The notes beneath the pieces are model-generated. The model did not search any database and was not told where the DNA came from. It saw only the letters and a program-made list of their open reading frames with translations. The position numbers and the translations under genes were made by a program. A stretch of 64,000 bases of DNA, taken from the NCBI RefSeq assembly GCF_016801985.1, contig NZ_JAEVLS010000001.1, positions 1,054,001 to 1,118,000 of the forward strand, written 5' to 3'. This stretch comes from Steroidobacter gossypii. Lineage in GTDB: Bacteria; Pseudomonadota; Gammaproteobacteria; Steroidobacterales; Steroidobacteraceae. Below, piece after piece: positions 1 through 64,000 of the stretch; the stretch's first letter is position 1, and the number at the start of each line of letters is the position of its first letter.

Positions 1-355
1 CGATGCGATCGAACACTAACTTTAGTAAGAGCGGCGGCATGGCCGAACCCTCGGCATAGTGCAGCCAATATTTATAACGCAGGTGTTCTTCGGTGCCTGC
101 CGCGGGCGCCAATTTCCCGGCACCGTGCACATCCACGAGGTATTCCACGATCAGCCCGGACTCGGCAATCGTGCGCTTGCCGTCGGTGATCACAGGCGAT
201 TTGCCCAGCGGATGCACCTTCTTCAATTCCGGCGGCGCCAACATGGTGCGCGCATCGCGCTGATAGCGCTCTATCTGATAAGGAATGCCCAGCTCTTCGA
301 GCAACCACAGCACCCGCTGCGAGCGCGAATTATTCAAGTGATGGACCACGATCAC
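1..355 (-). CDS. Glutathione S-transferase family protein (partial, 3' end off the left edge)
   Basis: An open minus-strand frame of 118 codons runs off the window. It starts at GTG 355 with AGGAG (364-368) eight bases upstream. The residues NSRSQRVLWLLEELGIPY near the N terminus are the thioredoxin-fold start of a GST with the catalytic Ser/Asn region. Further on, HPLGKSPVITDG and AESGLIVEYL are the cis-Pro loop and the Glu-Ser pair that binds the glutamyl part of glutathione. The start of the helical C-terminal domain (RYKYWLHYAEGS) is visible before the edge. Known family role: glutathione conjugation or peroxidase-type detoxification in the cytoplasm. Substrate cannot be told from sequence. 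It is divergent from the efflux operon, so both may serve toxin defence (inference). Confidence 0.88.
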   Translation of the reverse strand, partial: MIVVHHLNNSRSQRVLWLLEELGIPYQIERYQRDARTMLAPPELKKVHPLGKSPVITDGKRTIAESGLIVEYLVDVHGAGKLAPAAGTEEHLRYKYWLHYAEGSAMPPLLLKLVFDRI

Positions 356-393
356 GTGCTTTTCTCCTGGAGCGGCCTCGAGAACCGTTACCT

Positions 394-409
394 GTGACGT
401 AATTGTCAC
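394..409. promoter_or_regulatory. Inverted repeat in GST / efflux divergent region
   Basis: GTGAC-GTAATT-GTCAC is a 5-bp-arm inverted repeat 39 bases upstream of the GST start. It sits in the 319-base non-coding stretch (356-674) between GST and the efflux operon. Apart from this repeat and the ribosome site of the efflux gene (GGGAG, 663-667) I see nothing convincing in the stretch. It resembles a dimeric repressor site but is short enough to be chance. Confidence 0.3.
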
Positions 410-674
410 GGTCATGGGATTGTCGCAATTCTTCAGCTCATGGATGCACGCGACCCCAGCCAAATCACGTGTATCGACCACGGCATATGCAAACAACCGA
501 CGCAGATTCACCTCGATGGAGCTTCGATTCCTGATTCGACTTCACCAATGTCGTGCGCTCAACCCAATTTCTCCTGTTGCGTCCCCTGCCTAAAGTGGCG
601 CCCCAGTCAGGCAGTGCCCGCGTCATACCGATGGCTCTGCCGATTTTGTTTTTGAGGATGCAGGGAGTCTTGGA

Positions 675-1901
675 ATGAACAATGTAACTCGTGACAGTCA
701 GCCCGCCGGCCGCCTCGTGACCGTTGTGTTGCCGGCGCTCGCCGCCGCTGTGCTCACACTGCTGCTGCAAGGATGCAAGAGCGAAGCGAACACGGAAGTC
801 GCCGCGCCGCTGCCGCAGGTTTCGGTTGCTGCCGCGCTGGAGCGTGAGGTTCAGGAATGGGATGAATTCACCGGTCGCCTCGAAGCGGTGGAATCGGTCG
901 AAATCCGCCCGCGCGTCACTGGCTATATCGAAAGCGTCAACTTCGACCAAGGCAGCGTGGTCAAGAAAGGCGACCTGTTGTTCGTCATCGACCCGCGTCC
1001 GTATCGCGCCGCTCTGGACCAGGCTGAAGCCGAGCTGGCGCGCGCCATCGCCCGCGCCGAACTCGCCACGAACGATGTCGAGCGCAGCGAAAAGCTGCTC
1101 GATGCGAAGGCTGTGTCGCGCGAAGAGTATGACCAGCGCATCAACGCACAGCGTGAATCGCAGGCGAACGTCGAAGCGGCTCGCGCTGCCGTGACGGCCG
1201 CGAAACTGAACCTGGAGTTCACGCGCGTGGTGTCGCCGATCAACGGTCGTGTCAGCCGTGCAGAGGTGACCGCGGGCAATCTGGTGACCGGTGGCTCGAC
1301 TCAGGCGACGCTGCTGACCACGGTTGTTTCCATCGATCCGATCTATGTGACATTCGAAGGCGACGAGCAGGTGTATCTGAAGTACACCGAGCTGGCGCGC
1401 CGGGGCGATCGGCCAAGCTCGCGCGACGCCGCCAACCCGGTGTTGATGGCGCTGGCGAACGAGCAAGGCTTCCCGCACGAGGGCAGGATGAGCTTCGTGG
1501 ACAACCAGGTCGATCCGCGCACCGGCACGATTCGCGCCCGCGCTTCGTTCGACAACAAGGACGGCTATCTCACGCCGGGCCTGTTCGCTCGAGTGAAGCT
1601 GCTCGGTCACAGCTCGCACAAGGTCGTGCTCGTCGACGATCGCGCCGTCGGCACGGACCAGAGCGAGAAGTTCGTCTACGTGGTCGATAACGACAACAAA
1701 GTCTCCTATCGCCAGGTAAAAGTCGGCCGACTCACCGATGGCCTGCGCATCGTGGAAGAAGGCCTGCAACCGGGTGAGAACGTGATCGTCAACGGCCTGC
1801 AGCGAGTGCATCCCGGCGTGGTCGTCGCCCCCGAGAAGGTGGCGATGGATGCGCGTCTGAACCGCGACTCGATGCTCGCCTCGAGCGATGTGAAGCCTTG
1901 A
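675..1901 (+). CDS. RND efflux periplasmic adaptor lipoprotein (AcrA/MexA type)
   Basis: A 408-residue membrane fusion protein. The N terminus has a lipoprotein signal ending LLLQGC (Cys34), so it is probably anchored to the inner membrane by lipid. The body shows the expected order: first lipoyl half (VEIRPRVTGYIESVNFDQGS, about 75-95), helical hairpin (about 115-185), second lipoyl half (SPINGRVSRAEVTAGNLV), beta-barrel and membrane-proximal domain. It bridges the RND pump and the outer-membrane channel across the periplasm. GGGAG lies 7 bases before the ATG. It is the first gene of a three-gene operon in the MexA-MexB-OprM order. No efflux regulator is adjacent. Confidence 0.95.
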   Translation: MNNVTRDSQPAGRLVTVVLPALAAAVLTLLLQGCKSEANTEVAAPLPQVSVAAALEREVQEWDEFTGRLEAVESVEIRPRVTGYIESVNFDQGSVVKKGDLLFVIDPRPYRAALDQAEAELARAIARAELATNDVERSEKLLDAKAVSREEYDQRINAQRESQANVEAARAAVTAAKLNLEFTRVVSPINGRVSRAEVTAGNLVTGGSTQATLLTTVVSIDPIYVTFEGDEQVYLKYTELARRGDRPSSRDAANPVLMALANEQGFPHEGRMSFVDNQVDPRTGTIRARASFDNKDGYLTPGLFARVKLLGHSSHKVVLVDDRAVGTDQSEKFVYVVDNDNKVSYRQVKVGRLTDGLRIVEEGLQPGENVIVNGLQRVHPGVVVAPEKVAMDARLNRDSMLASSDVKP

Positions 1902-1973
1902 TGCCTTAACCGATCGGCGCGCTCGTCCGAGCAGGCGGGCGCGCCCCAGCCGAGTCATTGGAATTTGCCTGGT

Positions 1974-1997
1974 AGCCGCGGCCTTGGAGCCGCGGCT
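1974..1997 (+). other. Stem-loop between adaptor and pump genes
   Basis: AGCCGCGG, 8-base loop, CCGCGGCT forms a perfect 8-bp stem in the 134-base gap between the adaptor and pump genes. There is no T-run, so it does not look like a classical terminator. It may be an intercistronic RNA structure that tunes pump dose or stabilises mRNA. Confidence 0.4.
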
Positions 1998-2035
1998 GTG
2001 GGGACGCTTTTGCCCCGTTTTCGTGGGGACTCTAT

Positions 2036-5000
2036 ATGAAATTCGCACGTTTCTTTATCGACCGGCCGATTTTCGCCGCGGTGCTGTCGATCATCATTTT
2101 CCTGGTCGGCGCCATCGCGATGTGGCAACTGCCCATCAGCCAGTATCCCGAGGTCGTGCCGCCCACCATCGTGGTGAACGCGCAATACCCCGGCGCGAAT
2201 CCGAAGGTGATCGCCGAAACAGTGGCCGCGCCGCTGGAGCAGGAGATCAATGGCGTCGAGAACATGCTGTACATGTCCTCGCAGGCCATGAGCGACGGCC
2301 AGATGACCCTGACCGTGACGTTCCGTCTCGGCACCGACGTCGACACGGCCCAGGTGCAAGTCCAGAACCGGGTCGCACAGGCGTTGCCACGTTTGCCTGA
2401 AGACGTGCGACGCGTCGGCGTGACCACGCTCAAAGCATCGCCCGACTTGCTGATGGTGGTGCATCTCACTTCGCCTGACGGTCGCTACGACACCGTTTAC
2501 TTGCGCAACTACGCGACCCTGCAGATCCGCGACGTGCTCGCGCGTCTGCCTGGCATGGGCGACGTGAGATTGTTCGGCGCGGGCGATTACTCGATGCGCA
2601 TCTGGCTCGATCCCGAACGCATCGCGAGCCGCGATCTCACCGCAGGCGACGTCATCGCCGCCATTCGCGAACAAAACGTGCAGGTGGCTGCCGGCGTCAT
2701 CGGCGCCGATCCGGCGCCCGCGAATGTCGACTACCAATTGAATGTGACGACCTCGGGCCGTCTGATCACCGAAGAGCAATTTGGCGACATCATCGTCAAG
2801 GCGTTGCCGAATGGCTCGGTTACGACCTTGAAGGACGTGGCTCGCATCGAGCTGGGCGCGGGTCAGTACTCGCTGCGCAGCCTGCTGGGTAACAAGGCGG
2901 CGGTCGCGATCCCGATCTCACAGTCGCCTGGCGCCAACGCGCTGGAGCTGTCCGACGCCGTGCGCTCGACCATGCAGGAGCTGAGCGCCAACTTCCCCGA
3001 AGGCGTCAGCTACGAAATCGTCTACGACCCGACCATTTTCGTGCGCGACTCGATCAAGGCCGTGATCAAGACTCTGCTGGAGGCGCTGGCCCTGGTCGTG
3101 ATCGTGGTCATCGTGTTTCTGCAGACCTGGCGCGCCTCCATCATTCCGTTGCTGGCCGTGCCCGTGTCCATCATCGGCACGTTCGCGCTGATGCTGGCGT
3201 TCGGTTTCTCCATCAACGCGCTGTCATTGTTCGGTCTGGTGCTGGCCATCGGCATCGTGGTCGACGACGCCATCGTGGTGGTCGAGAACGTGGAGCGAAA
3301 CATCGAGAACGGACTGTCGCCGCGCGACGCGACTTACAAGGCGATGGACGAAGTCAGCGGCCCCATCATCGCGATCGCGCTGGTGCTGGTGGCGGTGTTC
3401 GTGCCGATCGCGTTCATCACCGGTCTCACCGGCGAGTTCTACAAGCAGTTCGCGCTCACCATCGCCATCTCGACCGTGATCTCGGCGATCAACTCGCTGA
3501 CCTTGAGCCCGGCGCTGGCGGCGGTGTTGCTGAAGCCGCATGGCGCGAAGAAGGATGCGCTGACTCGCGGCATGGACAAAGTGTTCGGCGGCTTCTTCCG
3601 CGCGTTCAACAACTTCTTCCATCGTTCCGGCGACAAGTACGTCGGCGGCGTGCGAGGCGTGTTGGCGCACAAGAGCATGACCATGGGTGTGTTCGCGATG
3701 CTGCTGGTCGCGACCTGGGGCTTGTTCCAGGTCACGCCCAAGGGCTTCATCCCGGTGCAGGACAAGCAGTACCTGATCACGCTGATTCAGCTGCCGAACG
3801 CGGCGTCGCTGAATCGCACCGAGGAAATCGTGCGCCAGGTGGGCGAGATCGGCATGAAGGTGCCCGGCGTGCACAACGCGGTGCAGTTCCCCGGCCTGTC
3901 GGTGGCGGGATTCACCAACGCTTCGAACTCGGCCATCGTGTTCTTCGCGCTCGACGATTTCGATAAGCGCAAGTCGGCCGAGCTGTCGGGCTTTGCCATT
4001 GCCGGCCAGTTGAACGCCGCGCTGAGCTCGATCAAGGAAGCGCAGATCGTGACCTTCCCGCCGCCGCCGGTGAACGGCCTCGGCACCTTGGGTGGCTTCA
4101 AGCTGCAACTCGAAGATCGCGCCGACCTGGGTTACGACGAGTTGTACAAGGCCACGCAGGCCGTGGTGGCGAAGGCGCGCCAAACGCCCGAGCTCGCCGG
4201 TGTATTCTCGAACTACGAAGTGAACGTGCCGCAGATCCTCGCCGACGTGAATCGCATCAAGGCGAAGGAACATGGCGTGCCGCTCAACAACGTGTTCGAG
4301 GCATTGCAGGTCTATCTCGCGTCCCAGTACGTGAACGACTTCAATCGCTTCGGCCGCACCTATCGTGTGATCGCGCAGGCGGACTACGAGTACCGCGCCA
4401 AGGCGGAAGACATTCTGCGACTGCAGACGCGCAATGAAGCGGGCGAGATGCTGCCGCTCGGCTCGATCGTGCAGGTGTCGCAGACCTACGGCCCGGATCG
4501 CGTGTTCCGTTACAACGGCTACCTGGCCGCCGATATCAACGGGGGTCCGGCGCCCGGCTATTCGACTGGCCAGGCCAAGGCGGCGATGGAGCGGATCCTC
4601 GCCGAGAACCTGCCGAACGGCATCAAGTACGAGTGGACCGATCTCACCTATCAGGAAATCCTGGTGGGCAACAGCTCCATCTTCGTGTTCCCGCTGTGCG
4701 TGCTGCTGGTGGTGCTGGTGCTGGCCGCGTTGTACGAGAGCTGGACGTTGCCGCTGGCCATCGTCGCCATCGTGCCGATGGCGCTGCTGTCGGCCATCTT
4801 CGGTGTGTGGATCACCGGCGGCGACAACAACATCTTCACGCAGATCGCGCTGTTCGTGCTGGTGGGTCTGGCCAGCAAGAACGCGATTCTGATCGTCGAG
4901 TTCGCCAAGGACCGCGAGTCGGCCGGCGTCGATCCGTTCAACGCCGCGCTGGAAGCCGCGCGTCTGCGATTGCGGCCCATCCTGATGACCTCCATCGCGT

Positions 5001-5215
5001 TCATCATGGGTGTGGTGCCGCTGGTGCTCGCGTCGGGAGCAGGTGCGGAGATGCGTCACGCCATCGGCATCGCCGTGTTCTCCGGCATGCTCGGAGTGAC
5101 CTTCTTCGGCTTGTTCCTGACACCAGTGTTCTACGTCCTGTTGCGCGCGGCGGTCGTCAAGAAGATCCGCGGCAACAAACAACCAGAGGCCATCGAAGGA
5201 GCGGCCCATGCGTAA
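2036..5215 (+). CDS. RND multidrug efflux permease (AcrB/MexB, HAE1 family)
   Basis: A 1059-residue inner-membrane proton/drug antiporter, normal length for HAE1 pumps. It begins MKFARFFIDRPIFAAV, the typical AcrB N terminus with TM1. Two periplasmic porter loops follow TM1 and TM7. TM4 carries GIVVDDAIVVVENVER with the two adjacent proton-relay aspartates, and TM10 carries GLASKNAILIVEFAKD with the matching lysine. The C-terminal TM region includes the family motif around RLRPILMTS. It works as a trimer with the adaptor upstream and the channel downstream. GGGGA precedes the ATG by 6 bases. Its stop overlaps the start of the channel gene by 8 bases, so the two are translationally coupled. 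Substrate range is not readable from sequence. Confidence 0.96.
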   Translation: MKFARFFIDRPIFAAVLSIIIFLVGAIAMWQLPISQYPEVVPPTIVVNAQYPGANPKVIAETVAAPLEQEINGVENMLYMSSQAMSDGQMTLTVTFRLGTDVDTAQVQVQNRVAQALPRLPEDVRRVGVTTLKASPDLLMVVHLTSPDGRYDTVYLRNYATLQIRDVLARLPGMGDVRLFGAGDYSMRIWLDPERIASRDLTAGDVIAAIREQNVQVAAGVIGADPAPANVDYQLNVTTSGRLITEEQFGDIIVKALPNGSVTTLKDVARIELGAGQYSLRSLLGNKAAVAIPISQSPGANALELSDAVRSTMQELSANFPEGVSYEIVYDPTIFVRDSIKAVIKTLLEALALVVIVVIVFLQTWRASIIPLLAVPVSIIGTFALMLAFGFSINALSLFGLVLAIGIVVDDAIVVVENVERNIENGLSPRDATYKAMDEVSGPIIAIALVLVAVFVPIAFITGLTGEFYKQFALTIAISTVISAINSLTLSPALAAVLLKPHGAKKDALTRGMDKVFGGFFRAFNNFFHRSGDKYVGGVRGVLAHKSMTMGVFAMLLVATWGLFQVTPKGFIPVQDKQYLITLIQLPNAASLNRTEEIVRQVGEIGMKVPGVHNAVQFPGLSVAGFTNASNSAIVFFALDDFDKRKSAELSGFAIAGQLNAALSSIKEAQIVTFPPPPVNGLGTLGGFKLQLEDRADLGYDELYKATQAVVAKARQTPELAGVFSNYEVNVPQILADVNRIKAKEHGVPLNNVFEALQVYLASQYVNDFNRFGRTYRVIAQADYEYRAKAEDILRLQTRNEAGEMLPLGSIVQVSQTYGPDRVFRYNGYLAADINGGPAPGYSTGQAKAAMERILAENLPNGIKYEWTDLTYQEILVGNSSIFVFPLCVLLVVLVLAALYESWTLPLAIVAIVPMALLSAIFGVWITGGDNNIFTQIALFVLVGLASKNAILIVEFAKDRESAGVDPFNAALEAARLRLRPILMTSIAFIMGVVPLVLASGAGAEMRHAIGIAVFSGMLGVTFFGLFLTPVFYVLLRAAVVKKIRGNKQPEAIEGAAHA

Positions 5216-6656
5216 CCTGAAACAAACGACGTTGAGTGTGACCAAGAAGCTGTCCATCCTGGCGGTGAGCGCGGTGCTCGCCGCCTGCGCGGTGGGCCCC
5301 GACTATCGGCAGCCGGAGATGAACTCTCCGGATGAGTTCGTGAGCAACGACGCCACGCAGTTCTCGCCTGCCGACGTCGAGAGCGATTTCTGGAAGGCGT
5401 TTGGCGATGAGCAGCTGAACTCGCTCATCGAGCAGGCACTGACGGCCAACCACGACATTCGGATCGCGACCGCTCGCTTGCGTGAAGCGCGTGCGATTCG
5501 AGGCGAGGCTCGCCTGGACTTCGCTCCTACAGTGACGGCATCGGGTGGTTACACCGAAACGCGCGCGAGCCAGCGCCAAGCGCCGGTTGCGGAGATTCCT
5601 CGTGACCAGGATTATTACGACGCCGGTTTCGATGCGTTCTGGGAGCTGGATTTCTTCGGTCGCATCCGTCGCAACGTCGAAGCCAACTCGGCTTTGGTGC
5701 AAGCGGCGGAAGCGGGCGTGTACGCGACACAAGTGAGCATCACTGCTGAAGTGGCGCGTAACTATTTCGAACTGCGCGGCTCTCAGCAACGGCTCGCCGT
5801 CGCTCAGCGTAACGCCGATAATCAGCGTGAAACGCTGCGTATCACGACTGCGCGTTTGGAAGCAGGCCGCGGCACGCAGCTTGATACTTCACGCGCACAG
5901 GCACAGTTGTCCGCGACGCTGGCGACGATTCCTGACTTGGAATCGAATATCACTAGCAGCATCCTGCGGCTCGGCGTGCTGACGGGTCAGTCACCCGAAG
6001 CGCTGATTCCGCAGCTCTCGACGGTGCAGAAGCTGCCCACGCTGCCGGCGACCCAAAGCATCGGTACGCCGGAACTGCTGTTACGCCGTCGTCCCGATAT
6101 TCGAGTGGCCGAACGTGAATTGGCGTCCGCAACCGCGCAGATCGGCGTGGCCGTGGGCGATCTGTTTCCGCGCATTTCGTTTGTCGGCAGCTGGGGCTTC
6201 GATGCTGTGGACAGCAGCGATCTCGGCAAGTCCAGCAGCGAGACCTACGGCTTCGGCCCGAGCATTCAGTGGGCCGCCTTCGATCTCGGCCGCGTTCGCC
6301 AGCGCATCAAGCAGCGTGAAGCCGCCACCGAGCGCGCGTTGGCTGTTTATCAGCAAACAGTGTTGCAGGCGCTGGAAGAGGCCGACGCCAGCATGACGGC
6401 CTACGTGAAGGCCAAGGTGAAACAAGCTCACCTGCAGGACAGCACCACCGCTTCGTTGCAGGCCGTGACGTTGGCTCGCGCCCGGTACGAGAGCGGCGTC
6501 GCCGACTTCCTAACCGTGCTCGACGCCGAACGCAGCGCCCTGACCGCCGAGGATCAGCTCGCCCAGAGCGAAACTCAAACGGCCACAGCTTTGCTCGCGA
6601 CCTACAAGGCCCTCGGCGGCGGCTTCCGTCCGCTGGACGCTCAGGCGTCGCTGTAG
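5208..6656 (+). CDS. Outer-membrane efflux channel lipoprotein (OprM/NodT family)
   Basis: A 482-residue outer-membrane factor. A lipoprotein signal ends VLAAC (Cys27), followed by AVGPDYRQPE, the family's N-terminal signature. Two OEP repeats follow, each rich in helical coiled coil. The second carries LLLRRRPDIRVAERELASA and GVAVGDLFPRISF, which are hallmarks of NodT/OprM proteins. It forms the trimeric tunnel that completes the pump. The ATG lies inside the end of the permease gene, so translation is coupled. Last gene of the operon; 124 bases separate it from the helicase. Confidence 0.95.
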   Translation: MRNLKQTTLSVTKKLSILAVSAVLAACAVGPDYRQPEMNSPDEFVSNDATQFSPADVESDFWKAFGDEQLNSLIEQALTANHDIRIATARLREARAIRGEARLDFAPTVTASGGYTETRASQRQAPVAEIPRDQDYYDAGFDAFWELDFFGRIRRNVEANSALVQAAEAGVYATQVSITAEVARNYFELRGSQQRLAVAQRNADNQRETLRITTARLEAGRGTQLDTSRAQAQLSATLATIPDLESNITSSILRLGVLTGQSPEALIPQLSTVQKLPTLPATQSIGTPELLLRRRPDIRVAERELASATAQIGVAVGDLFPRISFVGSWGFDAVDSSDLGKSSSETYGFGPSIQWAAFDLGRVRQRIKQREAATERALAVYQQTVLQALEEADASMTAYVKAKVKQAHLQDSTTASLQAVTLARARYESGVADFLTVLDAERSALTAEDQLAQSETQTATALLATYKALGGGFRPLDAQASL

Positions 6657-6780
6657 CAGGGAATTGCTTAACAAGACAGCGGCTGGCAACGATGGGTAGC
6701 AGGATGCTGCCCATCCCCCAGTCCGTCACTTGAACTCACGTCGGAGTTCTCCACGTCTGGGGTATGCTGGATGCCGCCCC

Positions 6781-9700
6781 ATGACGCACACCCCTTATTT
6801 CCATCCGGCGGTCGACGCCTGGTTCAGCCAAACGTTCTCTGCGCCCACGCCGGCGCAGGCGGATGCGTGGCCGGCAATCCAGTCGGGAAAACATGTACTG
6901 ATTGCCGCCCCGACCGGTTCAGGTAAGACGCTGGCTGCGTTTCTTGCCGCCATCGACGAGCTGGTGCGTGAAGGCGAGCAGTTCGGGCTGCCGGATGAGA
7001 CGCGGATCGTGTACGTGTCGCCGCTGAAGGCGCTGTCGAACGACATCAATCGCAACCTGGAAGCGCCGCTTGCCGGTATTCGTGACAAGCTGCTGGAGCA
7101 AGGCAGCCGCGATGTCGAAATCCGCACTTGGGTGCGCACCGGCGACACACCCCAGAATGAACGCAACCAGATGCGGCGCAAGCCGCCGCACGTCGTTGTA
7201 ACCACGCCCGAGTCTCTGTACATCCTGCTGGGCTCGGAATCGGGCCGGCAGATGCTGAGCACGACGCGCACGGTGATCGTGGACGAAATCCACGCAGTCG
7301 CGGGCAGCAAACGCGGATCGCATCTGTCGTTGTCGCTGGAACGACTGGAGGCCCTGGTCGGCCGGAAGGTCACACGCGTCGGCCTGTCGGCAACTCAGCA
7401 GCCCATCGAAGAAGTCGCTCGCTTCCTGGTCGGCACGCGTTATAGACGCCCGGATGGCGCAGCCGACTGCGCCATCGTCGACAGCGGCCACATTCGCAAA
7501 CGCGATCTTGCGATCGAGCTGCCGGAAGAGCCGCTCGAAGCGGTGATGTCGAATGAAACCTGGGGTCAGGTGTACGACCGCCTGGTGCAGCTCATCAAGG
7601 AACATCGCACGACGCTCATCTTCGTCAACACGCGCCGAACCGCGGAACGGATCTGTCGTCAGCTCACCGAACGTCTCGACAAGGACGCGCCGAAAGGTAC
7701 GCCACCATCGGTCACCGCGCACCACGGCAGCCTCGCCAAAGAACTGCGCTTCGACGCCGAACAGCGCCTGAAATATGGCCAGCTCAAGGCTCTGGTGGCC
7801 ACCTCTTCGCTGGAACTGGGCATCGATATCGGCGACGTGGATCTGGTCTGTCAGATCGGCTCGCCACGCGCCATCAATGCGTTCCTGCAGCGAGTAGGCC
7901 GGTCCGGCCACGCCGTGGGCGCCACCCCGAAAGGTCGTTTGTTTCCTCAATCCCGGGACGATCTGGTCGAGTGCACGGCACTGCTGGACAGCGTGCGTCG
8001 TGGCGAGCTCGATCGTTTGAAAATCCCCGTCGCGCCCATCGATGTGCTGTCTCAGCAGATCGTCGCCGAGGCGGCCGCGCGTGATTGCACCGAGCAGGAA
8101 TTGTTCGACCTGGTGCGCCATGCGCATCCGTTCCAATCGGTGACTCGCGAATCCTTCGATGAAATCGTGAAGATGCTGGCGGAAGGGTTCACCACACGCC
8201 GTGGTCGCCACGGCGCGCTGCTGTATCACGACGCCGTCAATCACATCGTGAAAGGTCGCAAGGGCGCGCGACTGACTGCGATCACCTCAGGCGGCGCGAT
8301 CCCGGACACTGCCGACTATCAGGTGATGCTGGAGCCCGAAGGCCATCTGATCGGCACCCTGAACGAAGACTTTGCGGTCGAAAGTCTGGCCGGCGACATC
8401 TTCCAGCTCGGCAATGCTTCCTATCGCATTCTGCGGGTTGAACGCAGCACCGTGCGCGTCGAGGACGCCCGAGGCGAAGCGCCCACGATTCCCTTCTGGT
8501 TCGGCGAAGCGCCGGGCCGAACCGATGAACTATCCGTGTCCGTCTCTCGCCTGCGCGAGGAGATCGAGAAACGCTTCGACGAGCACTCTCACACCGGCAA
8601 TACCACAGCATCCGGTGCTTATCACTGGCTGACAGAAGAGGTCGGCATTCATGCCGCCGCTGCCATTCAGCTGGTCGACTATCTGGCCTCGGCACAGGCA
8701 GCGCTGGGCTCGCTACCGACGCAGCAGAAGATCATCTTCGAACGGTTCTTCGATGAGTCCGGCGGCATGCAGCTGGTGATTCACTCGCCGTTCGGCAGCC
8801 GTATCAATCGCGCGTGGGGTTTGGCGCTGCGCAAACGTTTTTGCCGCACGTTCAATTTCGAGCTGCAGGCAGCGGCGACGGAAGACACGATCATCCTGTC
8901 GCTCACCGGCTCGCACAGCTTCGAGCTGCTCGAAGTGGCCAAGTATCTGCATCCGAATACGGCGCGCGACATTCTTATTCAAGCGATGCTCGATGCGCCG
9001 ATGTTCAATACGCGCTGGCGCTGGGGCGCATCCATCGCACTGGCTCTGCCGCGTTTCCGAGGCGGCAAGAAAGTTCCGCCGCAGATCGCTCGTATGAATG
9101 CGGAAGATCTGCTCGCTTCGGTGTTCCCGGATCAGGTGGCGTGCGGCGAGAACATCGTCGGCGACATCGTCGTGCCCGATCATCCGTTGGTTCAGCAGAC
9201 CGTGCGGGACTGTCTGGAAGAAGCCATGGATATCGAGGGCTTCGAACGTTTGCTGCACGCGTTGACCGGCCAGCAGATCAAAGTGGAGGCCCGCGACCTC
9301 ACTGAGCCATCGCCGCTCGCGCTGGAGGTGTTGAGCGCGCGGCCTTATGCATATCTCGACGACGCTCCGCTGGAAGAGCGACGCACGCAGGCGGTCATGA
9401 GCCGTCGCTGGATGGATCCGCAATCGGCGTCCGACATCGGCAAGCTGGATCCGGCGGCCATCGCTCGTGTTCGAGAGGAAGCCTGGCCGGATGCCGGCAA
9501 TGCAGATCAATTGCACGATGCACTGCTGTGGCTCACGTTCATGACGGCGGATGAGATAGCGGCTCAGCCGCTATGGCCCTCGTTGTGCCACGAACTCGTC
9601 ACTCAAGGGCGTCTGACCAAGCTGGGGACGGGGACTTCGGGCATCTTCGTCGCCACGGAGCGCGTGCCTTACTTCCAGGCTTTGTTTCCTGGGGTGACAC

Positions 9701-11178
9701 TGGAGCCTGCGATCGTGGTGCCTGCAGCGTACGCCGCTAAACGCGAGCGCGACGAAGCCGCACGGGAGATCGTGCGCGGACGATTGGAAGGTCTCGGCCC
9801 CACTACAGCGGTGCAACTTGCCGCTTCGTTTGGCGCGAGCGTTGAAGATGTGGATATGGCGCTGCTCGCACTCGAGGCCGAAGGAACTGCCATGCGTGGT
9901 TCTTTCGAGCCCGCATCGGATGGATCGCTGGGCGGTACGACGCAATGGTGCGATCGCCGACTGCTCGCGCGCATTCATCGCTACACCGTCAAACGACTGC
10001 GCGCCGAGATCGAACCGGTTCAGGCGCGCGACTTCCTGCGATTCCTGTTCGATTGGCAGCGGGTTACGACGGCCCATCGCATGCAGGGGCCGGACGCCGT
10101 GCCCGCCATCCTCGCGCAACTGGAGGGCTTCGATGCACCCGCCGGCGCATGGGAAACAGAGATATTGCCGACGCGTATCGCCGAGTACGAGCCCGCCTGG
10201 CTCGACGAGCAATGTCTCGCCGGCCGTATCGTGTGGACTCGCCTGGCCACTCGCAGTGGCGACTCGGAGCGCGGCGCGGCGCCTGTGCGGTCGACGCCCA
10301 TCGCCTTGCTGTCTCGACGCAATGTGAAACATTGGTCGCAGTTCTCGAGCAGCATAGAGCGCTCGCAGCTCACCGACAAAGCACGGCAGGTGGCCGAGTA
10401 CATCGATGCCAATGGCGCATCGTTCTACGACGAGATCGTCGATCACGTTGGCTTGTTGCCCGTGCAGGTTGAAGAAGCGCTGGGCGAACTGGTAGCGCTC
10501 GGGTTGGTGAACTCCGACAGCTTCGGCGGTCTGCGCGCACTCTTGATGCCAGCCGATCGTCGTCGGAGCGGCGCCCGTGATCGTCGCCGCGCGCGGCGCA
10601 TCGCGATCTTCGGCATGCAGGATGCTGGTCGGTGGGCGCTCGTGAAGAAGAAAGAAACAAAGGCTGAAGAAGGGAAGACTGCCTTCCCGCGCAATGACGA
10701 GGCCGTCGAGCACATCTGTCGCACGCTGCTGCGGCGCTGGGGCGTTGTGTTCTGGAAGCTGCTCGAGCGTGAGGCCGATTGGCTGCCCCCCTGGCGTGAC
10801 CTACTGATGTGCCTGCGTCGCCTCGAAGCGCGCGGCGAGATTCGTGGCGGTCGGTTCGTCGCTGGCTTCTCGGGCGAACAGTTCGCTCTGCCCGAAGCGA
10901 TCGGTCAGTTGCGCGAGGTGCGTCGTCGTGAGCACGACATGCAATTGGTGTCGCTGTCCGCAGCGGACCCGCTGAATTTGATCGGCATCCTCACACCGGG
11001 TGGTCGCTTGCCTGCTCTGACTGGCAATCGCGTGTTGTACCGGGACGGTGTGCCTGTGGCGCTGTACGTGGGCAGTGAAGTGAAGTTCATCGAACAGCTC
11101 GACCCTGCTGAACAATGGCAAGTACGCGGCGCCCTGCTCAGAAGACAGGTGCCCGCGCCCTTGGCGGATCTCGCCTGA
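6781..11178 (+). CDS. lhr: Large ATP-dependent helicase Lhr (DEAD/DEAH box)
   Basis: About 1465 residues from ATG 6781 (a TTG 17 codons earlier would also keep the frame). Walker A is APTGSGKT near residue 40, motif II is DEIH, and motif III region LSATQQP follows. The second RecA domain has [21 protein letters not shown] and the arginine-finger region QRVGRSGH, which is the Lhr-core signature. The long C-terminal half, with winged-helix-like and unassigned parts up to residue 1465, marks full-length Lhr and not the short Lhr-Core form. Known role: 3'-5' translocase and DNA/RNA-DNA unwinding linked to DNA repair, often induced by crosslinking agents. A GCGTAGC stem-loop follows the stop directly. 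No nuclease partner gene is adjacent here. Confidence 0.93.
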
Positions 11179-11195
11179 GCGTAGCTCGGCTACGC
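11179..11195 (+). terminator. Hairpin immediately after lhr
   Basis: GCGTAGC-TCG-GCTACGC is a perfect 7-bp stem that begins on the base after the lhr stop codon. There is no T-run, so intrinsic termination would be weak. It lies in the convergent gap before the DUF2807 gene. Confidence 0.35.
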
Positions 11196-11267
11196 CAGCG
11201 AGGTTTCAGCGCCGACGTTAGAGGCGGCGCCAGAACCGACGCGTCAAACGCAACTCCCAAACAAGCC

Positions 11268-12086
11268 TCAAATGACGATGATGCGCCCTTCCTTATGATC
11301 CACCGTCTCGGACTTCGGCTTGGGATCCTCACGCTCGAGCTCTAACGACTCCGGATCGACGGGCGCCGGTTGCGGGGGCTCGACCCCCGGGGAAGCATCC
11401 GGCTGCTCCGAAGCAGAACCGCGCTGAGCGATCGTCCCCAGCCCATTCATTCGCGTATTCACCCGACGCGGTGTGCCAGTGTAGAAGATCGCGCCGACGC
11501 CATTCATGGTCGCATCGAGCGATTCGACCGCATTCACCACCACGTTGCCCACTCCATCCACCGTCACCGTGGCGTCAGCGACCAGCAGTCTGCCGAGATC
11601 GGCATTGCCCGCGCCGCTCATGCGTATGGTGAGCTGATCCAATTGACCGTCCGCCTTGAGATTGGCCGCGCCGGCCGCTTTGATCCTGGTGGCGCCACCC
11701 TGGAAACCGACGACACTCACGTCGTTTCCGCCTTCGAGTTCCAGCGATTCGAGCTTGGGCAGAGTGATCTGCACCGTCAGCCGCGAGTTGTTGTTCCGGA
11801 CGAACCAGTCGCGCGCCTTGCTTTTGATTTTTAGCGTGTCGCCACGAACATCCGTCGCCACGCGCTCAACCGCGCTCTCATTCCCTTTAACCAGCACCGA
11901 AGTCGGCTCGCCGATGGTGATCTCGAGCTTGGTCGCGCCTTCCACCTCGATGGAATCGAAGCCGTCGAGCTCGCGCCGCTCGCTCACCAGCGGACCTCGA
12001 TCCGACCAGCGGTCACCCCGATCGCCGCAACCACCGAGCAGCAGCGCCACGACGCTGAGCGCACCCAGCAAGGGATATGTGTTCAT
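11268..12086 (-). CDS. DUF2807 (GIN-domain) lipoprotein
   Basis: 272 residues from ATG 12086, chosen because it opens directly into a lipoprotein signal (MNTYPLLGALSVVALLLGGC). The mature part carries ELDGFDSIEVEGATKLEITI and a series of repeated strand units (LEGGNDVSVVGF, SGAGNADLGRL, DGVGNVVVNAV, NGVGAIFYTG), which is the right-handed beta-helix-like repeat of the head GIN / DUF2807 family. The C terminus is Pro/Glu rich and probably disordered. Molecular function of the family is unclear; the protein is likely an envelope-attached adhesin-like or sensor-associated lipoprotein. It is divergent from a diguanylate cyclase across a region with a CRP-type site. Confidence 0.82.
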   Translation of the reverse strand: MNTYPLLGALSVVALLLGGCGDRGDRWSDRGPLVSERRELDGFDSIEVEGATKLEITIGEPTSVLVKGNESAVERVATDVRGDTLKIKSKARDWFVRNNNSRLTVQITLPKLESLELEGGNDVSVVGFQGGATRIKAAGAANLKADGQLDQLTIRMSGAGNADLGRLLVADATVTVDGVGNVVVNAVESLDATMNGVGAIFYTGTPRRVNTRMNGLGTIAQRGSASEQPDASPGVEPPQPAPVDPESLELEREDPKPKSETVDHKEGRIIVI

Positions 12087-12285
12087 CGTCGACCTCGGCG
12101 ACCCTGGTTTTACATAGCCTATGGTGAGCCGGCGCTCCGTACAGCGGAAGACAACGCCGGTGAATCGCGGCCTCGCGCCGGTGAGCCGCAGGTCACGGAT
12201 CCTGCTCCGGCAAAGCGCGATTGCGTCCTGTTCGAAAATGCCAGCGACATGCGAAGGTTCGAGCCGCACCTTGCCCCGCGCCACA

Positions 12286-12303
12286 TTGTGACGCAAGTCA
12301 CAA
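12286..12303. promoter_or_regulatory. CRP/FNR-family operator (perfect palindrome)
   Basis: TTGTGAC-GCAA-GTCACAA contains TGTGA-N6-TCACA, the full CRP/Vfr/Clp consensus, with seven-base arms. It lies in the 333-base divergent gap (12087-12419) between the DUF2807 lipoprotein and the diguanylate cyclase, about 200 bases from the former and 123-140 from the latter. Nothing else in this gap stands out. In Xanthomonas the CRP homologue Clp answers to c-di-GMP, which would make a site next to a diguanylate cyclase meaningful. Confidence 0.65.
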
Positions 12304-12425
12304 ACTGGACGCTCGAACACCATACTTCGGCAATCTGCGACCCGCATCGTGAGGGTGATCGGCGCGCAGCGTGATTTTGATCGAGGCCCTGAGGGTCGGT
12401 ACGGGGTTAACCTACTTCCGTGCAG

Positions 12426-13673
12426 ATGAAGCCCCCCTTTCGAACTCCCCATCGCAATCCGTTGCGCGAGCGCTTCGCCAAGCTCTTGCCGCCGCTGTCG
12501 TTTGCGGAGCCTCTGGAGAGCCAGTACCGCAACTGGCACCGGGAGCACGCGCGCGAGCGGGTGAGATTCACGATGTTGCCGGCCATGGGCCTGCTGCTGA
12601 TCGTGTGTCTGGCCAACGGGCCGTTTCGAGATCTGCGCGAGGTCCTGTTCGCTCCCGATCAGATGGGCATCGTCGACGTGCTGCGCTTCGGCGTGCTGCT
12701 GCCGACGTGCCTGGCCATGCTGCTGGTCACCTACACCAAGCTGTATTCACGCTGGCTGGAACTGGCGGCGCCGGCTGTAGCGGTGCTGCACAGCCTGTGC
12801 GTGATCGCGTTCGATCTGCTGATGCACCGGCAGGGTTATTCCTTGAGCTCCGTGATCCCGATGCTGGTGCTGTCCGCGTACATGCTGTTCGGCATGATGG
12901 CGACCAAAGCCACCATCACCGCGACTACCATCGTCGTGGCCTACGGAGTCACCGGCTGGGCCGCGGGTCTCGATAGCGGCCAGCGCTCGTTCGACGTGGC
13001 CATGAGCTGCTGCGCCTTGCTGCTCGGATTTTTCTTTCACTACAGCTTCGCGCGCACGCAGCGGTTGAACTGGTTCAGAAACATGATGCTGACCGACTCG
13101 GTGCATCGTGACGCGCTGACCAACATCGGCAACCGCCGCATGTTCGATGTGCACATCGATCGCCTCTGGAACCAGGCCACTCGCACGCGTGTGCCGGTCG
13201 CGCTGCTGCTGGTCGACCTGGATCATTTCAAAGCGTTCAACGATCACGCCGGTCACCAGGCCGGCGACCACTGCCTGGCGCGCGTCGCCAATGTCATCGC
13301 GCAGTCCGCTCGCCGGCCGCTGGACGTGGCGGCCCGCTACGGCGGCGAGGAATTCGTGGTGTTGTTGTTCGATGTGAAACGCGATCGCGTCGAGGAGTTG
13401 TGTCGCGAGCTGCACGCCAATCTCGCGGCGTTGAAGATTCCACATCCGGCCTCGTCGGTCGGACCGTATGTGACGGTGAGCATCGGCGCCGCCTGCGTCG
13501 AACCGCAGACCGGTCGTCATCACGACGGCTTGATCCAGCTCGCCGACGAGGCGTTGTACGCGGCGAAGGAAGGCGGCCGCAATCGCACCGTGGTGATGGA
13601 TCGCGAGTACGCGACGCTCAACACTGGCGCATTTCGCGTGCCTCGGACGAGAAAACGTATCGAAGCTGCGTAA
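12426..13673 (+). CDS. Membrane diguanylate cyclase (GGDEF domain)
   Basis: 415 residues from ATG 12426 (GTG 12420 gives two more). The first 55 residues are cytoplasmic and basic. Then come about five to six membrane segments (for example MGLLLIVCLANG, FGVLLPTCLAMLLVTY, VIPMLVLSAYMLFGMMAT, CCALLLGFFFHYSF). The GGDEF domain begins near DALTNIGNRRMFD. The active motif is GGEEF, and an RxxD inhibitory site (RPLD) sits five residues before it, so product inhibition by c-di-GMP is expected. The Mg-binding LVDLDHFKAFND is intact. Predicted to make c-di-GMP at the inner membrane. The signal it senses is unknown. A CRP-type site lies upstream. Confidence 0.92.
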   Translation: MKPPFRTPHRNPLRERFAKLLPPLSFAEPLESQYRNWHREHARERVRFTMLPAMGLLLIVCLANGPFRDLREVLFAPDQMGIVDVLRFGVLLPTCLAMLLVTYTKLYSRWLELAAPAVAVLHSLCVIAFDLLMHRQGYSLSSVIPMLVLSAYMLFGMMATKATITATTIVVAYGVTGWAAGLDSGQRSFDVAMSCCALLLGFFFHYSFARTQRLNWFRNMMLTDSVHRDALTNIGNRRMFDVHIDRLWNQATRTRVPVALLLVDLDHFKAFNDHAGHQAGDHCLARVANVIAQSARRPLDVAARYGGEEFVVLLFDVKRDRVEELCRELHANLAALKIPHPASSVGPYVTVSIGAACVEPQTGRHHDGLIQLADEALYAAKEGGRNRTVVMDREYATLNTGAFRVPRTRKRIEAA

Positions 13674-13838
13674 AGCGATTCGACATGAGCGCCCAGGCAG
13701 TGTGATGGACAGCGTTATCAGGCACTGACAGGGCTCGAGTCGCGCCAGGCCGATGATACATTTCGGGCTCGACGCCGAACCGGAAGGCCCCGGCGATCGT
13801 TGTGTTTGCCCGAACTTCACCGAGAGCCTCGCCGCCGC

Positions 13839-14855
13839 ATGTCCGCCCTGATCGATACGCCCGCCCCCGCGCCCGTCCGTTCCAACGAAATCGTCAGCCT
13901 GCAGGCCCACATCCTGCAGCAGCAATCGCGTTACCCGGAGGCCAGCGGTCAGTTCTCCTGGATCCTCTCGGCGCTGGCGATCTCCGCCAAGATGATTGCC
14001 TCGCATGTCCGTCGCGCGCGTCTCGACGACGTGCTCGGCACGGTCGGCAATCAAAACGTGCAAGGCGAGCAGCAACAGAAACTGGACGTGATCGCCAACG
14101 ACATCCTGTTACGCACCTTGGGCGGCCGCGAAGGGGTGGCCATCGTCGCTTCGGAAGAAAACGAGGAGCCGGTGATTCTGCGCACCGACGACGCCGCCGA
14201 GCGCAAGTACTGCGTGCTGTTCGATCCGTTGGACGGCTCTTCCAACCTGGATGTCTGCGGCGCCGTCGGCACCATCTTCAGCATCCTGCGCAAGGATCGT
14301 CGCTCGGCGCGGCCGCAGGACTCGCTGTTACAACGTGGCGCCGAGCAGGTCGCGGCCGGCTATGTGCTGTATGGCTCATCGACCGTGTTCGTGCTGACCA
14401 TCGGCATGGGCGTGGACATGTTCGTGCTCGATCCGTCGTACGGCGCGTTCATGCGCGTGGCTCAGGGCGTGCGCATTCCCAACGTCAACAAGTGCTACTC
14501 GGTCAACGAAGGCAACCGGTTGAGCTTTCCCGAGGGTTATCAGAAGTACCTGAGCTGGGCGCAGGAGCACGGTTACTCCAGCCGCTATGCCGGCGCGATG
14601 GTGGCCGACGTACATCGCATCCTGCTGCAGGGCGGCGTGTTCATGTACCCGCCGACCCGCAAGGCGCCGAAGGGCAAGCTGCGCTTGATGTACGAGGCCA
14701 ATCCCATGGCAATGATCGTGGAGCAGGCCGGCGGCAAGGCGCTGAGCGCGCCCGGCGAGCGCATCCTCGATGTGCGGCCGACCGACATTCATCAGCGCGT
14801 GCCGGTGATTATCGGCAGCAGCGAAGAAGTCGAGCACGTCGCCGCGCACCTCTGA
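13839..14855 (+). CDS. fbp: Fructose-1,6-bisphosphatase class I
   Basis: 338 residues from ATG 13839. The frame opens 13 codons earlier, but this Met matches the usual N-terminal length. Motifs include the metal-binding acidic run SEENEEP, LFDPLDGSSNLDV (the inositol-phosphatase-like metal and phosphate site), YVLYGSSTVFVLT and KLRLMYEANPMAMIVEQAGG near the C terminus. It removes the 1-phosphate of fructose-1,6-bisphosphate in gluconeogenesis. A single-gene unit: the 165 bases before it hold no other gene, and the ketosynthase frame follows after 139 bases. Confidence 0.96.
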   Translation: MSALIDTPAPAPVRSNEIVSLQAHILQQQSRYPEASGQFSWILSALAISAKMIASHVRRARLDDVLGTVGNQNVQGEQQQKLDVIANDILLRTLGGREGVAIVASEENEEPVILRTDDAAERKYCVLFDPLDGSSNLDVCGAVGTIFSILRKDRRSARPQDSLLQRGAEQVAAGYVLYGSSTVFVLTIGMGVDMFVLDPSYGAFMRVAQGVRIPNVNKCYSVNEGNRLSFPEGYQKYLSWAQEHGYSSRYAGAMVADVHRILLQGGVFMYPPTRKAPKGKLRLMYEANPMAMIVEQAGGKALSAPGERILDVRPTDIHQRVPVIIGSSEEVEHVAAHL

Positions 14856-14994
14856 CCGGTCATTGGGGATGCCGGGCCCCGCCGCCCGGCATCCGCAAAA
14901 GCATGTAATTCGCTGTGGAAGTCCGCGCGTTGCAGCAACCTGCGGCGCTGGAGTGTATTCTTCCATCCCAGTGGTTAGGTTCTCTGGGAAGCCT

Positions 14995-16845
14995 GTGCTC
15001 ACGGCCGATAAAGTTCTCGTCACGGTAGGAACGCCCTGCTCCATCTCCGCAGTGGGCAGCACTGAGACCTATCGGGCCCGTGTGGTCGGCTCGCCGGACT
15101 TCATTGCGCTGGCGGCGTTCGATGCGGGGCTGGTCGACCTCGACCCGCAACCCGACGGCTCGCTGAAGCTGCGCTGGACCCAGAACGGCGAGAGCACGAC
15201 GACGGCCGAGATCGAACGTCTGCACGGCCGGCAGCTGCGCGCTTCGCTGGGCATCCGTTACATCGACGAGCTGACGGCGCTCGGCAACGCCGTGGTCACG
15301 GACGTGGCCGCTTCCCTGCCACACGATTTCGATCGCGGCGGATTGCGCCGGCTCGCCGGGCTCACCTATCGCGATGTGCGCGATTCGGCGCTCAAGGATA
15401 TGTACGGCCTGTTCGACGACGATCCGCGCCTGGGTCCGTCGCTGCAGGCGCAGTTGTTTGCCTACAGCGGCTTGGGCGCGCTGGCCGCGTTGCCAGTGTC
15501 GCTGTCCGAGCTGATTCCCAACCCCTATGAGTTTCGCGTTGCCGGCGCGACGGCCTTCCCCGGTCTGGACGCGCAGGGACAACTGCGGTCAGCCGGCTCA
15601 GTCACCCCGGACAACGACAAGCTGCGCGACAAGTTCGCGATGCGCCTGGCGAATTCATTGTCGTCGCATGGTCCGGCCTTGCTGTCGACCATGCTTGCGC
15701 CGTCCTACTCGCTCAGCAAGTCGCTGAAGCATCCTGAATTGCTCGATACATTGCGCTCGGCGAGCGGGTACATGCGCGTGCCGCAGACGCCGCTGAACGC
15801 GGTCGGCGCGTGCGCGTCGAGCTCCATCGTCTTCGCTGAGTTCGCGCCGCAGATGGTGCTGGACTATCCCGGCTATCAGCGCCCGCAAATGGTGCTGTGG
15901 ACCGCGGCGGACGCGGCGACTCGGCCGTCGTGGCAGATCCTGGATGCGTTCGGCCCGGGCGCATTGATGACTCGCGCCAAACTCGAGGCCATCAATGCCG
16001 GTCGCAGCCCGGCCGAGCAACGCTCCATCGCCGACAGCCTCGCGCCGTTCGACATCGATGCGAACGGCACGGTAGTGGGCGAGGGCGGCTCGGGCCTGCT
16101 GGTCACGACACTCGACTTCGCACTGCGTAACTTCCTCGACATCACCTCTATCATCGTCGGCTGGGGCCAGAGCGGCGAGGCCGGCGGCAAGGCGCACTTC
16201 GCTGGCGTGGGCTTCGGTGGCGAGAACGCGCTGATGCACGCGTTGGAGCTCGCTTATCGCGGGCATGGATATCGCGTATCGGACTTCCAGTACCTGGTCG
16301 CGCACGCTACCGGCACGCGCACGAATTCGAAGACGGATCTCACGACGGCGGCAAACGCTCGTTCAGCGGCAGCGGAACGCCAGGGCATCAAAGGCAGCTT
16401 GCCGAAGGTGGCGGTGGGCACACCCAAAGCGGTGGGCGACGGTCACACCATGGGCGAGACCGGATTGAAGGCCACCTCTCAGGCGTTGCAGTTCCTGCTG
16501 GGTCAGTCGGCGGTGGGCGTGCCAACTTTGCGTCAGCTGGATCCGGATCTCGGCGCGGTCGCTGAATCGTTCCAGCTGCAGTCGGGGCCAGTGGACGGCA
16601 ATGCCGATGGCGGCGTGCTGTGTGCGACTCAGGGCTTCGGCGGATACAACGGCGCGATGGCGCTGCGCGCCGCGCATGCCGAAGCATTCGCCCGCTACTC
16701 ACCGGATCGCAAAGTGCTGGCGGCTTATCTTGAACGCTGGCCCGAGCTGCGGCGGGAACGCGAGCAGCGCGAGCGCCATTGGCGCATGCGCCGTCGCAGC
16801 GCCATCGAACTGGCGCAGATGCATTGCTGGAAGGGGCTGGACTAG
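14995..16845 (+). CDS. Stand-alone beta-ketoacyl synthase (FabB/FabF fold)
   Basis: About 616 residues from GTG 14995, preceded by GGGAAG; the frame is open to 14863, so the start is uncertain. The thiolase-fold active site is complete: nucleophile Cys273 in GACASS, His437 in VAHATGT, and a Lys/His484 pair in TPKAVGDGHTMGETG. It is much longer than FabB/FabF (about 410), with roughly 200 extra N-terminal residues and a basic Arg-rich C-terminal tail. No acyl carrier protein, reductase or transferase gene is near, so it is not part of a local fatty-acid or polyketide cluster. It probably condenses an acyl group with malonyl-ACP; the actual substrate is unknown. Its stop overlaps by three bases the stop of the opposing gene. 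Confidence 0.8.
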   Translation: MLTADKVLVTVGTPCSISAVGSTETYRARVVGSPDFIALAAFDAGLVDLDPQPDGSLKLRWTQNGESTTTAEIERLHGRQLRASLGIRYIDELTALGNAVVTDVAASLPHDFDRGGLRRLAGLTYRDVRDSALKDMYGLFDDDPRLGPSLQAQLFAYSGLGALAALPVSLSELIPNPYEFRVAGATAFPGLDAQGQLRSAGSVTPDNDKLRDKFAMRLANSLSSHGPALLSTMLAPSYSLSKSLKHPELLDTLRSASGYMRVPQTPLNAVGACASSSIVFAEFAPQMVLDYPGYQRPQMVLWTAADAATRPSWQILDAFGPGALMTRAKLEAINAGRSPAEQRSIADSLAPFDIDANGTVVGEGGSGLLVTTLDFALRNFLDITSIIVGWGQSGEAGGKAHFAGVGFGGENALMHALELAYRGHGYRVSDFQYLVAHATGTRTNSKTDLTTAANARSAAAERQGIKGSLPKVAVGTPKAVGDGHTMGETGLKATSQALQFLLGQSAVGVPTLRQLDPDLGAVAESFQLQSGPVDGNADGGVLCATQGFGGYNGAMALRAAHAEAFARYSPDRKVLAAYLERWPELRREREQRERHWRMRRRSAIELAQMHCWKGLD

Positions 16846-17219
16846 CCGCCCACCTTCTTGCCGGTGAAGGTGCCTTCGCCCAGATCGCCGAGCTTCACCG
16901 TGCCCTTCATGGTCGTGCCCTCGACCGTGCCGTGATAGGTCATCGCCAGATCCATCCCCTGCGCGTTGACCTGAAAATCGATGGTGATCTCGTTGCCGTT
17001 CACCGTGCCGGTGACCGGCGACTCTCCGAACGTGCCCTTGTAGGTGCCGCTGATCTTGGCGCCGTCCTGCTTCAGGCTGAAATGCGGATTGCCGGCGCCC
17101 GCCTGGGTCTCGACCGTCAGATCCCACTCGCCGGCCACGTTGGCGTCGGCGGCCAGGGCTGAAGTGGCGAACATCACGGCGGTGGAGGCGGCCAGGAGCA
17201 TTCGGCGCAGGCTATTCAT
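16842..17219 (-). CDS. Small secreted protein of unknown function
   Basis: 125 residues from ATG 17219. A clear Sec signal peptide ends at SALAAD near residue 22. The mature part (DANVAGEWDLTVETQAG) alternates polar and hydrophobic residues with Gly/Thr-rich turns (GTYKGTFGESPVTGTVNGNE, GTVEGTTMKGTVKLGDLG), so an all-beta, lipocalin-like or small barrel fold is likely. I do not recognise the family with certainty. It converges on the ketosynthase with overlapping stops (16842-16845). There are no cysteines in the mature part and no lipobox. Confidence 0.75.
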   Translation of the reverse strand: MNSLRRMLLAASTAVMFATSALAADANVAGEWDLTVETQAGAGNPHFSLKQDGAKISGTYKGTFGESPVTGTVNGNEITIDFQVNAQGMDLAMTYHGTVEGTTMKGTVKLGDLGEGTFTGKKVGG

Positions 17220-17408
17220 GACGAGTCCCTGATGATGGTTATTGAGGCCCGTGTGAATTGTGGGTGCGCGCCGCGAGCGGCGGCAATAGCGTGAGGCTCG
17301 CGTTGACGATTCTCGACTCAGCGCGTTTTGCCATGCAGTTCCCGCTTGTATGCAACAATACCAACGGACGAGGAACAGCGACGCTGCAGGTGGTTTAATC
17401 ACGAACCG

Positions 17409-18623
17409 ATGTTTCGCGACTTCCGAAAAATCTCGCCACGCATTTTCTGGCTGGTCACGCTCGCGGCGTTAGCCGTGCTGCTGACCGTGGTGGCCGTTCC
17501 TCAGTGGCTGTCGAAACAGGCGCGCCTGGAAGTCCTGCGTTCGCACGTGGCCGAGATCGCACAGATCGCGGCCAGCGTGGTCGATGGCGATTTGCATCGG
17601 CAGTTGCTCGAGCCGGCCAATTACACGCCCGATCTGTACGAGCGTACGGTCGCGCCGCTGGTAAGGGTCCACTCGGCGGATCCCGAGATTTTCTATGTCT
17701 ACACCATGGTGGAGCGCAACGGTAAGAGCTTTTTCGTGGTCGACACCGCGGCCTCCAGCAAGCTGAAGACCACGCGCAAGCTGCGCCCGTCGGCGTACAT
17801 GGAGCCGTTCGAAAGCATCGACGCCGAGCCGGATCCGGATTATCTGCAGCGGATCGCCAACGGCGAAACGTATGTATATCCGACTTTTCAGCGCGACGTT
17901 TACGGGACGTTTCTTTCGGGTCACACGCCCATCTATGACAGCCAGGGTCGGTATAGCGGCTTTGTCGGCGTCGACTTCGATCTCAAGTATTACCTGGCGC
18001 AGGAAGCGAGCTTTCGATCGATTCTCTATGGCTCGCTGGCCGGCGCGGTTTTGATCGCTTTGCTGATCGGCTACGTGGTGGCGCGCTATCACTTTCACGT
18101 GCAGGACCGCATCGACGAGCAGTATCGCATTTCGATCCGGGACGAGCTGACTCAACTTTTGAACCGCCGTGGCGCGCTGAGATTTGCACGCGAGGCGCTG
18201 GGGACGCAGGCGTCGAGCTACGCAGTGATCCTGGTCGATATCGACGACCTGAAAGGCATCAACGATATCTATGGCCACGCGGCCGGTGACGAGTTCATCG
18301 TCAAAGTGGCGGAAACGATTCGTGGCAGTGTGCGCGAGAAAGATATTTGCGCGCGGATGGGCGGGGATGAGTTTCTGATTTTTGCCACGGGCTGCGATTT
18401 GGACGCGTCCACTGAGATCGCGCGCCGGATTCTCGGCAAGGTGTATGCCCACGATGGCGCGTCGGGGCGGTCGCATTTCGGGGTGTCCATCGGGATCTGT
18501 GTGGCGGTTGGCGCCAATAGCACGTTCGAAACGATGTATCGCCAGGCGGATGAAGCCCTGTACAAGGCCAAGACGGCGGGGCGCAATCGATTCGTTATTT
18601 TCGACCCGCTGGCCGCCGCATAA
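17409..18623 (+). CDS. Diguanylate cyclase with periplasmic sensor domain
   Basis: 404 residues from ATG 17409 (the open frame reaches 17328 but the Met leads straight into TM1). TM1 is about residues 14-36 (FWLVTLAALAVLLTVVAVPQWL). A periplasmic domain of about 180 residues follows, with a Cache-like look (SADPEIFYVYTMVERNGKSF, YSGFVGVDFDLKYYL), then TM2 (LAGAVLIALLIGYVVARY). The GGDEF domain has DELTQLLNRRGAL, VDIDDLKGIND and the active GGDEF. An RxxD inhibitory site (REKD) precedes it by five residues. Predicted to make c-di-GMP in response to a periplasmic ligand. It is the second cyclase in 6 kb. Confidence 0.92.
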   Translation: MFRDFRKISPRIFWLVTLAALAVLLTVVAVPQWLSKQARLEVLRSHVAEIAQIAASVVDGDLHRQLLEPANYTPDLYERTVAPLVRVHSADPEIFYVYTMVERNGKSFFVVDTAASSKLKTTRKLRPSAYMEPFESIDAEPDPDYLQRIANGETYVYPTFQRDVYGTFLSGHTPIYDSQGRYSGFVGVDFDLKYYLAQEASFRSILYGSLAGAVLIALLIGYVVARYHFHVQDRIDEQYRISIRDELTQLLNRRGALRFAREALGTQASSYAVILVDIDDLKGINDIYGHAAGDEFIVKVAETIRGSVREKDICARMGGDEFLIFATGCDLDASTEIARRILGKVYAHDGASGRSHFGVSIGICVAVGANSTFETMYRQADEALYKAKTAGRNRFVIFDPLAAA

Positions 18624-18775
18624 GCCGCCGCATTGCTACTGGAAATATCTGCGGCGCTTGCCCGGAAGAAGAGAGATCGGATGAACGGCGCCTTGGGAGA
18701 ATCCTCCGCTCCGGGAGTTCTACCACAGGATTTTTCGGAGGCAGATCGGCCCGGGGAATAAAGCCTGCGGCGGCG

Positions 18776-19927
18776 TTACGAGGCTTGCGGGCGGGCTTGC
18801 AGGATGAGGCGGTGCAGGACGTCGCCTAGTTCTTCGACGGTGTTGGGTTTCAGCAGCAGATCTCGAACGCCGGTCTTCATCACCGACTCACGATCCATGG
18901 CGCGGACGTAGCCCGATGTCATCACCACCGGCACCTCCGGGCGCAACTTCAGAACATGCGTGGCGAACTCGATGCCCGACATGCTCGGCATCGACAGATC
19001 CGTCACCACCGCCTGGTACGCCGCCGGGTCGGACTGGAATGCAGCGAGCGCCTCGTGAGCGTCAGTGAAACCGGCGACGCGATAGCCGAGTCGCTGCAGT
19101 ACCCGAGTGATCAGATATACAAGCGATTCCTCGTCATCGACGTAGAGAACGCTCTGACCTTGACCACGCAGCACTTGCGTCGTGAGCGGCGAGGTCCTGG
19201 CGGCCGTCTCGTTGAATAGCACAACTTCTTTGGGGGCTTGTTCTTCATTGCCGCTGAACGCCAGGATTTGGTTGATGATGCCGGCCGCGCGGGCGCCGGC
19301 CCGCTGCACTTCGGCCAGCGACAGTTGCGCGGGATGATCGGCAGGCAGATCTTCGGCGGCGAGCCGCGCATTACCGCAGATTGCCAACAAAATATTGTTG
19401 AAGTCGTGGGCGATGCCGCCGGCCATCGCGGCCAGCGCATGACTTTTCTCGAGCAACTCGCGATCGCGCTCGGCCTGCAGCCGTGCGGTCACATCGCTCG
19501 CGAAAGCAATCACGCCTTCGTCAGCGGTGCCTCGATCCACCAGCGCCAGATGCCAGTGACATTGCAGGCGGCTGTCGTCCTTGCGCCGTGTTTCGAGCAC
19601 TACGCCATCGGGGAATTCGACGCCGGAAAGTAACTTCGGACACACCTCGTTGATCGTGGGCATGCTGGCAGGCGTAGCCACCAGCTCATGGATGTGACGG
19701 CCGATGGCTTCAGCTTCGGTGTAGCCGAAAGTGGCCGTGGCGGCGGGGTTCCAGGCGCGCACGATGTGGTGCGTGTCCCAGACAATGCAGGCCAGCGGCG
19801 CGCGGTCGAGATACAGCTGCAATCTCTGATTGATTGCCTGCAGCTGCAGCACACCTGCGTCCGCATTCAAATTGGTACGACTCGCAGGCGGGCGACGTCG
19901 CCGCCACCACTGCGTAAACCCAAACAT
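18776..19927 (-). CDS. PAS-HisKA-REC protein lacking the HATPase domain
   Basis: 383 residues. A PAS domain spans about 25-150 (RAPLACIVWDTHHIVRAWNP, FGYTEAEAIGRHI). The HisKA dimer/phosphoacceptor helix pair spans about 165-227 with H174 in GGIAHDFNN. A receiver domain spans 258-377 with the acidic pair D264/D265, phospho-acceptor D310 in VVTDLSMPSMSG, and K360. Between HisKA and REC there are only about 30 residues, so the whole HATPase_c domain of a hybrid kinase (N, G1, G2 boxes) is absent. The frame is intact. It cannot phosphorylate itself; it could act as a phosphotransfer relay or a dominant partner of another hybrid kinase. It lies alone between a diguanylate cyclase and a LysR gene; the 244 bases upstream hold nothing clear. 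Confidence 0.88.
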   Translation of the reverse strand: MFGFTQWWRRRRPPASRTNLNADAGVLQLQAINQRLQLYLDRAPLACIVWDTHHIVRAWNPAATATFGYTEAEAIGRHIHELVATPASMPTINEVCPKLLSGVEFPDGVVLETRRKDDSRLQCHWHLALVDRGTADEGVIAFASDVTARLQAERDRELLEKSHALAAMAGGIAHDFNNILLAICGNARLAAEDLPADHPAQLSLAEVQRAGARAAGIINQILAFSGNEEQAPKEVVLFNETAARTSPLTTQVLRGQGQSVLYVDDEESLVYLITRVLQRLGYRVAGFTDAHEALAAFQSDPAAYQAVVTDLSMPSMSGIEFATHVLKLRPEVPVVMTSGYVRAMDRESVMKTGVRDLLLKPNTVEELGDVLHRLILQARPQAS

Positions 19928-20171
19928 AACGCCCCGCTGAAGAAGTTACTGGCTCGCGCCTGCGCTGGACGCGAATTCTCGTTATCCCCAGCGGCAACGT
20001 AGCATGGCGCGCAGCGGAACGCGTTGAGCAACTCTCCCGGCAAACGCTTAGGCGATTGGAGTAAGCACCACGTTCAGTGACGCGGGGACAGCCCGCCGGC
20101 GGGTCAATCGATGCTGTGAGCTATCAGGCCGAGACGGCAATATTCCACGGTGGCCTGGGAGAGCCGCCCGT

Positions 20172-21053
20172 TCAGATATTCCAACGCTCGCGACACAGCG
20201 CCAGAAATCGGGCACCGGCTTGCGACAATGGCTGATGTCGCAGGTGATAGACGCCCACCTGGCGCTCGATGCTGGAAAATGGCAAACCTTCGATCTGTTC
20301 CAGCTCCGGCGGCAGGTCGGTCACCAGGTTGGAGACATAGGTCACAGCCTTGCCTTCGGCGACCAGCGCCAGGCGCAGCTCCATGTGACTGACCTCCCAC
20401 ACCGAGGCGAAGGCATTGCGTAGCCGATCGCCGCTCGGGCGGCGGGGCGCCTCGTCGAGATAGGAGGTCACTAACGGCAGCGTGCGTAACGTCGCTTGAG
20501 GGTCGCGCTTCAGCGCCTCGCGACTGGGATGATCGCGCGCAATCATCAAACGGCGCGTTTCGGAGAAGCACGAGTACACCGTGAAATAGTCGGGCATCGT
20601 GTGCTGCAAGGGGCCGAAGCCCACCTCCCAACGGCCATCGCCCACGCCATGCACGATCTCGCGGCTGGGCGCGACGGTGACCTTGAAACGCGTCAGCGGG
20701 TTGCGTTCGGAGAACTCGCGCAACAGGGCGATGCCAAAACGAGCATTAGTGGCCGGTGAGAGCGCCAGGGACAATGTCGACAGTGCGCCGGTCTTGATCT
20801 GCGCGATGTCCGCTAATGTCTCGCGCTCCTCGTTGAGGACAGTCTCCGCGTAGCGAAGCAGCCGGATGCCGGCTTCCGTCAGCTGCGGCGGATTGCCTCG
20901 ACGTAACAGCACCGCGCCCAGGCGATGCTCCAGGTTGGCGATGGCCTGACTTACCGCCGACTGCGATAAGTTCAGCCGTTCGGCAGCGCGACTGAAGCCT
21001 CCGGCCTCCACCACGGCGTGAAAACAACGGATTTCATTGCGCTCGATTTGCAT
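20172..21053 (-). CDS. LysR-family transcriptional regulator
   Basis: 293 residues. The N-terminal winged helix-turn-helix is typical: MQIERNEIRCFHAVVEAGGF, RAAERLNLSQSAVSQAIANL, LGAVLLRR. The C-terminal periplasmic-binding-protein-like effector domain runs from about 90 to 293. It is divergent from the citrate-synthase-family gene; the 204-base gap contains a perfect palindrome. By the usual LysR arrangement it is likely to control that gene and itself. The effector is unknown. Confidence 0.92.
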   Translation of the reverse strand: MQIERNEIRCFHAVVEAGGFSRAAERLNLSQSAVSQAIANLEHRLGAVLLRRGNPPQLTEAGIRLLRYAETVLNEERETLADIAQIKTGALSTLSLALSPATNARFGIALLREFSERNPLTRFKVTVAPSREIVHGVGDGRWEVGFGPLQHTMPDYFTVYSCFSETRRLMIARDHPSREALKRDPQATLRTLPLVTSYLDEAPRRPSGDRLRNAFASVWEVSHMELRLALVAEGKAVTYVSNLVTDLPPELEQIEGLPFSSIERQVGVYHLRHQPLSQAGARFLALCRERWNI

Positions 21054-21125
21054 GTGGTCAATTTTCGCGCAGCAGTCGCGACTACTGCAAACAGGAACGG
21101 AAAAAAGCGCTGGAATTCAGCACGA

Positions 21126-21139
21126 CGATAAGGTTATCG
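21126..21139. promoter_or_regulatory. Palindrome in LysR / citrate synthase divergent region
   Basis: CGATAA-GG-TTATCG is a perfect 6-bp-arm palindrome in the middle of the divergent region, 73 bases from the LysR start and 119 bases from the citrate-synthase-family start. It fits the dyad character of LysR boxes and is the most AT-rich dyad in the gap. Confidence 0.45.
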
Positions 21140-21257
21140 CGCCTGGCGATGCGATCACAGCGGCTGATATGCGCATCGCTACCGGGCTCTCGTGATCGCT
21201 CGGGTGCGAGCGTAGCTTGAACGTTCATCGAACCAGCCAGGATCCCGGGAGAAACGC

Positions 21258-22385
21258 ATGAGCGAGTCGACGCACGTTCACAAAGGCCTCGAAGGCGTGA
21301 TCGCCGACACCACCTCCGTATCGCTCGTGGACGGCGCAGCCGGTCGCTTGTATTACCGCGGCTATGCCGTGGAAACGCTGGTGAACAAGCGATTTGCTGA
21401 AGTGATGCATCTGGTGGTGTTCGGCGAATTGCCCGACGCCGGGCGCCTGGAAGAAGTCGAAGAATACTTGTGGGTCGCCGGCCGGTTGCCACCCGATCTC
21501 GCTCGGTCGTTGCGACAGATCGCGCGACACGGCGAGCATCCCATGGCGACGTTGCAATCCATCGCTTCGCTGCTCGCGAACGAGCCGCCCGCGATCAGCC
21601 TGGGAAGAACGCAGCAGGAGGAAGAGGCGCTGATCGTCGCGGCGCGCCTGCCAGCTGCGATCGCGATGATTCACGCAGCGTTGCAGGATCACCCGGAGCA
21701 TCGTTATCCAGTCTCGCGTCGTTACGGCGAGCGTTATCTGCAACTGTTGCACGGTCGCTGTCCGACGGCGGCCGAAGTGTCTGCATTCGAGAGCACGCAG
21801 ATCTTGCAACTCGATCACGGCTTCAACGCGAGCACATTCACCGCTCGCGTGGTCACTTCCACGCTGGCCCCGGCGACGTCGGCGCTATCGGCGGCGATGG
21901 GTGCGCTATATGGGCCGTTGCATGGCGCAGCCGATCAGCAAGCGCTCGAGATGGCGTTCGAAGTGGGCGAGCCTGAACGAGCTCGCGAGTTCGTGGCACA
22001 GTGCCTCGCGACCGGACGCAAGGTGATGGGCATGGGCCATCGCGAGTATCGCGTGGTCGATCCTCGCTCACGAATGATCCGTGCGCTGGCTCAACAAGTG
22101 GCGCGCGTTCCCGATCACGTGAAGCTGCTCGACGTGTTGAGCGCGGTCGACGAAGCATTCATCGAGCAAACTCGTGAGAAACGACGCACCCTGCGCGCCA
22201 ACCTGGAGTTCTATAAGGGTGTCGTCTATCTCGCTCTCGGCATTCCGAAGGAGTTTTTCACGGCGAGCTTCGCGGCCGCGCGAGTGTTCGGCTGGATCGC
22301 ACATGTGATCGAGCAGCGACAGGACAACCGGATCATTCGCCCTGCCGCGCATTATGTTGGCCCCGCACCGCGCGAATCGGTGTGA
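21258..22385 (+). CDS. Citrate synthase family protein (citrate or methylcitrate synthase)
   Basis: 375 residues, the length of the short (type I, dimeric-like) citrate and 2-methylcitrate synthases. GGGAGA precedes the ATG. The N-terminal GLEGVIADTTSVSLVDG and YYRGYAVETL are family hallmarks. Catalytic regions are LQLDHGFNAST (first His), GPLHGAA (second His) and GMGHREYRVVDPR (substrate arginine). The third catalytic position, normally Asp in NVDFY-type motifs, is Glu here (NLEFYKG). The enzyme should condense acetyl-CoA (or propionyl-CoA) with oxaloacetate. No prp genes are nearby to argue for methylcitrate. Probably controlled by the divergent LysR regulator. Confidence 0.88.
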   Translation: MSESTHVHKGLEGVIADTTSVSLVDGAAGRLYYRGYAVETLVNKRFAEVMHLVVFGELPDAGRLEEVEEYLWVAGRLPPDLARSLRQIARHGEHPMATLQSIASLLANEPPAISLGRTQQEEEALIVAARLPAAIAMIHAALQDHPEHRYPVSRRYGERYLQLLHGRCPTAAEVSAFESTQILQLDHGFNASTFTARVVTSTLAPATSALSAAMGALYGPLHGAADQQALEMAFEVGEPERAREFVAQCLATGRKVMGMGHREYRVVDPRSRMIRALAQQVARVPDHVKLLDVLSAVDEAFIEQTREKRRTLRANLEFYKGVVYLALGIPKEFFTASFAAARVFGWIAHVIEQRQDNRIIRPAAHYVGPAPRESV

Positions 22386-22412
22386 ATGTGGTGTGATTGA
22401 GGCTTCACGCAC

Positions 22413-22442
22413 TTGTCATGTTATGCACAGGGTGGCTATAGT
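22413..22442 (+). promoter_or_regulatory. Sigma-70 promoter of the acetolactate synthase leader
   Basis: TTGTCA (22413-22418), 18-base spacer, TATAGT (22437-22442). This is the best sigma-70 match I found in the window. The predicted transcript starts near 22449, just before the leader peptide, which fits an attenuated biosynthetic operon. Confidence 0.6.
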
Positions 22443-22473
22443 GCGGTCACTCGACCAAGTGACTAACCCGCAC

Positions 22474-22560
22474 GTGTCCCATACTTCCTCCCCCATCGCC
22501 GTGATCGCTTCCACGATCAACGTCGTAGTACCGGTCGTAGCCATCAGCTGCGCGCCGTAG
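22474..22560 (+). CDS. ilv leader peptide (Ile/Val attenuator peptide)
   Basis: A 28-residue reading frame from GTG 22474 to TAG 22560 (GTG 22459 is an alternative start). The stretch IAVIASTINVVVPVVAI has 4 Ile and 6 Val in 17 residues. It ends 27 bases before a strong intrinsic terminator and about 110 bases before an acetolactate synthase gene. This is the hallmark of ribosome-mediated attenuation: stalling at Ile/Val codons when charged tRNA is scarce would favour an antiterminator. There is no Leu in the control run, so the signal is Ile plus Val. No strong ribosome site precedes either GTG, which is the weak point of the call. Confidence 0.75.
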   Translation: MSHTSSPIAVIASTINVVVPVVAISCAP

Positions 22561-22587
22561 GGGAACTATTAAATAAACGAATTCACG

Positions 22588-22620
22588 ACCCCCGTCGGTG
22601 CAAAGCCGGCGGGGGTTTTT
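22588..22620 (+). terminator. Attenuator (intrinsic terminator) of the ilv leader
   Basis: ACCCCCGTCGG, 7-base loop, CCGGCGGGGGT: an 11-bp GC-rich stem with one G-T pair, followed by a T run (TTTTT). It stands between the leader peptide stop (22560) and the acetolactate synthase start (22669), so full transcription of the enzyme gene requires antitermination. Confidence 0.85.
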
Positions 22621-22668
22621 CGTTTCTGGCGCCGGCGCACCGATGGGCTTCTCGAACAGGAGCCTTTC

Positions 22669-24405
22669 ATGATGGACGCCACTCAACCGGCCACCGCGCA
22701 ACGACACAGCGGCGCCGACCTCATCATCCACCTGCTGGAGCGGCAGGGTGTCGAGATCGTCGCCGGCATTCCGGGCGGCGCACTGTTGCCGCTGTACGAG
22801 GCATTGGGTCGCTCCACCCGCATTCGGCACGTCCTGGCGCGCCACGAACAAGCGGCAGGTTTCATTGCACAAGGCATGGCGCGGATCACCGGCAAGGCCG
22901 GCGTCTGTTTCGCAACGTCCGGCCCCGGCGTGACCAACGTGGTGACGGCGCTCGCCGACGCCAAACTCGATTCGATTCCCCTGGTGTGTATCGCCGGGCA
23001 GGTGCCGACGACGTTGATCGGCACTGACGCGTTTCAGGAAGTGCCCACCGTCGACATGGTGCGACCCATCACCAAAGCCAGCTTTTTCGTGCGGCATGCG
23101 GATGAGCTGTGGCGCGTGCTTCCCGAAGCGTTTCGAAGCGCCGAGGGCGGTAGGCCAGGACCGGTGCTGGTCGATGTGCCCAAGGATGTTCAGCTGCAAC
23201 TGGCGACCACCGAACCTTTCGATTCGGCGCCAGCGCGCGACGGTGACGCCGCGTCCATCTCCAGACTCGATTCGAGCTACTCGTTCGACCTCGCGGCGCA
23301 GCTGATCCATGCCGCTCAACGGCCCGTGCTCTATGTGGGCGGCGGTATCGTCAAGGCGCGGGCTCATGCCGCGATCCGGGAACTCGCTGAACGCGCCGGC
23401 CTGCCTGTGACATCCACGCTGATGGCGCTCGGTGCATTGCCGGCCGGGCACGAGCTCGATATCGGCATGCTGGGCATGCATGGCGCGCGCTACACGAACA
23501 TGATCATCGAGGAGTGCGATCTGCTGATCGCCATCGGCGCGCGCTTCGACGATCGCGCCACCGGCAATCCAAAGAAGTTCGCGCCACACGCCCGGATCAT
23601 TCACATCGACATCGACCCTCGCGAGTTCGGCAAGATCAAACCCGCGGACGTGGCCATTTGCGCCGACGCCGGCGTCGCCGTGCACGAGTTGCTGAAGCGG
23701 GTGCCGCTCACTCGAAGAACCCTTTGGCAGTCTCGCGTGCAGCAGTTGAGACAGGGCCACCCGTTGCGGACCCCTGGCATTCGCGAGCTGTGCTCACCGT
23801 ACGGAATCGTGCAGGCGATTGGCGCGCTGGCTCCTGCCGACGCCATCGTGACGACCGACGTGGGCCAGCATCAGATGTGGGTGGCGCAACGCTTTCCGTT
23901 TGCGCGACCAGACCGTTGGCTGACTTCGGGTGGCCTGGGCACCATGGGCTTCGGCTTGCCGGCCGCGATTGGCGCAGCGCTGGTTGCACCAGAAGCGACC
24001 ACGCTGTGCTTCACTGGCGATGGCAGCCTGCTCATGAACGTGCAGGAGCTGGCCACCCTGGCCGAGCTGGATTTGAATGTGAAAATCGTGCTGCTCGATA
24101 ATGCCGCGCTGGGACTGGTGCGACAGCAGCAGGAATTGTTCTATCAGCGGCGCTTCGTGGCCTCGCAGTTTTCCCGACCGAGCCAGTTCGTCGCCATCGC
24201 GCAAGCGTTCGGGATTCCGGCGCTCGATCTCGGTGAACAAGCCGAGCCGCACGGTGCGCTGTCGCACGCCCTGTCGACGCGAGGCCCCGTGTTGATTCGA
24301 GTCCCCATTGCCGCCACTCAGCACGTGCTGCCCATGGTGGCGCCGGGCGCGGCCAATATCGAAGCGCTCGATCATGCGACTGAACCTTTAGAGGAATGCC
24401 AATGA
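22669..24405 (+). CDS. Acetolactate synthase large (catalytic) subunit
   Basis: 578 residues; CAGGAG lies about 7 bases before the ATG. ThDP-dependent enzyme in three domains: PYR domain with the catalytic Glu in [15 protein letters not shown], central FAD/Rossmann-like domain ([12 protein letters not shown]), PP domain with the ThDP-Mg motif [36 protein letters not shown] follows as in IlvB/IlvG. Reaction: two pyruvate to 2-acetolactate, or pyruvate plus 2-ketobutyrate to acetohydroxybutyrate, first common step of Val/Leu/Ile synthesis. It lies behind an Ile/Val attenuator. The regulatory small subunit gene (ilvN/ilvM/ilvH) is not next to it; a CsaA-like gene overlaps its stop by ATGA instead. 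Could be named ilvB or ilvG; I leave the symbol open. Confidence 0.93.
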
Positions 24406-24761
24406 CTGAAGCCAATGGCCTGGCGCCGCCCATCAGCTGGGCCGACTTCGAAAGGGTCGAGCTGCGCGCTGGCACCGTTCTGGAAGTAATGGACTTCCCC
24501 GAAGCCCGGCGTCCGGCCTGGAAGCTGCGCATCGATTTCGGCCCGCAGATCGGCGAGCGCGTTTCGAGTGCGCAGATCACCGCCTTGTACGGCAAGGAAG
24601 ATCTGGTCGGACAGCAAGTGATGGCGGTGGTCAACTTCCCGCCCAAACAGATCGGGCCGTTCCGCTCCGAGGTCCTGGTCACCGGATTCCACGATGAGGA
24701 AGGACGCGTAGTGCTGGTTCGTCCCGAGAGACGAGTGCCGAACGGAGCCAAGCTGCTGTAA
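24402..24761 (+). CDS. CsaA-like tRNA-binding-domain protein
   Basis: 119 residues from ATG 24402 (ATGA overlap with acetolactate synthase; AGAGGA lies 7 bases upstream and decides this start over 24396). The whole protein is one OB-fold EMAP/Trbp111-type tRNA-binding domain: [59 protein letters not shown]. This matches CsaA, a dimeric protein proposed as an export chaperone and known to bind tRNA-like ligands. Its coupling to an Ile/Val-attenuated gene is unusual. Confidence 0.88.
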
Positions 24762-24800
24762 TGTCCCGCACGAGCAGGCCGATGAGAGACGTGGCGGGTG

Positions 24801-25589
24801 ATGCAGTTTTCCGAGATCCTGAGTTCGATAGGTGCAACGGGCGACGAATGCCACGTCACGGTCAGTGACGATTGGCTGCAAGGGCGCGCTACTTTCGGCG
24901 GCCTCGTAGCAGCGGTTGGAAACGAAGCGATGCGCCGGCTGGTGCCGCGCGATCGAGTGTTGCGTTCATTGCAGACCACATTCGTTGGACCGGCGGGCGC
25001 TGGTACATGGCGCATTCGAGCGCGAGTGCTACGCGTCGGCCGAGCGGTCACGTTGGCTCAGTGTGAAGTGCTCGACGGCGACCAGGTCGTCGCCGTGCAA
25101 GTCGGCGTGTATGGCATCGAGCGCGAGTCCGCGGTGCTCGTCAAACCGGTGGCGGTCGAGTCGCCGCGCAAGGTGGAAGAGATCAACGAAGTCCGCTTCG
25201 ACCCCGAACGCGCGCCTGCATTCGTTCAACACTTCGCTCTGCGATGGGCGCAAGGGGCAAAGCCGTTCTCCAGCACGCGTTCTGCCTCCAAGGTGTTCAT
25301 CCGTCATCGCGATCCGTCGCCGCTCACTGAATCTCACATCGTCGCGCTGGTGGACTGCATTCCGTCGCCGGCGCTGTCCATGTTCAAAGCGCCCGCGCCT
25401 GGCAGCTCACTGGTGTGGATGCTGGAATTTTTCGAGCACGACCTGGAGTTTGGCCCGGAGGCATGGTGGCGCATCGACAGCGATATCGATGCCGCGACCG
25501 GCGGCTACGTGAATCAAACAGGCTTACTGCACGACCCGAACGGTCGACCGGTCGCGCTGTCGCGGCAGCTGGTCGCGGTATTCGGTTGA
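24801..25589 (+). CDS. Acyl-CoA thioesterase, TesB-like double hotdog
   Basis: 262 residues from ATG 24801 (GTG 24798 directly precedes it). The N-terminal hotdog contains WLQGRATFGGLVAAVGNEAM and LRSLQTTFVGPAGAG, typical of TesB/4HBT_3 proteins. The second hotdog contains ESHIVALVDCIPSPALSMF and SLVWMLEFFEHD. Predicted to hydrolyse medium- or long-chain acyl-CoA in the cytoplasm. It follows the csaA-like gene by 39 bases and may be in the same transcript. It converges on the marC-like gene, 12 bases between stops. Confidence 0.85.
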   Translation: MQFSEILSSIGATGDECHVTVSDDWLQGRATFGGLVAAVGNEAMRRLVPRDRVLRSLQTTFVGPAGAGTWRIRARVLRVGRAVTLAQCEVLDGDQVVAVQVGVYGIERESAVLVKPVAVESPRKVEEINEVRFDPERAPAFVQHFALRWAQGAKPFSSTRSASKVFIRHRDPSPLTESHIVALVDCIPSPALSMFKAPAPGSSLVWMLEFFEHDLEFGPEAWWRIDSDIDAATGGYVNQTGLLHDPNGRPVALSRQLVAVFG

Positions 25590-25601
25590 TCTCCTCAGGA
25601 A

Positions 25602-26258
25602 TTACATCGTGCGAGCCAGGCGGGTCACGTCCAACACCCCATTGATGATGAACTGCACGCCGATGCAGATGAGCAGGAAGCCCATGATGCGTGCCATGGC
25701 GTTCATACCGGCAACACCGAGCACCTTCGACAGGCGGGTCGCCGCGCGCAACGTGATGTAAGAGATCACGCCGACGACGGCTATGCCGACCGCGATCAGG
25801 ATGTGGCCGACCACGATGTGTTGAGTCTGCTGTGCCGCCGCCGACATGCCGACGACCACGGCGATCGAGCCCGGCCCGCTCAACCCCGGCATGGCGAGCG
25901 GAGTGAAGGAGACATCATGCTTGGCGGCAGCCTCCGCCTGCTCCTGCCGCGACATGGTCGCGGTATCCGGAAACAGCATGCGAAATCCCAGATAGCTGAC
26001 GATCATGCCGCCGGCGATGCGCAGGCCCGGAATCGAAATGCCGAAAAAGTTCATGATCAGGCCGCCCGCCACCAGGAACGACGTGAGGATGAAGAACATG
26101 TAGATGCAGGCCCGCCGGATCTGTTCGGTGCGCTCCGGCTCGGTCAGGTTGGCGGTGATGGTCACCACCATGCCCACCGCGGACAGTGGATTGACGATGG
26201 GCAACAAGGCACCGATGGTGCTCAAGACCAGAGTGAGGCCTTCGACGAACCAATTCAT
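25602..26258 (-). CDS. MarC / NAAT family integral membrane protein
   Basis: 218 residues with six hydrophobic segments. The N-terminal GLTLVLSTIGALLPIVNPLSA and the later PLAMPGLSGPGSIAVVVGMS are the two repeated MarC-family motifs (Asn-Pro and Gly-Pro-Gly in membrane loops). The family was once linked to multiple antibiotic resistance, later disputed; it may move small neutral amino acids. It is next to the TetR regulator gene (62 bases between) in the same direction and could be cotranscribed with it. Confidence 0.9.
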   Translation of the reverse strand: MNWFVEGLTLVLSTIGALLPIVNPLSAVGMVVTITANLTEPERTEQIRRACIYMFFILTSFLVAGGLIMNFFGISIPGLRIAGGMIVSYLGFRMLFPDTATMSRQEQAEAAAKHDVSFTPLAMPGLSGPGSIAVVVGMSAAAQQTQHIVVGHILIAVGIAVVGVISYITLRAATRLSKVLGVAGMNAMARIMGFLLICIGVQFIINGVLDVTRLARTM

Positions 26259-26320
26259 GCAGCGAGACGCTTCCCGGCGACCAGGCGGTGAAGCGACCTT
26301 TTACCGCAAAGTGACCGCGC

Positions 26321-27049
26321 TTACGTAGCCTTTTTACGCCTGGCGGCTTGCGGTTTGCACAGACGCTCGAAGCCGCTCGCGATGAACGGCGCCATGCGTG
26401 CGCCGATGGCCTCGAAGTCGCTCGATTTACACAGCCCTTCGGACAGCCGGTCGATGCGTCCGGTCTGCGACAGCGTAAGGGTCAGCGCGCCGGACAAGAA
26501 GTGATAGCTCCAGTAAAGCTCCTGCTCGCTCGCGTCGGGCAGCGCCTTGCGGAGCGCATCGATCAGGTGATGAATGACGTTGTCGAAGGTGCGGCCCATG
26601 GTCTCGCCGCCCCAAGCCGGCGTGTTGTTCACCTGCGCGATCAGTGCGAAGTAGTTGTGCCAGCGCTGATCGCCGGTGGCCGCTCGTTGCAGGATGGGCT
26701 GTAAGAACGCGTCGATCACGCCTTCCACCGTGATGGCGCTGCCGGCGGACTTCACGTATGCGTCGATGGAGTCGATGCGTTCCTTGTTGATGATCTCGGC
26801 GCGACGCTCGAACACAGCATCGAACAGCCCACGCTTGGTGTTGAAGTAGTAGTGCAATAGCGCGGTGTCGACCTTCGCCTCCTGCGCCACTTCACGCACT
26901 GTCACACCCCAGAAACCGTGCCGGGAAAAATGATCTTCGGCGGCATCGAGGATGCGCTCGCGCATGTCCGGCGTGGATTCGGTCTTCAGGGGCCGGCCCC
27001 GGCGGACCTTGCGGCGTTTGACGGTGGTGGTGGTCGGTCGAGTCGACAC
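26321..27049 (-). CDS. TetR-family transcriptional regulator
   Basis: 242 residues from GTG 27049 (the frame is open to 27187; this start removes an implausible Cys/Arg-rich leader). A basic arm (TVKRRKVRRGRPLKT) precedes the TetR helix-turn-helix: RERILDAAEDHFSRHGFWGV, VREVAQEAKVDTALLHYYF, KRGLFDAVFERR. The C-terminal ligand domain resembles the CecR/YbiH-type C-terminal domain (HHLIDALRKALPDASEQELYW). It is divergent from a TonB-dependent receptor, with two near-identical 18-bp operators in between, so it very likely represses that receptor and the dehydrogenase behind it. Confidence 0.92.
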   Translation of the reverse strand: MSTRPTTTTVKRRKVRRGRPLKTESTPDMRERILDAAEDHFSRHGFWGVTVREVAQEAKVDTALLHYYFNTKRGLFDAVFERRAEIINKERIDSIDAYVKSAGSAITVEGVIDAFLQPILQRAATGDQRWHNYFALIAQVNNTPAWGGETMGRTFDNVIHHLIDALRKALPDASEQELYWSYHFLSGALTLTLSQTGRIDRLSEGLCKSSDFEAIGARMAPFIASGFERLCKPQAARRKKAT

Positions 27050-27132
27050 TACTGGCGCCTTGGCTAGGTAAAACCCGCAGCAGCATACCCTTTTCCCGGC
27101 TCGCTGCCCCCTGCCGCTGCCCCGGAGCAAGT

Positions 27133-27150
27133 ATTCATCAACCGCTGAAT
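27133..27150. promoter_or_regulatory. Operator copy 1 of the TetR / TonB-receptor region
   Basis: ATTCATCA-AC-CGCTGAAT. The left half-site equals the ideal ATTCATCA; the right half-site matches TGATGAAT at 6 of 8 positions. It shares 14 of 16 bases (27135-27150) with copy 2, whose start lies 56 bases further on. Confidence 0.65.
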
Positions 27151-27188
27151 AATTGACAGCGGGCTGGCGCAGGAGCAATCTGGCCAAT

Positions 27189-27206
27189 AATCATCAACTG
27201 ATGAAT
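27189..27206. promoter_or_regulatory. Operator copy 2 of the TetR / TonB-receptor region
   Basis: AATCATCA-AC-TGATGAAT. The inner TCATCA-AC-TGATGA arms are perfectly dyad-symmetric; the right half-site equals the ideal TGATGAAT. It lies 60 bases before the TonB-receptor ATG, where a bound repressor would block transcription. Confidence 0.68.
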
Positions 27207-27266
27207 TAACAGGCTTGAGCGGTCATCGGATCGAAATCGGGTCGGAATCGATATTCAGGGGGAGTC

Positions 27267-29570
27267 ATGAGTGCCTTCGCTTCTTGCGGCGCGCGTCTGT
27301 CGATCGCCGCTATCCTTGCCACGCAGTTGCCCTTGCCGGCCAACGCCCAAAGCGCCTCGGCGGGCAGCGATGAATCGGCCTCCGGCATCGAAAGCGTCGT
27401 GGTGACGGCGCGTCGTCGCGAAGAAAGTTTGCAGGACGTACCGGTGGCGATTTCGGCCCTGACGGCCGACCAACTGCAGACTCAAAACGTGCGGACGCTG
27501 GAGGATATGACTGCGTTTGCGCCGAACATCAAAGTGAATGCGGGTCGCGCCACCAGCAGCACCATCAACGCATACATCCGCGGCGTCGGACAGAACGATC
27601 CGCTGTGGGGTTTCGAGCCGGGCGTCGGCATCTACATCGACGATGTTTACATCGCGCGTCCGCAGGGTGCGTTGCTGGATGTCTACGACGTCGAGCGCAT
27701 CGAGGTGCTTCGTGGTCCGCAAGGTACGCTGTACGGCAAGAACACCATCGCAGGCGCCATCAAGTATGTCACTCGTGACATTGCCACCAGCGAGCCGACG
27801 CTGAATGTTTCCGCTACTGGCGGCAGTTACAACCAGCGGGAGATCAAGGTGGGAGGCTCGATCCCGGTGGTCGACGAGCACATCTTCCTCGGCGCGGCGG
27901 TCGCATATCTACGGCGTGACGGTTACGGCGAGATCGTGGACGACGGCCGGGCGCGGCTATACAACCGTGTGGGACAGGATGTGTCAGACAAGGACGTGCT
28001 GGCGGCCCGCGCCAACGCTACATTTGTCTGGGGCGACAGCTCCCGACTGCGGATTCTGGCCGACACCGTGCAGGACAACTCCAATGCGACGGGCGGCCAG
28101 CGGCTGAACAATCTCACGGCCGCCGGCATCTTCCATCCGCGACTGAACCATCGTTACGATCAGCGCACCGACATGCCGGTGGATCGCGATCGCTTCATCA
28201 ACAAAGGCGTCGCGGCGACGTACACGCAAACGCTGACCGACGCGCTGGATTTGAAACTGGTCGGCGCATATCGCGAAGGCGACGGCCGGCAGTTCATCGA
28301 CTTCGACGAGTTGAACGCCAATCTGTTCCAGGTGCCGGCGCAGTACAGCGACGATCAAACCAGCGGCGAAGCGCAACTCACCTATACCAGCGATCGGGTC
28401 AAAGGCGTGGCGGGCGTCTACTACTTCACCGGCCAGGCCGAAGGAGCGTTCGACGCATCGCTGGGCTCGCTCGGTCTCACCTCGCTGACCAAGGGCAGCG
28501 TCGATACCGACAGCATCGCCGTCTATTTCGATACCACCTGGTCGCTGACAGATCGTTTGAACCTCAACGTCGGCGCGCGGTGGAACGAGGACGACAAGGA
28601 GGCGAGAGTATTCGTCGCGCAGTATCGCGGCGTACTGGCCCCGGACGCCACCTTGTTCGACGAGAACAACTTGCCGCCCGGCTTCTCGCTGGTGGCCGTG
28701 CAGAGCAACTACACCAATGACCGCAGCTTCTCCAATGTCTCGCCGCGGCTCGGCATGGACTTCCGGCTCGACGACGACCTGATGCTGTATTTCAGCTATG
28801 CCCAGGGCTTCAAGAGCGGCGGCTTCGACATGCGCGGCAATCAGCTCGCCAATCCCACCACCGTGAACGGCTACGACGCCGAGACGGCGGACAACTTCGA
28901 AGTGGGCATGAAGTCGACCTGGTTCGAGGACACGCTGCAGCTGAATCTCACTGCCTTCTACACGCCCTACGAAGACATCCAGATCACCACCCAGCAGTTC
29001 GTGCTGCTCAATGGCAACCCGACCAACGCCACGGCCGTACTGAATGCGGGCAAGCAGGTCAACCAGGGCGTCGAGCTGGAAACCATGTGGCGGCCGCTGT
29101 CGGCGCTGACGCTGGTGCTGAATGTCGGCTATCTGGATGCGGAGTTCGAAGAGTTCTTCACCGCCTGCCCGACTCCGACGCCGGGCTGCCGCCTGGACAT
29201 CAGCGGCCTGAATCAGCCCATCAACTCGCCGGACTGGACCACGTTCCTGGGCGCGACCTATGAGTGGTCACTTGGGGCCGGCGACATGACTTTGCATGCG
29301 GGCTATCAGTACCGGAGCGCGACCAAGGTCGCCAACACGACCGCCAGCATCACGGATCAGGATGCCTATGACATCCTCGACCTGGGTATCGCTTACACGA
29401 CCGCAGATGAGAGGTGGCGCTTCGCCGTCGATGGGAAGAACATCCTGGACGAGGAGTATCGCGTCGCGGGATATGACTTCGGCGCGGTGGGCCCGACTGG
29501 CGGCTTCAGTCAGATCGGTTTCTATGGACCGCCGCGCACGGTGTCGGTGACGGCCACATATCGGTATTGA
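27267..29570 (+). CDS. TonB-dependent outer-membrane receptor
   Basis: 767 residues; GGGGGA precedes the ATG by about 6 bases. A signal peptide ends at ANAQS near residue 28. The TonB box region is ESVVVTARRREESLQDVPVA. The plug domain follows (NIKVNAGRATSSTINAYIRG, VGIYIDDVYIARPQGAL, IEVLRGPQGTLYGKN), then a 22-strand barrel ending with YGPPRTVSVTATYRY and a C-terminal Tyr instead of the usual Phe. Family role: energy-dependent uptake of siderophores, vitamins, sugars or hydrophobic compounds. The GVGQNDPLWGFEPGVGIYID-type plug belongs to the large proteobacterial group often found with catabolic genes. With TetR divergent and an SDR 13 bases downstream, it probably imports an organic substrate (inference). 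Confidence 0.94.
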   Translation: MSAFASCGARLSIAAILATQLPLPANAQSASAGSDESASGIESVVVTARRREESLQDVPVAISALTADQLQTQNVRTLEDMTAFAPNIKVNAGRATSSTINAYIRGVGQNDPLWGFEPGVGIYIDDVYIARPQGALLDVYDVERIEVLRGPQGTLYGKNTIAGAIKYVTRDIATSEPTLNVSATGGSYNQREIKVGGSIPVVDEHIFLGAAVAYLRRDGYGEIVDDGRARLYNRVGQDVSDKDVLAARANATFVWGDSSRLRILADTVQDNSNATGGQRLNNLTAAGIFHPRLNHRYDQRTDMPVDRDRFINKGVAATYTQTLTDALDLKLVGAYREGDGRQFIDFDELNANLFQVPAQYSDDQTSGEAQLTYTSDRVKGVAGVYYFTGQAEGAFDASLGSLGLTSLTKGSVDTDSIAVYFDTTWSLTDRLNLNVGARWNEDDKEARVFVAQYRGVLAPDATLFDENNLPPGFSLVAVQSNYTNDRSFSNVSPRLGMDFRLDDDLMLYFSYAQGFKSGGFDMRGNQLANPTTVNGYDAETADNFEVGMKSTWFEDTLQLNLTAFYTPYEDIQITTQQFVLLNGNPTNATAVLNAGKQVNQGVELETMWRPLSALTLVLNVGYLDAEFEEFFTACPTPTPGCRLDISGLNQPINSPDWTTFLGATYEWSLGAGDMTLHAGYQYRSATKVANTTASITDQDAYDILDLGIAYTTADERWRFAVDGKNILDEEYRVAGYDFGAVGPTGGFSQIGFYGPPRTVSVTATYRY

Positions 29571-29583
29571 AGACGCAGCGTTC

Positions 29584-30342
29584 ATGACCGCCAGACATCG
29601 CATTCTCATCACCGGCGCGGCGAGCGGCATCGGACTGGCGTTGACCCAGCACTTCGCCGCTGCCGGGCATCGCGTGGTGGCCTGCGATATACAGCAGGCT
29701 TCGCTGGATGACCTACGAAAGGATCTGCCGCAGGTTCGCACGCTGGCGTTCGATCTGTCCGACGCGGGGCAGATCGACGCTGCGTTCGGTTCTCTGGGTG
29801 ACGATATGCCGGACGTGCTGGTCAACAACGCCGGCTTGCAGCACGTCTCGCCTCTCGAAGAGTTTCCGCCGGAGAAGTGGCAGCTTCTGATCGCCGTGAT
29901 GCTCACTGGCACGGCGCTGCTCACGCGCGCGGCGCTGCCATCCATGCGCCGAAACAACTTCGGCCGGATCGTGAATATCGGCTCGATTCATGCGTTGGTC
30001 GCGTCGCCATTCAAGAGCGCTTACGTGGCGGCGAAACATGGGCTCGTCGGGTTCAGCAAGACCGTCGCTTTGGAAACTCACGATGTCGACATCACCATCA
30101 ACACGGTGTGCCCCGGCTATGTGAAGACCCCCTTGGTCGACGCCCAGATCGCCTCGCTCGCCCGCACTCACCATCTCACCGAGCAGCAGGTGGTGGAAGA
30201 AATCATGCTCAAGCCCATGCCCAAACGTCAGTTCATCACCCCCGACGAACTGACCGGCACCGTCGACTTCCTCTTGAGCCCCGCCGCCCGCAACATCACC
30301 GGCCAATGCCTCGTCCTCGATGGCGGCTGGACCGCGCAATAA
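29584..30342 (+). CDS. 3-hydroxybutyrate dehydrogenase-like SDR
   Basis: 252 residues, classical short-chain dehydrogenase. Cofactor motif TGAASGIG (residues 10-17), NNAG, and catalytic Ser in IVNIGSIHALVASPFKSAYVA plus Y-x-x-x-K (YVAAK). VNNAGLQHVSPLEEFPPEKW and the C-terminal KRQFITPDELTGTVDFLLS are characteristic of D-3-hydroxybutyrate dehydrogenases (BdhA), which interconvert 3-hydroxybutyrate and acetoacetate with NAD. Only 13 bases follow the receptor stop, so it is in the same operon and under the same TetR control. In that setting it might act on another hydroxy-acid or alcohol. Confidence 0.88.
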   Translation: MTARHRILITGAASGIGLALTQHFAAAGHRVVACDIQQASLDDLRKDLPQVRTLAFDLSDAGQIDAAFGSLGDDMPDVLVNNAGLQHVSPLEEFPPEKWQLLIAVMLTGTALLTRAALPSMRRNNFGRIVNIGSIHALVASPFKSAYVAAKHGLVGFSKTVALETHDVDITINTVCPGYVKTPLVDAQIASLARTHHLTEQQVVEEIMLKPMPKRQFITPDELTGTVDFLLSPAARNITGQCLVLDGGWTAQ

Positions 30343-30544
30343 CTCCCCTCACCTTCGCTCGCTCGCGGTAAAGATGAACGTCTCGCAAGGGAGAGCAGAA
30401 AATCGAACCAAACCTTTCGGCGCGTCGACGAGGTGGGCGGCGCGCAAGCCACCGAAGCCTCTTGAATCCCAGCTAAAAACAAAGAATGCGCTGCGTTAGC
30501 CATCCGCCGATAAGATAGCCGCCGACGCACAAGGCGAGGCCCGG

Positions 30545-31774
30545 ATGTCCCGCAGTTATAAGATCACCTTGCTGATCGCTCTGTATATCGCGCAGGGCCT
30601 GCCCTTCGGCTTTTTCACGCTGGCGCTGCCCGTGCTGTTGCGAGAGGCCGGCTATTCACTCAAGGAGATCGCCGCGCTCAGCGTCCTGTCCCTGCCGTGG
30701 TTCCTGAAGTTCCTGTGGGCCCCAGTGCTGGATCACACCGGCTCACGACGGGCCTGGCTGCTCGGCCTGCAGTTCGCATCGATCGCAGCGGCGCTGCTGC
30801 TGACGAGGGCCGACCCGAGCGCCGACCTGAGCACACTCATTCTGGCCGCGCTGGTGTTCAACCTCCTGGCCGCTTCTCAGGACGTGATCACCGACGGCCT
30901 CGCCGTACGCATGCTGGATCAGAAAGAGCGCGGCCTGGCGAATGCCATTCAAGTCGGCGCATATCGCTTTGGCATGATTCTCGGCGGTGGTCTTCTGCTG
31001 GCTGTGTTCGCACGGACGAACTGGGAAGTGACCTTCCTGTCGATGGCCGGCCTGCTTGCACTCACCGTGATACCGACGTTCGCACTCAAAGACCCGGCGC
31101 CTCGAGAAGACGCACCGAGATACAGCCCCGGCCAACTTCTCATCATCTGGCTCCGCCGCTTGTTTCAGCGAGGCATGCTGCGGTTCGCGCTGGTCATCGT
31201 GCTGTATCGCTTCGGCGATCAGATGGTGGCAACGCTGCTCGGCCCGTTCCTGATCGATCAAGGCATGAACAAAGAAGCCATCGCGCTGATGAAAGGCACA
31301 GTCGGATCCGGCACCAGCCTGCTCGGCGCAGTGCTGGGCGGCTGGCTGGCGTTCAGTGCCGGAAGGCGCACCGCCATCCTCGCAAGCGGTATCGCACAAG
31401 CTGCGTCATACACGCTGTACATCGTGGCTGCGATGGGCCTGGGCGGAGTGAGCCTGCTGTGGGTTGCGACCATCTTCGAAGGCGTCATCGGCACGATGGC
31501 CACCGTCGCATTGTTCACATTGATGATGGACGCTTCCGACCCCGAGCATGCCGGCACCGACTACACGTTGTTCGCCAGCCTGGTGGTGCTGATCGGGCCA
31601 GTCGGCAACATCTCCGGCGCCGCCGTAGCAGACGCGCTCGGCTATGGCCCCGCGTTCACAGTGGGAGCGATTCTCGCGTTGGCGGGAACACTCATCGTGG
31701 TACGCATGCTGGACCACAAACCCGTCCCAGCGCGCGTGGCCGAAGTCTGGAAGCCGGCGAGAGCGAGCGCCTAA
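30545..31774 (+). CDS. MFS transporter, AmpG-like
   Basis: 409 residues, about 12 membrane segments. N-terminal IALYIAQGLPFGFFTLALPV and WFLKFLWAPVLDHTG match the AmpG / acetyl-CoA-transporter (SLC33) branch of MFS, as does SQDVITDGLAVRML with its buried Asp. AmpG moves anhydromuropeptides into the cytoplasm for cell-wall recycling; the length is short for E. coli AmpG (491), so siderophore carriers of the RhtX/FptX type are an alternative. The 202 bases upstream hold no gene. Its stop overlaps that of the opposing histidine kinase. Confidence 0.85.
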   Translation: MSRSYKITLLIALYIAQGLPFGFFTLALPVLLREAGYSLKEIAALSVLSLPWFLKFLWAPVLDHTGSRRAWLLGLQFASIAAALLLTRADPSADLSTLILAALVFNLLAASQDVITDGLAVRMLDQKERGLANAIQVGAYRFGMILGGGLLLAVFARTNWEVTFLSMAGLLALTVIPTFALKDPAPREDAPRYSPGQLLIIWLRRLFQRGMLRFALVIVLYRFGDQMVATLLGPFLIDQGMNKEAIALMKGTVGSGTSLLGAVLGGWLAFSAGRRTAILASGIAQAASYTLYIVAAMGLGGVSLLWVATIFEGVIGTMATVALFTLMMDASDPEHAGTDYTLFASLVVLIGPVGNISGAAVADALGYGPAFTVGAILALAGTLIVVRMLDHKPVPARVAEVWKPARASA

Positions 31775-33594
31775 TCGGGCAACTCGATAGTGAACGTCGC
31801 GCCTGCGCCCGGCTTACTCTGAGCGAACACTCGCCCGCCCAGCCGCTCGACGGCCTTGCGCACCAGCGCCAACCCGATGCCCGTGCCGGGATACTGATCG
31901 TCCCGATGCAAGCGTTGAAACAGCTTGAAGATGTGATCGTGGTACTGCATGTCGAAGCCGATGCCATTGTCGGTGACCGCCAATACGACCCCGTCACTCT
32001 TGCGACGACACACCACGGCGATGTGTGGGCTCGGGGTATCGCGCGTGTACTTCAACGCGTTTTCCACCAGATTCCGCAACGCTTGCGCGAGGCCGCTGGC
32101 GTCCACGCGTAGCGTCATCGGCTCGACCACCACGGTCATGACGATGCCGCGGCGTTGTATCTCGTCCTGATACGAACTCAACACCTGATCCACCAGTGAC
32201 GGCAAGCTCACCACGCTTGCCTGCATGCCGCGCCGATCGATCTGCGAATACGACAACAGATCATCGATCAGCGTCGACATCTTCACCGAGCCATTGCGGA
32301 TACGGGCGAGATGTTCGCGAGCGCGGTCCGTCAGCTCTGCTGGCAGTTCCTGCTCGAACAGGTGCGCGAAGCCATTGATCGCGCGCAGCGGCGCCTTCAA
32401 ATCGTGAGCGACCGCATATGAAAAGCCTTCGAGCTCCTCATAGGCGCGCTTCAACTCGGTGGTGCGCTCGCTGACGCGTTGCTCGAGCGCCGTGGTCAAG
32501 TCCCGATACCGCGCCTCGCTATGACGCAGCTCGACATTCGCATCCTGCAGCTGCTGATTGGCCATCACCAACTGATTGGTCAGGTGCTGCGATTCGTTCT
32601 GGATCCACGCCTCGCGCGCTCCGAGGATGACGGCGAACAGAATGAAGATGGTGGCCGACAGCCAGATCACACGCGGCGTGAACGTAGCGCTGCTGCTCAA
32701 CGCCACGGCCACCATGATGACGAGCAACAGCGCCGGCATCACCGCCTCGAGCCAGCGCTCGCGAGCCTGCATCTTGTGGCGAATGTCACCATGGTCGCGC
32801 TTGCTCAACCAGGCCTGCTCGTGACCCGCCACCGCAATCAGACCGAACATCAGCAGCCAGCTGGCATTGACCATGTCGTCCGGCAGATAGCTTTGGGTCA
32901 GCAGGGCATGCGCATACGTGAAGTTGGAGATCGCATAGATGCAAGTGGCGAACACCAGCAGCAGCATCGGCGTCCAGGACGCGCCCCAACGAAAGGTCCA
33001 GAGCGCGCTCAAGGTGGACAGAAACGTTCCGGCGACCAGTACCGTATGCGCCACGCCTACCCACAGAAACATCGGTGTGACGCTCGGGCTCTGCAGCGCC
33101 GGCTCGAGCATGCCCAGCACCACTGTAATCGCCAGGCAGCAAGCGACCAGCCCAAGGTTGCCGACATGCTTGAGCGTGAATGCAGCCCGGTTGCGGGCTT
33201 CGGGCAGCATCAGCACGCCGGCCACCACGAACACGGCGAAGCCCGTGTAGAAGATCTGGTTGAGACTCGGAAACGGCTGCGCCACCTGGAGAACCAGCTG
33301 CACGTAGTTCCAATGCAGCTGCCCGATCAACCAGCTGCCGCAGGCGAGGGCGATCATCGACCAGGCGCGCCGACGCTCGGGCTCAACCTGGCGGGAACTG
33401 CGGAAGCACACCAACGTCGCGGCTGCGGCAGCCACCGTCCATGCGACATCGTTGATCCACACCTGCACGCCATTGCTGGCCACATAGATGGCGACGCCAT
33501 AGACTGCGAGCCCCGCCAGCCAGGCATACGCCAGCGCCCAACGCGAGCGCGTCGAATCGAGGTCGGTGTGGATCTTGTCTGCTTCGGCTGCCAT
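31771..33594 (-). CDS. Membrane sensor histidine kinase
   Basis: 607 residues from ATG 33594 (the open frame reaches 33768 over an Arg-rich non-hydrophobic stretch and into the zinc-ribbon gene, so I reject it). Eight to nine membrane segments fill residues 20-330 (AYAWLAGLAVYGVAIYVASN, MFLWVGVAHTVLVAGTFLS, ERWLEAVMPALLLVIMVAV). A coiled coil follows, then HisKA with the phospho-His in FSYAVAHDLKAPLRAING, and HATPase with NLVENALKYT, DNGIGFD and GTGIGLALVRKAV. This phytochrome-like HisKA type is common in orphan kinases; no response regulator is adjacent. It lies 50 bases behind the zinc-ribbon gene of the MoxR cluster and in the same direction, so it may be part of that transcript. Confidence 0.92.
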   Translation of the reverse strand: MAAEADKIHTDLDSTRSRWALAYAWLAGLAVYGVAIYVASNGVQVWINDVAWTVAAAAATLVCFRSSRQVEPERRRAWSMIALACGSWLIGQLHWNYVQLVLQVAQPFPSLNQIFYTGFAVFVVAGVLMLPEARNRAAFTLKHVGNLGLVACCLAITVVLGMLEPALQSPSVTPMFLWVGVAHTVLVAGTFLSTLSALWTFRWGASWTPMLLLVFATCIYAISNFTYAHALLTQSYLPDDMVNASWLLMFGLIAVAGHEQAWLSKRDHGDIRHKMQARERWLEAVMPALLLVIMVAVALSSSATFTPRVIWLSATIFILFAVILGAREAWIQNESQHLTNQLVMANQQLQDANVELRHSEARYRDLTTALEQRVSERTTELKRAYEELEGFSYAVAHDLKAPLRAINGFAHLFEQELPAELTDRAREHLARIRNGSVKMSTLIDDLLSYSQIDRRGMQASVVSLPSLVDQVLSSYQDEIQRRGIVMTVVVEPMTLRVDASGLAQALRNLVENALKYTRDTPSPHIAVVCRRKSDGVVLAVTDNGIGFDMQYHDHIFKLFQRLHRDDQYPGTGIGLALVRKAVERLGGRVFAQSKPGAGATFTIELPD

Positions 33595-33644
33595 CGCCGC
33601 TAGTATGCCTTCCCTGTCGCAGCGGCGTGCAGTGGCAGCGAGCA

Positions 33645-33827
33645 TCAAGTCAGCTTGATGCGCTCCTCGCCGCAGCGCTTGCAGCGTTCCGTGCTGACCA
33701 GCTTGCCTTGCTTCACATCGAAGCGTCGTGCCGAGAGCAGTTCCCATTTGTGAAAGCCCGACGAGCACAGCGTCTTGCCGTCGGCGCGTTTCTGTTTGGC
33801 TTTTTTCAGATTGATGACGTTCGACAT
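33645..33827 (-). CDS. 60-residue zinc-ribbon-like protein
   Basis: From ATG 33827, three bases beyond the DUF4159 stop (a TTG two codons earlier would overlap that stop). The N terminus is basic (NLKKAKQKRADGK), then CSSGFHKWELLSARRF and a C-terminal TERCKRCGEERIKL. One Cys and one His in the first half and a C-x2-C pair in the second make a plausible single zinc site. Small proteins of this look occur in proteobacteria as conserved hypotheticals; I know no function. Placement at the end of the MoxR cluster suggests a regulatory or assembly accessory role. Confidence 0.72.
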   Translation of the reverse strand: MSNVINLKKAKQKRADGKTLCSSGFHKWELLSARRFDVKQGKLVSTERCKRCGEERIKLT

Positions 33828-33829
33828 GT

Positions 33830-34678
33830 TCAATGGGTCATTGCATACACGACCACATTCACGCCGACCATGTAGGAGCGGGTCGAGAACGTCTCGAAGT
33901 ACCAGTCGCCGTACGCCTCGCGCTCCCAGCCGTCACCGACGTCGGTGTTGTGAGTGGCGAGCACCATGATACGGCCATCGTCGTCCAGCCAGGCGCGCAT
34001 CTGTGGCTCGTCGAGCGAGCCGGCGGGAAACTTGTGAGCGCCGGGGGATTCGGCGGTGCTGCCGCCGGGGCTGGCAAAGGGCAGCGCCGGGATCTGCGGC
34101 ATCTCTTCGAGATCGAACACGGTATGGAAGATGGGATGTTCGGGCGTGAGCACGCGCCATTCGCGATTCGGCAGCACGGTGCGCATCACGTTGGCGAACT
34201 GCTGCCACTCGGCATCGCCCCAGAAATCATCGACCCACACGAAGCCGCCGCGCGCCAGATAGCTCTCGAAAGCGGCGCGCTCCTGCTCCGAGATCACCAT
34301 GTATCCGGGGTCGGACATGTACAGCATGGGAAAGTCGCCGAGATCCGGCGCCGTCAGCAGGCGACTCGAGGCCTGGGGCGCGACATGGATGCGAGTCAGC
34401 TGCTGGAGTCGATGACTGAAATTGTCGTCGCCTTCGGGGAAGTCGGTCTCCCATCGCGCCCACACTCGACCGTCGTAGGCGTAGTAGGCCTCGCCCATGC
34501 CGCCTTCGCTGTCGTAGATGGCGCGGACCAGATTGAGCCGCGCCATGTCGGGCGGCGTCGACGAGCGTCCGCCGTCACCCGTGATGAGATTCGTTCCGGC
34601 GAGCGCGGCCAGCGTCGCGAACGCCGCGTAAGTGGCCAATAGCGAGAGTGGCAGCCGGTGCTTCATGTTCCGAGCCAA
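33830..34678 (-). CDS. DUF4159 domain protein
   Basis: 282 residues (278 if the second Met at 34666 is used). An N-terminal hydrophobic segment (LPLSLLATYAAFATLAALAG) works as signal or anchor. The rest is the DUF4159 domain: FSHRLQQLTRIHVAP, LYMSDPGYMVISEQERAAFE, YLARGGFVWVDDFWGDAEW, PEHPIFHTVFDLEEMPQIP. The fold is thought to be GATase/flavodoxin-like; there is no nucleophilic Cys in the expected place. DUF4159 proteins regularly lie beside MoxR, DUF58 and BatA-like genes. It sits 10 bases behind the DUF4175 gene. Probably a periplasmic part of the complex. Confidence 0.88.
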   Translation of the reverse strand: MARNMKHRLPLSLLATYAAFATLAALAGTNLITGDGGRSSTPPDMARLNLVRAIYDSEGGMGEAYYAYDGRVWARWETDFPEGDDNFSHRLQQLTRIHVAPQASSRLLTAPDLGDFPMLYMSDPGYMVISEQERAAFESYLARGGFVWVDDFWGDAEWQQFANVMRTVLPNREWRVLTPEHPIFHTVFDLEEMPQIPALPFASPGGSTAESPGAHKFPAGSLDEPQMRAWLDDDGRIMVLATHNTDVGDGWEREAYGDWYFETFSTRSYMVGVNVVVYAMTH

Positions 34679-34688
34679 AGACTCTCAA

Positions 34689-37600
34689 TCAACGATTCCC
34701 CAGGCGACGGTAATACTCGGCCACGGCTTCGCGATAACGCGGCGACTCCGGCGACGGCAACGTTGCATGCGCCGGTTTGTCGCCGCGGACGCGAGCCGCG
34801 GCATTCAATGCAGTGAGTTCAATCTGATCGATGACCTTCAACATGGCCTCACCCTGCTCGGCCATGGGATCGCCGTTCAAACGTCGCAACTGATTGGCAT
34901 GGCGACGCAAGGCCTCCAGCTCGGCGGGGGTGAGCTCGCCATCCGTCATGCGATTGGTGAGATCGCGAATGCGTTGACTGATGGCGCTGGTCTGTCGAGC
35001 CAGCGAGCCCCGGCCATCTTCGAGAGTGTTGATGCCGCGCGCCGGTACGATCGGATTCCACGCGGACAATCCATTCTGCGCGCCGGCGCTGCCGCCGCGA
35101 GAGCTTTGGCGCTGCGACGAGCCGGGTTGTCGCGAGCCGGGCGCGCCGTTGCTGCCGTCGGCCTGCTGACCTTGACTATTTTCGCCGCCCTGTTGGTTTT
35201 GCGCGCTGAGCTGCGATTGGCCACCGCCTTGCTCCGATCCATCGCCCTGCTGTGATTGCTGATCGCCGCGTTCGCCCGGCTGGCCTCCGAGGCCCTGTTC
35301 CTCGCTGCTCCTCTGCGCACTTCTCACGGCCCGGCGAAGTTCCGCGACCTGCGCCAGCAAATCATCCGTCGTGGCGGCGTCGCGCCTCTGCGATCGTTCG
35401 CTCGAAGCCTGAGTTGCGGCTTCGCGCAGATCGTGCTCGAGGTTTTCGAGCGCTTCGGTGATCAAGCCTTCGCGAGGCGCGGCTTCGCGAGCGCGGCCGT
35501 AATAGATTTCGGCGGCGCTGCGATTCAATCGATACATCACATCCGAGCCTTCGATATCGCGCACGATTTCACTCAGACGCTGCGTGCTCTTGGGTGTGCC
35601 GGCACGATGCTGATGCACGGCGCTGCGCATATCGCCTTGCAAGTTGGACAGCTGGTCCGCCATGCGTTGTTTGGATTCGACCAGGTCCTTGACGCTGCGC
35701 TGATTCAGGCCGCCACGACCGCTGGCCCGGAAGCTCGACTCGTTGCTTTGCGACAGCGCCTTGTACAGCTCGCTTTCGATACGACGCTGATCCTCCAGCA
35801 ACTCGCCGGTGCGGTCGGCGAACTGTTCGAGGGCCTGATCAAGGCGCGACGCTTCGGGCTTGTCGATCTGGCGAAGCGCCTGGCGCAGATGTTTGCTTGC
35901 TTCCCGCGCGGACTGCGAGCCCTGCGACTCGCCCGCCTCGTTGGGCTGATTGGCCGCCTTCATGTTCTCCAGCGCCTGGTTGACGGACTGCAACGCCTGC
36001 TCGATCTCGGATCTTTCCGAGGCGTTGCTGCCGCTCTGACCACGAGAGCCGGAGCTGGAACCGCTTTGCCCCTGGCGCGATGAATTGCTGGCCTGCTGCT
36101 GTTGTGACGAACCTTGCTGCTGCTGACGATTCAGCGCATCGAGCCGACGCCGCAGATCTTCCGCCTCTCGACGCAGCTGTTCCTGCTGCCAGCGCTGTTC
36201 CTGCATGGCCCGCGCATTGCGCTGTTCCTGCGCGAGCTTCTCCTGGCGCTCGGCCAGTTCTTTGAGCTTGCGGATCGCCTCGTTCATCTCCTGCTGGGTA
36301 TTCTGCTGCGACAATTGCGATTCGCTTTCGTACTGGCTTTTTTCCACGTCCATTTCGAGCTCGAACATCTCGGCGAAGTTGCGGGCGCTCTGCGAGCCTT
36401 CACCGCCACTCTCCTGTTGCATGGAAACCTGCACTTCGCGGAAGGCTGCTTCGGCGCGCAGCAACTGTTGCAGCGCCTGCTGTTCCGGCGTCACTGCCTG
36501 TTGCAGCCGAAATGCAGATAGATGACCGGCCGCAGGCTCCATGAGCCCGGCAGCTCGCTCCAGGCTTTCGACAAACGTTTTCACGCGGTCGTCGGCTTCC
36601 ACTTCCATGCGAGCGCGGGTTCTTTGCGCCAGCGTGCGTGCCTGTTGCGCCAGGGTGGACTGGAAATCCGCCAGCATGCGCGCGCTGTCTTCCAGCTGTT
36701 CGCGTGTGCGGGCGTTACGCTCGTCGCTTCGTTGCAGATTCCAGGTCGCGAGCAGGATCTCGCGTTGACGCTCCGAGATCGCGCCCTGCTCGTCCGCCAT
36801 GCCACCGCCACCTCCGCCGCCGCCCTGGCCTTGTTTGAAGGTGCGCTCGAACGGCTGGACCTGCACCATGAACAGATCGGTCTGCACCGTCTGCTTGCGA
36901 TCCTTGGCCACCGCGTAATAAGAGACCAGATCGCCGGGCTGCAGCCGCTGCGCCTCGGTTGCCTTGGCGCCGAGCTCTTCCATGCTCAGCAACGACTGGT
37001 TGTCGGCCCGCTGGGTGTTGCCGGCGACCGGCATTTTTTTCCATTCGCCGCCGTTCACCGAATACAGCAAGGAAACATCGCGCAACCTGAAATCGTCCTC
37101 CGCCTGGATGTGCACCGGCACTTCCTCGATGCTGGTGGCGCGCCAGTCGCGGCCGGGCTTGCGGATCTGAATGCTGGGTTTTTCGTCGGGCACGATCTCG
37201 ATTGGATATTCGTCGCTGAGCGCCACGAACTCGTCGGCGACGCGCGCGCCGATCTGATAGGCCCCGGGCTGGTTGACGGCGATCGTGCCGACATTGGCGC
37301 GACCTTCCTGCTCCAGCTGCTGACTGCGTCCATCCACGATCAGCGCCGGCGCCTCGAGCGGCGCATCGGCAAACACTTCCACTTTGACGTCGGTGCCCGC
37401 GACCGCCCGAATGTCGCGCGATTCTTCATCTGTCAGCGATTCGAGCCCGGTCCATTCAGGATAGGAGTAAGTCAGGCGCACTTTCTGGATACGCGGCAGA
37501 TCCACCACGCCGATGTGGTGCTCGGCGCTGCGAATGCCATCCGCCTGGACGTAGTAAGCGAGCGGGCCTCGCACGGCGTAAAGTTTGAAATCGTACTGAC

Positions 37601-38333
37601 CTTCTTCACCGGCCCGCATCGGCGCCGCTTCCCATTGCTGCTGATCGGCGAAGCGGACGAAGACTTGTGCCTGCTCGGGTCGAAAGCCATCGGTGGTGGC
37701 GCGAATCGCCACATCGCTGTTGCGCCTGACGGTGGCGGTGCCGGGCAAAACATCGATGGTTTTGACGATGATGGCTGCTCGCGGCAACTCGGCGCCCAGC
37801 AACAGGTGACGACTGGCGAAGCCCCAATAGGAAGGTCCTACGCTCAGCAACAGCGCCAGCGCGATCACAGCGACGCCGGCGATCGCTGCAGTCGTCAACA
37901 ACCGATGGCGTGTAACGACGGCGGCGGGCGGCGTTTTTTCTGCGATGCTGGCGGCGTCGGCGGCGAGCAGCTCGATCAGTGGCGTTTTGATGCCTGCAGC
38001 TTCGCGGCGCCTGGCATCGAGATAAGTCTGAATGCGACCGCGCTCTTCAGGCAGCCGCTCTTCGAAAACACGTGAGCCTTGATCGCGCGCCAGGCGTCGC
38101 AGCGGCAGCCACAACAGCAGCACCACCACGGCCAGCAACAAACATATGAGCGTGATGCGCGCGGAGATCGCGATGGAGGGCGCGAAGTCCCGCCGATTGA
38201 ACAACCAGACCGCGCCGCACGTGACTAGCAATGTGCCGGCTGCGGCAACCGCTCCGGCGCGCAGGTAGATGTGACTTTGCAGCCGCCGGCGCAATGCGCC
38301 CAAGTAGCTTTCGAGTCGTTCACGTGAGGTCAT
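34689..38333 (-). CDS. DUF4175 family giant membrane-anchored coiled-coil protein
   Basis: 1214 residues from ATG 38333 (ATGA overlap with the BatA-like gene). Two membrane segments near the N terminus (AGAVAAAGTLLVTCGAVWLF, ITLICLLLAVVVLLLWLPL) and a third near residue 170 (TTAAIAGVAVIALALLLSV). Then Ig-like beta regions (TIDVLPGTATVRRNSDVAI, IQIRKPGRDWRATSIEEVPV), a Gly-rich hinge (about 530), and a long Gln/Glu-rich helical part up to residue 1000. Two low-complexity tracts, rich in Q/S/G, lie at about 770-820 and 1040-1110. Likely a periplasmic scaffold. DUF4175 proteins accompany MoxR clusters in proteobacteria; function is unknown. Confidence 0.87.
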   Translation of the reverse strand: MTSRERLESYLGALRRRLQSHIYLRAGAVAAAGTLLVTCGAVWLFNRRDFAPSIAISARITLICLLLAVVVLLLWLPLRRLARDQGSRVFEERLPEERGRIQTYLDARRREAAGIKTPLIELLAADAASIAEKTPPAAVVTRHRLLTTAAIAGVAVIALALLLSVGPSYWGFASRHLLLGAELPRAAIIVKTIDVLPGTATVRRNSDVAIRATTDGFRPEQAQVFVRFADQQQWEAAPMRAGEEGQYDFKLYAVRGPLAYYVQADGIRSAEHHIGVVDLPRIQKVRLTYSYPEWTGLESLTDEESRDIRAVAGTDVKVEVFADAPLEAPALIVDGRSQQLEQEGRANVGTIAVNQPGAYQIGARVADEFVALSDEYPIEIVPDEKPSIQIRKPGRDWRATSIEEVPVHIQAEDDFRLRDVSLLYSVNGGEWKKMPVAGNTQRADNQSLLSMEELGAKATEAQRLQPGDLVSYYAVAKDRKQTVQTDLFMVQVQPFERTFKQGQGGGGGGGGMADEQGAISERQREILLATWNLQRSDERNARTREQLEDSARMLADFQSTLAQQARTLAQRTRARMEVEADDRVKTFVESLERAAGLMEPAAGHLSAFRLQQAVTPEQQALQQLLRAEAAFREVQVSMQQESGGEGSQSARNFAEMFELEMDVEKSQYESESQLSQQNTQQEMNEAIRKLKELAERQEKLAQEQRNARAMQEQRWQQEQLRREAEDLRRRLDALNRQQQQGSSQQQQASNSSRQGQSGSSSGSRGQSGSNASERSEIEQALQSVNQALENMKAANQPNEAGESQGSQSAREASKHLRQALRQIDKPEASRLDQALEQFADRTGELLEDQRRIESELYKALSQSNESSFRASGRGGLNQRSVKDLVESKQRMADQLSNLQGDMRSAVHQHRAGTPKSTQRLSEIVRDIEGSDVMYRLNRSAAEIYYGRAREAAPREGLITEALENLEHDLREAATQASSERSQRRDAATTDDLLAQVAELRRAVRSAQRSSEEQGLGGQPGERGDQQSQQGDGSEQGGGQSQLSAQNQQGGENSQGQQADGSNGAPGSRQPGSSQRQSSRGGSAGAQNGLSAWNPIVPARGINTLEDGRGSLARQTSAISQRIRDLTNRMTDGELTPAELEALRRHANQLRRLNGDPMAEQGEAMLKVIDQIELTALNAAARVRGDKPAHATLPSPESPRYREAVAEYYRRLGNR

Positions 38334-40408
38334 TTGGGAACCTCGCGAAGAATCGCCAGATGACGATTTGCCAGTAGCACTTCCGCCAGCAGCAACAACG
38401 CCGCCAGCCACAGCAGCCAGGGACCGAGGGACTTCGGGGTGGCTTCGGGGACTGGAGAAGCGGCGACGGCGGGCGTTTGCTCCTGCACCCGCAACGCCTG
38501 CCAGCGCGCGACGTAGTCCGGAGCCAACGTGGTGAGGTCCGATTCCCGTGCATCCACGTTGACCGCCAGCCAGCGCGCGCCTTCGCTGCCGCGAATCTCG
38601 TAAAACCCGGCCTGATCGGGAATCAAGCGGTCCGTCGTACTCTGCGCCAGACCCAGCACCCGACGACCCTGTGGATCGAATATCTGCCCGCCGCCGTCCG
38701 CGGTCAATCCGGTGAGCACAGTCGAGCCGACCAAAGCGCTGGCGGCCGTCGCCTCGGCGCGAGTCAAGTAGCCGGCGGCCGCGCCAATGAAATGCACGAA
38801 CAGTGGATGAATGGCCAGATCGTTCCAGCGCCGATCCACCGGCACGGTCAGGATCAACATGCGCCCGGCACCCAACGCGCGCTCGATCAGCAACGGTGTG
38901 CCGTCGTCCAGCGCGATCAGAATCTTGTCGTCGGCGGCGGGTTCGATGGAGCGCTGTCGGAAGAATCGCACGCGATTCCAGTCGGCCGCTTCGCGCAGCA
39001 CCGGATGGGTATCGGTCACATCGCCCACTTTGCCGGTGCGATTACGCACTTCACCGACGTTCAGATTGCCCAGCAACGGACTGTCCTTGTCGATCTGCTC
39101 GCCGAGCGTGGTCAGCACCGCGCCGCCGGCCTCCACAAAAGAACGAATGCGCCGGGCCACAGCGCCGGAGAGCGCGCCAGGATCGGTGATCACGACCAGG
39201 GAAAATTTGCCAATCCCGCTCGGGCCCATGGAGTTCACGTCGCGTTGTTCGACGCTCAGTCGGGGCGCGGACAGCGAGCCGATCGCGGCGGCGAAGTAAG
39301 CCGAATCATCTGCTTCGATGTCGCGCGAGATCAGCAAGGCCGCGGGATCGGCCTGCTCGACGACGGCGAAGAAACGATCGTCCTGAGGCAACTGGTCGGC
39401 CGGCTCGAGTCGCACTTCGATTCGATGGGCGCCGGCGCTCAAATTCAGATCGCTGAAGATCACCTTGGTAAATGAGATACCGCTGCTGGCAACAGGTTGC
39501 GGCGTGGTTGGCAGCGGTGATCCGGCCCCGGGAGCATTGCCGCCTTCGCCCGCCACCAGCTCGGGTTGCGCGGCGGCGGGAGGCAAGGTCACTGTTTTTC
39601 TCGACACCTCCTTGTCGTCGACCAACAGGATCACATCGCGTTGTTGCGGCTGGGTGACGGAGTTGCCGATTCTCGCCTGTAGCGATTGCGCGTCCGAAGG
39701 CTGCAGCGATGCGTCTGCGACATAGACGTTGTCCGCAGTGGAGTCGCTCACATCGTGTATCGTCAGCTGGGTCTGCGCGGGCAGCTGCAAATCCGCGAAG
39801 CGCAGCGGCGCCGCGCTTCGTTGCAAATCCGAAATCAAGTGCAACACCACTTTGGGTCGCGGCGAGCCCAGCCATGCATTGGCCGTGCTCATTGCGTATC
39901 CATAATCGAGTCGCTCGATGCCGGGCTCGAGATTCTGCAACGCTGCGCGCACCGCGCCGGCGTTTCCTGCCTGCGTGCTTTCGTGGACTACCGCAATTCG
40001 CCGACCCGAGCCTGACAGCAACATCAGCCGATCCGAGGATGGCGCCTCAGCGATCACTCGCTCGGCCGCTTCGAGCGCACGCTGCCAGCGAGGGCCATGC
40101 TGCATCGATAAGGAAGTATCGACGAGAAGGGCGTGCAGCTGAGCGTTGGCATTCGGCTGAGGCACCATGCGCGCTGTCAGCAACGGGCCGGCGAACGCGA
40201 GCACCAGCGCAATCAGCAACAGAATACGAGTCGCCAACAGCAACCAGTAACGCAGGGTGCGCTTCGCGGTCCGCTGGGTTTCGCTCGCTTCCAGCAGCAT
40301 GAGCGAGGCGAATGGATGCTGTGTCGGATTGGCGCGCGCCACGCGATGCAGCCACAGCGGTACGCCGATGGCGAGCAGACCCAGCAGGAAGGCGGGCGCC
40401 AGGAACAT
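38330..40408 (-). CDS. BatA-like protein with von Willebrand factor A domain
   Basis: 692 residues. N terminus MFLAPAFLLGLLAIGVPLWLHR is the BatA/aerotolerance-type N-terminal domain, with a second segment LLLATRILLLIALVLAFAG. The VWA domain starts at LHALLVDTSLSMQHG with a D-x-S-x-S metal site. A middle beta-rich part and a GATase-like segment (SLVVITDPGALSGAVARRI, SFVEAGGAVLTTLGEQID) follow; a C-terminal anchor (LGPWLLWLAALLLLAEVLL) closes the chain. VWA proteins are the usual clients or adaptors of MoxR ATPases. Its ATG abuts the DUF58 stop, and its own stop overlaps the DUF4175 start by ATGA. Confidence 0.9.
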   Translation of the reverse strand: MFLAPAFLLGLLAIGVPLWLHRVARANPTQHPFASLMLLEASETQRTAKRTLRYWLLLATRILLLIALVLAFAGPLLTARMVPQPNANAQLHALLVDTSLSMQHGPRWQRALEAAERVIAEAPSSDRLMLLSGSGRRIAVVHESTQAGNAGAVRAALQNLEPGIERLDYGYAMSTANAWLGSPRPKVVLHLISDLQRSAAPLRFADLQLPAQTQLTIHDVSDSTADNVYVADASLQPSDAQSLQARIGNSVTQPQQRDVILLVDDKEVSRKTVTLPPAAAQPELVAGEGGNAPGAGSPLPTTPQPVASSGISFTKVIFSDLNLSAGAHRIEVRLEPADQLPQDDRFFAVVEQADPAALLISRDIEADDSAYFAAAIGSLSAPRLSVEQRDVNSMGPSGIGKFSLVVITDPGALSGAVARRIRSFVEAGGAVLTTLGEQIDKDSPLLGNLNVGEVRNRTGKVGDVTDTHPVLREAADWNRVRFFRQRSIEPAADDKILIALDDGTPLLIERALGAGRMLILTVPVDRRWNDLAIHPLFVHFIGAAAGYLTRAEATAASALVGSTVLTGLTADGGGQIFDPQGRRVLGLAQSTTDRLIPDQAGFYEIRGSEGARWLAVNVDARESDLTTLAPDYVARWQALRVQEQTPAVAASPVPEATPKSLGPWLLWLAALLLLAEVLLANRHLAILREVPK

Positions 40409-41308
40409 TTACGTTCGCCCCTCTCTGAGCAGCAGATAGCGCCGCAACGCGTTGTCGAGAGGTTCGTCCGTGGTGATCAACAGCTGATGCGCGCCGACGT
40501 TGGCGGCCGCGCGACGCAGCGACTGCAAGTGATCGTCGAGACGCTGCCGATATTCTCCGTTGAGAAATTCGGGCGATACATTGAGGGTCTGTCGTGTCTC
40601 GATGTCCTCGAGCAGCACCGACTCACGCCAGTTCGGGCGCATCTCCTGCGGATCGAGCAGCTGGAACAACATGATGTCGTGACCGCGATACGCCAGCGGC
40701 TGCACGGCTCTGCTCATGGCGGCAGGATCGCAATAGAGATCCGAGATCACCGCCACCAGTCCGCGACGCGACAGGTGCTCGCCGAAACGCTGGAAACAAG
40801 CTTCCAGGTCGGTGCCATTGCCGGGCGTCACTGCATCGATGGCGTGGATCATTGCGATCAAGCTGCCCGCACGGCTGGTGGCAGGGCGGAAAGCGCGCAC
40901 CTGCTCATCGAACACGATCAGTCCGACCGGATCGTGCTGCCGAGCCGCGAGATAGGCGAGCGCGGCGGCGAGATACTTCCCATACTGCAGCTTGGTGATC
41001 GAGTGCGAGCCGTAGCCCATCGAGGCGCTGGCGTCCAGCAGGATCATCAGGCGCGTGTTGGTCTCGCCTTCGTAGCGACGTATATAAGTGCGCTCAGTGC
41101 GGGCAAACACATTCCAGTCGACGAAGCGCGGATCGTCGCCTTCCACATAGGCGCGATACTCCTTGAACTCCTGACTGAAGCCGTAATGGGGCGAGCGGTG
41201 CAGTCCGGTGAGGAAGCCTTCGACGGCGGTGCGCGCGATCAGCTCCAGATTCGCCAGTCCGGCCAGCGTTTCAGGCGGCAACAGGCGATTGGAGGCGGTG
41301 GCGTTCAC
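40409..41308 (-). CDS. DUF58 domain protein (VWA-like)
   Basis: 299 residues from GTG 41308, which overlaps the MoxR stop (GTGA); the open frame to 41659 is only shadow of moxR. The DUF58 signature is clear: GLHRSPHYGFSQEFKEYRAY, GDDPRFVDWNVFARTERTYI, followed by a VWA-like metal motif LLDASASMGYG. RGLVAVISDLYCDP is the later conserved block. No membrane segment, so cytoplasmic. DUF58 proteins are the most constant partners of MoxR and are believed to link the ATPase to membrane VWA subunits. Confidence 0.93.
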   Translation of the reverse strand: MNATASNRLLPPETLAGLANLELIARTAVEGFLTGLHRSPHYGFSQEFKEYRAYVEGDDPRFVDWNVFARTERTYIRRYEGETNTRLMILLDASASMGYGSHSITKLQYGKYLAAALAYLAARQHDPVGLIVFDEQVRAFRPATSRAGSLIAMIHAIDAVTPGNGTDLEACFQRFGEHLSRRGLVAVISDLYCDPAAMSRAVQPLAYRGHDIMLFQLLDPQEMRPNWRESVLLEDIETRQTLNVSPEFLNGEYRQRLDDHLQSLRRAAANVGAHQLLITTDEPLDNALRRYLLLREGRT

Positions 41309-42306
41309 GGCTCGATCACCTCGCGCAGCACCTCGTCGACGCTTCTGCCGTCGGACTCCGCTTGATAGTTCGTGAGCACACGGTGCCTCAGCACCGGCAA
41401 TGCCAGCGCACGCAGATCGTCGTTGGTGACGTGATAACGCCCTTCCATCAAGGCTCGCGCCTTGGCGGCGAGACATAGGAACTGGGTTGCTCGAACACTG
41501 GCGCCATAGCGAACATAGCGACGCACGGCCTCGGGAGCACTTGCTTCGCGGGGCCGCGTCGAACGCACCATCTCCACCGCCTTGCGCCGGACTTCGTCCG
41601 AGAGCGGCACCTGCCGCACCAGCCATTGGAATCTCACGATCTCCTCGGCGTTGGTGCACGGCTCCACCTGTGGGCTCGTCATGCGCGAAGTGTTGCGATC
41701 CACCACTTCCAGCTCATCGTCGACGCTGAGGTAGTCCAGCAGCACGTTGAACAGGAACCGATCCAGCTGCGCTTCGGGCAACGGATAGGTGCCTTCCAGC
41801 TCGATGGGATTCTGCGTGGCCAGCACGAAGAACGGTTCGCCCAGAGTGTGCGTGGTTCCGCGCACTGTCACGGAATGTTCCTGCATCGCTTCGAGCAACG
41901 CCGCCTGGGTTTTCGGCGGGGTGCGATTCACTTCGTCGGCGAGCAGCACATTGGCGAACAGCGGGCCGGGCACGAAGCTCCAGCGCCGGTGACCGGTGGT
42001 GATATCTTCTTCGATGATGTCGGTGCCGGTCACATCGGTAGGCATCAGATCGGGCGTGAACTGGATGCGCTTGAACGTCAGGCCGAGCGACGTCGCCAGC
42101 GTTTTCACCAGCAGGGTCTTGGCGGTGCCGGGCATGCCCGTGATCAAACAATGTCCGCCCACCAGCAGCGTCAGTAGCAAATAATCGACTACTTCCTGTT
42201 GGCCGACGATGACGCGCCGGACCTGCCCGCGAATCGCACCGATGCGATCGCGGAACAACTCCACCAGCGCAGCGGTGTCCTGCTCGGTCGGGACATCGGT
42301 TTTCAT
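41305..42306 (-). CDS. MoxR-family AAA+ ATPase
   Basis: 333 residues from ATG 42306 (overlaps the upstream TGA; a TTG one codon earlier is possible). Walker A GMPGTAKT, Walker B VLLADEVNRTPPKTQAALLE, sensor 1 VLATQNPIELEGTYPLPEAQ, arginine-finger region LDRFLFNVLLDY, and sensor 2 / lid ASVRATQFLCLAAKARA. MoxR proteins are hexameric chaperone-like ATPases that load or remodel VWA-containing complexes. Located in the middle of the ten-gene cluster, directly before DUF58. Confidence 0.95.
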   Translation of the reverse strand: MKTDVPTEQDTAALVELFRDRIGAIRGQVRRVIVGQQEVVDYLLLTLLVGGHCLITGMPGTAKTLLVKTLATSLGLTFKRIQFTPDLMPTDVTGTDIIEEDITTGHRRWSFVPGPLFANVLLADEVNRTPPKTQAALLEAMQEHSVTVRGTTHTLGEPFFVLATQNPIELEGTYPLPEAQLDRFLFNVLLDYLSVDDELEVVDRNTSRMTSPQVEPCTNAEEIVRFQWLVRQVPLSDEVRRKAVEMVRSTRPREASAPEAVRRYVRYGASVRATQFLCLAAKARALMEGRYHVTNDDLRALALPVLRHRVLTNYQAESDGRSVDEVLREVIEP

Positions 42307-44564
42307 CAAGTACGCTCCTCGATCATTTGCAGCAGCAGAGCTTGCGCAGGCTTGTAGTGTGGGGCAGTGGCGAGCGCATCCAGCAGGTGACGGCGACTGC
42401 CGGATTGATCGCCTAACTCGCGCAAGGCGCGCGCCATGCCAAAGTGAGCGGGTGCTTGATCGAGCGTGTTCAGCGCAAGCAGCGCCTGGAACTCGCGGAA
42501 CGCTTCTTCGGCGCGACCTGCAGTGAGCAATCGCTCGCCAAGCTGCGAATGCAACTCGGCATTGAGCGGATCGGCATAGTTGAGCGACACCAGCACGTCG
42601 GTAGCGTCACTCGCCCGACCCGCTTCATCCAGCCAGCGTGCCAGCTCTTTCAATGCGGTCGGATCCCAACCGCCGGCGCGTCGATAATCTTCCAGCGCCA
42701 CGATGGCGTCGGGCCGGCGATTCAGCTTGTCCAAGGCACGCGCCAGCATGAGATGAGCGCTGTCTCCGCCGACATTCTCCGGATAAAGCGCGACGGCGCG
42801 ACGCGCAGGTTCGACCACATCGCTCCAACGTTCCTTTTGCAGCGCCTGCCGCGCCGTCTGTTGCTGCTGCTGCCATTCACTGAAGTTGGCGAGCACATTG
42901 GCGAAGCGCGTGCGAACGAATGTATCGAACTCCTTGTCGAACGCCGCTGGCGCGATCTTGAACGTCGCCTCGATGGCCGCGGCCGTGGAGCGTTTGCCAT
43001 CGAACTGCCGCAACAGCACGCCCAGTTGCTCGAAGCCCCAGCGCTGTTCGATGAACAGACACACCAGGCCCGACTGCATGTACGAGATCTGCACCTGGTT
43101 GGGATAGCTCGGGCGGATGAAACCCGAATCCAGCTCGGCGATGGGCAGGAATTGTTTCTTGTCGAGCGCGGCGATGGTTTCCGGCGGCACCGCCACTCCG
43201 GGCGTCGGCCCGGTGCGCCATTCTTCGAACACCGAGATGCCTTCGCTCAGCCAGCGCGGCACGTGATGGTCGGTGGCTTCCAGGGTGAACACGTGCGCCA
43301 TCTCGTGCCACAGCGTGCTGCCCCAATGGAAATCTCCCGGCGCGCGACCGGACGGGCTGTCCATCGCTACCACATAACCAAACGTCACACCGAGCAGACC
43401 GATGCCGGGCAGGGCCGCCACGCGAACCGCGAAGTCGTCGTGATCCGGGTACATCTCGACGGTCACCGGCTCGCGCAATTTGAAGCCGTAACGCTGTGTG
43501 AAGCTTTCGATGCTGCGGGCGGTGAGACTCAAGACGTACGGGCGCAGCACCTCGGCTTCTTTCTTATGCAGCCGCAACTGAACTTCATACGTGTCCTGCG
43601 CGATCGTCACTGGATCCACGCTGACCGAGAACTCGCCGATTCGATCCAACAGTCGCAGTGAGTTCACGGTGGTCGGGCTGTAAGGATCGCCGGAGTAGGC
43701 CGCCTGCAGATGAGTGCGTGCCTCCTCGACGTTCCCCAGCCGCAGCAGGTTGGAGCCCAACTCGGCATGCGCGCTCCAGAGGTCCGGCTGCACTTCGACC
43801 GCCTGCCGCAGCAGAGCGGTCGCTTCCTTATATCGGCGACGCATGATCTCGAAGTGAGCCAGTTGCTCATACACCGCGCCGTAGCGTGGGTTGTAGTCGA
43901 GGATGCGTTCGACCCACTGATCGGGCGAGTTGCCGCGAGACATCTCCAGCGAAGCGCGCAGCGCATACACCTCCAGCGGCGGCAGCTTTTCTTTGCTGAC
44001 CAGCCGCATCGCGCGATCCAGCGCCTTCCCGGCGTCCTCGAGCTTGCCTTCTTCCAGATCCATCGATGCGCTCAGCAGATGCGCCTCGATCAGATCGCCA
44101 TCCACCTTGAGCGCTTCATCGACCAGCGGCCGCGCCTGGCCTTCGAAACGCTCGGCATACACGCCGGCGAGACCGAGCTTGGCGTGCACGTCGTTGGGAA
44201 ACACACGCAACGCTTCGCTGAACACCTGAGCTGCGTCGGAGTACTGATGGGTCTGAAGAAACAATCGCGCCCAGCGCACCCGGGGCTGCACGGCGCGCTC
44301 GTTGTTCTGGACGGTATTGCGGAAGATCTCGTTGGCGCGCTTGATGTCACCCAGCGCCCACGCCGCTTCTGCCTGCACGATCGGAGTGTTCGATTCGAGC
44401 AGCTTCATGTAACAAGTGCGTGCCTGCTCGGTGCGGCCGCGATAGCGCTGATCGTCGCAGGGACGCAGCTCCACCGCGCGTCGCGGATCGTAGTCGATGG
44501 ACTGCGCACCCACAGCCGCGGCGAACACGGACAAGATGAACGCGATCGACAGCTGCCGCCTCAT
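42306..44564 (-). CDS. Secreted TPR protein with gluzincin peptidase domain (peptidase MA-like)
   Basis: 752 residues with a signal peptide ending AVGAQS. TPR repeats fill about 60-320 (RWARLFLQTHQYSDAAQVFS, HFEIMRRRYKEATALLRQAV) and again about 590-750. The centre has a zinc metallopeptidase motif HEMAH (420-424), with LSEGISVFEEW about 20 residues later giving the third zinc ligand Glu. This is the gluzincin peptidase MA arrangement, and the catalytic residues are intact. Predicted periplasmic protease with protein-binding arms. It overlaps both neighbours by a few bases (ATGA with the caspase-like gene, TGATG with moxR). Confidence 0.9.
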   Translation of the reverse strand: MRRQLSIAFILSVFAAAVGAQSIDYDPRRAVELRPCDDQRYRGRTEQARTCYMKLLESNTPIVQAEAAWALGDIKRANEIFRNTVQNNERAVQPRVRWARLFLQTHQYSDAAQVFSEALRVFPNDVHAKLGLAGVYAERFEGQARPLVDEALKVDGDLIEAHLLSASMDLEEGKLEDAGKALDRAMRLVSKEKLPPLEVYALRASLEMSRGNSPDQWVERILDYNPRYGAVYEQLAHFEIMRRRYKEATALLRQAVEVQPDLWSAHAELGSNLLRLGNVEEARTHLQAAYSGDPYSPTTVNSLRLLDRIGEFSVSVDPVTIAQDTYEVQLRLHKKEAEVLRPYVLSLTARSIESFTQRYGFKLREPVTVEMYPDHDDFAVRVAALPGIGLLGVTFGYVVAMDSPSGRAPGDFHWGSTLWHEMAHVFTLEATDHHVPRWLSEGISVFEEWRTGPTPGVAVPPETIAALDKKQFLPIAELDSGFIRPSYPNQVQISYMQSGLVCLFIEQRWGFEQLGVLLRQFDGKRSTAAAIEATFKIAPAAFDKEFDTFVRTRFANVLANFSEWQQQQQTARQALQKERWSDVVEPARRAVALYPENVGGDSAHLMLARALDKLNRRPDAIVALEDYRRAGGWDPTALKELARWLDEAGRASDATDVLVSLNYADPLNAELHSQLGERLLTAGRAEEAFREFQALLALNTLDQAPAHFGMARALRELGDQSGSRRHLLDALATAPHYKPAQALLLQMIEERT

Positions 44565-45475
44565 GACCCGCCTCCGCCCATTCTGGAATCGATCTCTTTT
44601 TGCAGCAGGGCCAGGCGCACCAGCACTTCTTCGAGCTGATCGTAGTATTGATTCTCGGGCAGCGACGCCTTCTGCCCTTTCACGCGATCGAGATCCTGTT
44701 CGATGGCGCCTCGTTGTGACAGCAGCGCTGCGACTTCGGGATTGTCGGGCGCCAGGGCGGCGCTGCCGAGCCGGGCGATGGTGAAGCGGCCCGCGTCGTC
44801 GCCTTCCATACGTGCATGCTCGGTCGCCATCGCCGTCTCCGACTTGAAGGCCGCTTCGACTTGATTGGTCGCGAAGGCATACGCTTCAGCCGCGGTGACG
44901 ATCTGGTCTTTATTGGTATCGGCAGCATCTGAGGCGACCGCTTGCGCCCAATACTGGGCAAAGCGCGTCGCCGTGCGCTCGCCACCGCTCTTGGTCGCAG
45001 TGATCACGACGCGTCGTGGCTTCTGCCATCGCTCGAGCACGGCGCCGCTGGCGCTGGTGGCGTTGATGATCAGTTGATCTCGCGCAGGCAACTCATCGAA
45101 CAGCCGCGCCAGTTCCGTGTCGGTGAGATCGGGACCGGGCAGATTGAACCGATAGTTCTCGCCGTCGTAACTGCCATGACCGATGAGCACGACCACCGCG
45201 GCGTCGTCGGCATTCATGCGAGCGGCGAGCTTCTTGATCTCGCGTTTAACGGATTCGGCGCGAGCTCCACCGCCGCTCAGCGAGACGACATTGTTGGAGC
45301 TGCCGGCGGCTGTCTCCGCCGCACTCGCCACCGCCACGGCGTATTCACGAAATTTCTGTTCATACGCCGGCTCGCCGCCCAACCCTGCAATGACGACGGT
45401 GTAGGTAGCAGCGGAAGCGGGCAACGCCAGCATAGCGATGAACGAGGCGAGCGCGAGGCGAGGGAAGTCGCTCAC
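44561..45475 (-). CDS. Secreted caspase/legumain-like protein without catalytic Cys
   Basis: 304 residues from GTG 45475 (GTGA overlap with the upstream gene; gives a clean signal peptide ending ALPASA). The fold is C13/caspase-like: strand plus catalytic His100 in VVVLIGHGSYDG, then INATSASG about 40 residues later where the nucleophile belongs in a C-x-S-G motif. That position is Ser141, so there is no cysteine protease centre. An EF-hand-like loop (D186, N188, D190, E197 in ADTNKDQIVTAAEAY) may bind calcium. The C terminus is a helical pair. Either a pseudo-protease scaffold or an enzyme using Ser. Lies between the VWA/GATase-like and TPR-peptidase genes. Confidence 0.82.
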   Translation of the reverse strand: MSDFPRLALASFIAMLALPASAATYTVVIAGLGGEPAYEQKFREYAVAVASAAETAAGSSNNVVSLSGGGARAESVKREIKKLAARMNADDAAVVVLIGHGSYDGENYRFNLPGPDLTDTELARLFDELPARDQLIINATSASGAVLERWQKPRRVVITATKSGGERTATRFAQYWAQAVASDAADTNKDQIVTAAEAYAFATNQVEAAFKSETAMATEHARMEGDDAGRFTIARLGSAALAPDNPEVAALLSQRGAIEQDLDRVKGQKASLPENQYYDQLEEVLVRLALLQKEIDSRMGGGGS

Positions 45476-47748
45476 AGTCGCCCCCACCGCAATCGCAACA
45501 GCCATTCAGCCAACTTCAGCGCCAGCAAGGTCAGGAACACGATGGGCAGATTCCACAGGTCCAGCGTCTGGCGCTCGACGATGCCGGCCTTGGAATAAGG
45601 AATGGCGCCGGCCAGCCCGTCCAGATCGCTCAACGGCCAATAGCGTCCGCCGGTGGCGTTGGCGATGCGTTCGAGCAGATCGCGGTGCTGATAGGTGGCA
45701 AAGTGCTCGGCCACGCCGTCGTTACGCAATACGTGCGTTATGGCGGTCCCGACCTCTTTATCAGCGACGCGTGCACTCATTTCGATGCGATACAGGCCGG
45801 CGGAGGCAGCATCGAGGGTCGCGGTATAGCGACCATCGCCTTGCCCGGAGGGTTGCATGATCTGGCTGAACGCGGTGTCGCGCTCTGGCGCTACATGCAA
45901 TTCGACCGTGGCGTCGCTGATGGGTTCGAAGCGCTCGTCGCGCACTTCGGCTTCCAGACGCACCATGCGCTCGTCCTCATACACCGTACGCTCGCTGTTC
46001 ACGGTCACGCGCGACGGCGCTGTCGAAGCAATGGCATGCATGAGCTGTCGCCAGAACATTTCGTGGCTCTGATCCTCGGAAGGCATGCGCATCTGCCAGC
46101 GCATGGTGCTGGCGGTGGCCAATATATAAGTCGCGCCACGCCCATAGTGTTGCCAAACCAGCAAGGGGGAACGCCCCTGCTGGCCGTTTGCTTCCAACAA
46201 CACGATGGCGCCCGGCTTGAGCCGACCCAGCGACTGGTAATCGGCCAGCGGCGGCAAGTTCTTCCAACGGTCCAGGTTCCGCTTGGGGTCGCCGTCCAGC
46301 CGGGGGATGGTGGATTCGGCGCCATAGATCGTCAGCTGCGCCTGGCCTTGCCGTTGTACGAACTGCGCCGGTTGCCGGCCAGTGAGTTGCACGGGCAGCG
46401 TCTGTGCCAATGCCGCGTTCTGCCAGCCGCCGGCGGAAAGTCCGTAACGACCGGCCAGCATCAACACCGAGCCGCCGCGCTTGTCGACGAATTCCTTGAG
46501 CAATCGGTGTTGCTCGGTGCGGAGTGCTGCTGCTTCGTAGCTGCCGATGATGACCGCGTCGTAACCGAACAGCTCGGCGGCGTCGGAGGGAAAGCCGTCG
46601 ACCAGCTCGTCCGGGGAATTCACCCCCTGGCGGTAATGTTTGTTGGGGGTGGTGCGGACGATGCTGGCGACGCGCAAGGCGCGATCGCGATCCACCGCCC
46701 GCCGCAGGAACTTGTATTCCCAGCGCGGCTCGCCTTCGACGTACAGGATGTTGCGTCGAGTCGCGGGAACATTCACTACGCGAGTGCGCGTGTTGTTGAT
46801 CACGTTGCGCTCGCCTTCCAATGGATCGAGCACGAAGCGCAATTCGTGCGTGCCGGCCTGGCCGGCGGGAAGGTCCAGCGATAACTGCGTGGTCGGGGCG
46901 TCGGGGCGCAGTTTCACGTCACGGGCTGCTACCAGATTGTCACGATCGTAAACGCGCAGGCGCGCCTGCGCGGCGCCGTTGTGACGAATGCCGATCTGCG
47001 CGTCGATGGTCGAGCCGGCCGGCGCCGTGCTGGCGACTTCGACGCGCTCGAGCTCCAGATCGTCGGTCATTTGTTCGGGGCCGATGCCGACAGTGTGAAC
47101 GGGCACGCCGTACGAGGCGATCTCGGCGAGCCGCTCTTCGCTCAACGTGTTGCCGTTTTCCGCACCGTCGCTGAACAGGATGACTCCGGCCAGCGGCGCG
47201 CTGCCGGCGCTTTGCAAGACTTGAGTGAGCGCGTCGCCGATGCGCGTCTGCCTTCCAGGTGCTGGCATCGAGTCCAACGAATCCAGCGGCGTGGTGGATT
47301 GCGCGAATCCGAACAAGCGGACCGCGAAGGTTTTTTCCAGCCGCGGCAGGGTGTCGTTCTGCAAGGCGGCGGCAACTTCCTGAAGGCGGGACTGGCCGGC
47401 CGCGCCATACGCCATGCTGGCCGACGCGTCGACCGCGATGGCCAGTTCGTTTTCGCGATCCCGAACGCGCTCCACGTTCAGGACCGGTCGCCACAACAGG
47501 CACAGGATCAAGGCGATCAGCGCGGTCTGGAGCACGCCCACCGGAACCAACAGCGACCAGCCCAGTGCACGCCGCCGCCACAGCGTCCAGGCGACCAGCG
47601 CCGCGCCCACCAGAATCGAGGTTATGAGCAGCCCTATCGGCCATGCGCTCGCAAACGCGAACGTGCCGGTTCGATACGCCCAGATGGGATGAGTGAACAG
47701 CCGCTCGAACACTGGCCAGTAATAGGCGAAGCGCCCGCCGGAACGCAA
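45472..47748 (-). CDS. Membrane VWA protein with degenerate GATase-like domain
   Basis: 758 residues from TTG 47748; GTG 47712 (start MFERLF) is an equally good choice. Two membrane segments (PIGLLITSILVGAALVAW, VGVLQTALIALILCLLW) are followed by a VWA domain with AVDASASMAYG and VILFSDGAENGN. Residues about 340-450 resemble a class I glutamine amidotransferase fold (LFGYDAVIIGSYEAAALRTE, GGSVLMLAGRYGL) without the Cys nucleophile. A beta-rich part and a C-terminal anchor (LPIVFLTLLALKLAEWLL) follow. First gene of the MoxR cluster. The 132 bases up to the divergent encapsulin cargo gene must hold its promoter. Confidence 0.87.
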   Translation of the reverse strand: MRSGGRFAYYWPVFERLFTHPIWAYRTGTFAFASAWPIGLLITSILVGAALVAWTLWRRRALGWSLLVPVGVLQTALIALILCLLWRPVLNVERVRDRENELAIAVDASASMAYGAAGQSRLQEVAAALQNDTLPRLEKTFAVRLFGFAQSTTPLDSLDSMPAPGRQTRIGDALTQVLQSAGSAPLAGVILFSDGAENGNTLSEERLAEIASYGVPVHTVGIGPEQMTDDLELERVEVASTAPAGSTIDAQIGIRHNGAAQARLRVYDRDNLVAARDVKLRPDAPTTQLSLDLPAGQAGTHELRFVLDPLEGERNVINNTRTRVVNVPATRRNILYVEGEPRWEYKFLRRAVDRDRALRVASIVRTTPNKHYRQGVNSPDELVDGFPSDAAELFGYDAVIIGSYEAAALRTEQHRLLKEFVDKRGGSVLMLAGRYGLSAGGWQNAALAQTLPVQLTGRQPAQFVQRQGQAQLTIYGAESTIPRLDGDPKRNLDRWKNLPPLADYQSLGRLKPGAIVLLEANGQQGRSPLLVWQHYGRGATYILATASTMRWQMRMPSEDQSHEMFWRQLMHAIASTAPSRVTVNSERTVYEDERMVRLEAEVRDERFEPISDATVELHVAPERDTAFSQIMQPSGQGDGRYTATLDAASAGLYRIEMSARVADKEVGTAITHVLRNDGVAEHFATYQHRDLLERIANATGGRYWPLSDLDGLAGAIPYSKAGIVERQTLDLWNLPIVFLTLLALKLAEWLLRLRWGRL

Positions 47749-47880
47749 GCCACAATCCTGCTCAATTGCGTGAAGAAGCAGTTAGCGCTGGTCGCTGCTG
47801 AACGCGAGCCGCCAGATGCGGAACCGACGCCGCGCTCATGCGTACTGGTTTGACTTATAAGCCGCGAACCTGAAGAACCC

Positions 47881-48306
47881 ATGGCCAGCGAATCCCTGCA
47901 CGAGAGCGCCGAGGCGCTGCGTCCCGAAACCATCGATCGGCACCGCGCCGTGTCCTCTTTGATGGAGGAGCTGGAAGCGGTGGATTGGTACGACCAGCGC
48001 ATCGATGCCGCCACCGACGCCGAGCTCCGAGACATCCTGTCCCACAACCGCGACGAGGAAAAAGAACACGCTGCCATGGTGCTGGAGTGGCTGCGCCGGC
48101 GCGATCCCAAGCTCGACGAGCATCTGCGCACCTACCTGTTCACGTCCAAGCCCGTGCTCGAGATCGAGGAGGAGGCCGAGGGCGCCGAGGGCGCCGAGAA
48201 AGGCAACGGCAATGGCGACGGCTGCCTGAACATCGGCAGTCTGCGTGGCGAACAACAAAGCCCGATCCGCCACCTCTGGCGCATGGGAACAGGAATCGAA
48301 TCATGA
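47881..48306 (+). CDS. Encapsulated ferritin-like protein (EncFtn cargo)
   Basis: 141 residues. SSLMEELEAVDWYDQRIDAA and ILSHNRDEEKEHAAMVLEWL identify the encapsulin-associated ferritin family. Ferroxidase ligands expected from the Rhodospirillum rubrum protein map to E30, E60 and H63. Two protomers build the four-helix bundle and the di-iron site; decamers oxidise Fe(II) inside the shell. An acidic/Gly linker (EEEAEGAEGAEKGNGNGDG) leads to the targeting peptide CLNIGSLRG (115-123), which docks on the encapsulin inner wall. Unusually, 18 residues (EQQSPIRHLWRMGTGIES) follow the peptide. The stop overlaps the encapsulin start by ATGA. Confidence 0.94.
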   Translation: MASESLHESAEALRPETIDRHRAVSSLMEELEAVDWYDQRIDAATDAELRDILSHNRDEEKEHAAMVLEWLRRRDPKLDEHLRTYLFTSKPVLEIEEEAEGAEGAEKGNGNGDGCLNIGSLRGEQQSPIRHLWRMGTGIES

Positions 48307-49139
48307 ACGAACTGCTGCGGGATCACGCGCCCATCGCCCCCGAAGCGTGGAAGGAAATCGACGCCGAGGCCAGGCGCACGCTGACCACATTGTTGGCCGC
48401 GCGCCGGCTGGTGGACTTCAAAGGTCCGCTGGGCTGGAACGCCTCGGCGGTCTCGACCGGCCGAACGCGCACCTTGTCGCCGTCCCTGCAGGAAGGCGTG
48501 GTGTCGAAGCTGCGCCTGTCGCTGCCGTTGATCGAGATCCGCATTCCCTTCGAGGTGGATCGCGAGGAGCTGGACGCGATCGGTCGCGGCGACACCAATC
48601 CCGATCTGGATTCAGTGCGTAACGCGGCACGCGCTGCTGCGATCGCCGAAGATCGCGCCATCTTTCAAGGCTATCCCGCCGGACAGATCGAAGGCATCTT
48701 CCCCGCCGCGGCAAGCCAGGGTCTGACCATTCCCTCCGACTTCGGCGCGTATCCCGACATAGTTGCCGAAGCTACCCATCGATTGCGGAGCGAAGGCGTC
48801 AGCGGACCGTACGGAATCGCACTCGGCCCGCGCTGTTTCACCGGACTGACCCGCAGCACGCTGCGGGGCTACCCAGTCATCAATCATGTGCGCGAACTGG
48901 TCGACGGTCCCATCGTCTGGGCGCCGGCGGTCGACGGTGCGGTGGTGATGAGCCTGCGCGGCGGCGATTTCGAGTTGGTCGTCGGCCAGGATTTCTCGGT
49001 GGGTTATCTCGACCACACCAGCAGCTCGGTGTTGCTCTATTTGCAGCAGAGCTTCACGTTCCGAGTGCTGGCTCCGGAAGCGGCCGTGCCGCTGACTTAT
49101 GCGAGCGCGAATGTGGCCTCGGATGTCCCGGCCAAATAG
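48303..49139 (+). CDS. Family 1 encapsulin shell protein
   Basis: 278 residues, HK97 phage-capsid fold. LLRDHAPIAPEAWKEIDAEA and the N-terminal helix that holds cargo peptides are typical, as are RRLVDFKGPLGWNASAVSTG, PLIEIRIPFEVDREELDAIG, AARAAAIAEDRAIFQGY, ALGPRCFTGL and GGDFELVVGQDFSVGYLDH. Known role: 60-subunit, about 24-nm protein cage; with ferritin-like cargo it stores iron and protects against oxidative stress. Translationally coupled to the cargo gene. No promoter element was clear in the 132 bases upstream of the cargo. Confidence 0.95.
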   Translation: MNELLRDHAPIAPEAWKEIDAEARRTLTTLLAARRLVDFKGPLGWNASAVSTGRTRTLSPSLQEGVVSKLRLSLPLIEIRIPFEVDREELDAIGRGDTNPDLDSVRNAARAAAIAEDRAIFQGYPAGQIEGIFPAAASQGLTIPSDFGAYPDIVAEATHRLRSEGVSGPYGIALGPRCFTGLTRSTLRGYPVINHVRELVDGPIVWAPAVDGAVVMSLRGGDFELVVGQDFSVGYLDHTSSSVLLYLQQSFTFRVLAPEAAVPLTYASANVASDVPAK

Positions 49140-49146
49140 CCACGGC

Positions 49147-49169
49147 GTCACGGCAGGACAATCCGTGAC
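49147..49169 (+). terminator. Hairpin after the encapsulin gene
   Basis: GTCACGG, 9-base loop, CCGTGAC, 8 bases after the encapsulin stop. The stem is perfect at 7 bp, but only two T follow it. Probable end of the encapsulin transcript. Confidence 0.45.
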
Positions 49170-49373
49170 TTGAGTCCTTGCTCGCACTCTGATCGCGCGT
49201 GTCTGATGCAGGCTGCCTACGCTTGGGGCGGGCGGCCTTGGCTGAACGCGCGCATCGAGCGGTTCCTGCCGATGGAATCCGCTATCCTTGGCGACCGGGC
49301 ACAAGACTTGCTGTAACAAGGGCGTGCCATCCTTAGCTCGCCTTACGTGCCGCCGCTGCGACGGCCTTCGACC

Positions 49374-50267
49374 ATGCGCCTGCCTTCCCTGAAGTTCCTG
49401 AAGACGTTCCAAGTCGCCGCCACCCGCCTGAGTTTCAAGGAGGCCGCCGACGAGCTGTGCATCACGCCCTCGGCGGTCAGCCACCAGGTCAAGGGGCTGG
49501 AAGAGCAACTCGGCGTCGCGCTGTTCGAGCGCGGCCCGAGCTCGCTCACCTTGACCGAGGCCGGCGAGAGCTATGTGCGGCACCTGGAAAAGGTGTTCTC
49601 CCGGCTGGAAGCGGTCACCGAACAGTTGCGCATTCGTTATGGCCGCGACGTGGTCCGTCTGCACATTCCGCCGTTCTTCGCCACCGAGATGCTGCTGCCG
49701 CGCCTGCCTTCCCTTCTGGAAGCGCGGCCGGAGATGGACGTACATATCAATACGGTCGCCGGCACGCTGGAGACGCATCCGGCCGAGGCGGACCTGTCCA
49801 TCGTGGTGGACACATCGCCCGAAGAAGAGCACGACAACGATCACGACTGGTGCAAGTTGTTCTCGCAGACGTTTGTGCCGGCGTGCTCGCCCACGTTGTT
49901 ACAGCGCCTGCCCATCCAAACGGTGCAGGACCTGAACAAACATACGCTGATCATTCACGAAGCACGCCGTGACAGCTGGCAGCGTTGGGCGCAAACGCAT
50001 GGCATCGACTTGCGCCCCAAGAGCATCGTGCGCTTCGACTCCATGAACACCGCGGCGGAAGCTGCCGAGCACGGTGTAGGCGTCGCGCTGGTCTCGTCAC
50101 GGCTCGGTAACGAACGTTTCGCGGAAGGCACGCTGGTGAAGTTGTTCGATCGCGAGCTGGAAACCGGCGAAAGCTACTATCTCATCTTGCGAAGGGAAGA
50201 CGCCGAGCGGCCCAACGTCAAGGCGCTGCGGCAGTGGCTGATCGAAGAGTTCAGCGTTTCGGCATGA
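49374..50267 (+). CDS. LysR-family regulator, GcvA-like
   Basis: 297 residues from ATG 49374 (nine codons inside the open frame). Helix-turn-helix: LPSLKFLKTFQVAATRLSFK, AADELCITPSAVSHQVKGLE, LGVALFERG. This close spacing and wording is the GcvA/AmpR branch. The effector domain runs from about 90 to 297 (VRLHIPPFFATEMLLPRLPS, AAEHGVGVALVSSRL). Not divergent from its neighbours, so the target gene is not obvious. A regulatory link to the encapsulin pair upstream is possible but unsupported. Two hairpins follow the stop. Confidence 0.92.
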   Translation: MRLPSLKFLKTFQVAATRLSFKEAADELCITPSAVSHQVKGLEEQLGVALFERGPSSLTLTEAGESYVRHLEKVFSRLEAVTEQLRIRYGRDVVRLHIPPFFATEMLLPRLPSLLEARPEMDVHINTVAGTLETHPAEADLSIVVDTSPEEEHDNDHDWCKLFSQTFVPACSPTLLQRLPIQTVQDLNKHTLIIHEARRDSWQRWAQTHGIDLRPKSIVRFDSMNTAAEAAEHGVGVALVSSRLGNERFAEGTLVKLFDRELETGESYYLILRREDAERPNVKALRQWLIEEFSVSA

Positions 50268-50277
50268 AACAATAAGC

Positions 50278-50313
50278 GCCTGCGCCCGCAGGCGAGTGAC
50301 ACGAAGCGTCACC
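50278..50313 (+). terminator. Double hairpin after the GcvA-like gene
   Basis: CGCCTGC-GCCC-GCAGGCG (50278-50295), a perfect 7-bp stem, is followed at once by GTGAC-N7-GTCAC (50297-50313) and, 10 bases later, a GTTTTTG tract. Likely terminator. The rest of the 301-base gap up to 50568 holds only the ribosome site (GGGAGA) of the next gene. Confidence 0.5.
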
Positions 50314-50568
50314 TGGTTGACGTTTTTGTCTCACGTCCGCGCCGTTCGGCGCACGACGATATTTCCTTGGCTGATAGAAGTTTCAGTTTTGTTTCTTCCG
50401 CCGCAGGCGATCACGCGTCGGGCGGTCGGGGATTGCCTGCATGAGCGCGTTTGTGGCCAGCATGAAATCTTCTCGTTTGTCGGCGTGACGCTGCGCTTCT
50501 ACAGTGGCGCCATTCGACAACGACATGTTTTCCCGGGGGTGCGTTACAACTTTTGGGAGATCGCTTTG

Positions 50569-50913
50569 ATGAATACTCGTATCAGTAAATCTGTTGCTAT
50601 CGCCGTCGCCACTTTGGCCTGCGCCGCTCCGTTCGCCAGCCAGGCGGGCAGTTCCGAAGCGGCCGCCATGGACACCTGCATCAACGCGTTCGTCGCAGCC
50701 AGTCTGCCGAAGGAACAGCCGGTGCGCGTGCAGAAGCAAGAGGCGGCGCCCAGCCCGCTGGCGTTTTACTCGCGCGGTTACAAGATTTATGTGAGCGCCA
50801 AGGGCGTGGAGAGCGGCAAGTATCTGGCCCGCGGCACCTGCCTGGTCGACAGCAGCGGTCAAGTGGTCGCGCTGAACGGCAAGCCGCTGTCGCAGAAGCT
50901 GGCCGCCCGCTGA
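50569..50913 (+). CDS. Small secreted protein of unknown function
   Basis: 114 residues from ATG 50569, with GGGAGA 8 bases upstream; the longer open frame from 50296 crosses hairpins and is rejected. A Sec signal peptide ends at ASQAGS near residue 24. The mature part has two cysteines (AMDTCINAFVAASL and YLARGTCLVDSSG), which could form a disulfide. I do not recognise the family. A perfect stem-loop follows 28 bases after the stop. Confidence 0.75.
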   Translation: MNTRISKSVAIAVATLACAAPFASQAGSSEAAAMDTCINAFVAASLPKEQPVRVQKQEAAPSPLAFYSRGYKIYVSAKGVESGKYLARGTCLVDSSGQVVALNGKPLSQKLAAR

Positions 50914-50941
50914 GACGAACTGTTCATCCAACAATCTGAAC

Positions 50942-50965
50942 GGCGTCACTCATGAGAGTGACGCC
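50942..50965 (+). terminator. Perfect 10-bp stem-loop
   Basis: GGCGTCACTC-ATGA-GAGTGACGCC, ten uninterrupted base pairs with a tetraloop. It lies 29 bases after the stop of the secreted protein gene. No T-run follows, so it is either a Rho-type end, a 3' stabiliser, or the first helix of a longer structured RNA. Confidence 0.5.
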
Positions 50966-50973
50966 CAGGCTTC

Positions 50974-51050
50974 CCACTCCGGGAGCGTGCGCGACTGTCA
51001 TTCCCCCTGCAGCTTCCGCACTAGCATGGACCCGCTAACTCCCGGAGTGG
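50974..51050. repeat. 12-bp perfect long-range inverted repeat
   Basis: CCACTCCGGGAG (50974-50985) and its exact complement CTCCCGGAGTGG (51039-51050) enclose 53 bases. Together with the stem at 50942-50965 they fill much of the 278-base gap 50914-51191. The remainder has no gene; TTGTTC / TATTTT (51080 and 51101) is a poor promoter candidate with only 15 bases between boxes. Confidence 0.55.
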
Positions 51051-51191
51051 CTTTCTACCGATTCGCACTACTTCCCGATTTGTTCCCTCGCTGGCGATTT
51101 TATTTTGTCCGATCATTACGGTAACTCGGACCCATCGTCTCATACGCTTCGCGCACACTGACCCGAGGAAAGCATCGAGGTCTTTGGTTCC

Positions 51192-51665
51192 ATGCACGCA
51201 GCGGAGCGCGTCGTCCAAGAACGTCGTAGCGGTATCGAGCGCCGGGAACACACCGTCGCTGCGTACTGGCGTGGCGCTCTGAATCCCCGCCGCCGCGCCG
51301 GCCGGCGTGCATCCGATCGCTACTACGCCATCATCGATTGGCATTCGCCGCGCGTGCTGGCTTTGGTGATGCTGATCCTCGGCTTGTCGACGCTGGACGC
51401 AGTGCTGACCCTACTGCTGATCTCGCAGGGCGCGAGTGAAATGAATCCGGTGATGGCGCTGTTCGTGCCGGACAAGCTGGGCTGGTTCGCCGCGGTCAAG
51501 CTCGGCCTGACCAGTCTGGGCACGTTGGTGCTGGTGGCCTGCGCCCGGATGAAGGTGTTCAGATTGTTTCCAGGCGAGCTGCTGCTGTACCTGGTGGTGG
51601 CGTGTTATATCGCGCTGATCGGCTACGAATTGTTTCTGCTCGAAAACCCGCCGCCGCTGCACTGA
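51192..51665 (+). CDS. DUF5658-type small membrane protein
   Basis: 157 residues. A charged N terminus (ERVVQERRSGIERREH, RRRAGRRASDRYYAI) is followed by three membrane segments (VLALVMLILGLSTLDAVLTL, LGWFAAVKLGLTSLGTLVLV, LLLYLVVACYIALIGYELFL). STLDAVLTLLLISQGASEMNPVMA is the DUF5658 core. The family has no known function. Four tandem 11-bp repeats begin directly at its stop codon. Confidence 0.78.
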   Translation: MHAAERVVQERRSGIERREHTVAAYWRGALNPRRRAGRRASDRYYAIIDWHSPRVLALVMLILGLSTLDAVLTLLLISQGASEMNPVMALFVPDKLGWFAAVKLGLTSLGTLVLVACARMKVFRLFPGELLLYLVVACYIALIGYELFLLENPPPLH

Positions 51666-51709
51666 TCAAGCTCTGGTCAAGCGCCGGTCAAGCGCTAGTC
51701 AAGCTCTGG
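51666..51709. repeat. Four tandem 11-bp repeats
   Basis: TCAAGCTCTGG, TCAAGCGCCGG, TCAAGCGCTAG, TCAAGCTCTGG: head-to-tail copies with no spacer. They lie between the DUF5658 stop and the stop of the opposing membrane gene, which falls inside the last copy. Likely slippage-prone. Confidence 0.8.
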
Positions 51710-52109
51710 GGTGGGCGGCGCTGGCTCGATAGCCGCCGACGTAAAGGCGAAAGGCGAAGTAGGTCCAGGCGGACAACGTGCCGCTGACCACGGCGGTGAC
51801 GAAGTGTTCGGCATCGAACAAGCTGGCCGTCACCACGACGATGCCGAGCATGGACAAGGTCGCCTGCCCGAGGCGCAGTTCCCAACGATCCACGTAATGC
51901 ATATACGCCGGCGCGCATGCGGCGATCCGAGTACGGTGCGGGTCGAAGCCGAACAGCTGCGACAGCAGCATGTAGCTGCTGACGCCAACCAGACTCCATA
52001 GCGCCACGCGCCACAGATCCACCGTCTTGGCGGACAACGACACATAAACGGTCGCGGCCAGCAAGAACAACGCAACAGCGATCAGGGCGTGCAGCTTGCG
52101 CGAGTGCAT
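51699..52109 (-). CDS. Four-helix membrane protein of unknown function
   Basis: 136 residues with four predicted membrane segments: LHALIAVALFLLAATVYVSL, VALWSLVGVSSYMLLSQLFG, ATLSMLGIVVVTASLF and VVSGTLSAWTYFAFRLYVGG. A short charged loop (DPHRTRIAACAPAYMHYVDR) joins TM2 and TM3. I do not recognise the family. The stop codon sits in the last 11-bp repeat, so repeat slippage would change its C terminus. Confidence 0.68.
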   Translation of the reverse strand: MHSRKLHALIAVALFLLAATVYVSLSAKTVDLWRVALWSLVGVSSYMLLSQLFGFDPHRTRIAACAPAYMHYVDRWELRLGQATLSMLGIVVVTASLFDAEHFVTAVVSGTLSAWTYFAFRLYVGGYRASAAHPRA

Positions 52110-52330
52110 GGCGTAGGACCGTGAAGGAAAGGTGAGGCAGGTATAGCGCCGTCACTTTGCCATTTCCGTGATGCACGTCAAAGCGCCGGGGCCCTGAGCC
52201 GCGATGGGCGTTTATTCGCAGAGTCTTCCCCGGAGATTACCTACGGTAGCGCAGCGCCCGCCCAAGCTATCTCGCGACGGCAGCGCGAGGCACAATACCT
52301 CCTTTGGCAGTCGGGCGGACAAAACAACGA

Positions 52331-54385
52331 ATGCGATTCTTCCGGCGCTCGCTGATCACTTTGGGAGTCGCAGCGACGCTGCCCACAGTGGTGTTCGTTG
52401 CCGTCGGCGCGTTTTATTTCCTGCGCGCCGAACGTGCTCGCGTGGAAACCGAGACGCTCGGACGAAGCGAGATCGCGACGCTGCTGGTCGACGGGCGCCT
52501 GCGCCGGGACGTGGCCGCGCTCGGGGTGCTGACCAGCTCGGTCGACCTCGCCAAAGGCAACTTCCATGAATTTTATTCACGGGTGCAGCGGGTGATGAAG
52601 GCCAATCCCGCCTGGCGCTCGATCGTGTTGATCGATGCCCGGAGCGAGCAGGAGATGTTCGATCTGCGGCGGCCTTTCGGCCCGCCCGTGCCCGTCGCCG
52701 AAACTCACGCGGAATCCCTTCAGCAGATTCGCCAGAGGATGGCGCCGGTGGTCGGCTCGGTGACCCCGCCGCCTGAAGCGCTCGCCTGGGTGTATTCACC
52801 GGTCGTGACCGATGGCCAGGTGCGTTACGTGCTCGGCGCCGCCATCCTGCCGCAGGTCTTCCAGGATCTTCTGGTCGCAGTAGCCGAGCCGGGCACCACC
52901 GCCGCCATCGTGGATAGCGACGGCAGGTTCGTGGCGCGCACCCTCAACTTCGAAACACGCGTGGGCACGCCAGCCACCAGTTTCGTGCGAGCCGCCATCC
53001 AAGGCGGCGAGCGGGGCTTTTATCGCGGCACCACGTTCGAAGGGCTGAAGAACTTCACCGCATTTCATACCTCGCCGTGGTCGGATTGGTCGGCGCATCT
53101 GGCGGTGGCTTCCGGGGCGATCGACGCACCCACCAGATGGTCGTTCGTGGCGGCCGGGCTGGCGGCGCTCGGGGCTCTAGTGCTTGGCGGCACGCTGATC
53201 CTGCTGGTACTGCGCGACATGGCCGAGCGGCGGCGCGCCGAAGAAACATTGCGTCAGTCGCAGAAGATGGAAGCGGTGGGTCAACTGACCGGCGGCATCG
53301 CGCACGACTTCAACAACCTGCTGACCGCGGTGATCGGCAATCTGGACATGATCCGCAGCCGCGTGCAGACCGACGAGCGCCTGCGCCGCATGGCGGACAA
53401 CGCGCTGGAAGCTTCGCGACGTGGCGCCAAGCTCGCTTCGCAACTGCTCGCGTTCTCGCGCAGTCAGCGCATGTCGGTCGGGCCAGTGGATCTGCAGAAG
53501 CTGTTCAACGGCATCAGTGGCCTGATCGCACAGTCGGTGGGTCCGGCCGTCGAGGTGCGCATGGAGTTGGATCCCGATGCCCAGATGGTGATGAGCGACG
53601 CCAATCAGCTGGAACTGGCCCTGCTCAATCTGGCGGTGAATGCTCGCGACGCCATGCCCAAGGGCGGCAAGCTCGTCGTCACGGCCCGCCGCGTCCAGGG
53701 CGTGGACAAACATTTGCCCAAGGGCGACTACGTTCGTTTGTCAGTGACCGATACCGGCGTCGGCATGACTGACCAGGTGCGCGCGCGAGCCATCGAGCCG
53801 TTCTTCACCACCAAGCCGGTTGGGCAGGGCACTGGCTTGGGACTGTCGCAAGTCTATGCCGTGACGCGCGAGTCCGGCGGCTCGTTCGAAATCGAAAGCG
53901 AGCCCAACCAGGGCACCACCATTCATTTGACGCTGCCGCGGGCAGTCGTCGAATCCGCAGCGCCCGCAGCGCCACCGGCCGCTGAGTTAGCGAAGCCACA
54001 ACCCGAAGCCACCGGCTCCGCATCCATCCTGGTGGTGGACGACGATCGGCTGGTACGCCGCTTCATACACGAATCGCTGCGCTCGCTGGGTTATGAAGTG
54101 CGGGCTGCCGAAGACGGGCACGATGCGCTGAGCATCATGGAGTCGCAACGTTTCGATCTGTTGCTGGCCGACTTCGCCATGCCGCGCATGACCGGCGCCG
54201 AGCTGGCCAAGGCGGCACAGCTGAAACAACCCGGCCTGCCGGTGCTGATCGTTTCCGGTTATGCCGACAGCGCCGCGGTGGAAGCGGCGCTGGGATCGGC
54301 CCGCCAACTGCGTAAGCCCTTCAACATGGCCGAGCTGGGTGCGGCCGTCGCTGAAATTTTGCGAGCTCGCGTATCGCGCGCTTGA
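52331..54385 (+). CDS. Hybrid sensor histidine kinase (Cache-like sensor, HisKA, HATPase, REC)
   Basis: 684 residues from ATG 52331. TM1 is at about 8-30, a periplasmic sensor of about 240 residues (SIVLIDARSEQEMFDLRRPF, VYSPVVTDGQVRYVLGAAIL), then TM2 (LAALGALVLGGTLILLVLRD). HisKA has phospho-His in GQLTGGIAHDFNNLLTAVIG. HATPase is complete (NLAVNARDAM, DTGVGM, GTGLGLSQVYAV). The C-terminal receiver has ILVVDDDRLVRRF, phospho-Asp in LLLADFAMPRMTGAE, and a KPF motif. Senses a periplasmic small molecule; output partner unknown because the receiver is C-terminal and has no effector domain. Nine bases separate it from the esterase gene. Confidence 0.93.
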   Translation: MRFFRRSLITLGVAATLPTVVFVAVGAFYFLRAERARVETETLGRSEIATLLVDGRLRRDVAALGVLTSSVDLAKGNFHEFYSRVQRVMKANPAWRSIVLIDARSEQEMFDLRRPFGPPVPVAETHAESLQQIRQRMAPVVGSVTPPPEALAWVYSPVVTDGQVRYVLGAAILPQVFQDLLVAVAEPGTTAAIVDSDGRFVARTLNFETRVGTPATSFVRAAIQGGERGFYRGTTFEGLKNFTAFHTSPWSDWSAHLAVASGAIDAPTRWSFVAAGLAALGALVLGGTLILLVLRDMAERRRAEETLRQSQKMEAVGQLTGGIAHDFNNLLTAVIGNLDMIRSRVQTDERLRRMADNALEASRRGAKLASQLLAFSRSQRMSVGPVDLQKLFNGISGLIAQSVGPAVEVRMELDPDAQMVMSDANQLELALLNLAVNARDAMPKGGKLVVTARRVQGVDKHLPKGDYVRLSVTDTGVGMTDQVRARAIEPFFTTKPVGQGTGLGLSQVYAVTRESGGSFEIESEPNQGTTIHLTLPRAVVESAAPAAPPAAELAKPQPEATGSASILVVDDDRLVRRFIHESLRSLGYEVRAAEDGHDALSIMESQRFDLLLADFAMPRMTGAELAKAAQLKQPGLPVLIVSGYADSAAVEAALGSARQLRKPFNMAELGAAVAEILRARVSRA

Positions 54386-54394
54386 GAGAGTGTC

Positions 54395-55084
54395 ATGCCC
54401 TATTCGACTTCAGAATCTGCCGATGCCGTTGTTCTTACGCCGCCCACCGCGCCGAGCGCAGCCGTCATCTGGTTGCATGGGCTCGGCGCGGACGGCTTCG
54501 ATTTCGTCCCCATCGTCGAGGAGCTGCGCCTGCCGGCGTCGCTGCCGGTGCGATTCATATTTCCTCACGCCAAGCCGCGGCCGGTCACCATCAACAACGG
54601 TTTCGTGATGCGCGCCTGGTACGACATCAAAGGCTTCGGCCCCGACCGCCCCGAAGACGACGTCGGCATCCGGGAATCCGAAGCCGTGGTGAAACAATAT
54701 ATCGAGCAACAGATCGCTCAGGGCATCGCGGCGAGCAGAATCGTCATTGCCGGGTTCTCGCAAGGCGGCGCCATCGCTTTTCAGACCGTGCTGCGCTATG
54801 AGCAGCGGCTGGCGGGGGTGATGGCGTTGTCCACCTATCTGCCGTTGCGCATGTCAGTTGCCAAAGAAGCCTCGGCGGCCAACCGCGACGTGCCGATTCT
54901 GATGTGTCATGGCGTCTACGATCCCGTCGTGCAGTTGCAGATGGGGGAGGCATCGCGCGACGTGTTGCAAGGCCTGGGTTATCGCATCGAGTGGCGCACC
55001 TATCCCATGGAACATTCGGTGTGCATGGAAGAAGTGGTCGATATTTCCAAATGGCTGCAGGCGCGGCTGAAGCTGAACGCCTGA
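54395..55084 (+). CDS. Carboxylesterase / phospholipase, alpha/beta hydrolase (EstB type)
   Basis: 229 residues, standard for the serine carboxylesterase-thioesterase family. AAVIWLHGLGADGFDFVPIV is the oxyanion region. Nucleophile Ser is in IVIAGFSQGGAIAF, Asp in MCHGVYDPVVQL, His in YPMEHSVCMEEV. YDIKGFGPDRPEDDVGI is the conserved lid-like part. Cytoplasmic (no signal). Close to LypLA/YpfH enzymes that deacylate lipids or proteins. Nine bases downstream of the hybrid kinase, so probably cotranscribed. Confidence 0.92.
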   Translation: MPYSTSESADAVVLTPPTAPSAAVIWLHGLGADGFDFVPIVEELRLPASLPVRFIFPHAKPRPVTINNGFVMRAWYDIKGFGPDRPEDDVGIRESEAVVKQYIEQQIAQGIAASRIVIAGFSQGGAIAFQTVLRYEQRLAGVMALSTYLPLRMSVAKEASAANRDVPILMCHGVYDPVVQLQMGEASRDVLQGLGYRIEWRTYPMEHSVCMEEVVDISKWLQARLKLNA

Positions 55085-55163
55085 GCGGATCGCGCCAGGG
55101 AACAATGCGGCGCGCTCTGACGTACCGACTGTGACAGCCTACTCAACAGTCGACAACAAGGCG

Positions 55164-55307
55164 ATGGATATGTACGTCAGCATCGGTCCCCTGGTTGCAC
55201 TGGTCGCCGGCATTCTGATCCTGATCGTGCCGCGACTGCTGAATTACATCGTCGCCATTTATCTGATCATCATCGGCTTGCTCGGGCTGTTCGGCCCCAG
55301 GTTGTAA
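55164..55307 (+). CDS. DUF3096-type mini membrane protein (47 residues)
   Basis: 47 residues from ATG 55164 (a second ATG at 55170 gives 45). Sequence character: a short polar start (MDMYVSIGP), one long hydrophobic stretch broken by PRLLN, then IVAIYLIIIGLLGLFG. This matches the DUF3096 family of two-hairpin membrane peptides seen widely in proteobacteria. AAGG lies just upstream. Function unknown. Too short to appear in a standard ORF list at 60 codons. Confidence 0.8.
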   Translation: MDMYVSIGPLVALVAGILILIVPRLLNYIVAIYLIIIGLLGLFGPRL

Positions 55308-55375
55308 CAGCATTGGGGCGACGCACCGGCTGCACCGGCGCGATCGCCCAGATCGAGTGACTGGCTGCTCGCAGA

Positions 55376-55759
55376 TCAGCTGCGCCTCAGCCCTTTGCCG
55401 TCACGCTTGGCGACGCGAATCCGATTGTCCGCCGCGAACGCCGCCTTCACCGCCGCATGCCCAACGTCTTCGACGGCGCGGGCCAACGTGTCCTGATAGC
55501 AAGCGTCATACAGCTGCTTCGTGCGCAGATCGCGAACCTCGCTGTACCCGTCGCACACATGGCTGGAAGCGCGCTGCAGGCGGCTGTACAGCTCACGCGC
55601 ATCGGCTTCCTTGGACAGATCCAGATCGGCGAAGCCGATCACGGTCTTGGCCGAACCTTGCTCCGTAGACAACTCACCGGCTTGAGCGCCGAACGACCAG
55701 GCAGCGAGCGCACCGACAGCAACAAAACGCGCGACGCGGATAGTGATGGGGCTGGACAT
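55376..55759 (-). CDS. UrcA family secreted protein
   Basis: 127 residues from ATG 55759, which opens into a signal peptide ending FGAQAGE. The mature part has the UrcA pattern: VIGFADLDLSKEADARELYS, LQRASSHVCDGYSEVRDL, YDACYQDTLARAVEDV, with two conserved cysteines. UrcA proteins are exported, about 100 residues, and of unknown function, often in several copies in sphingomonads and xanthomonads. The longer open frame to 55945 is not credible. The 285 bases between it and the LytS-type kinase hold no gene or clear site. Confidence 0.86.
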   Translation of the reverse strand: MSSPITIRVARFVAVGALAAWSFGAQAGELSTEQGSAKTVIGFADLDLSKEADARELYSRLQRASSHVCDGYSEVRDLRTKQLYDACYQDTLARAVEDVGHAAVKAAFAADNRIRVAKRDGKGLRRS

Positions 55760-56044
55760 GATCGAGTCTCCTCTAACTTCGCTTTTCGAGTACCGTTCAT
55801 CTCGCGCTTGAACTTCAAGATGCGAAGGCATTCGACAGGGTTGCAAGCGTCGCGAGATTTTTTCATCGACGTCGATTGGATCGGTCGGCGCGCGTTTGCA
55901 TTCCTTCCGCTCATCGCGCCGAAGAATCGTCTGGACGTGACGCAACCGGCGCGACCTGTGCGCGTGAAGCGCGCCTTGCGACCGGACGTGCCGGCGGCGC
56001 GACGAATGGTTGGCTTGTGATGCGTCGCTTGCTTACAGTGGCGC

Positions 56045-57115
56045 ATGGACCTCGCACAACTGAAACAAAACAGAAACCTGCTGTTCTGGTCTCTGCACCT
56101 GCTCGGCTGGAGCGCCTACGGCGTTTCCCAGTACGTGGGCGCGATGCTCTACGGCAAGCCAGTGCACTACGTGCAGTACATCGCCGTGGCGGCGACGGCC
56201 GGGTGCATCCTCAGCGCACCGCTGCGCTATATCTGTCGTTGGCTATGGAAACAGCCGCCGGCCACGATGATCGCGGGGGGACTCGCGGCCGCCTACCTGA
56301 CCGCGTGCGCGCTGCGAGTGATCATGAATTGGTTCTATCACACGCATGTGGACACGGAATGGCCCATCGTGCACACGGCCGAGTACTTCAGTGGGGCACT
56401 GAGCTCGACTTACCTGTTGCTCTGCTGGATGGGCCTGTACTTCGGTGTGCGTTATTACGAGTCGCTGCAGACGGAGCGCGTTGCAACGCTGCAGGCCGCG
56501 GCCCTGGCGCAGGAAGCACAGCTCAAGATGTTGCGTTATCAGCTCAATCCGCACTTCCTGTTCAACACGCTGAACGCCATTTCCACGCTCATTCTGGACA
56601 ACCGCAATAGCACCGCCAACAACGCGGTAACCGGCCTGTCGGAGTTCCTCCGTTACACCCTCGATCAGGATCCGATGAAAAAAGTGACCGTGGCGCAGGA
56701 GGTCGACGCGCTCAATCTTTATCTGAACATCGAGAAGATGCGTTTCGGACAGCGGCTGCGGCTGAACTTCGCCATCGAGGACGGCGCCAGCCAGATGCTG
56801 ATGCCCAGCCTGTTATTGCAACCTTTGATCGAGAACGCCATCAAATACGCGGTGTCGCCACGGGAGCAAGGCGGGGAGATCCGCATCGGAGCGCACGTGA
56901 CCGGGGGTATGCTGCAGCTGGAAGTGGCCGATGACGGGCCGGGCATGGTCGATGCGACCCGTTTGGCCAATGGTCGCGGCGTCGGGATTCGCAATACTCG
57001 CGAGCGCCTGCAGGTGTTGTATGGTGGCCGCGGCGCCGTCACTGTCAGCAATACCGATCCCGGCCTGCGCGTGTCGCTGAGCTTCCCGGCGGAGCGCGCC
57101 ACGACCCCGGCCTGA
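56045..57115 (+). CDS. LytS-type sensor histidine kinase (His_kinase family)
   Basis: 356 residues. Four membrane segments in the first 150 residues (LLFWSLHLLGWSAYGVSQYV, VQYIAVAATAGCILSAPL, MIAGGLAAAYLTACALRVIM, LSSTYLLLCWMGLYFGVRYY). A coiled linker leads to the His_kinase motif LRYQLNPHFLFNTLNAIST with the phospho-His. The HATPase domain has LLQPLIENAIKYA, DDGPGMV and GVGIRNTRERLQ. This is the kinase partner of LytTR regulators; the regulator follows after 8 bases. The sensed signal is unknown. Confidence 0.94.
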   Translation: MDLAQLKQNRNLLFWSLHLLGWSAYGVSQYVGAMLYGKPVHYVQYIAVAATAGCILSAPLRYICRWLWKQPPATMIAGGLAAAYLTACALRVIMNWFYHTHVDTEWPIVHTAEYFSGALSSTYLLLCWMGLYFGVRYYESLQTERVATLQAAALAQEAQLKMLRYQLNPHFLFNTLNAISTLILDNRNSTANNAVTGLSEFLRYTLDQDPMKKVTVAQEVDALNLYLNIEKMRFGQRLRLNFAIEDGASQMLMPSLLLQPLIENAIKYAVSPREQGGEIRIGAHVTGGMLQLEVADDGPGMVDATRLANGRGVGIRNTRERLQVLYGGRGAVTVSNTDPGLRVSLSFPAERATTPA

Positions 57116-57123
57116 GCAACGTC

Positions 57124-57972
57124 ATGAGTAATGCCATGACTGACCAACCCATAGATCAACCGATCCGCACCATCATCGTCGATGACGAAGAGCTGGCCCG
57201 CCGCGGCATCGAGCTGCGCCTGGCCTCGCACACCGATATCACTATCGTTGCCCAATGCGCGAACGGCCGCGAAGCCCTGGCGGCGCTGGCGCAGCACAAG
57301 CCGGATCTGATGTTCCTGGACATTCAGATGCCCGGCCTGTCGGGCTTCGACGTACTGGCCAAGCTGCCGCAGGAATCGCTGCCCATGGTGATCTTCGTCA
57401 CCGCCTACGACCGTTATGCGCTGGACGCATTCGAGGCCCAGGCCATCGACTACCTGCTCAAACCCATCAACGACCTGCGCTTCAGCCAGGCGCTGGATCG
57501 AGTGCGCGGCTACTGGCAACAGAAGAATGCGCTGAGTCAGCGCGAGCAGTTGATGAAGCTGCTGGCGAGCACCCAGGGAGCCGGCTCGGTGGACGAGCAA
57601 ACGTTGCGGGAATATCTGCACGCGGAACGCCAGCCTCGATACCCGCAGATCCTGCCGATTCGCGACGACGCGGGCACCGTGCGCGTCGACGTGAACACCA
57701 TCGATTGGATCGATGCTGCCGGGGACTACATGTGCGTGCATGCTGACGGGCGCACCTATGTGCTGCGAGAGACCATGAAGTCGCTCGAGGCCGTGCTCGA
57801 TCCCAAGCTGTTCCAGCGCGTGCACCGTTCGACCATCGTCAACGTGTCACGCGTGCGGCGGCTGAGGCCGCACACCAACGGGGAATATTTCCTGACGCTC
57901 GACGACGGTCAGGAGATCAAGCTCAGCCGCTCTTATCGAGATCGGGTCGATCAACTGCTGCAGCGACGGTAG
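57124..57972 (+). CDS. LytTR-family response regulator
   Basis: 282 residues (a Met four codons in is an alternative start). Receiver domain: IIVDDEELARRGIEL, phospho-Asp in LMFLDIQMPGLSGFDV, and IDYLLKPINDLRF with the conserved Lys. The linker (about 130-180) leads to a LytTR DNA-binding domain (TIDWIDAAGDYMCVHADG, YVLRETMKSLEAVLD, FQRVHRSTIVNVSRVRRLRP, IKLSRSYRDRVDQLL). Cognate to the LytS-type kinase upstream. Its last 50 bases overlap the end of the opposing EamA transporter gene. Confidence 0.95.
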   Translation: MSNAMTDQPIDQPIRTIIVDDEELARRGIELRLASHTDITIVAQCANGREALAALAQHKPDLMFLDIQMPGLSGFDVLAKLPQESLPMVIFVTAYDRYALDAFEAQAIDYLLKPINDLRFSQALDRVRGYWQQKNALSQREQLMKLLASTQGAGSVDEQTLREYLHAERQPRYPQILPIRDDAGTVRVDVNTIDWIDAAGDYMCVHADGRTYVLRETMKSLEAVLDPKLFQRVHRSTIVNVSRVRRLRPHTNGEYFLTLDDGQEIKLSRSYRDRVDQLLQRR

Positions 57973-58858
57973 TCGGACGCACCAGCCACGGGTGCAGGAA
58001 CACCGCCGCGAGCACGATCGCCACTCCCAGGTAGAAGCTGGGGCTGAGCTCGCGTTGCTCGCCGAGCAGGATGATGGCCATCACGATCGCGTAGACCGGC
58101 TCCATATTCAACGCAAGGGTCGCCGAGAACGCGCTGACATGGCGTAGCGCCGCCAGCGATACCGCGAACGGCAGCAGGGTGCAGCCCATCGCCAGCACGA
58201 CGAGCAGCATCGCATCGCGCGTCTCGGGCAGAACGAACACCGTCTCGGGCGAAAACAGCGCTGAAATCGTAGTGAGCAGCAGCAGGCCGGCGCCCATTTC
58301 CAGGCCGGTCACCGCCAGGGTGTCGCTGTGGCCGATGAAACGTTTGTTCAGGCTGGCGAATACAGCGACCAGTAACGAGCCGAGCACGCCGACGACGATG
58401 CCCATGCGCATGCTCGTTGGCGTTCCCCCGACCACCAGGATCACGCCGGGAATGGCGACCAGGCCGAATAGCAGTTCGCGCACATCGAAGCGTCGACCGA
58501 CCAGCAACGGTTCGATGAACGACAGAAACACCGGCGAGAGCGCCAGGCAGGTCGCGGCGACCGAAGCGTTCGACAATCGAATGGATTGATAAAACGCCAG
58601 CCAGTGGAGCGCGACCACTACGCCGATGCCGGCGTAGATCGCGATCATCTTCGGTGGCAATGGTTGCAGGCCGCGCCAGAAACGGGGCACCAGCAGCAGC
58701 GCGGCGCTGACCAGGACGACGCGCCACCAGACCAGCGCCAGGGTCCCCAGGGAGATCAACTTGCCCAGGATGGCAGTGAATCCCCACAGGATGACGCAGA
58801 AATGTATCTGCCAGGTGGCGCGCGAGGCCGCGGACAATCTCAGTACGCCTTGGCCCAC
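57923..58858 (-). CDS. EamA/DMT family transporter
   Basis: 311 residues with ten membrane segments. It starts at GTG 58858 inside the end of proS (19-base overlap), so expression is translationally coupled to proS. TM1 FCVILWGFTAILGKLISLG, and the second EamA repeat begins near residue 165 (VLGSLLVAVFASLNKRFIG) with LNMEPVYAIVMAIILLGEQ, the family's Asn/Glu-Pro motif. Exports or takes up small metabolites; substrate unknown. The C-terminal tail overlaps the LytTR gene tail to tail by 50 bases. Confidence 0.9.
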   Translation of the reverse strand: MGQGVLRLSAASRATWQIHFCVILWGFTAILGKLISLGTLALVWWRVVLVSAALLLVPRFWRGLQPLPPKMIAIYAGIGVVVALHWLAFYQSIRLSNASVAATCLALSPVFLSFIEPLLVGRRFDVRELLFGLVAIPGVILVVGGTPTSMRMGIVVGVLGSLLVAVFASLNKRFIGHSDTLAVTGLEMGAGLLLLTTISALFSPETVFVLPETRDAMLLVVLAMGCTLLPFAVSLAALRHVSAFSATLALNMEPVYAIVMAIILLGEQRELSPSFYLGVAIVLAAVFLHPWLVRPTTVAAAVDRPDLDKSG

Positions 58859-60399
58859 ACCACTCGTTGCGGACTCGGCTTGCCGGTGAACGGACAGGTG
58901 CCGGGCTCGCTCTTGTCCAGCGGGATGCAGCGAACCGTCACGGCCAGGTCGGCTTTGATCTTCTCTTCCACCTGCGAGTCGCCGCTGAAGTGCGTCAATG
59001 CGAAGCCAGCGTGAATCGGCGTCGGTGCGTTCTCGGCCACACGCGGCGCGGTGAAGTAGTCGTAGAACTCTTCTTTGCTATCGATACGGCGCGTGAACTG
59101 CTCGCGATACTCCAGGGCGCGCGCGTACAAGCCGTCCTGAATCGACTGCAACGTCGTGCTGACCGAAGCAACGAACTCGCCGCGCGGAATGCTTTGCTTG
59201 TCCTTCGGCGCGCGATCGCGACGGCCGACGAACAGCGCATCTTTCTCGATGTCGCGCGGACCGACTTCGATGCGCAACGGCACGCCTTTCTTTATCCAGT
59301 TCCAGACCTTGTCGCCGCCGCGCTCGTCACGCTCGTCGACGACCACGGCAACGGGTCGATCCGCGAAGCGCTGCGCACGCAGCTCGGCCGCAACCGAGCG
59401 GCAGTACTCGATCACTCGCGCGCGATCTTCTTCGGAGCGGTAGATCGGCAGGATCACCACCTGCACCGACGCCAGCTTCGGCGGCAGCACCAGGCCGTCA
59501 TCGTCGGAATGCGTCATCAGCAAGCCCCCGATCATCCGGGTGGACATGCCCCAGCTGGTGGTCCAGGCATGCTGATGCTGGCCATTCTGATCCAGGAACT
59601 CGATGCCGGCGGCCTTGGAGAAGTTCTGGCCGAGGAAATGGCTGGTGCCGGCCTGCAGCGCCTTGCGATCCTGCATCATGGCTTCGATACAGAAGGTCTG
59701 CTCGGCGCCCGGGAAGCGCTCGTTGGCGGTCTTCTCGCCGCGAATCACCGGAATCGCCGCCCATTGTTCCGCAAAGGTGGCGTAGACCTCCAGCATGCGC
59801 ATGGTTTCTTCCACGGCTTCCTGCTTGGTGGCATGGGCGGTGTGGCCTTCCTGCCAGAGGAATTCGGCGGTGCGCAGGAACATGCGAGTGCGCATCTCCC
59901 AGCGAACCACGTTGGCCCACTGATTGATCAGCAGCGGCAGGTCGCGGTAGCTCTGCACCCAGCGCGAAAACGCGTCGCCGATGATGGTCTCGGAGGTGGG
60001 TCGAACGATCAGTGGCTCTTCCAGCTCGCCGGTCGGCCGCAGCTTGCCGTCCGGGCCGGCTTCGAGGCGGTGGTGCGTGACCACGGCGCATTCCTTGGCG
60101 AAGCCCTCCACGTGGGCGGCTTCCTTCTGCATGAACGACAGCGGGATGAACAGCGGGAAGTAGGCGTTCTGATGGCCGGTGGCCTTGAACATCTCGTCCA
60201 GCACGCGCTGCATGTTCTCCCACAGGGCATACCCCCACGGCTTGATCACCATGCAGCCGCGTACGGCGGAGTTCTCGGCCAGGTCGGCGCCGCGAATAAC
60301 CTGCTGATACCACTCGGCATAGTTCTCGTCCCGAGTGGGGGTGATGGCGGTTTTGGCGGCCTTCTGGGCGCCTTGGGCTTGCTGGGGTTTGCTGCTCAT
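58840..60399 (-). CDS. proS: Prolyl-tRNA synthetase, archaeal/eukaryotic type (ProS type 3)
   Basis: 519 residues. Class II motifs: motif 2 region NQWANVVRWEMRTRMFLRTAEFLWQ (only partly quoted as EFLWQEGHTAH) and motif 3 SWGMSTRMIGG. The anticodon-binding domain holds VVILPIYRSEED and DRPVAVVVDERDERGGDKVW, and the C terminus ends VVWAKAY, as in the ProS_type_3 group. There is no YbaK-like editing insert between motifs 2 and 3. Charges tRNA-Pro. Most gammaproteobacteria carry the longer bacterial type, so this form suggests transfer or an old lineage trait. An EamA gene overlaps its 3' end. Confidence 0.94.
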   Translation of the reverse strand: MSSKPQQAQGAQKAAKTAITPTRDENYAEWYQQVIRGADLAENSAVRGCMVIKPWGYALWENMQRVLDEMFKATGHQNAYFPLFIPLSFMQKEAAHVEGFAKECAVVTHHRLEAGPDGKLRPTGELEEPLIVRPTSETIIGDAFSRWVQSYRDLPLLINQWANVVRWEMRTRMFLRTAEFLWQEGHTAHATKQEAVEETMRMLEVYATFAEQWAAIPVIRGEKTANERFPGAEQTFCIEAMMQDRKALQAGTSHFLGQNFSKAAGIEFLDQNGQHQHAWTTSWGMSTRMIGGLLMTHSDDDGLVLPPKLASVQVVILPIYRSEEDRARVIEYCRSVAAELRAQRFADRPVAVVVDERDERGGDKVWNWIKKGVPLRIEVGPRDIEKDALFVGRRDRAPKDKQSIPRGEFVASVSTTLQSIQDGLYARALEYREQFTRRIDSKEEFYDYFTAPRVAENAPTPIHAGFALTHFSGDSQVEEKIKADLAVTVRCIPLDKSEPGTCPFTGKPSPQRVVWAKAY

Positions 60400-60565
60400 G
60401 TCTGACAGGCTGAAAAGCGTTCCGGCACGGCGCCGGGAAAGGGCGCGATTACAGCAGATTTTCCGTGTCAGACGAAATGAATGCGCAAAACCCGGCCGGC
60501 GGCGGCCGCTGCCCCGGCAAGCCGAGGGTCGACGCGAGAGCGCGGCGGAAGCATCCTAAGCTGGG

Positions 60566-60586
60566 ATATTCGACGTGCCGGAATAT
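60566..60586. promoter_or_regulatory. Dyad upstream of the XRE gene
   Basis: ATATTC, 9-base spacer, GAATAT: 6-bp arms, 32 bases before the TTG start of the XRE regulator. It is AT-rich in a GC-rich region and could be the regulator's own operator. Confidence 0.35.
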
Positions 60587-60617
60587 AGACACCGGCGCAA
60601 TCAATGGAGCTCGTCCC

Positions 60618-60860
60618 TTGAAGTCACTGCGTTCACCTGCCCATGTCCGGCTGCTCGAGGTGCTGCTTGCGGCGCGCGAGAAGGCCGGTTTGACGCAACA
60701 GCAGCTGGCCGACCGTCTCGGCAAGCCGCAAAGTTTCATTTCAAAGTATGAAGGCGGCGAGCGGCGCATCGACGTTATCGAGTTCATCGCCATTGCGGAT
60801 GCACTGGAGATGGATGCGAGTCGTGCGATTCGAGATATCCGTTCGAAATTCCGGGGCTGA
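60618..60860 (+). CDS. XRE-family helix-turn-helix regulator
   Basis: 80 residues from TTG 60618, with GGAG about 8 bases upstream; the longer frame to 60465 is Arg/Pro-rich and not domain-like. The whole protein is one HTH_3 domain: LLAAREKAGLTQQQLADRLG, KPQSFISKYEGGERRIDVIE, AIADALEMDA. Lambda-Cro-type repressor fold. Lies between proS and the T6SS-type kinase, converging on the kinase with 9 bases between stops. Function in controlling either neighbour is possible but not shown. Confidence 0.85.
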   Translation: MKSLRSPAHVRLLEVLLAAREKAGLTQQQLADRLGKPQSFISKYEGGERRIDVIEFIAIADALEMDASRAIRDIRSKFRG

Positions 60861-60869
60861 CTGCGATTC

Positions 60870-62369
60870 CTACCTGGAGGCTTCCACCACCGGTGCGTAT
60901 TTACGGAAATGCGCACTCAGCTCCTGCAACTCACGCGCGATTTCCCGGCGCTTCTCCACATCATCGCTTGCCGCGCGTAGCGCTTCGTCAGCTCCGCGGT
61001 TGAGTGCTGCAACCGCTTCTCGATTGCGCGGATGCAAGTCATACGCTTTGGCATAGCTCGACAACGCTGTGCTGATCGCATCCGCAAATCCATCGCGCTG
61101 ATAGAACGTCCAGGCTTCGTTGCCGACTTGCATGGCGGCACGGAAGTCCTGTTGAACCGACGCGGGCAGCTCGTTGAATGGAAGCGCGGGACTGGTTTCC
61201 AGGTAGTTTTGGTACCAGAGAAACCCCGCGGTCAACGCCAGCACCGCGCTCGCCGCCAGCGAAGCCTTCTGCAACAACGTGACGCCGCGGAATGCTTTGA
61301 GAAACTCGCTCGCGTTCTGCGGCCGATCTTTGCGCTCGAACGACAGACAGCTTTCGATGGCGCGCGCCTGCTTACGCTTCAGCCCTTTCAGCGGTGGCGG
61401 TTTGATGCCGAGCTTGCGCGCGTTCGGCGCGCTGTGGCGTTGATACGGATGAAATCCCGTGACGAGCTCGTACGCGATGATGCCAAGCGCATACATGTCA
61501 TCCACTGGATGCGGATCGATGCCGGCGACCATTTCGTCGGTGGCATAAGCCTCGGTGTATGCGCCGAGCGAGCCGGCATCGAACTCGTCCTTGTTCTCCT
61601 CGGTGACCGCGCTCGGCACCGCGCGGGCGATTCCGAAGTCGAGAATCTTCGCGGCGCCATCTTCGGCGATGAACACATTGCCGGGCTTGAGATCGGAATG
61701 AACGATGCCTTTGCGGTGCGCGTAGGCCAGTCCTTCAGCGATGCCGCGAACTATAGGCATTGCGACTTCCGCGCTGTTGCCCTTGCCGCGGCTCTCGCGA
61801 ACGATGGCGTCCAGCGAGCGACCTTTGAGCAGCTCCATGGTCATGTAGACCGTGTCGCCGTCGCGATCGAAGTCGAACACCGTGACTACGTTCGGATGCG
61901 CCAATGTTTGTGCTTTTCGGGCTTCGCGTTGCAGCGCCATGAATGACAGCGGATGCCGCGCGAACTCGGCGTTCAGGACTTTGAGCGCCACGTGCGGATT
62001 GGGATCGCGCGCTTCGAGCTTGCGACCGTCGACGGCGCTGAACACCAGGCCCATGCCGCCCTTGCCCAGCAATTGCTCCAGCACAAAGCGTTGCTTGATC
62101 ACCGCGCCGGGCGCCAAGGCCACCGGGTGATGTGCTTCCTGCTCGGTCCAATGGCTCGATCGTTGCTCGGGTACGCGCTCGGGCGCCTGGAGCGTAGGTG
62201 CAGAAGCGGCGTTCAGATCTTGGATCGGCCGGCCAGCTTTGAGTGTCGGCGCCGCAGCCTCCGGCTCCGGACGCACTAACGTACGCAGCTCAGTACCGGA
62301 ACGTTGCAAGGTCCCGTCGGTTGCGGCTGCGGAGCGCAACCTGGTTTGTTCTTCTTCCGTGGGTTTCAT
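60870..62369 (-). CDS. ppkA: Serine/threonine kinase, PpkA-like (T6SS regulation)
   Basis: 499 residues from ATG 62369 (the frame is open 12 codons further, into the phosphatase gene). A disordered N terminus of about 90 residues comes first. The kinase domain has FVLEQLLGKGGMGLVFSAVD, catalytic Lys in VALKVLN, HSDLKPGN in place of HRDLKPGN (non-RD type), and ILDFGIAR. A TM segment (ASLAASAVLALTAGFLWY) precedes a C-terminal helical periplasmic tail. In type VI secretion loci PpkA phosphorylates the FHA protein to switch secretion on. Here it lies directly behind pppA and the FHA gene, 19 bases apart. Confidence 0.88.
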   Translation of the reverse strand: MKPTEEEQTRLRSAAATDGTLQRSGTELRTLVRPEPEAAAPTLKAGRPIQDLNAASAPTLQAPERVPEQRSSHWTEQEAHHPVALAPGAVIKQRFVLEQLLGKGGMGLVFSAVDGRKLEARDPNPHVALKVLNAEFARHPLSFMALQREARKAQTLAHPNVVTVFDFDRDGDTVYMTMELLKGRSLDAIVRESRGKGNSAEVAMPIVRGIAEGLAYAHRKGIVHSDLKPGNVFIAEDGAAKILDFGIARAVPSAVTEENKDEFDAGSLGAYTEAYATDEMVAGIDPHPVDDMYALGIIAYELVTGFHPYQRHSAPNARKLGIKPPPLKGLKRKQARAIESCLSFERKDRPQNASEFLKAFRGVTLLQKASLAASAVLALTAGFLWYQNYLETSPALPFNELPASVQQDFRAAMQVGNEAWTFYQRDGFADAISTALSSYAKAYDLHPRNREAVAALNRGADEALRAASDDVEKRREIARELQELSAHFRKYAPVVEASR

Positions 62370-62388
62370 ACCGCCCCGGCCCGGCCGA

Positions 62389-63117
62389 TCATCGGGCTTC
62401 CACAATCACCACTGTTACGTTGTCACGCGCGCCCGCTCGTAGCGTGGCATCGATCAGCGCACGGGCGCTGGACTGCACATCTCCGGTGGACAGAGCTGCC
62501 GCGATCTGCGCGTCATTCAACTCGCGCGTGAGTCCATCGGAGCACAGCAGATAACGATCGCCTACTCGCACCCTATCCTTGCGAATGTCCAGAGTCAGCG
62601 CACTTTCTCCGCCCACCGCGCGGGTGATGGCATGGTCGGCTTCTTCATCGGCCTGTTGAAGGTTCAGCTCGGCGGCCCAGGTATGGTCGGTGGTCAGCTG
62701 GCTCAGCTGGCCCTGACGCCAGCGATACACCCGACTGTCGCCGGCCCACAGCATCGCGCACTCGTCGCGCCGGGCCACCATGACAACCACCGTGCTGCCG
62801 CTGACGATGGGATTGATCGGTCGGATCGAGGCTTCGTACAAGCGCCGGTTCACTTCGCTCATGCGCTGACGGATCACGCTGACCGCCTGGTCGAGCGAGC
62901 CTTCGGCGCTCAAGCGCTGCAGGCCCTGGCAGACCATGCGACTGGCGACGTCGCCATCGCGATAGCCGCCCATGCCGTCGGCCACGGCCCAGACGCCTAC
63001 CTCGCCAAGCTCGACGAACGCATCCTGATTGGTGGGCCGCAGCCGCCCCACATCGGTCAGACCTGCGGATACGAAAACCGGGGCCTGCCTGTCCAACACC
63101 TGCAATGTTTCATCCAT
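62389..63117 (-). CDS. pppA: PP2C-type phosphatase, PppA-like (T6SS regulation)
   Basis: 242 residues, PPM family. Metal-binding motifs: TDVGRLRPTNQDAFVE, VWAVADGMGGYRDGDVAS, LWAGDSRVYRWR, LLCSDGLTREL and GARDNVTVVIVE are all present, so it should be active. In T6SS it reverses phosphorylation by PpkA. Six bases after the FHA-gene stop and 19 before ppkA. Confidence 0.92.
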   Translation of the reverse strand: MDETLQVLDRQAPVFVSAGLTDVGRLRPTNQDAFVELGEVGVWAVADGMGGYRDGDVASRMVCQGLQRLSAEGSLDQAVSVIRQRMSEVNRRLYEASIRPINPIVSGSTVVVMVARRDECAMLWAGDSRVYRWRQGQLSQLTTDHTWAAELNLQQADEEADHAITRAVGGESALTLDIRKDRVRVGDRYLLCSDGLTRELNDAQIAAALSTGDVQSSARALIDATLRAGARDNVTVVIVEAR

Positions 63118-63123
63118 GAATGA

Positions 63124-64000
63124 CTATCCTGCCGGGCGGCTGGCTTTGTTCAGCCGCTCCAGATGTTCCTCGTAAGCGCGGGCGAACGCATCCCCGAACA
63201 GGGTGCGAAAGCCCGTTTCGGCATCCTTGACCAGCTCGCCGTACTTGTCACGGTACAGATCCCAATAACGCAACTTGGCCGGCACCCCCAGGATCGAGCC
63301 TTTCATCTGGCGATCGAACTCCTCCTGCATGCGCTGCGGATCGAACTGCGCCAGCATGGACTCGAACGCCAGGCGCATCGCGGCCAGGAACGCCGCCTGG
63401 TGATCGCGCACATCCCGAAACGCATCCTCCATGGCGCCGTCCGGCGATAGGTAGGCGGAATTGCGCTTGACCAGCAGGTTATGAAACGCGTCGTCGACGT
63501 TGGCCGAGAACTTCAGGGGATTGTTGTCGGTGGGCTTGAAGCTGGTGCCCCGCATGCGCATGTCGTCTTTCATACGCTCGCGGGTACGCAATGCTTCCAT
63601 GACGCCGCCCACCGAAATGCGCAGCATCTCGCCTAGAGTGCGCGCAATTTCGCTGCTCGGGTCGAGGCCTTCGATGCCCGCCGCTGCCAACAGTGTTTGC
63701 AGCTGAGAGTCGGCGGCGGCTGACGCGCGTGGTTCCGATCGCTGGATTGGCTCCAGTTTGGTGCGGACCGCGGGAATATTCGGAACGGCTTTGGGTGGAG
63801 GCGGCGCTGGCCGTCGCGCCTCCGGACGTGGCAGTGGAACGGCGACCGTGGACTTCACAACCTCGGGCTTGAGGCGCGCAGTCGCCGGTTTCCTGGGCGA
63901 CATGTCCGCGACTCCGTACCATTCGGTACCGGCATCGTCCTCATCCAGTTCCTCGTCGGCCTGCTCTTGGTCATCATCGTCGGCTGGCACGGGCAAGTCC
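63124..64000 (-). CDS. tagH: T6SS FHA-type protein TagH, C-terminal part (partial, 5' end off the right edge)
   Basis: The open minus-strand frame covers at least 292 codons and runs past the window edge (TTG 63996 is preceded by a sense codon, so it is not a convincing start). An acidic and Pro-rich linker (PADDDDQEQADEELDEDD, EARRPAPPPPKAVPNIP) comes first. Then follows the T6SS FHA C-terminal domain: LQTLLAAAGIEGLDPSSEIA, SVGGVMEALRTRERMKDDMR, NNPLKFSANVDDAFHNLL, LGVPAKLRYWDLYRDKYG. The N-terminal FHA domain, which PpkA would phosphorylate, is not in the window. Marks the edge of a type VI secretion gene cluster. Confidence 0.85.
   Translation of the reverse strand, partial: DLPVPADDDDQEQADEELDEDDAGTEWYGVADMSPRKPATARLKPEVVKSTVAVPLPRPEARRPAPPPPKAVPNIPAVRTKLEPIQRSEPRASAAADSQLQTLLAAAGIEGLDPSSEIARTLGEMLRISVGGVMEALRTRERMKDDMRMRGTSFKPTDNNPLKFSANVDDAFHNLLVKRNSAYLSPDGAMEDAFRDVRDHQAAFLAAMRLAFESMLAQFDPQRMQEEFDRQMKGSILGVPAKLRYWDLYRDKYGELVKDAETGFRTLFGDAFARAYEEHLERLNKASRPAG

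Follow-up and report, generated by a model that had tools for sequence, protein, structure and literature searches.

The locus described here raises the question of what a MoxR ATPase does in a tight block of genes that also encodes two peptidase-like proteins, and whether this block is a unit. Within the window, the whole stretch of 64,000 nucleotides from Steroidobacter gossypii that was analysed, ten genes were found tightly packed on the minus strand at 31771..47748, and the positions and junctions read from the sequence bear out the earlier note's description of them. The first gene, VWA1 (45472..47748), overlaps that of a legumain/caspase-fold protein (44561..45475) by 4 bases (GTGA), and this in turn meets the gene of a TPR-flanked zinc metalloprotease (42306..44564) at ATGA. 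The protease gene shares 1 base (TGATG) with that of the MoxR AAA+ ATPase (41305..42306), which joins the DUF58 gene (40409..41308) at GTGA. The BatA-type VWA gene (38330..40408) follows with a gap of 0 and runs into the DUF4175-like gene (34689..38333) at ATGA, a 4-base overlap that recurs in 12 of 15 related loci where both genes are present. The DUF4159 gene (33830..34666) lies 10 bases further on if the possible TTG start at 34678 is used, or 22 if the start is ATG, followed after 2 bases by a zinc-ribbon-like gene (33645..33827) and after another 50 by a membrane histidine kinase gene (31771..33594). Two starts, TTG 47748 and GTG 47712, are candidates for VWA1; the alignment with 18 related loci begins at residue 13 in nine, at residue 12 in one and at residue 1 in three close ones, and the GTG may be the true start. 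Sigma-70-like promoter sites were at background level in a scan (2, with 3.4 expected), and terminator-like sites in the same scan were uninformative (19 versus 13.1 ± 4.0).

The surroundings of the legumain-fold gene were compared in 80 named loci, the best 80 of 496 confirmed with its protein as query, so the counts describe the neighbourhood of that gene and not the frequency of the cluster. The core order VWA1, legumain-fold protein, TPR zinc protease, MoxR, DUF58, BatA-type VWA and DUF4175-like protein was collinear in 79 of these best 80 of 496 loci, from Pseudomonadota and Acidobacteriota, as far as the contigs reach, a grouping that on sequence evidence exceeds chance. All seven genes were present in 55 of the 80; the others were without end genes, and an internal gene was missing in none. 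The one exception, L118, has its DUF58 match in an overlapping reading frame and outside the usual order. The same collinearity was found on a Gemmatimonadota plasmid (Gemmatirosa), reached via a plasmid search that gave 157 records for DUF58 and 2 for DUF4159. The distribution in Pseudomonadota is sparse, with strong matches (E<1e-60) in 7 of 369 sampled class genomes; all 7 lie inside the cluster, a statement covering these strong matches, the other 11 of the 18 being weak. In Acidobacteriota the module was present in 70 of 247 sampled species (E<=1e-10). The genes thus stay together in related genomes, a point on which the earlier note had let its proposal stand or fall. Divergence of the legumain-fold protein, the protease and MoxR was correlated as well (Mantel r 0.84–0.93, with 0 of 500 permutations as high, for 60 loci and the window). 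By sequence, the set is inherited much like a unit. Among 20 divergent acidobacterial loci, the core was collinear in 13; the zinc protease was undetected in five, three of them rearranged, which retain VWA1, MoxR and the legumain-fold gene, and the protease/legumain pair stood alone in two, so the two modules are separable. Clustering of the flanks of 106 loci gave no flanking family in more than nine. The widest, a carboxylesterase-like gene, lies 1.3–6.4 kb away from VWA1 in the members listed and occurs in Steroidobacter and SAR86-like genomes.

The DUF4159 protein, with an N-terminal hydrophobic segment and a match to PF13709 of 146.9 bits (cut-off 25.9), is part of the system, with a mobile position. 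In the best 80 of 496 loci its gene was 5' on the same strand in 40 and 5' divergent in 6, and was not found in 23 with upstream room and 11 without; since these loci extend 10 kb past the legumain-fold gene, a 3' DUF4159 falls outside most of them. Its sole Foldseek match at E<=0.001 was 4i66 (E 1e-12), an uncharacterised structural-genomics protein, so the fold gives no function. The unit is a block of seven or eight genes whose order persists in distant bacteria. The remaining two genes appear to be lineage-specific companions. The zinc-ribbon-like protein (60 residues, two Cys pairs) matched no Pfam model above cut-off and had weak PHROG matches only (best E 0.00028). Its gene was found in 4 of 20 related loci and that of the kinase (HisKA and HATPase_c domains) in 3; among the seven with a 3' DUF4159, the counts were again four and three. 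The sensor control assumed in the earlier note is therefore a local matter, and both genes were set aside as core parts. A ten-gene unit with the kinase as a working part, for which the compact order in the window and three close relatives would speak, is very unlikely in view of these counts, the 50-base gap ahead of the kinase and the lack of an adjoining response regulator. On the other side of VWA1, genes for an EncFtn-like ferritin and an encapsulin start divergently about 130–170 bases upstream, an arrangement present in the window and shared by 10 of 20 related loci. It could suggest that the block serves the encapsulin and its ferritin-like cargo, but encapsulin was flagged in 7 of the 80 named loci (best 80 of 496), all close kin, and other loci, including those of Acidobacteriota, keep the core without it; the link was disfavoured and is considered extremely improbable.

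The protein that had been called caspase-like carries a signal peptide and, from its AlphaFold model (pLDDT 92.6, pTM 0.81), is predicted to have a legumain/caspase fold; the best Foldseek match was legumain 4n6o (E 1.4e-8), among 124 matches at E<=0.001. The window copy had no Pfam match, and Peptidase_C13 was matched by 13 of 37 relatives. An EF-hand-like loop lies at residues 186–197. Fold and catalytic His are common to this protein and the clan CD legumain / C13 and C14 peptidases, whereas the nucleophile Cys of the latter is absent here, with Ser instead. His100, the catalytic His, was kept in all 99 aligned rows and in all 21 divergent copies. Position 141, that of the catalytic Cys, was Ser in all 99 rows (from 88 distinct contigs, 11 rows being the same contigs fetched twice) and Ser, Asn and Thr in 19, 1 and 1 of the divergent copies, respectively; Cys was found there in none of the 99 rows and none of the 21 copies. 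A C13 peptidase of the same genome with intact Cys aligned without gaps and placed its Cys on Ser141, and metacaspase-4 did likewise. The alignment with 3bij (E 0.0049) placed it on residue 142, a shift of one residue, and Cys occupies residue 142 in 6 of 99 rows and 4 of 21 divergent copies. With the cysteine absent, this protein is not to be counted as a cysteine protease, and the zinc protease alone, of the two peptidase-like proteins, has a complete motif. The latter, a gluzincin with a signal peptide, matched Peptidase_MA_2 with 44.9 bits (cut-off 32.4) and presents HEMAH at residues 420–424, with E441 as third ligand. In 97 rows, H420 was kept in 95 (2 gaps), H424 in 96 (1 gap) and E441 in 94 (1 gap, 1 Q, 1 X), and HExxH was retained in every row reaching that region.

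The other core proteins comprise a probable motor and its membrane partners. MoxR matched AAA_3 with 206 bits and kept the Walker A Lys in 88 of 89 rows (1 gap). The DUF58 protein (163 bits) has a VWA domain with DxSxS in 81 of 81 rows and no transmembrane (TM) segment found by hydropathy scan, and is presumed to be the cytosolic VWA partner of MoxR. The BatA-type protein, with a two-anchor N-terminus, a VWA domain and a C-terminal TM segment, scored 60.7 bits with PF07584 (cut-off 25.9) and 52.5 bits with TIGR02226 (cut-off 23.05), and its DxSxS was kept in 80 of 81 rows (1 gap). VWA1 carries TM segments at both ends, two N-terminal and one C-terminal, along with a GATase1-like region and a VWA domain whose DxSxS was kept in 91 of 97 rows (5 gaps, 1 X); its Pfam matches were sub-threshold, both for GATase1-like PF07090 (26.2 versus 27 bits) and VWA_2 (18.4 versus 27 bits). 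The DUF4175-like protein (1,214 residues) combines three N-terminal TM segments with a long Gln/Ser/Gly-rich coiled-coil-like region and scored 26.1 bits with PF13779, just under the cut-off of 27.3. Hydropathy and positive-inside charges predict that, of the core proteins, MoxR and DUF58 alone are cytosolic and the other six lie at the inner membrane or beyond it; the topology is that of the hydropathy scan alone, which also flags MoxR residues 39–57 beside the P-loop, a hit taken as false. According to the available text of PMC5700661, a periplasmic location was shown for the BatA-type VWA domain of Borrelia BB0173. Both large VWA domains being placed outside the inner membrane, the ATPase would have no direct access to them. 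The earlier note had the ATPase load a membrane VWA scaffold that presents substrates to a periplasmic protease; the tie of a MoxR/VWA machine to a periplasmic zinc protease is retained as an inference, with HExxH kept, and direct ATPase contact with the large VWA domains is given up.

MoxR adjoining DUF58 and a BatA-type two-anchor VWA protein, with a membrane-bound periplasmic VWA domain, is common to this locus and the Bat (Bacteroides aerotolerance) / MRP operons, and extra here are VWA1 with its GATase1-like region, the zinc protease, the legumain-fold protein, DUF4175-like and DUF4159. A similar likeness holds for Rhizobium leguminosarum RL3499–RL3502, reportedly described by Vanderlinde in 2011 as an envelope operon. 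RL3500–RL3502 are presumably DUF58, BatA-N/DUF4159 and membrane proteins, and we take the operon to contain no zinc protease or legumain-fold gene, which sets it apart by description, not by sequence. Its MRP-type MoxR lies in a broadly conserved operon for which envelope and morphology defects are reported, and in the available parts of PMC3893208 RL3499, of the MRP subfamily, is described as important in membrane integrity and cell morphology. The block could be a Bat/MRP-type operon that assembles or matures an envelope complex, the peptidase-like proteins being chaperone parts or clients and proteolysis not the point. MoxR, DUF58 and BatA-type VWA are the common core of Bat-type operons in the accessible text of PMC5700661 and PMC11834572, and a smaller set that lacks both peptidase-like genes is, as read from the sequences, found in three gammaproteobacterial loci (L210–L212), where DUF4159, MoxR, DUF58 and BatA stand together and no legumain-fold or zinc protease gene was detected. 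The next gene in L210 is related to DUF4175 (hhalign 93%, E 3.1e-7), and VWA1 compared with the last gene of the L210 set gave an hhalign probability of 0.8%. The complete active site of the zinc protease, however, argues against this reading, as do the lack of a Pfam or NCBIfam match to BatD among the ten proteins (E<=0.1), for which a simple Bat operon was set aside, and further MoxR-DUF58 sites in the same genome, one followed by a small VWA protein; it is considered unlikely.

A similarly doubtful alternative takes the legumain-fold protein as an active serine enzyme, in which Ser141 and His100 would cleave or ligate peptides in the manner of the cysteine enzymes of the legumain family, in a two-enzyme processing or transamidase machine with the zinc protease. 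In clan CD, the nucleophile and the His of the catalytic pair each follow a strand of the fold, and in the model Ser141 follows strand 112–119 and His100 strand 71–78. The constancy of both residues fits this, and the Foldseek matches include peptide ligases and, at E 9.7e-7, chain 8imx_K, a subunit of GPI transamidase. Against it stand the Asn and Thr of two divergent copies. A Ser-for-Cys change often abolishes activity, and we know of no clan CD serine peptidase. The most elaborate form of the idea, in which MoxR-DUF58 pulls or resets the VWA/DUF4175 scaffold of an ATP-coupled envelope processing machine, handing exported proteins to a two-enzyme centre of a serine-nucleophile legumain/caspase branch and the zinc protease that perhaps cuts or transfers peptides like GPI transamidase, is distinctly unlikely. 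Far less probable still is a MoxR-VWA conflict (defence) system with caspase-like effectors, resembling the ternary systems that Kaur et al. described in 2020. MoxR, VWA and a caspase-like protein are common to both in the available text of PMC7159879, and MoxR exceeds the cut-off of the bpMoxR model (39.7 versus 27 bits), but AAA_3 fits it far better. PADLOC gave a single weak match (mads_8, 18.4 bits), and a defence island was set aside. Here there are exported proteins and no catalytic Cys, the composition is stable and effectors are not swapped. The words DUF58 and DUF4175 have 0 occurrences in the main text of PMC7159879; the topology here is predicted to be that of the envelope, and the P-loop ends in TAKT, not the TAKS described for two of those systems in the text available. 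No Pfam match to a VMAP, iSTAND, FtsH-like or beta-propeller partner was found among the ten proteins (E<=0.1).

The reading tentatively preferred, with somewhat less than even confidence, is a MoxR-driven machine that spans the envelope and includes a peptidase module. The block probably couples an ATP-driven cytosolic motor to the zinc protease and the cysteine-less legumain-like protein beyond the inner membrane. MoxR, using ATP, and DUF58, a soluble VWA protein, would act as motor and adaptor on the cytosol-facing loops of a scaffold in the inner membrane. This scaffold would consist of VWA1, the BatA-type VWA protein and the DUF4175-like protein as a long tether, and DUF4159 would be an accessory that is exported. 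Across the membrane, the scaffold's VWA domains, of the MIDAS (metal-dependent peptide-binding) type, may hold the exported TPR zinc protease and the legumain-fold protein. The latter would be a receptor or regulator, most likely a pseudo-peptidase with a role in substrate binding or in control of the zinc protease. ATP cycles would lead to assembly, opening or recycling of the complex, whose purpose is probably envelope protein processing or integrity. The machine is supported by the Walker, MIDAS DxSxS and HExxH+E motifs, all kept, by collinearity and correlated divergence, by the legumain fold without Cys and by hydropathy. It is weakened by the parting of the two modules in divergent acidobacterial loci and by the near-invariant Ser141, which is compatible with an active serine as well. 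The role of other MoxR systems is to mature enzymes and not to drive proteolysis, which also counts against it, as does the lack of a growth or morphology phenotype in Leptospira biflexa with all bat genes deleted, according to the available text of PMC3557215. Precedents in its favour are the periplasmic BatA-type VWA domain, the importance described for RL3499, and MoxR proteins in general, described as chaperone-like in the accessible part of PMC3893208.

The module is testable in cultured species that carry such loci, as in Terriglobus roseus DSM 18391 (L117), Edaphobacter aggregans (L114) and Steroidobacter agaridevorans (L059). Clients are known for few of the widespread MoxR ATPases. 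The MoxR of this locus belongs to a stable module in which the active site of the zinc protease is complete and the legumain fold bears a family-wide Cys-to-Ser change. If the preferred model is true, MoxR-DUF58 would gain a defined proteolytic output, and the module would offer a clean test case for the role of periplasmic VWA proteins.

The ten-gene minus-strand cluster described in the earlier note was confirmed by reading gene order and tight junctions from the window sequence. It runs from 47748 to 31771 and encodes VWA1, a legumain/caspase-fold protein (44561-45475), a TPR zinc protease, MoxR, DUF58, a BatA-type VWA protein, a DUF4175-like protein, DUF4159, a 60-residue zinc-ribbon-like protein and a membrane histidine kinase, with junctions that overlap or almost touch as far as the zinc ribbon and 50 bases separating the histidine kinase. 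The host genome measures 7.1 Mb, with the cluster on contig C11, and Steroidobacter and Peristeroidobacter were the closest named relatives of this genome in a MoxR comparison. A convergent MFS transporter gene is the downstream neighbor. Upstream and divergent, on the plus strand, are genes for an EncFtn-like ferritin (47881-48306) and an encapsulin (Linocin_M18, about 48306-49139). Of 20 related loci, 10 have this pair next to the cluster; among 80 named loci, it was flagged in 7. Additionally, a carboxylesterase-like gene (Abhydrolase_2, 54395-55084, plus strand) is a putative member of a family that recurs close to VWA1; of 106 loci, 9 have such a gene (L107, L130 and L131 among them), and distant SAR86-like genomes are included.

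The zinc protease was searched in 60 genomes, the host and 59 relatives, and a clear orthologue was found in 20 of the latter (39-86% identity, E ≤ 1.8e-150), the remaining matches being mostly short and of TPR type. All 20 neighborhoods presented the order VWA1, legumain-fold protein, zinc protease, MoxR, DUF58, BatA and DUF4175-like protein for the genes within the contig, the last being reached in 15. DUF4159 was mobile, located at the 3' end in seven loci, 5' on the same strand in five and 5' divergent in one, with none seen in seven. The expectation that the genes stay together in relatives was upheld for the seven-gene core, but not for the zinc ribbon (4/20) or the histidine kinase (3/20).

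The legumain-fold alignment was also scanned against 84,980 species genomes, giving 496 confirmed relatives. The best 80 of these 496 came from Acidobacteriota (among them Bryobacterales, Terriglobus and Edaphobacter), from Gammaproteobacteria and from two MAGs that carry a Rhodospirillaceae label, both of which grouped with gammaproteobacterial rows in the MoxR tree. These 80 named loci were drawn with the legumain-fold protein itself, so that counts among them reflect gene company and not abundance. In profile searches, the core genes were collinear on the same strand in 79 of these best 80, the sole exception (L118) having its DUF58 match in an overlapping frame; all seven were found in 55 loci, and an internal gene was missing in none. 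In L075, L087, L100, L108 and L113, an ORF recurs next to the MoxR and DUF58 genes or in the space separating them, the L087 copy presumably resembling GxxExxY proteins.

Within the class, the legumain-fold profile matched 18 of 369 sampled genomes at E ≤ 1e-5, seven of them at E < 1e-60, and all seven strong matches lay in the cluster (the host genome, G013 from the survey and five others, one of these five on a short contig and two without DUF4159 nearby). Similarly, 70 of 247 Acidobacteriota genomes gave a match at E ≤ 1e-10, and 20 were taken from below the best eight as a divergent sample. Thirteen of these presented VWA1, legumain-fold protein, zinc protease, (DUF4159), MoxR, DUF58, BatA and (DUF4175-like); in two the zinc protease was not detected, three (L202, L206, L208) carried MoxR, DUF58, BatA, DUF4175-like, VWA1 and legumain-fold genes without the zinc protease, and two (L204, L209) held a stand-alone zinc protease/legumain-fold pair. 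A plasmid of Gemmatirosa kalamazoonensis carries VWA1, legumain-fold protein, zinc protease, DUF4159, MoxR, DUF58, BatA and DUF4175-like protein. Pairwise distances over 60 three-gene loci and the window correlated at 0.90 (protease/legumain), 0.84 (MoxR/legumain) and 0.93 (MoxR/protease), values reached by none of 500 permutations and to which the shared ancestry of the hosts adds. In a quick MoxR tree, one change divided the two phyla (support 89, not starred).

Smaller sets bear on the origin of the cluster. Three other gammaproteobacterial loci (L210-L212) group DUF4159, MoxR, DUF58 and BatA, with legumain-fold and zinc protease genes not detectable in them; in L210, Pfam verified DUF4159, DUF58 and BatA, a relative of DUF4175 comes next (E 3.1e-7), and the gene after that is at most a candidate VWA1 relative (hhalign probability 0.8%). 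The simplest reading is that the peptidase pair joined a MoxR envelope set of known kind, the opposite course, loss of the pair from a fuller set, being conceivable. Extra DUF4159 genes, core partners being absent nearby, were seen in 5 of 8 stretches taken (L213-L217, the first on contig C32 of the host genome).

The motifs of the core proteins were found to be well kept. Of 97 zinc protease rows, 95 have H420 (2 gaps), 96 have H424 (1 gap) and 94 have E441 (1 gap, 1 Q, 1 X); of 89 MoxR rows, 88 retain the Walker A Lys (1 gap) and 87 the Walker B Asp-Glu (2 gaps). The DxSxS motif was found in 81/81 DUF58, 80/81 BatA (1 gap) and 91/97 VWA1 rows (5 gaps, 1 X). A hydropathy scan gave signal-like N-termini for the legumain-fold, zinc protease and DUF4159 proteins, three N-terminal segments for the DUF4175-like protein and no TM segment for DUF58; a MoxR segment above threshold (39-57) was taken as buried core. 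VWA1 and BatA each have a pair of TM segments at the N-terminus and a single one at the C-terminus, the inner loops being positively charged, and because of this both large VWA domains are predicted to face the periplasm, which should leave DUF58 as the only VWA protein sharing the cytosol with MoxR. The VWA domain of Borrelia BB0173 was shown to face the periplasm (PMC5700661).

The window copy of the legumain-fold protein had no Pfam match, and 37 relatives gave Peptidase_C13 in 13 (best 2.2e-8) and Peptidase_C14 in six. With its AlphaFold model (pLDDT 92.6, pTM 0.81), Foldseek returned 124 matches at E ≤ 0.001, legumains at the top (4n6o, E 1.4e-8) and MALT1 and a GPI transamidase subunit at lower ranks. 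In the model, His79 (residue 100) follows strand 71-78 and Ser120 (residue 141, the catalytic Cys position) follows strand 112-119. Both residues were invariant in 99 rows (the window, 18 relatives and the 80 named loci, on 88 distinct contigs), as was, nearly, an EF-hand-like loop (D186 97/99, Asn or Asp at 188 99/99, E197 99/99). Cys occupies residue 142 in 6/99 rows and, among 21 divergent copies (Gemmatirosa plus 20 from Acidobacteriota), in 4, so it matters which column is read as the nucleophile. The nearest Cys-bearing relative found in the host genome, a 528-residue membrane protein (L151:5562-7148, contig C11 at about 102 kb) with a Peptidase_C13 domain (1.4e-18) and an intact SHG...SACYSG motif, aligned without gaps, its Cys on Ser141. 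Metacaspase-4 aligned in the same register (E 0.035), its chain being probably a Cys-to-Ala mutant, as read from its letters, but 3bij (E 0.0049) ran counter to column 141, a one-residue insertion bringing its Cys to residue 142.

An active serine enzyme, one of the two main rival readings, is unlikely. Residue 141, Ser in 19 of the divergent copies, is Asn in one and Thr in another (His kept in 21/21), which tips the balance towards a pseudo-enzyme. In the proposed mechanism, a MoxR-DUF58 motor would act across the membrane on a VWA/DUF4175 scaffold, which would place or regulate the zinc protease, the legumain-fold protein being a putative pseudo-enzyme within the machine. This model as a whole is tentative, somewhat short of an even chance, and the interpretation in the earlier note was borne out in part. 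That the cluster is instead a Bat-like assembly chaperone, the other main rival, is about as unlikely as the serine enzyme. Excerpts of the respective papers report that Leptospira biflexa without all bat genes was unaffected in growth and morphology (PMC3557215), which counts against a general role, that RL3499 plays an important part in membrane integrity and morphology (PMC3893208), that RL3499 and RL3500 were among the growth-impaired in a transposon screen on one medium (PMC5118466), and that AdvA, an Acinetobacter division protein, carries a DUF4175 domain along with a predicted pair of TM helices (PMC7481262).

The open-access papers searched included none uniting MoxR, DUF58 and DUF4159, none on DUF4159, none on MoxR/von Willebrand/peptidase in Acidobacteria and none on MoxR in Steroidobacter, and we know of no experiments in them on this gene set. 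The core of the cluster is a discrete and old module, and seemingly an unstudied one.
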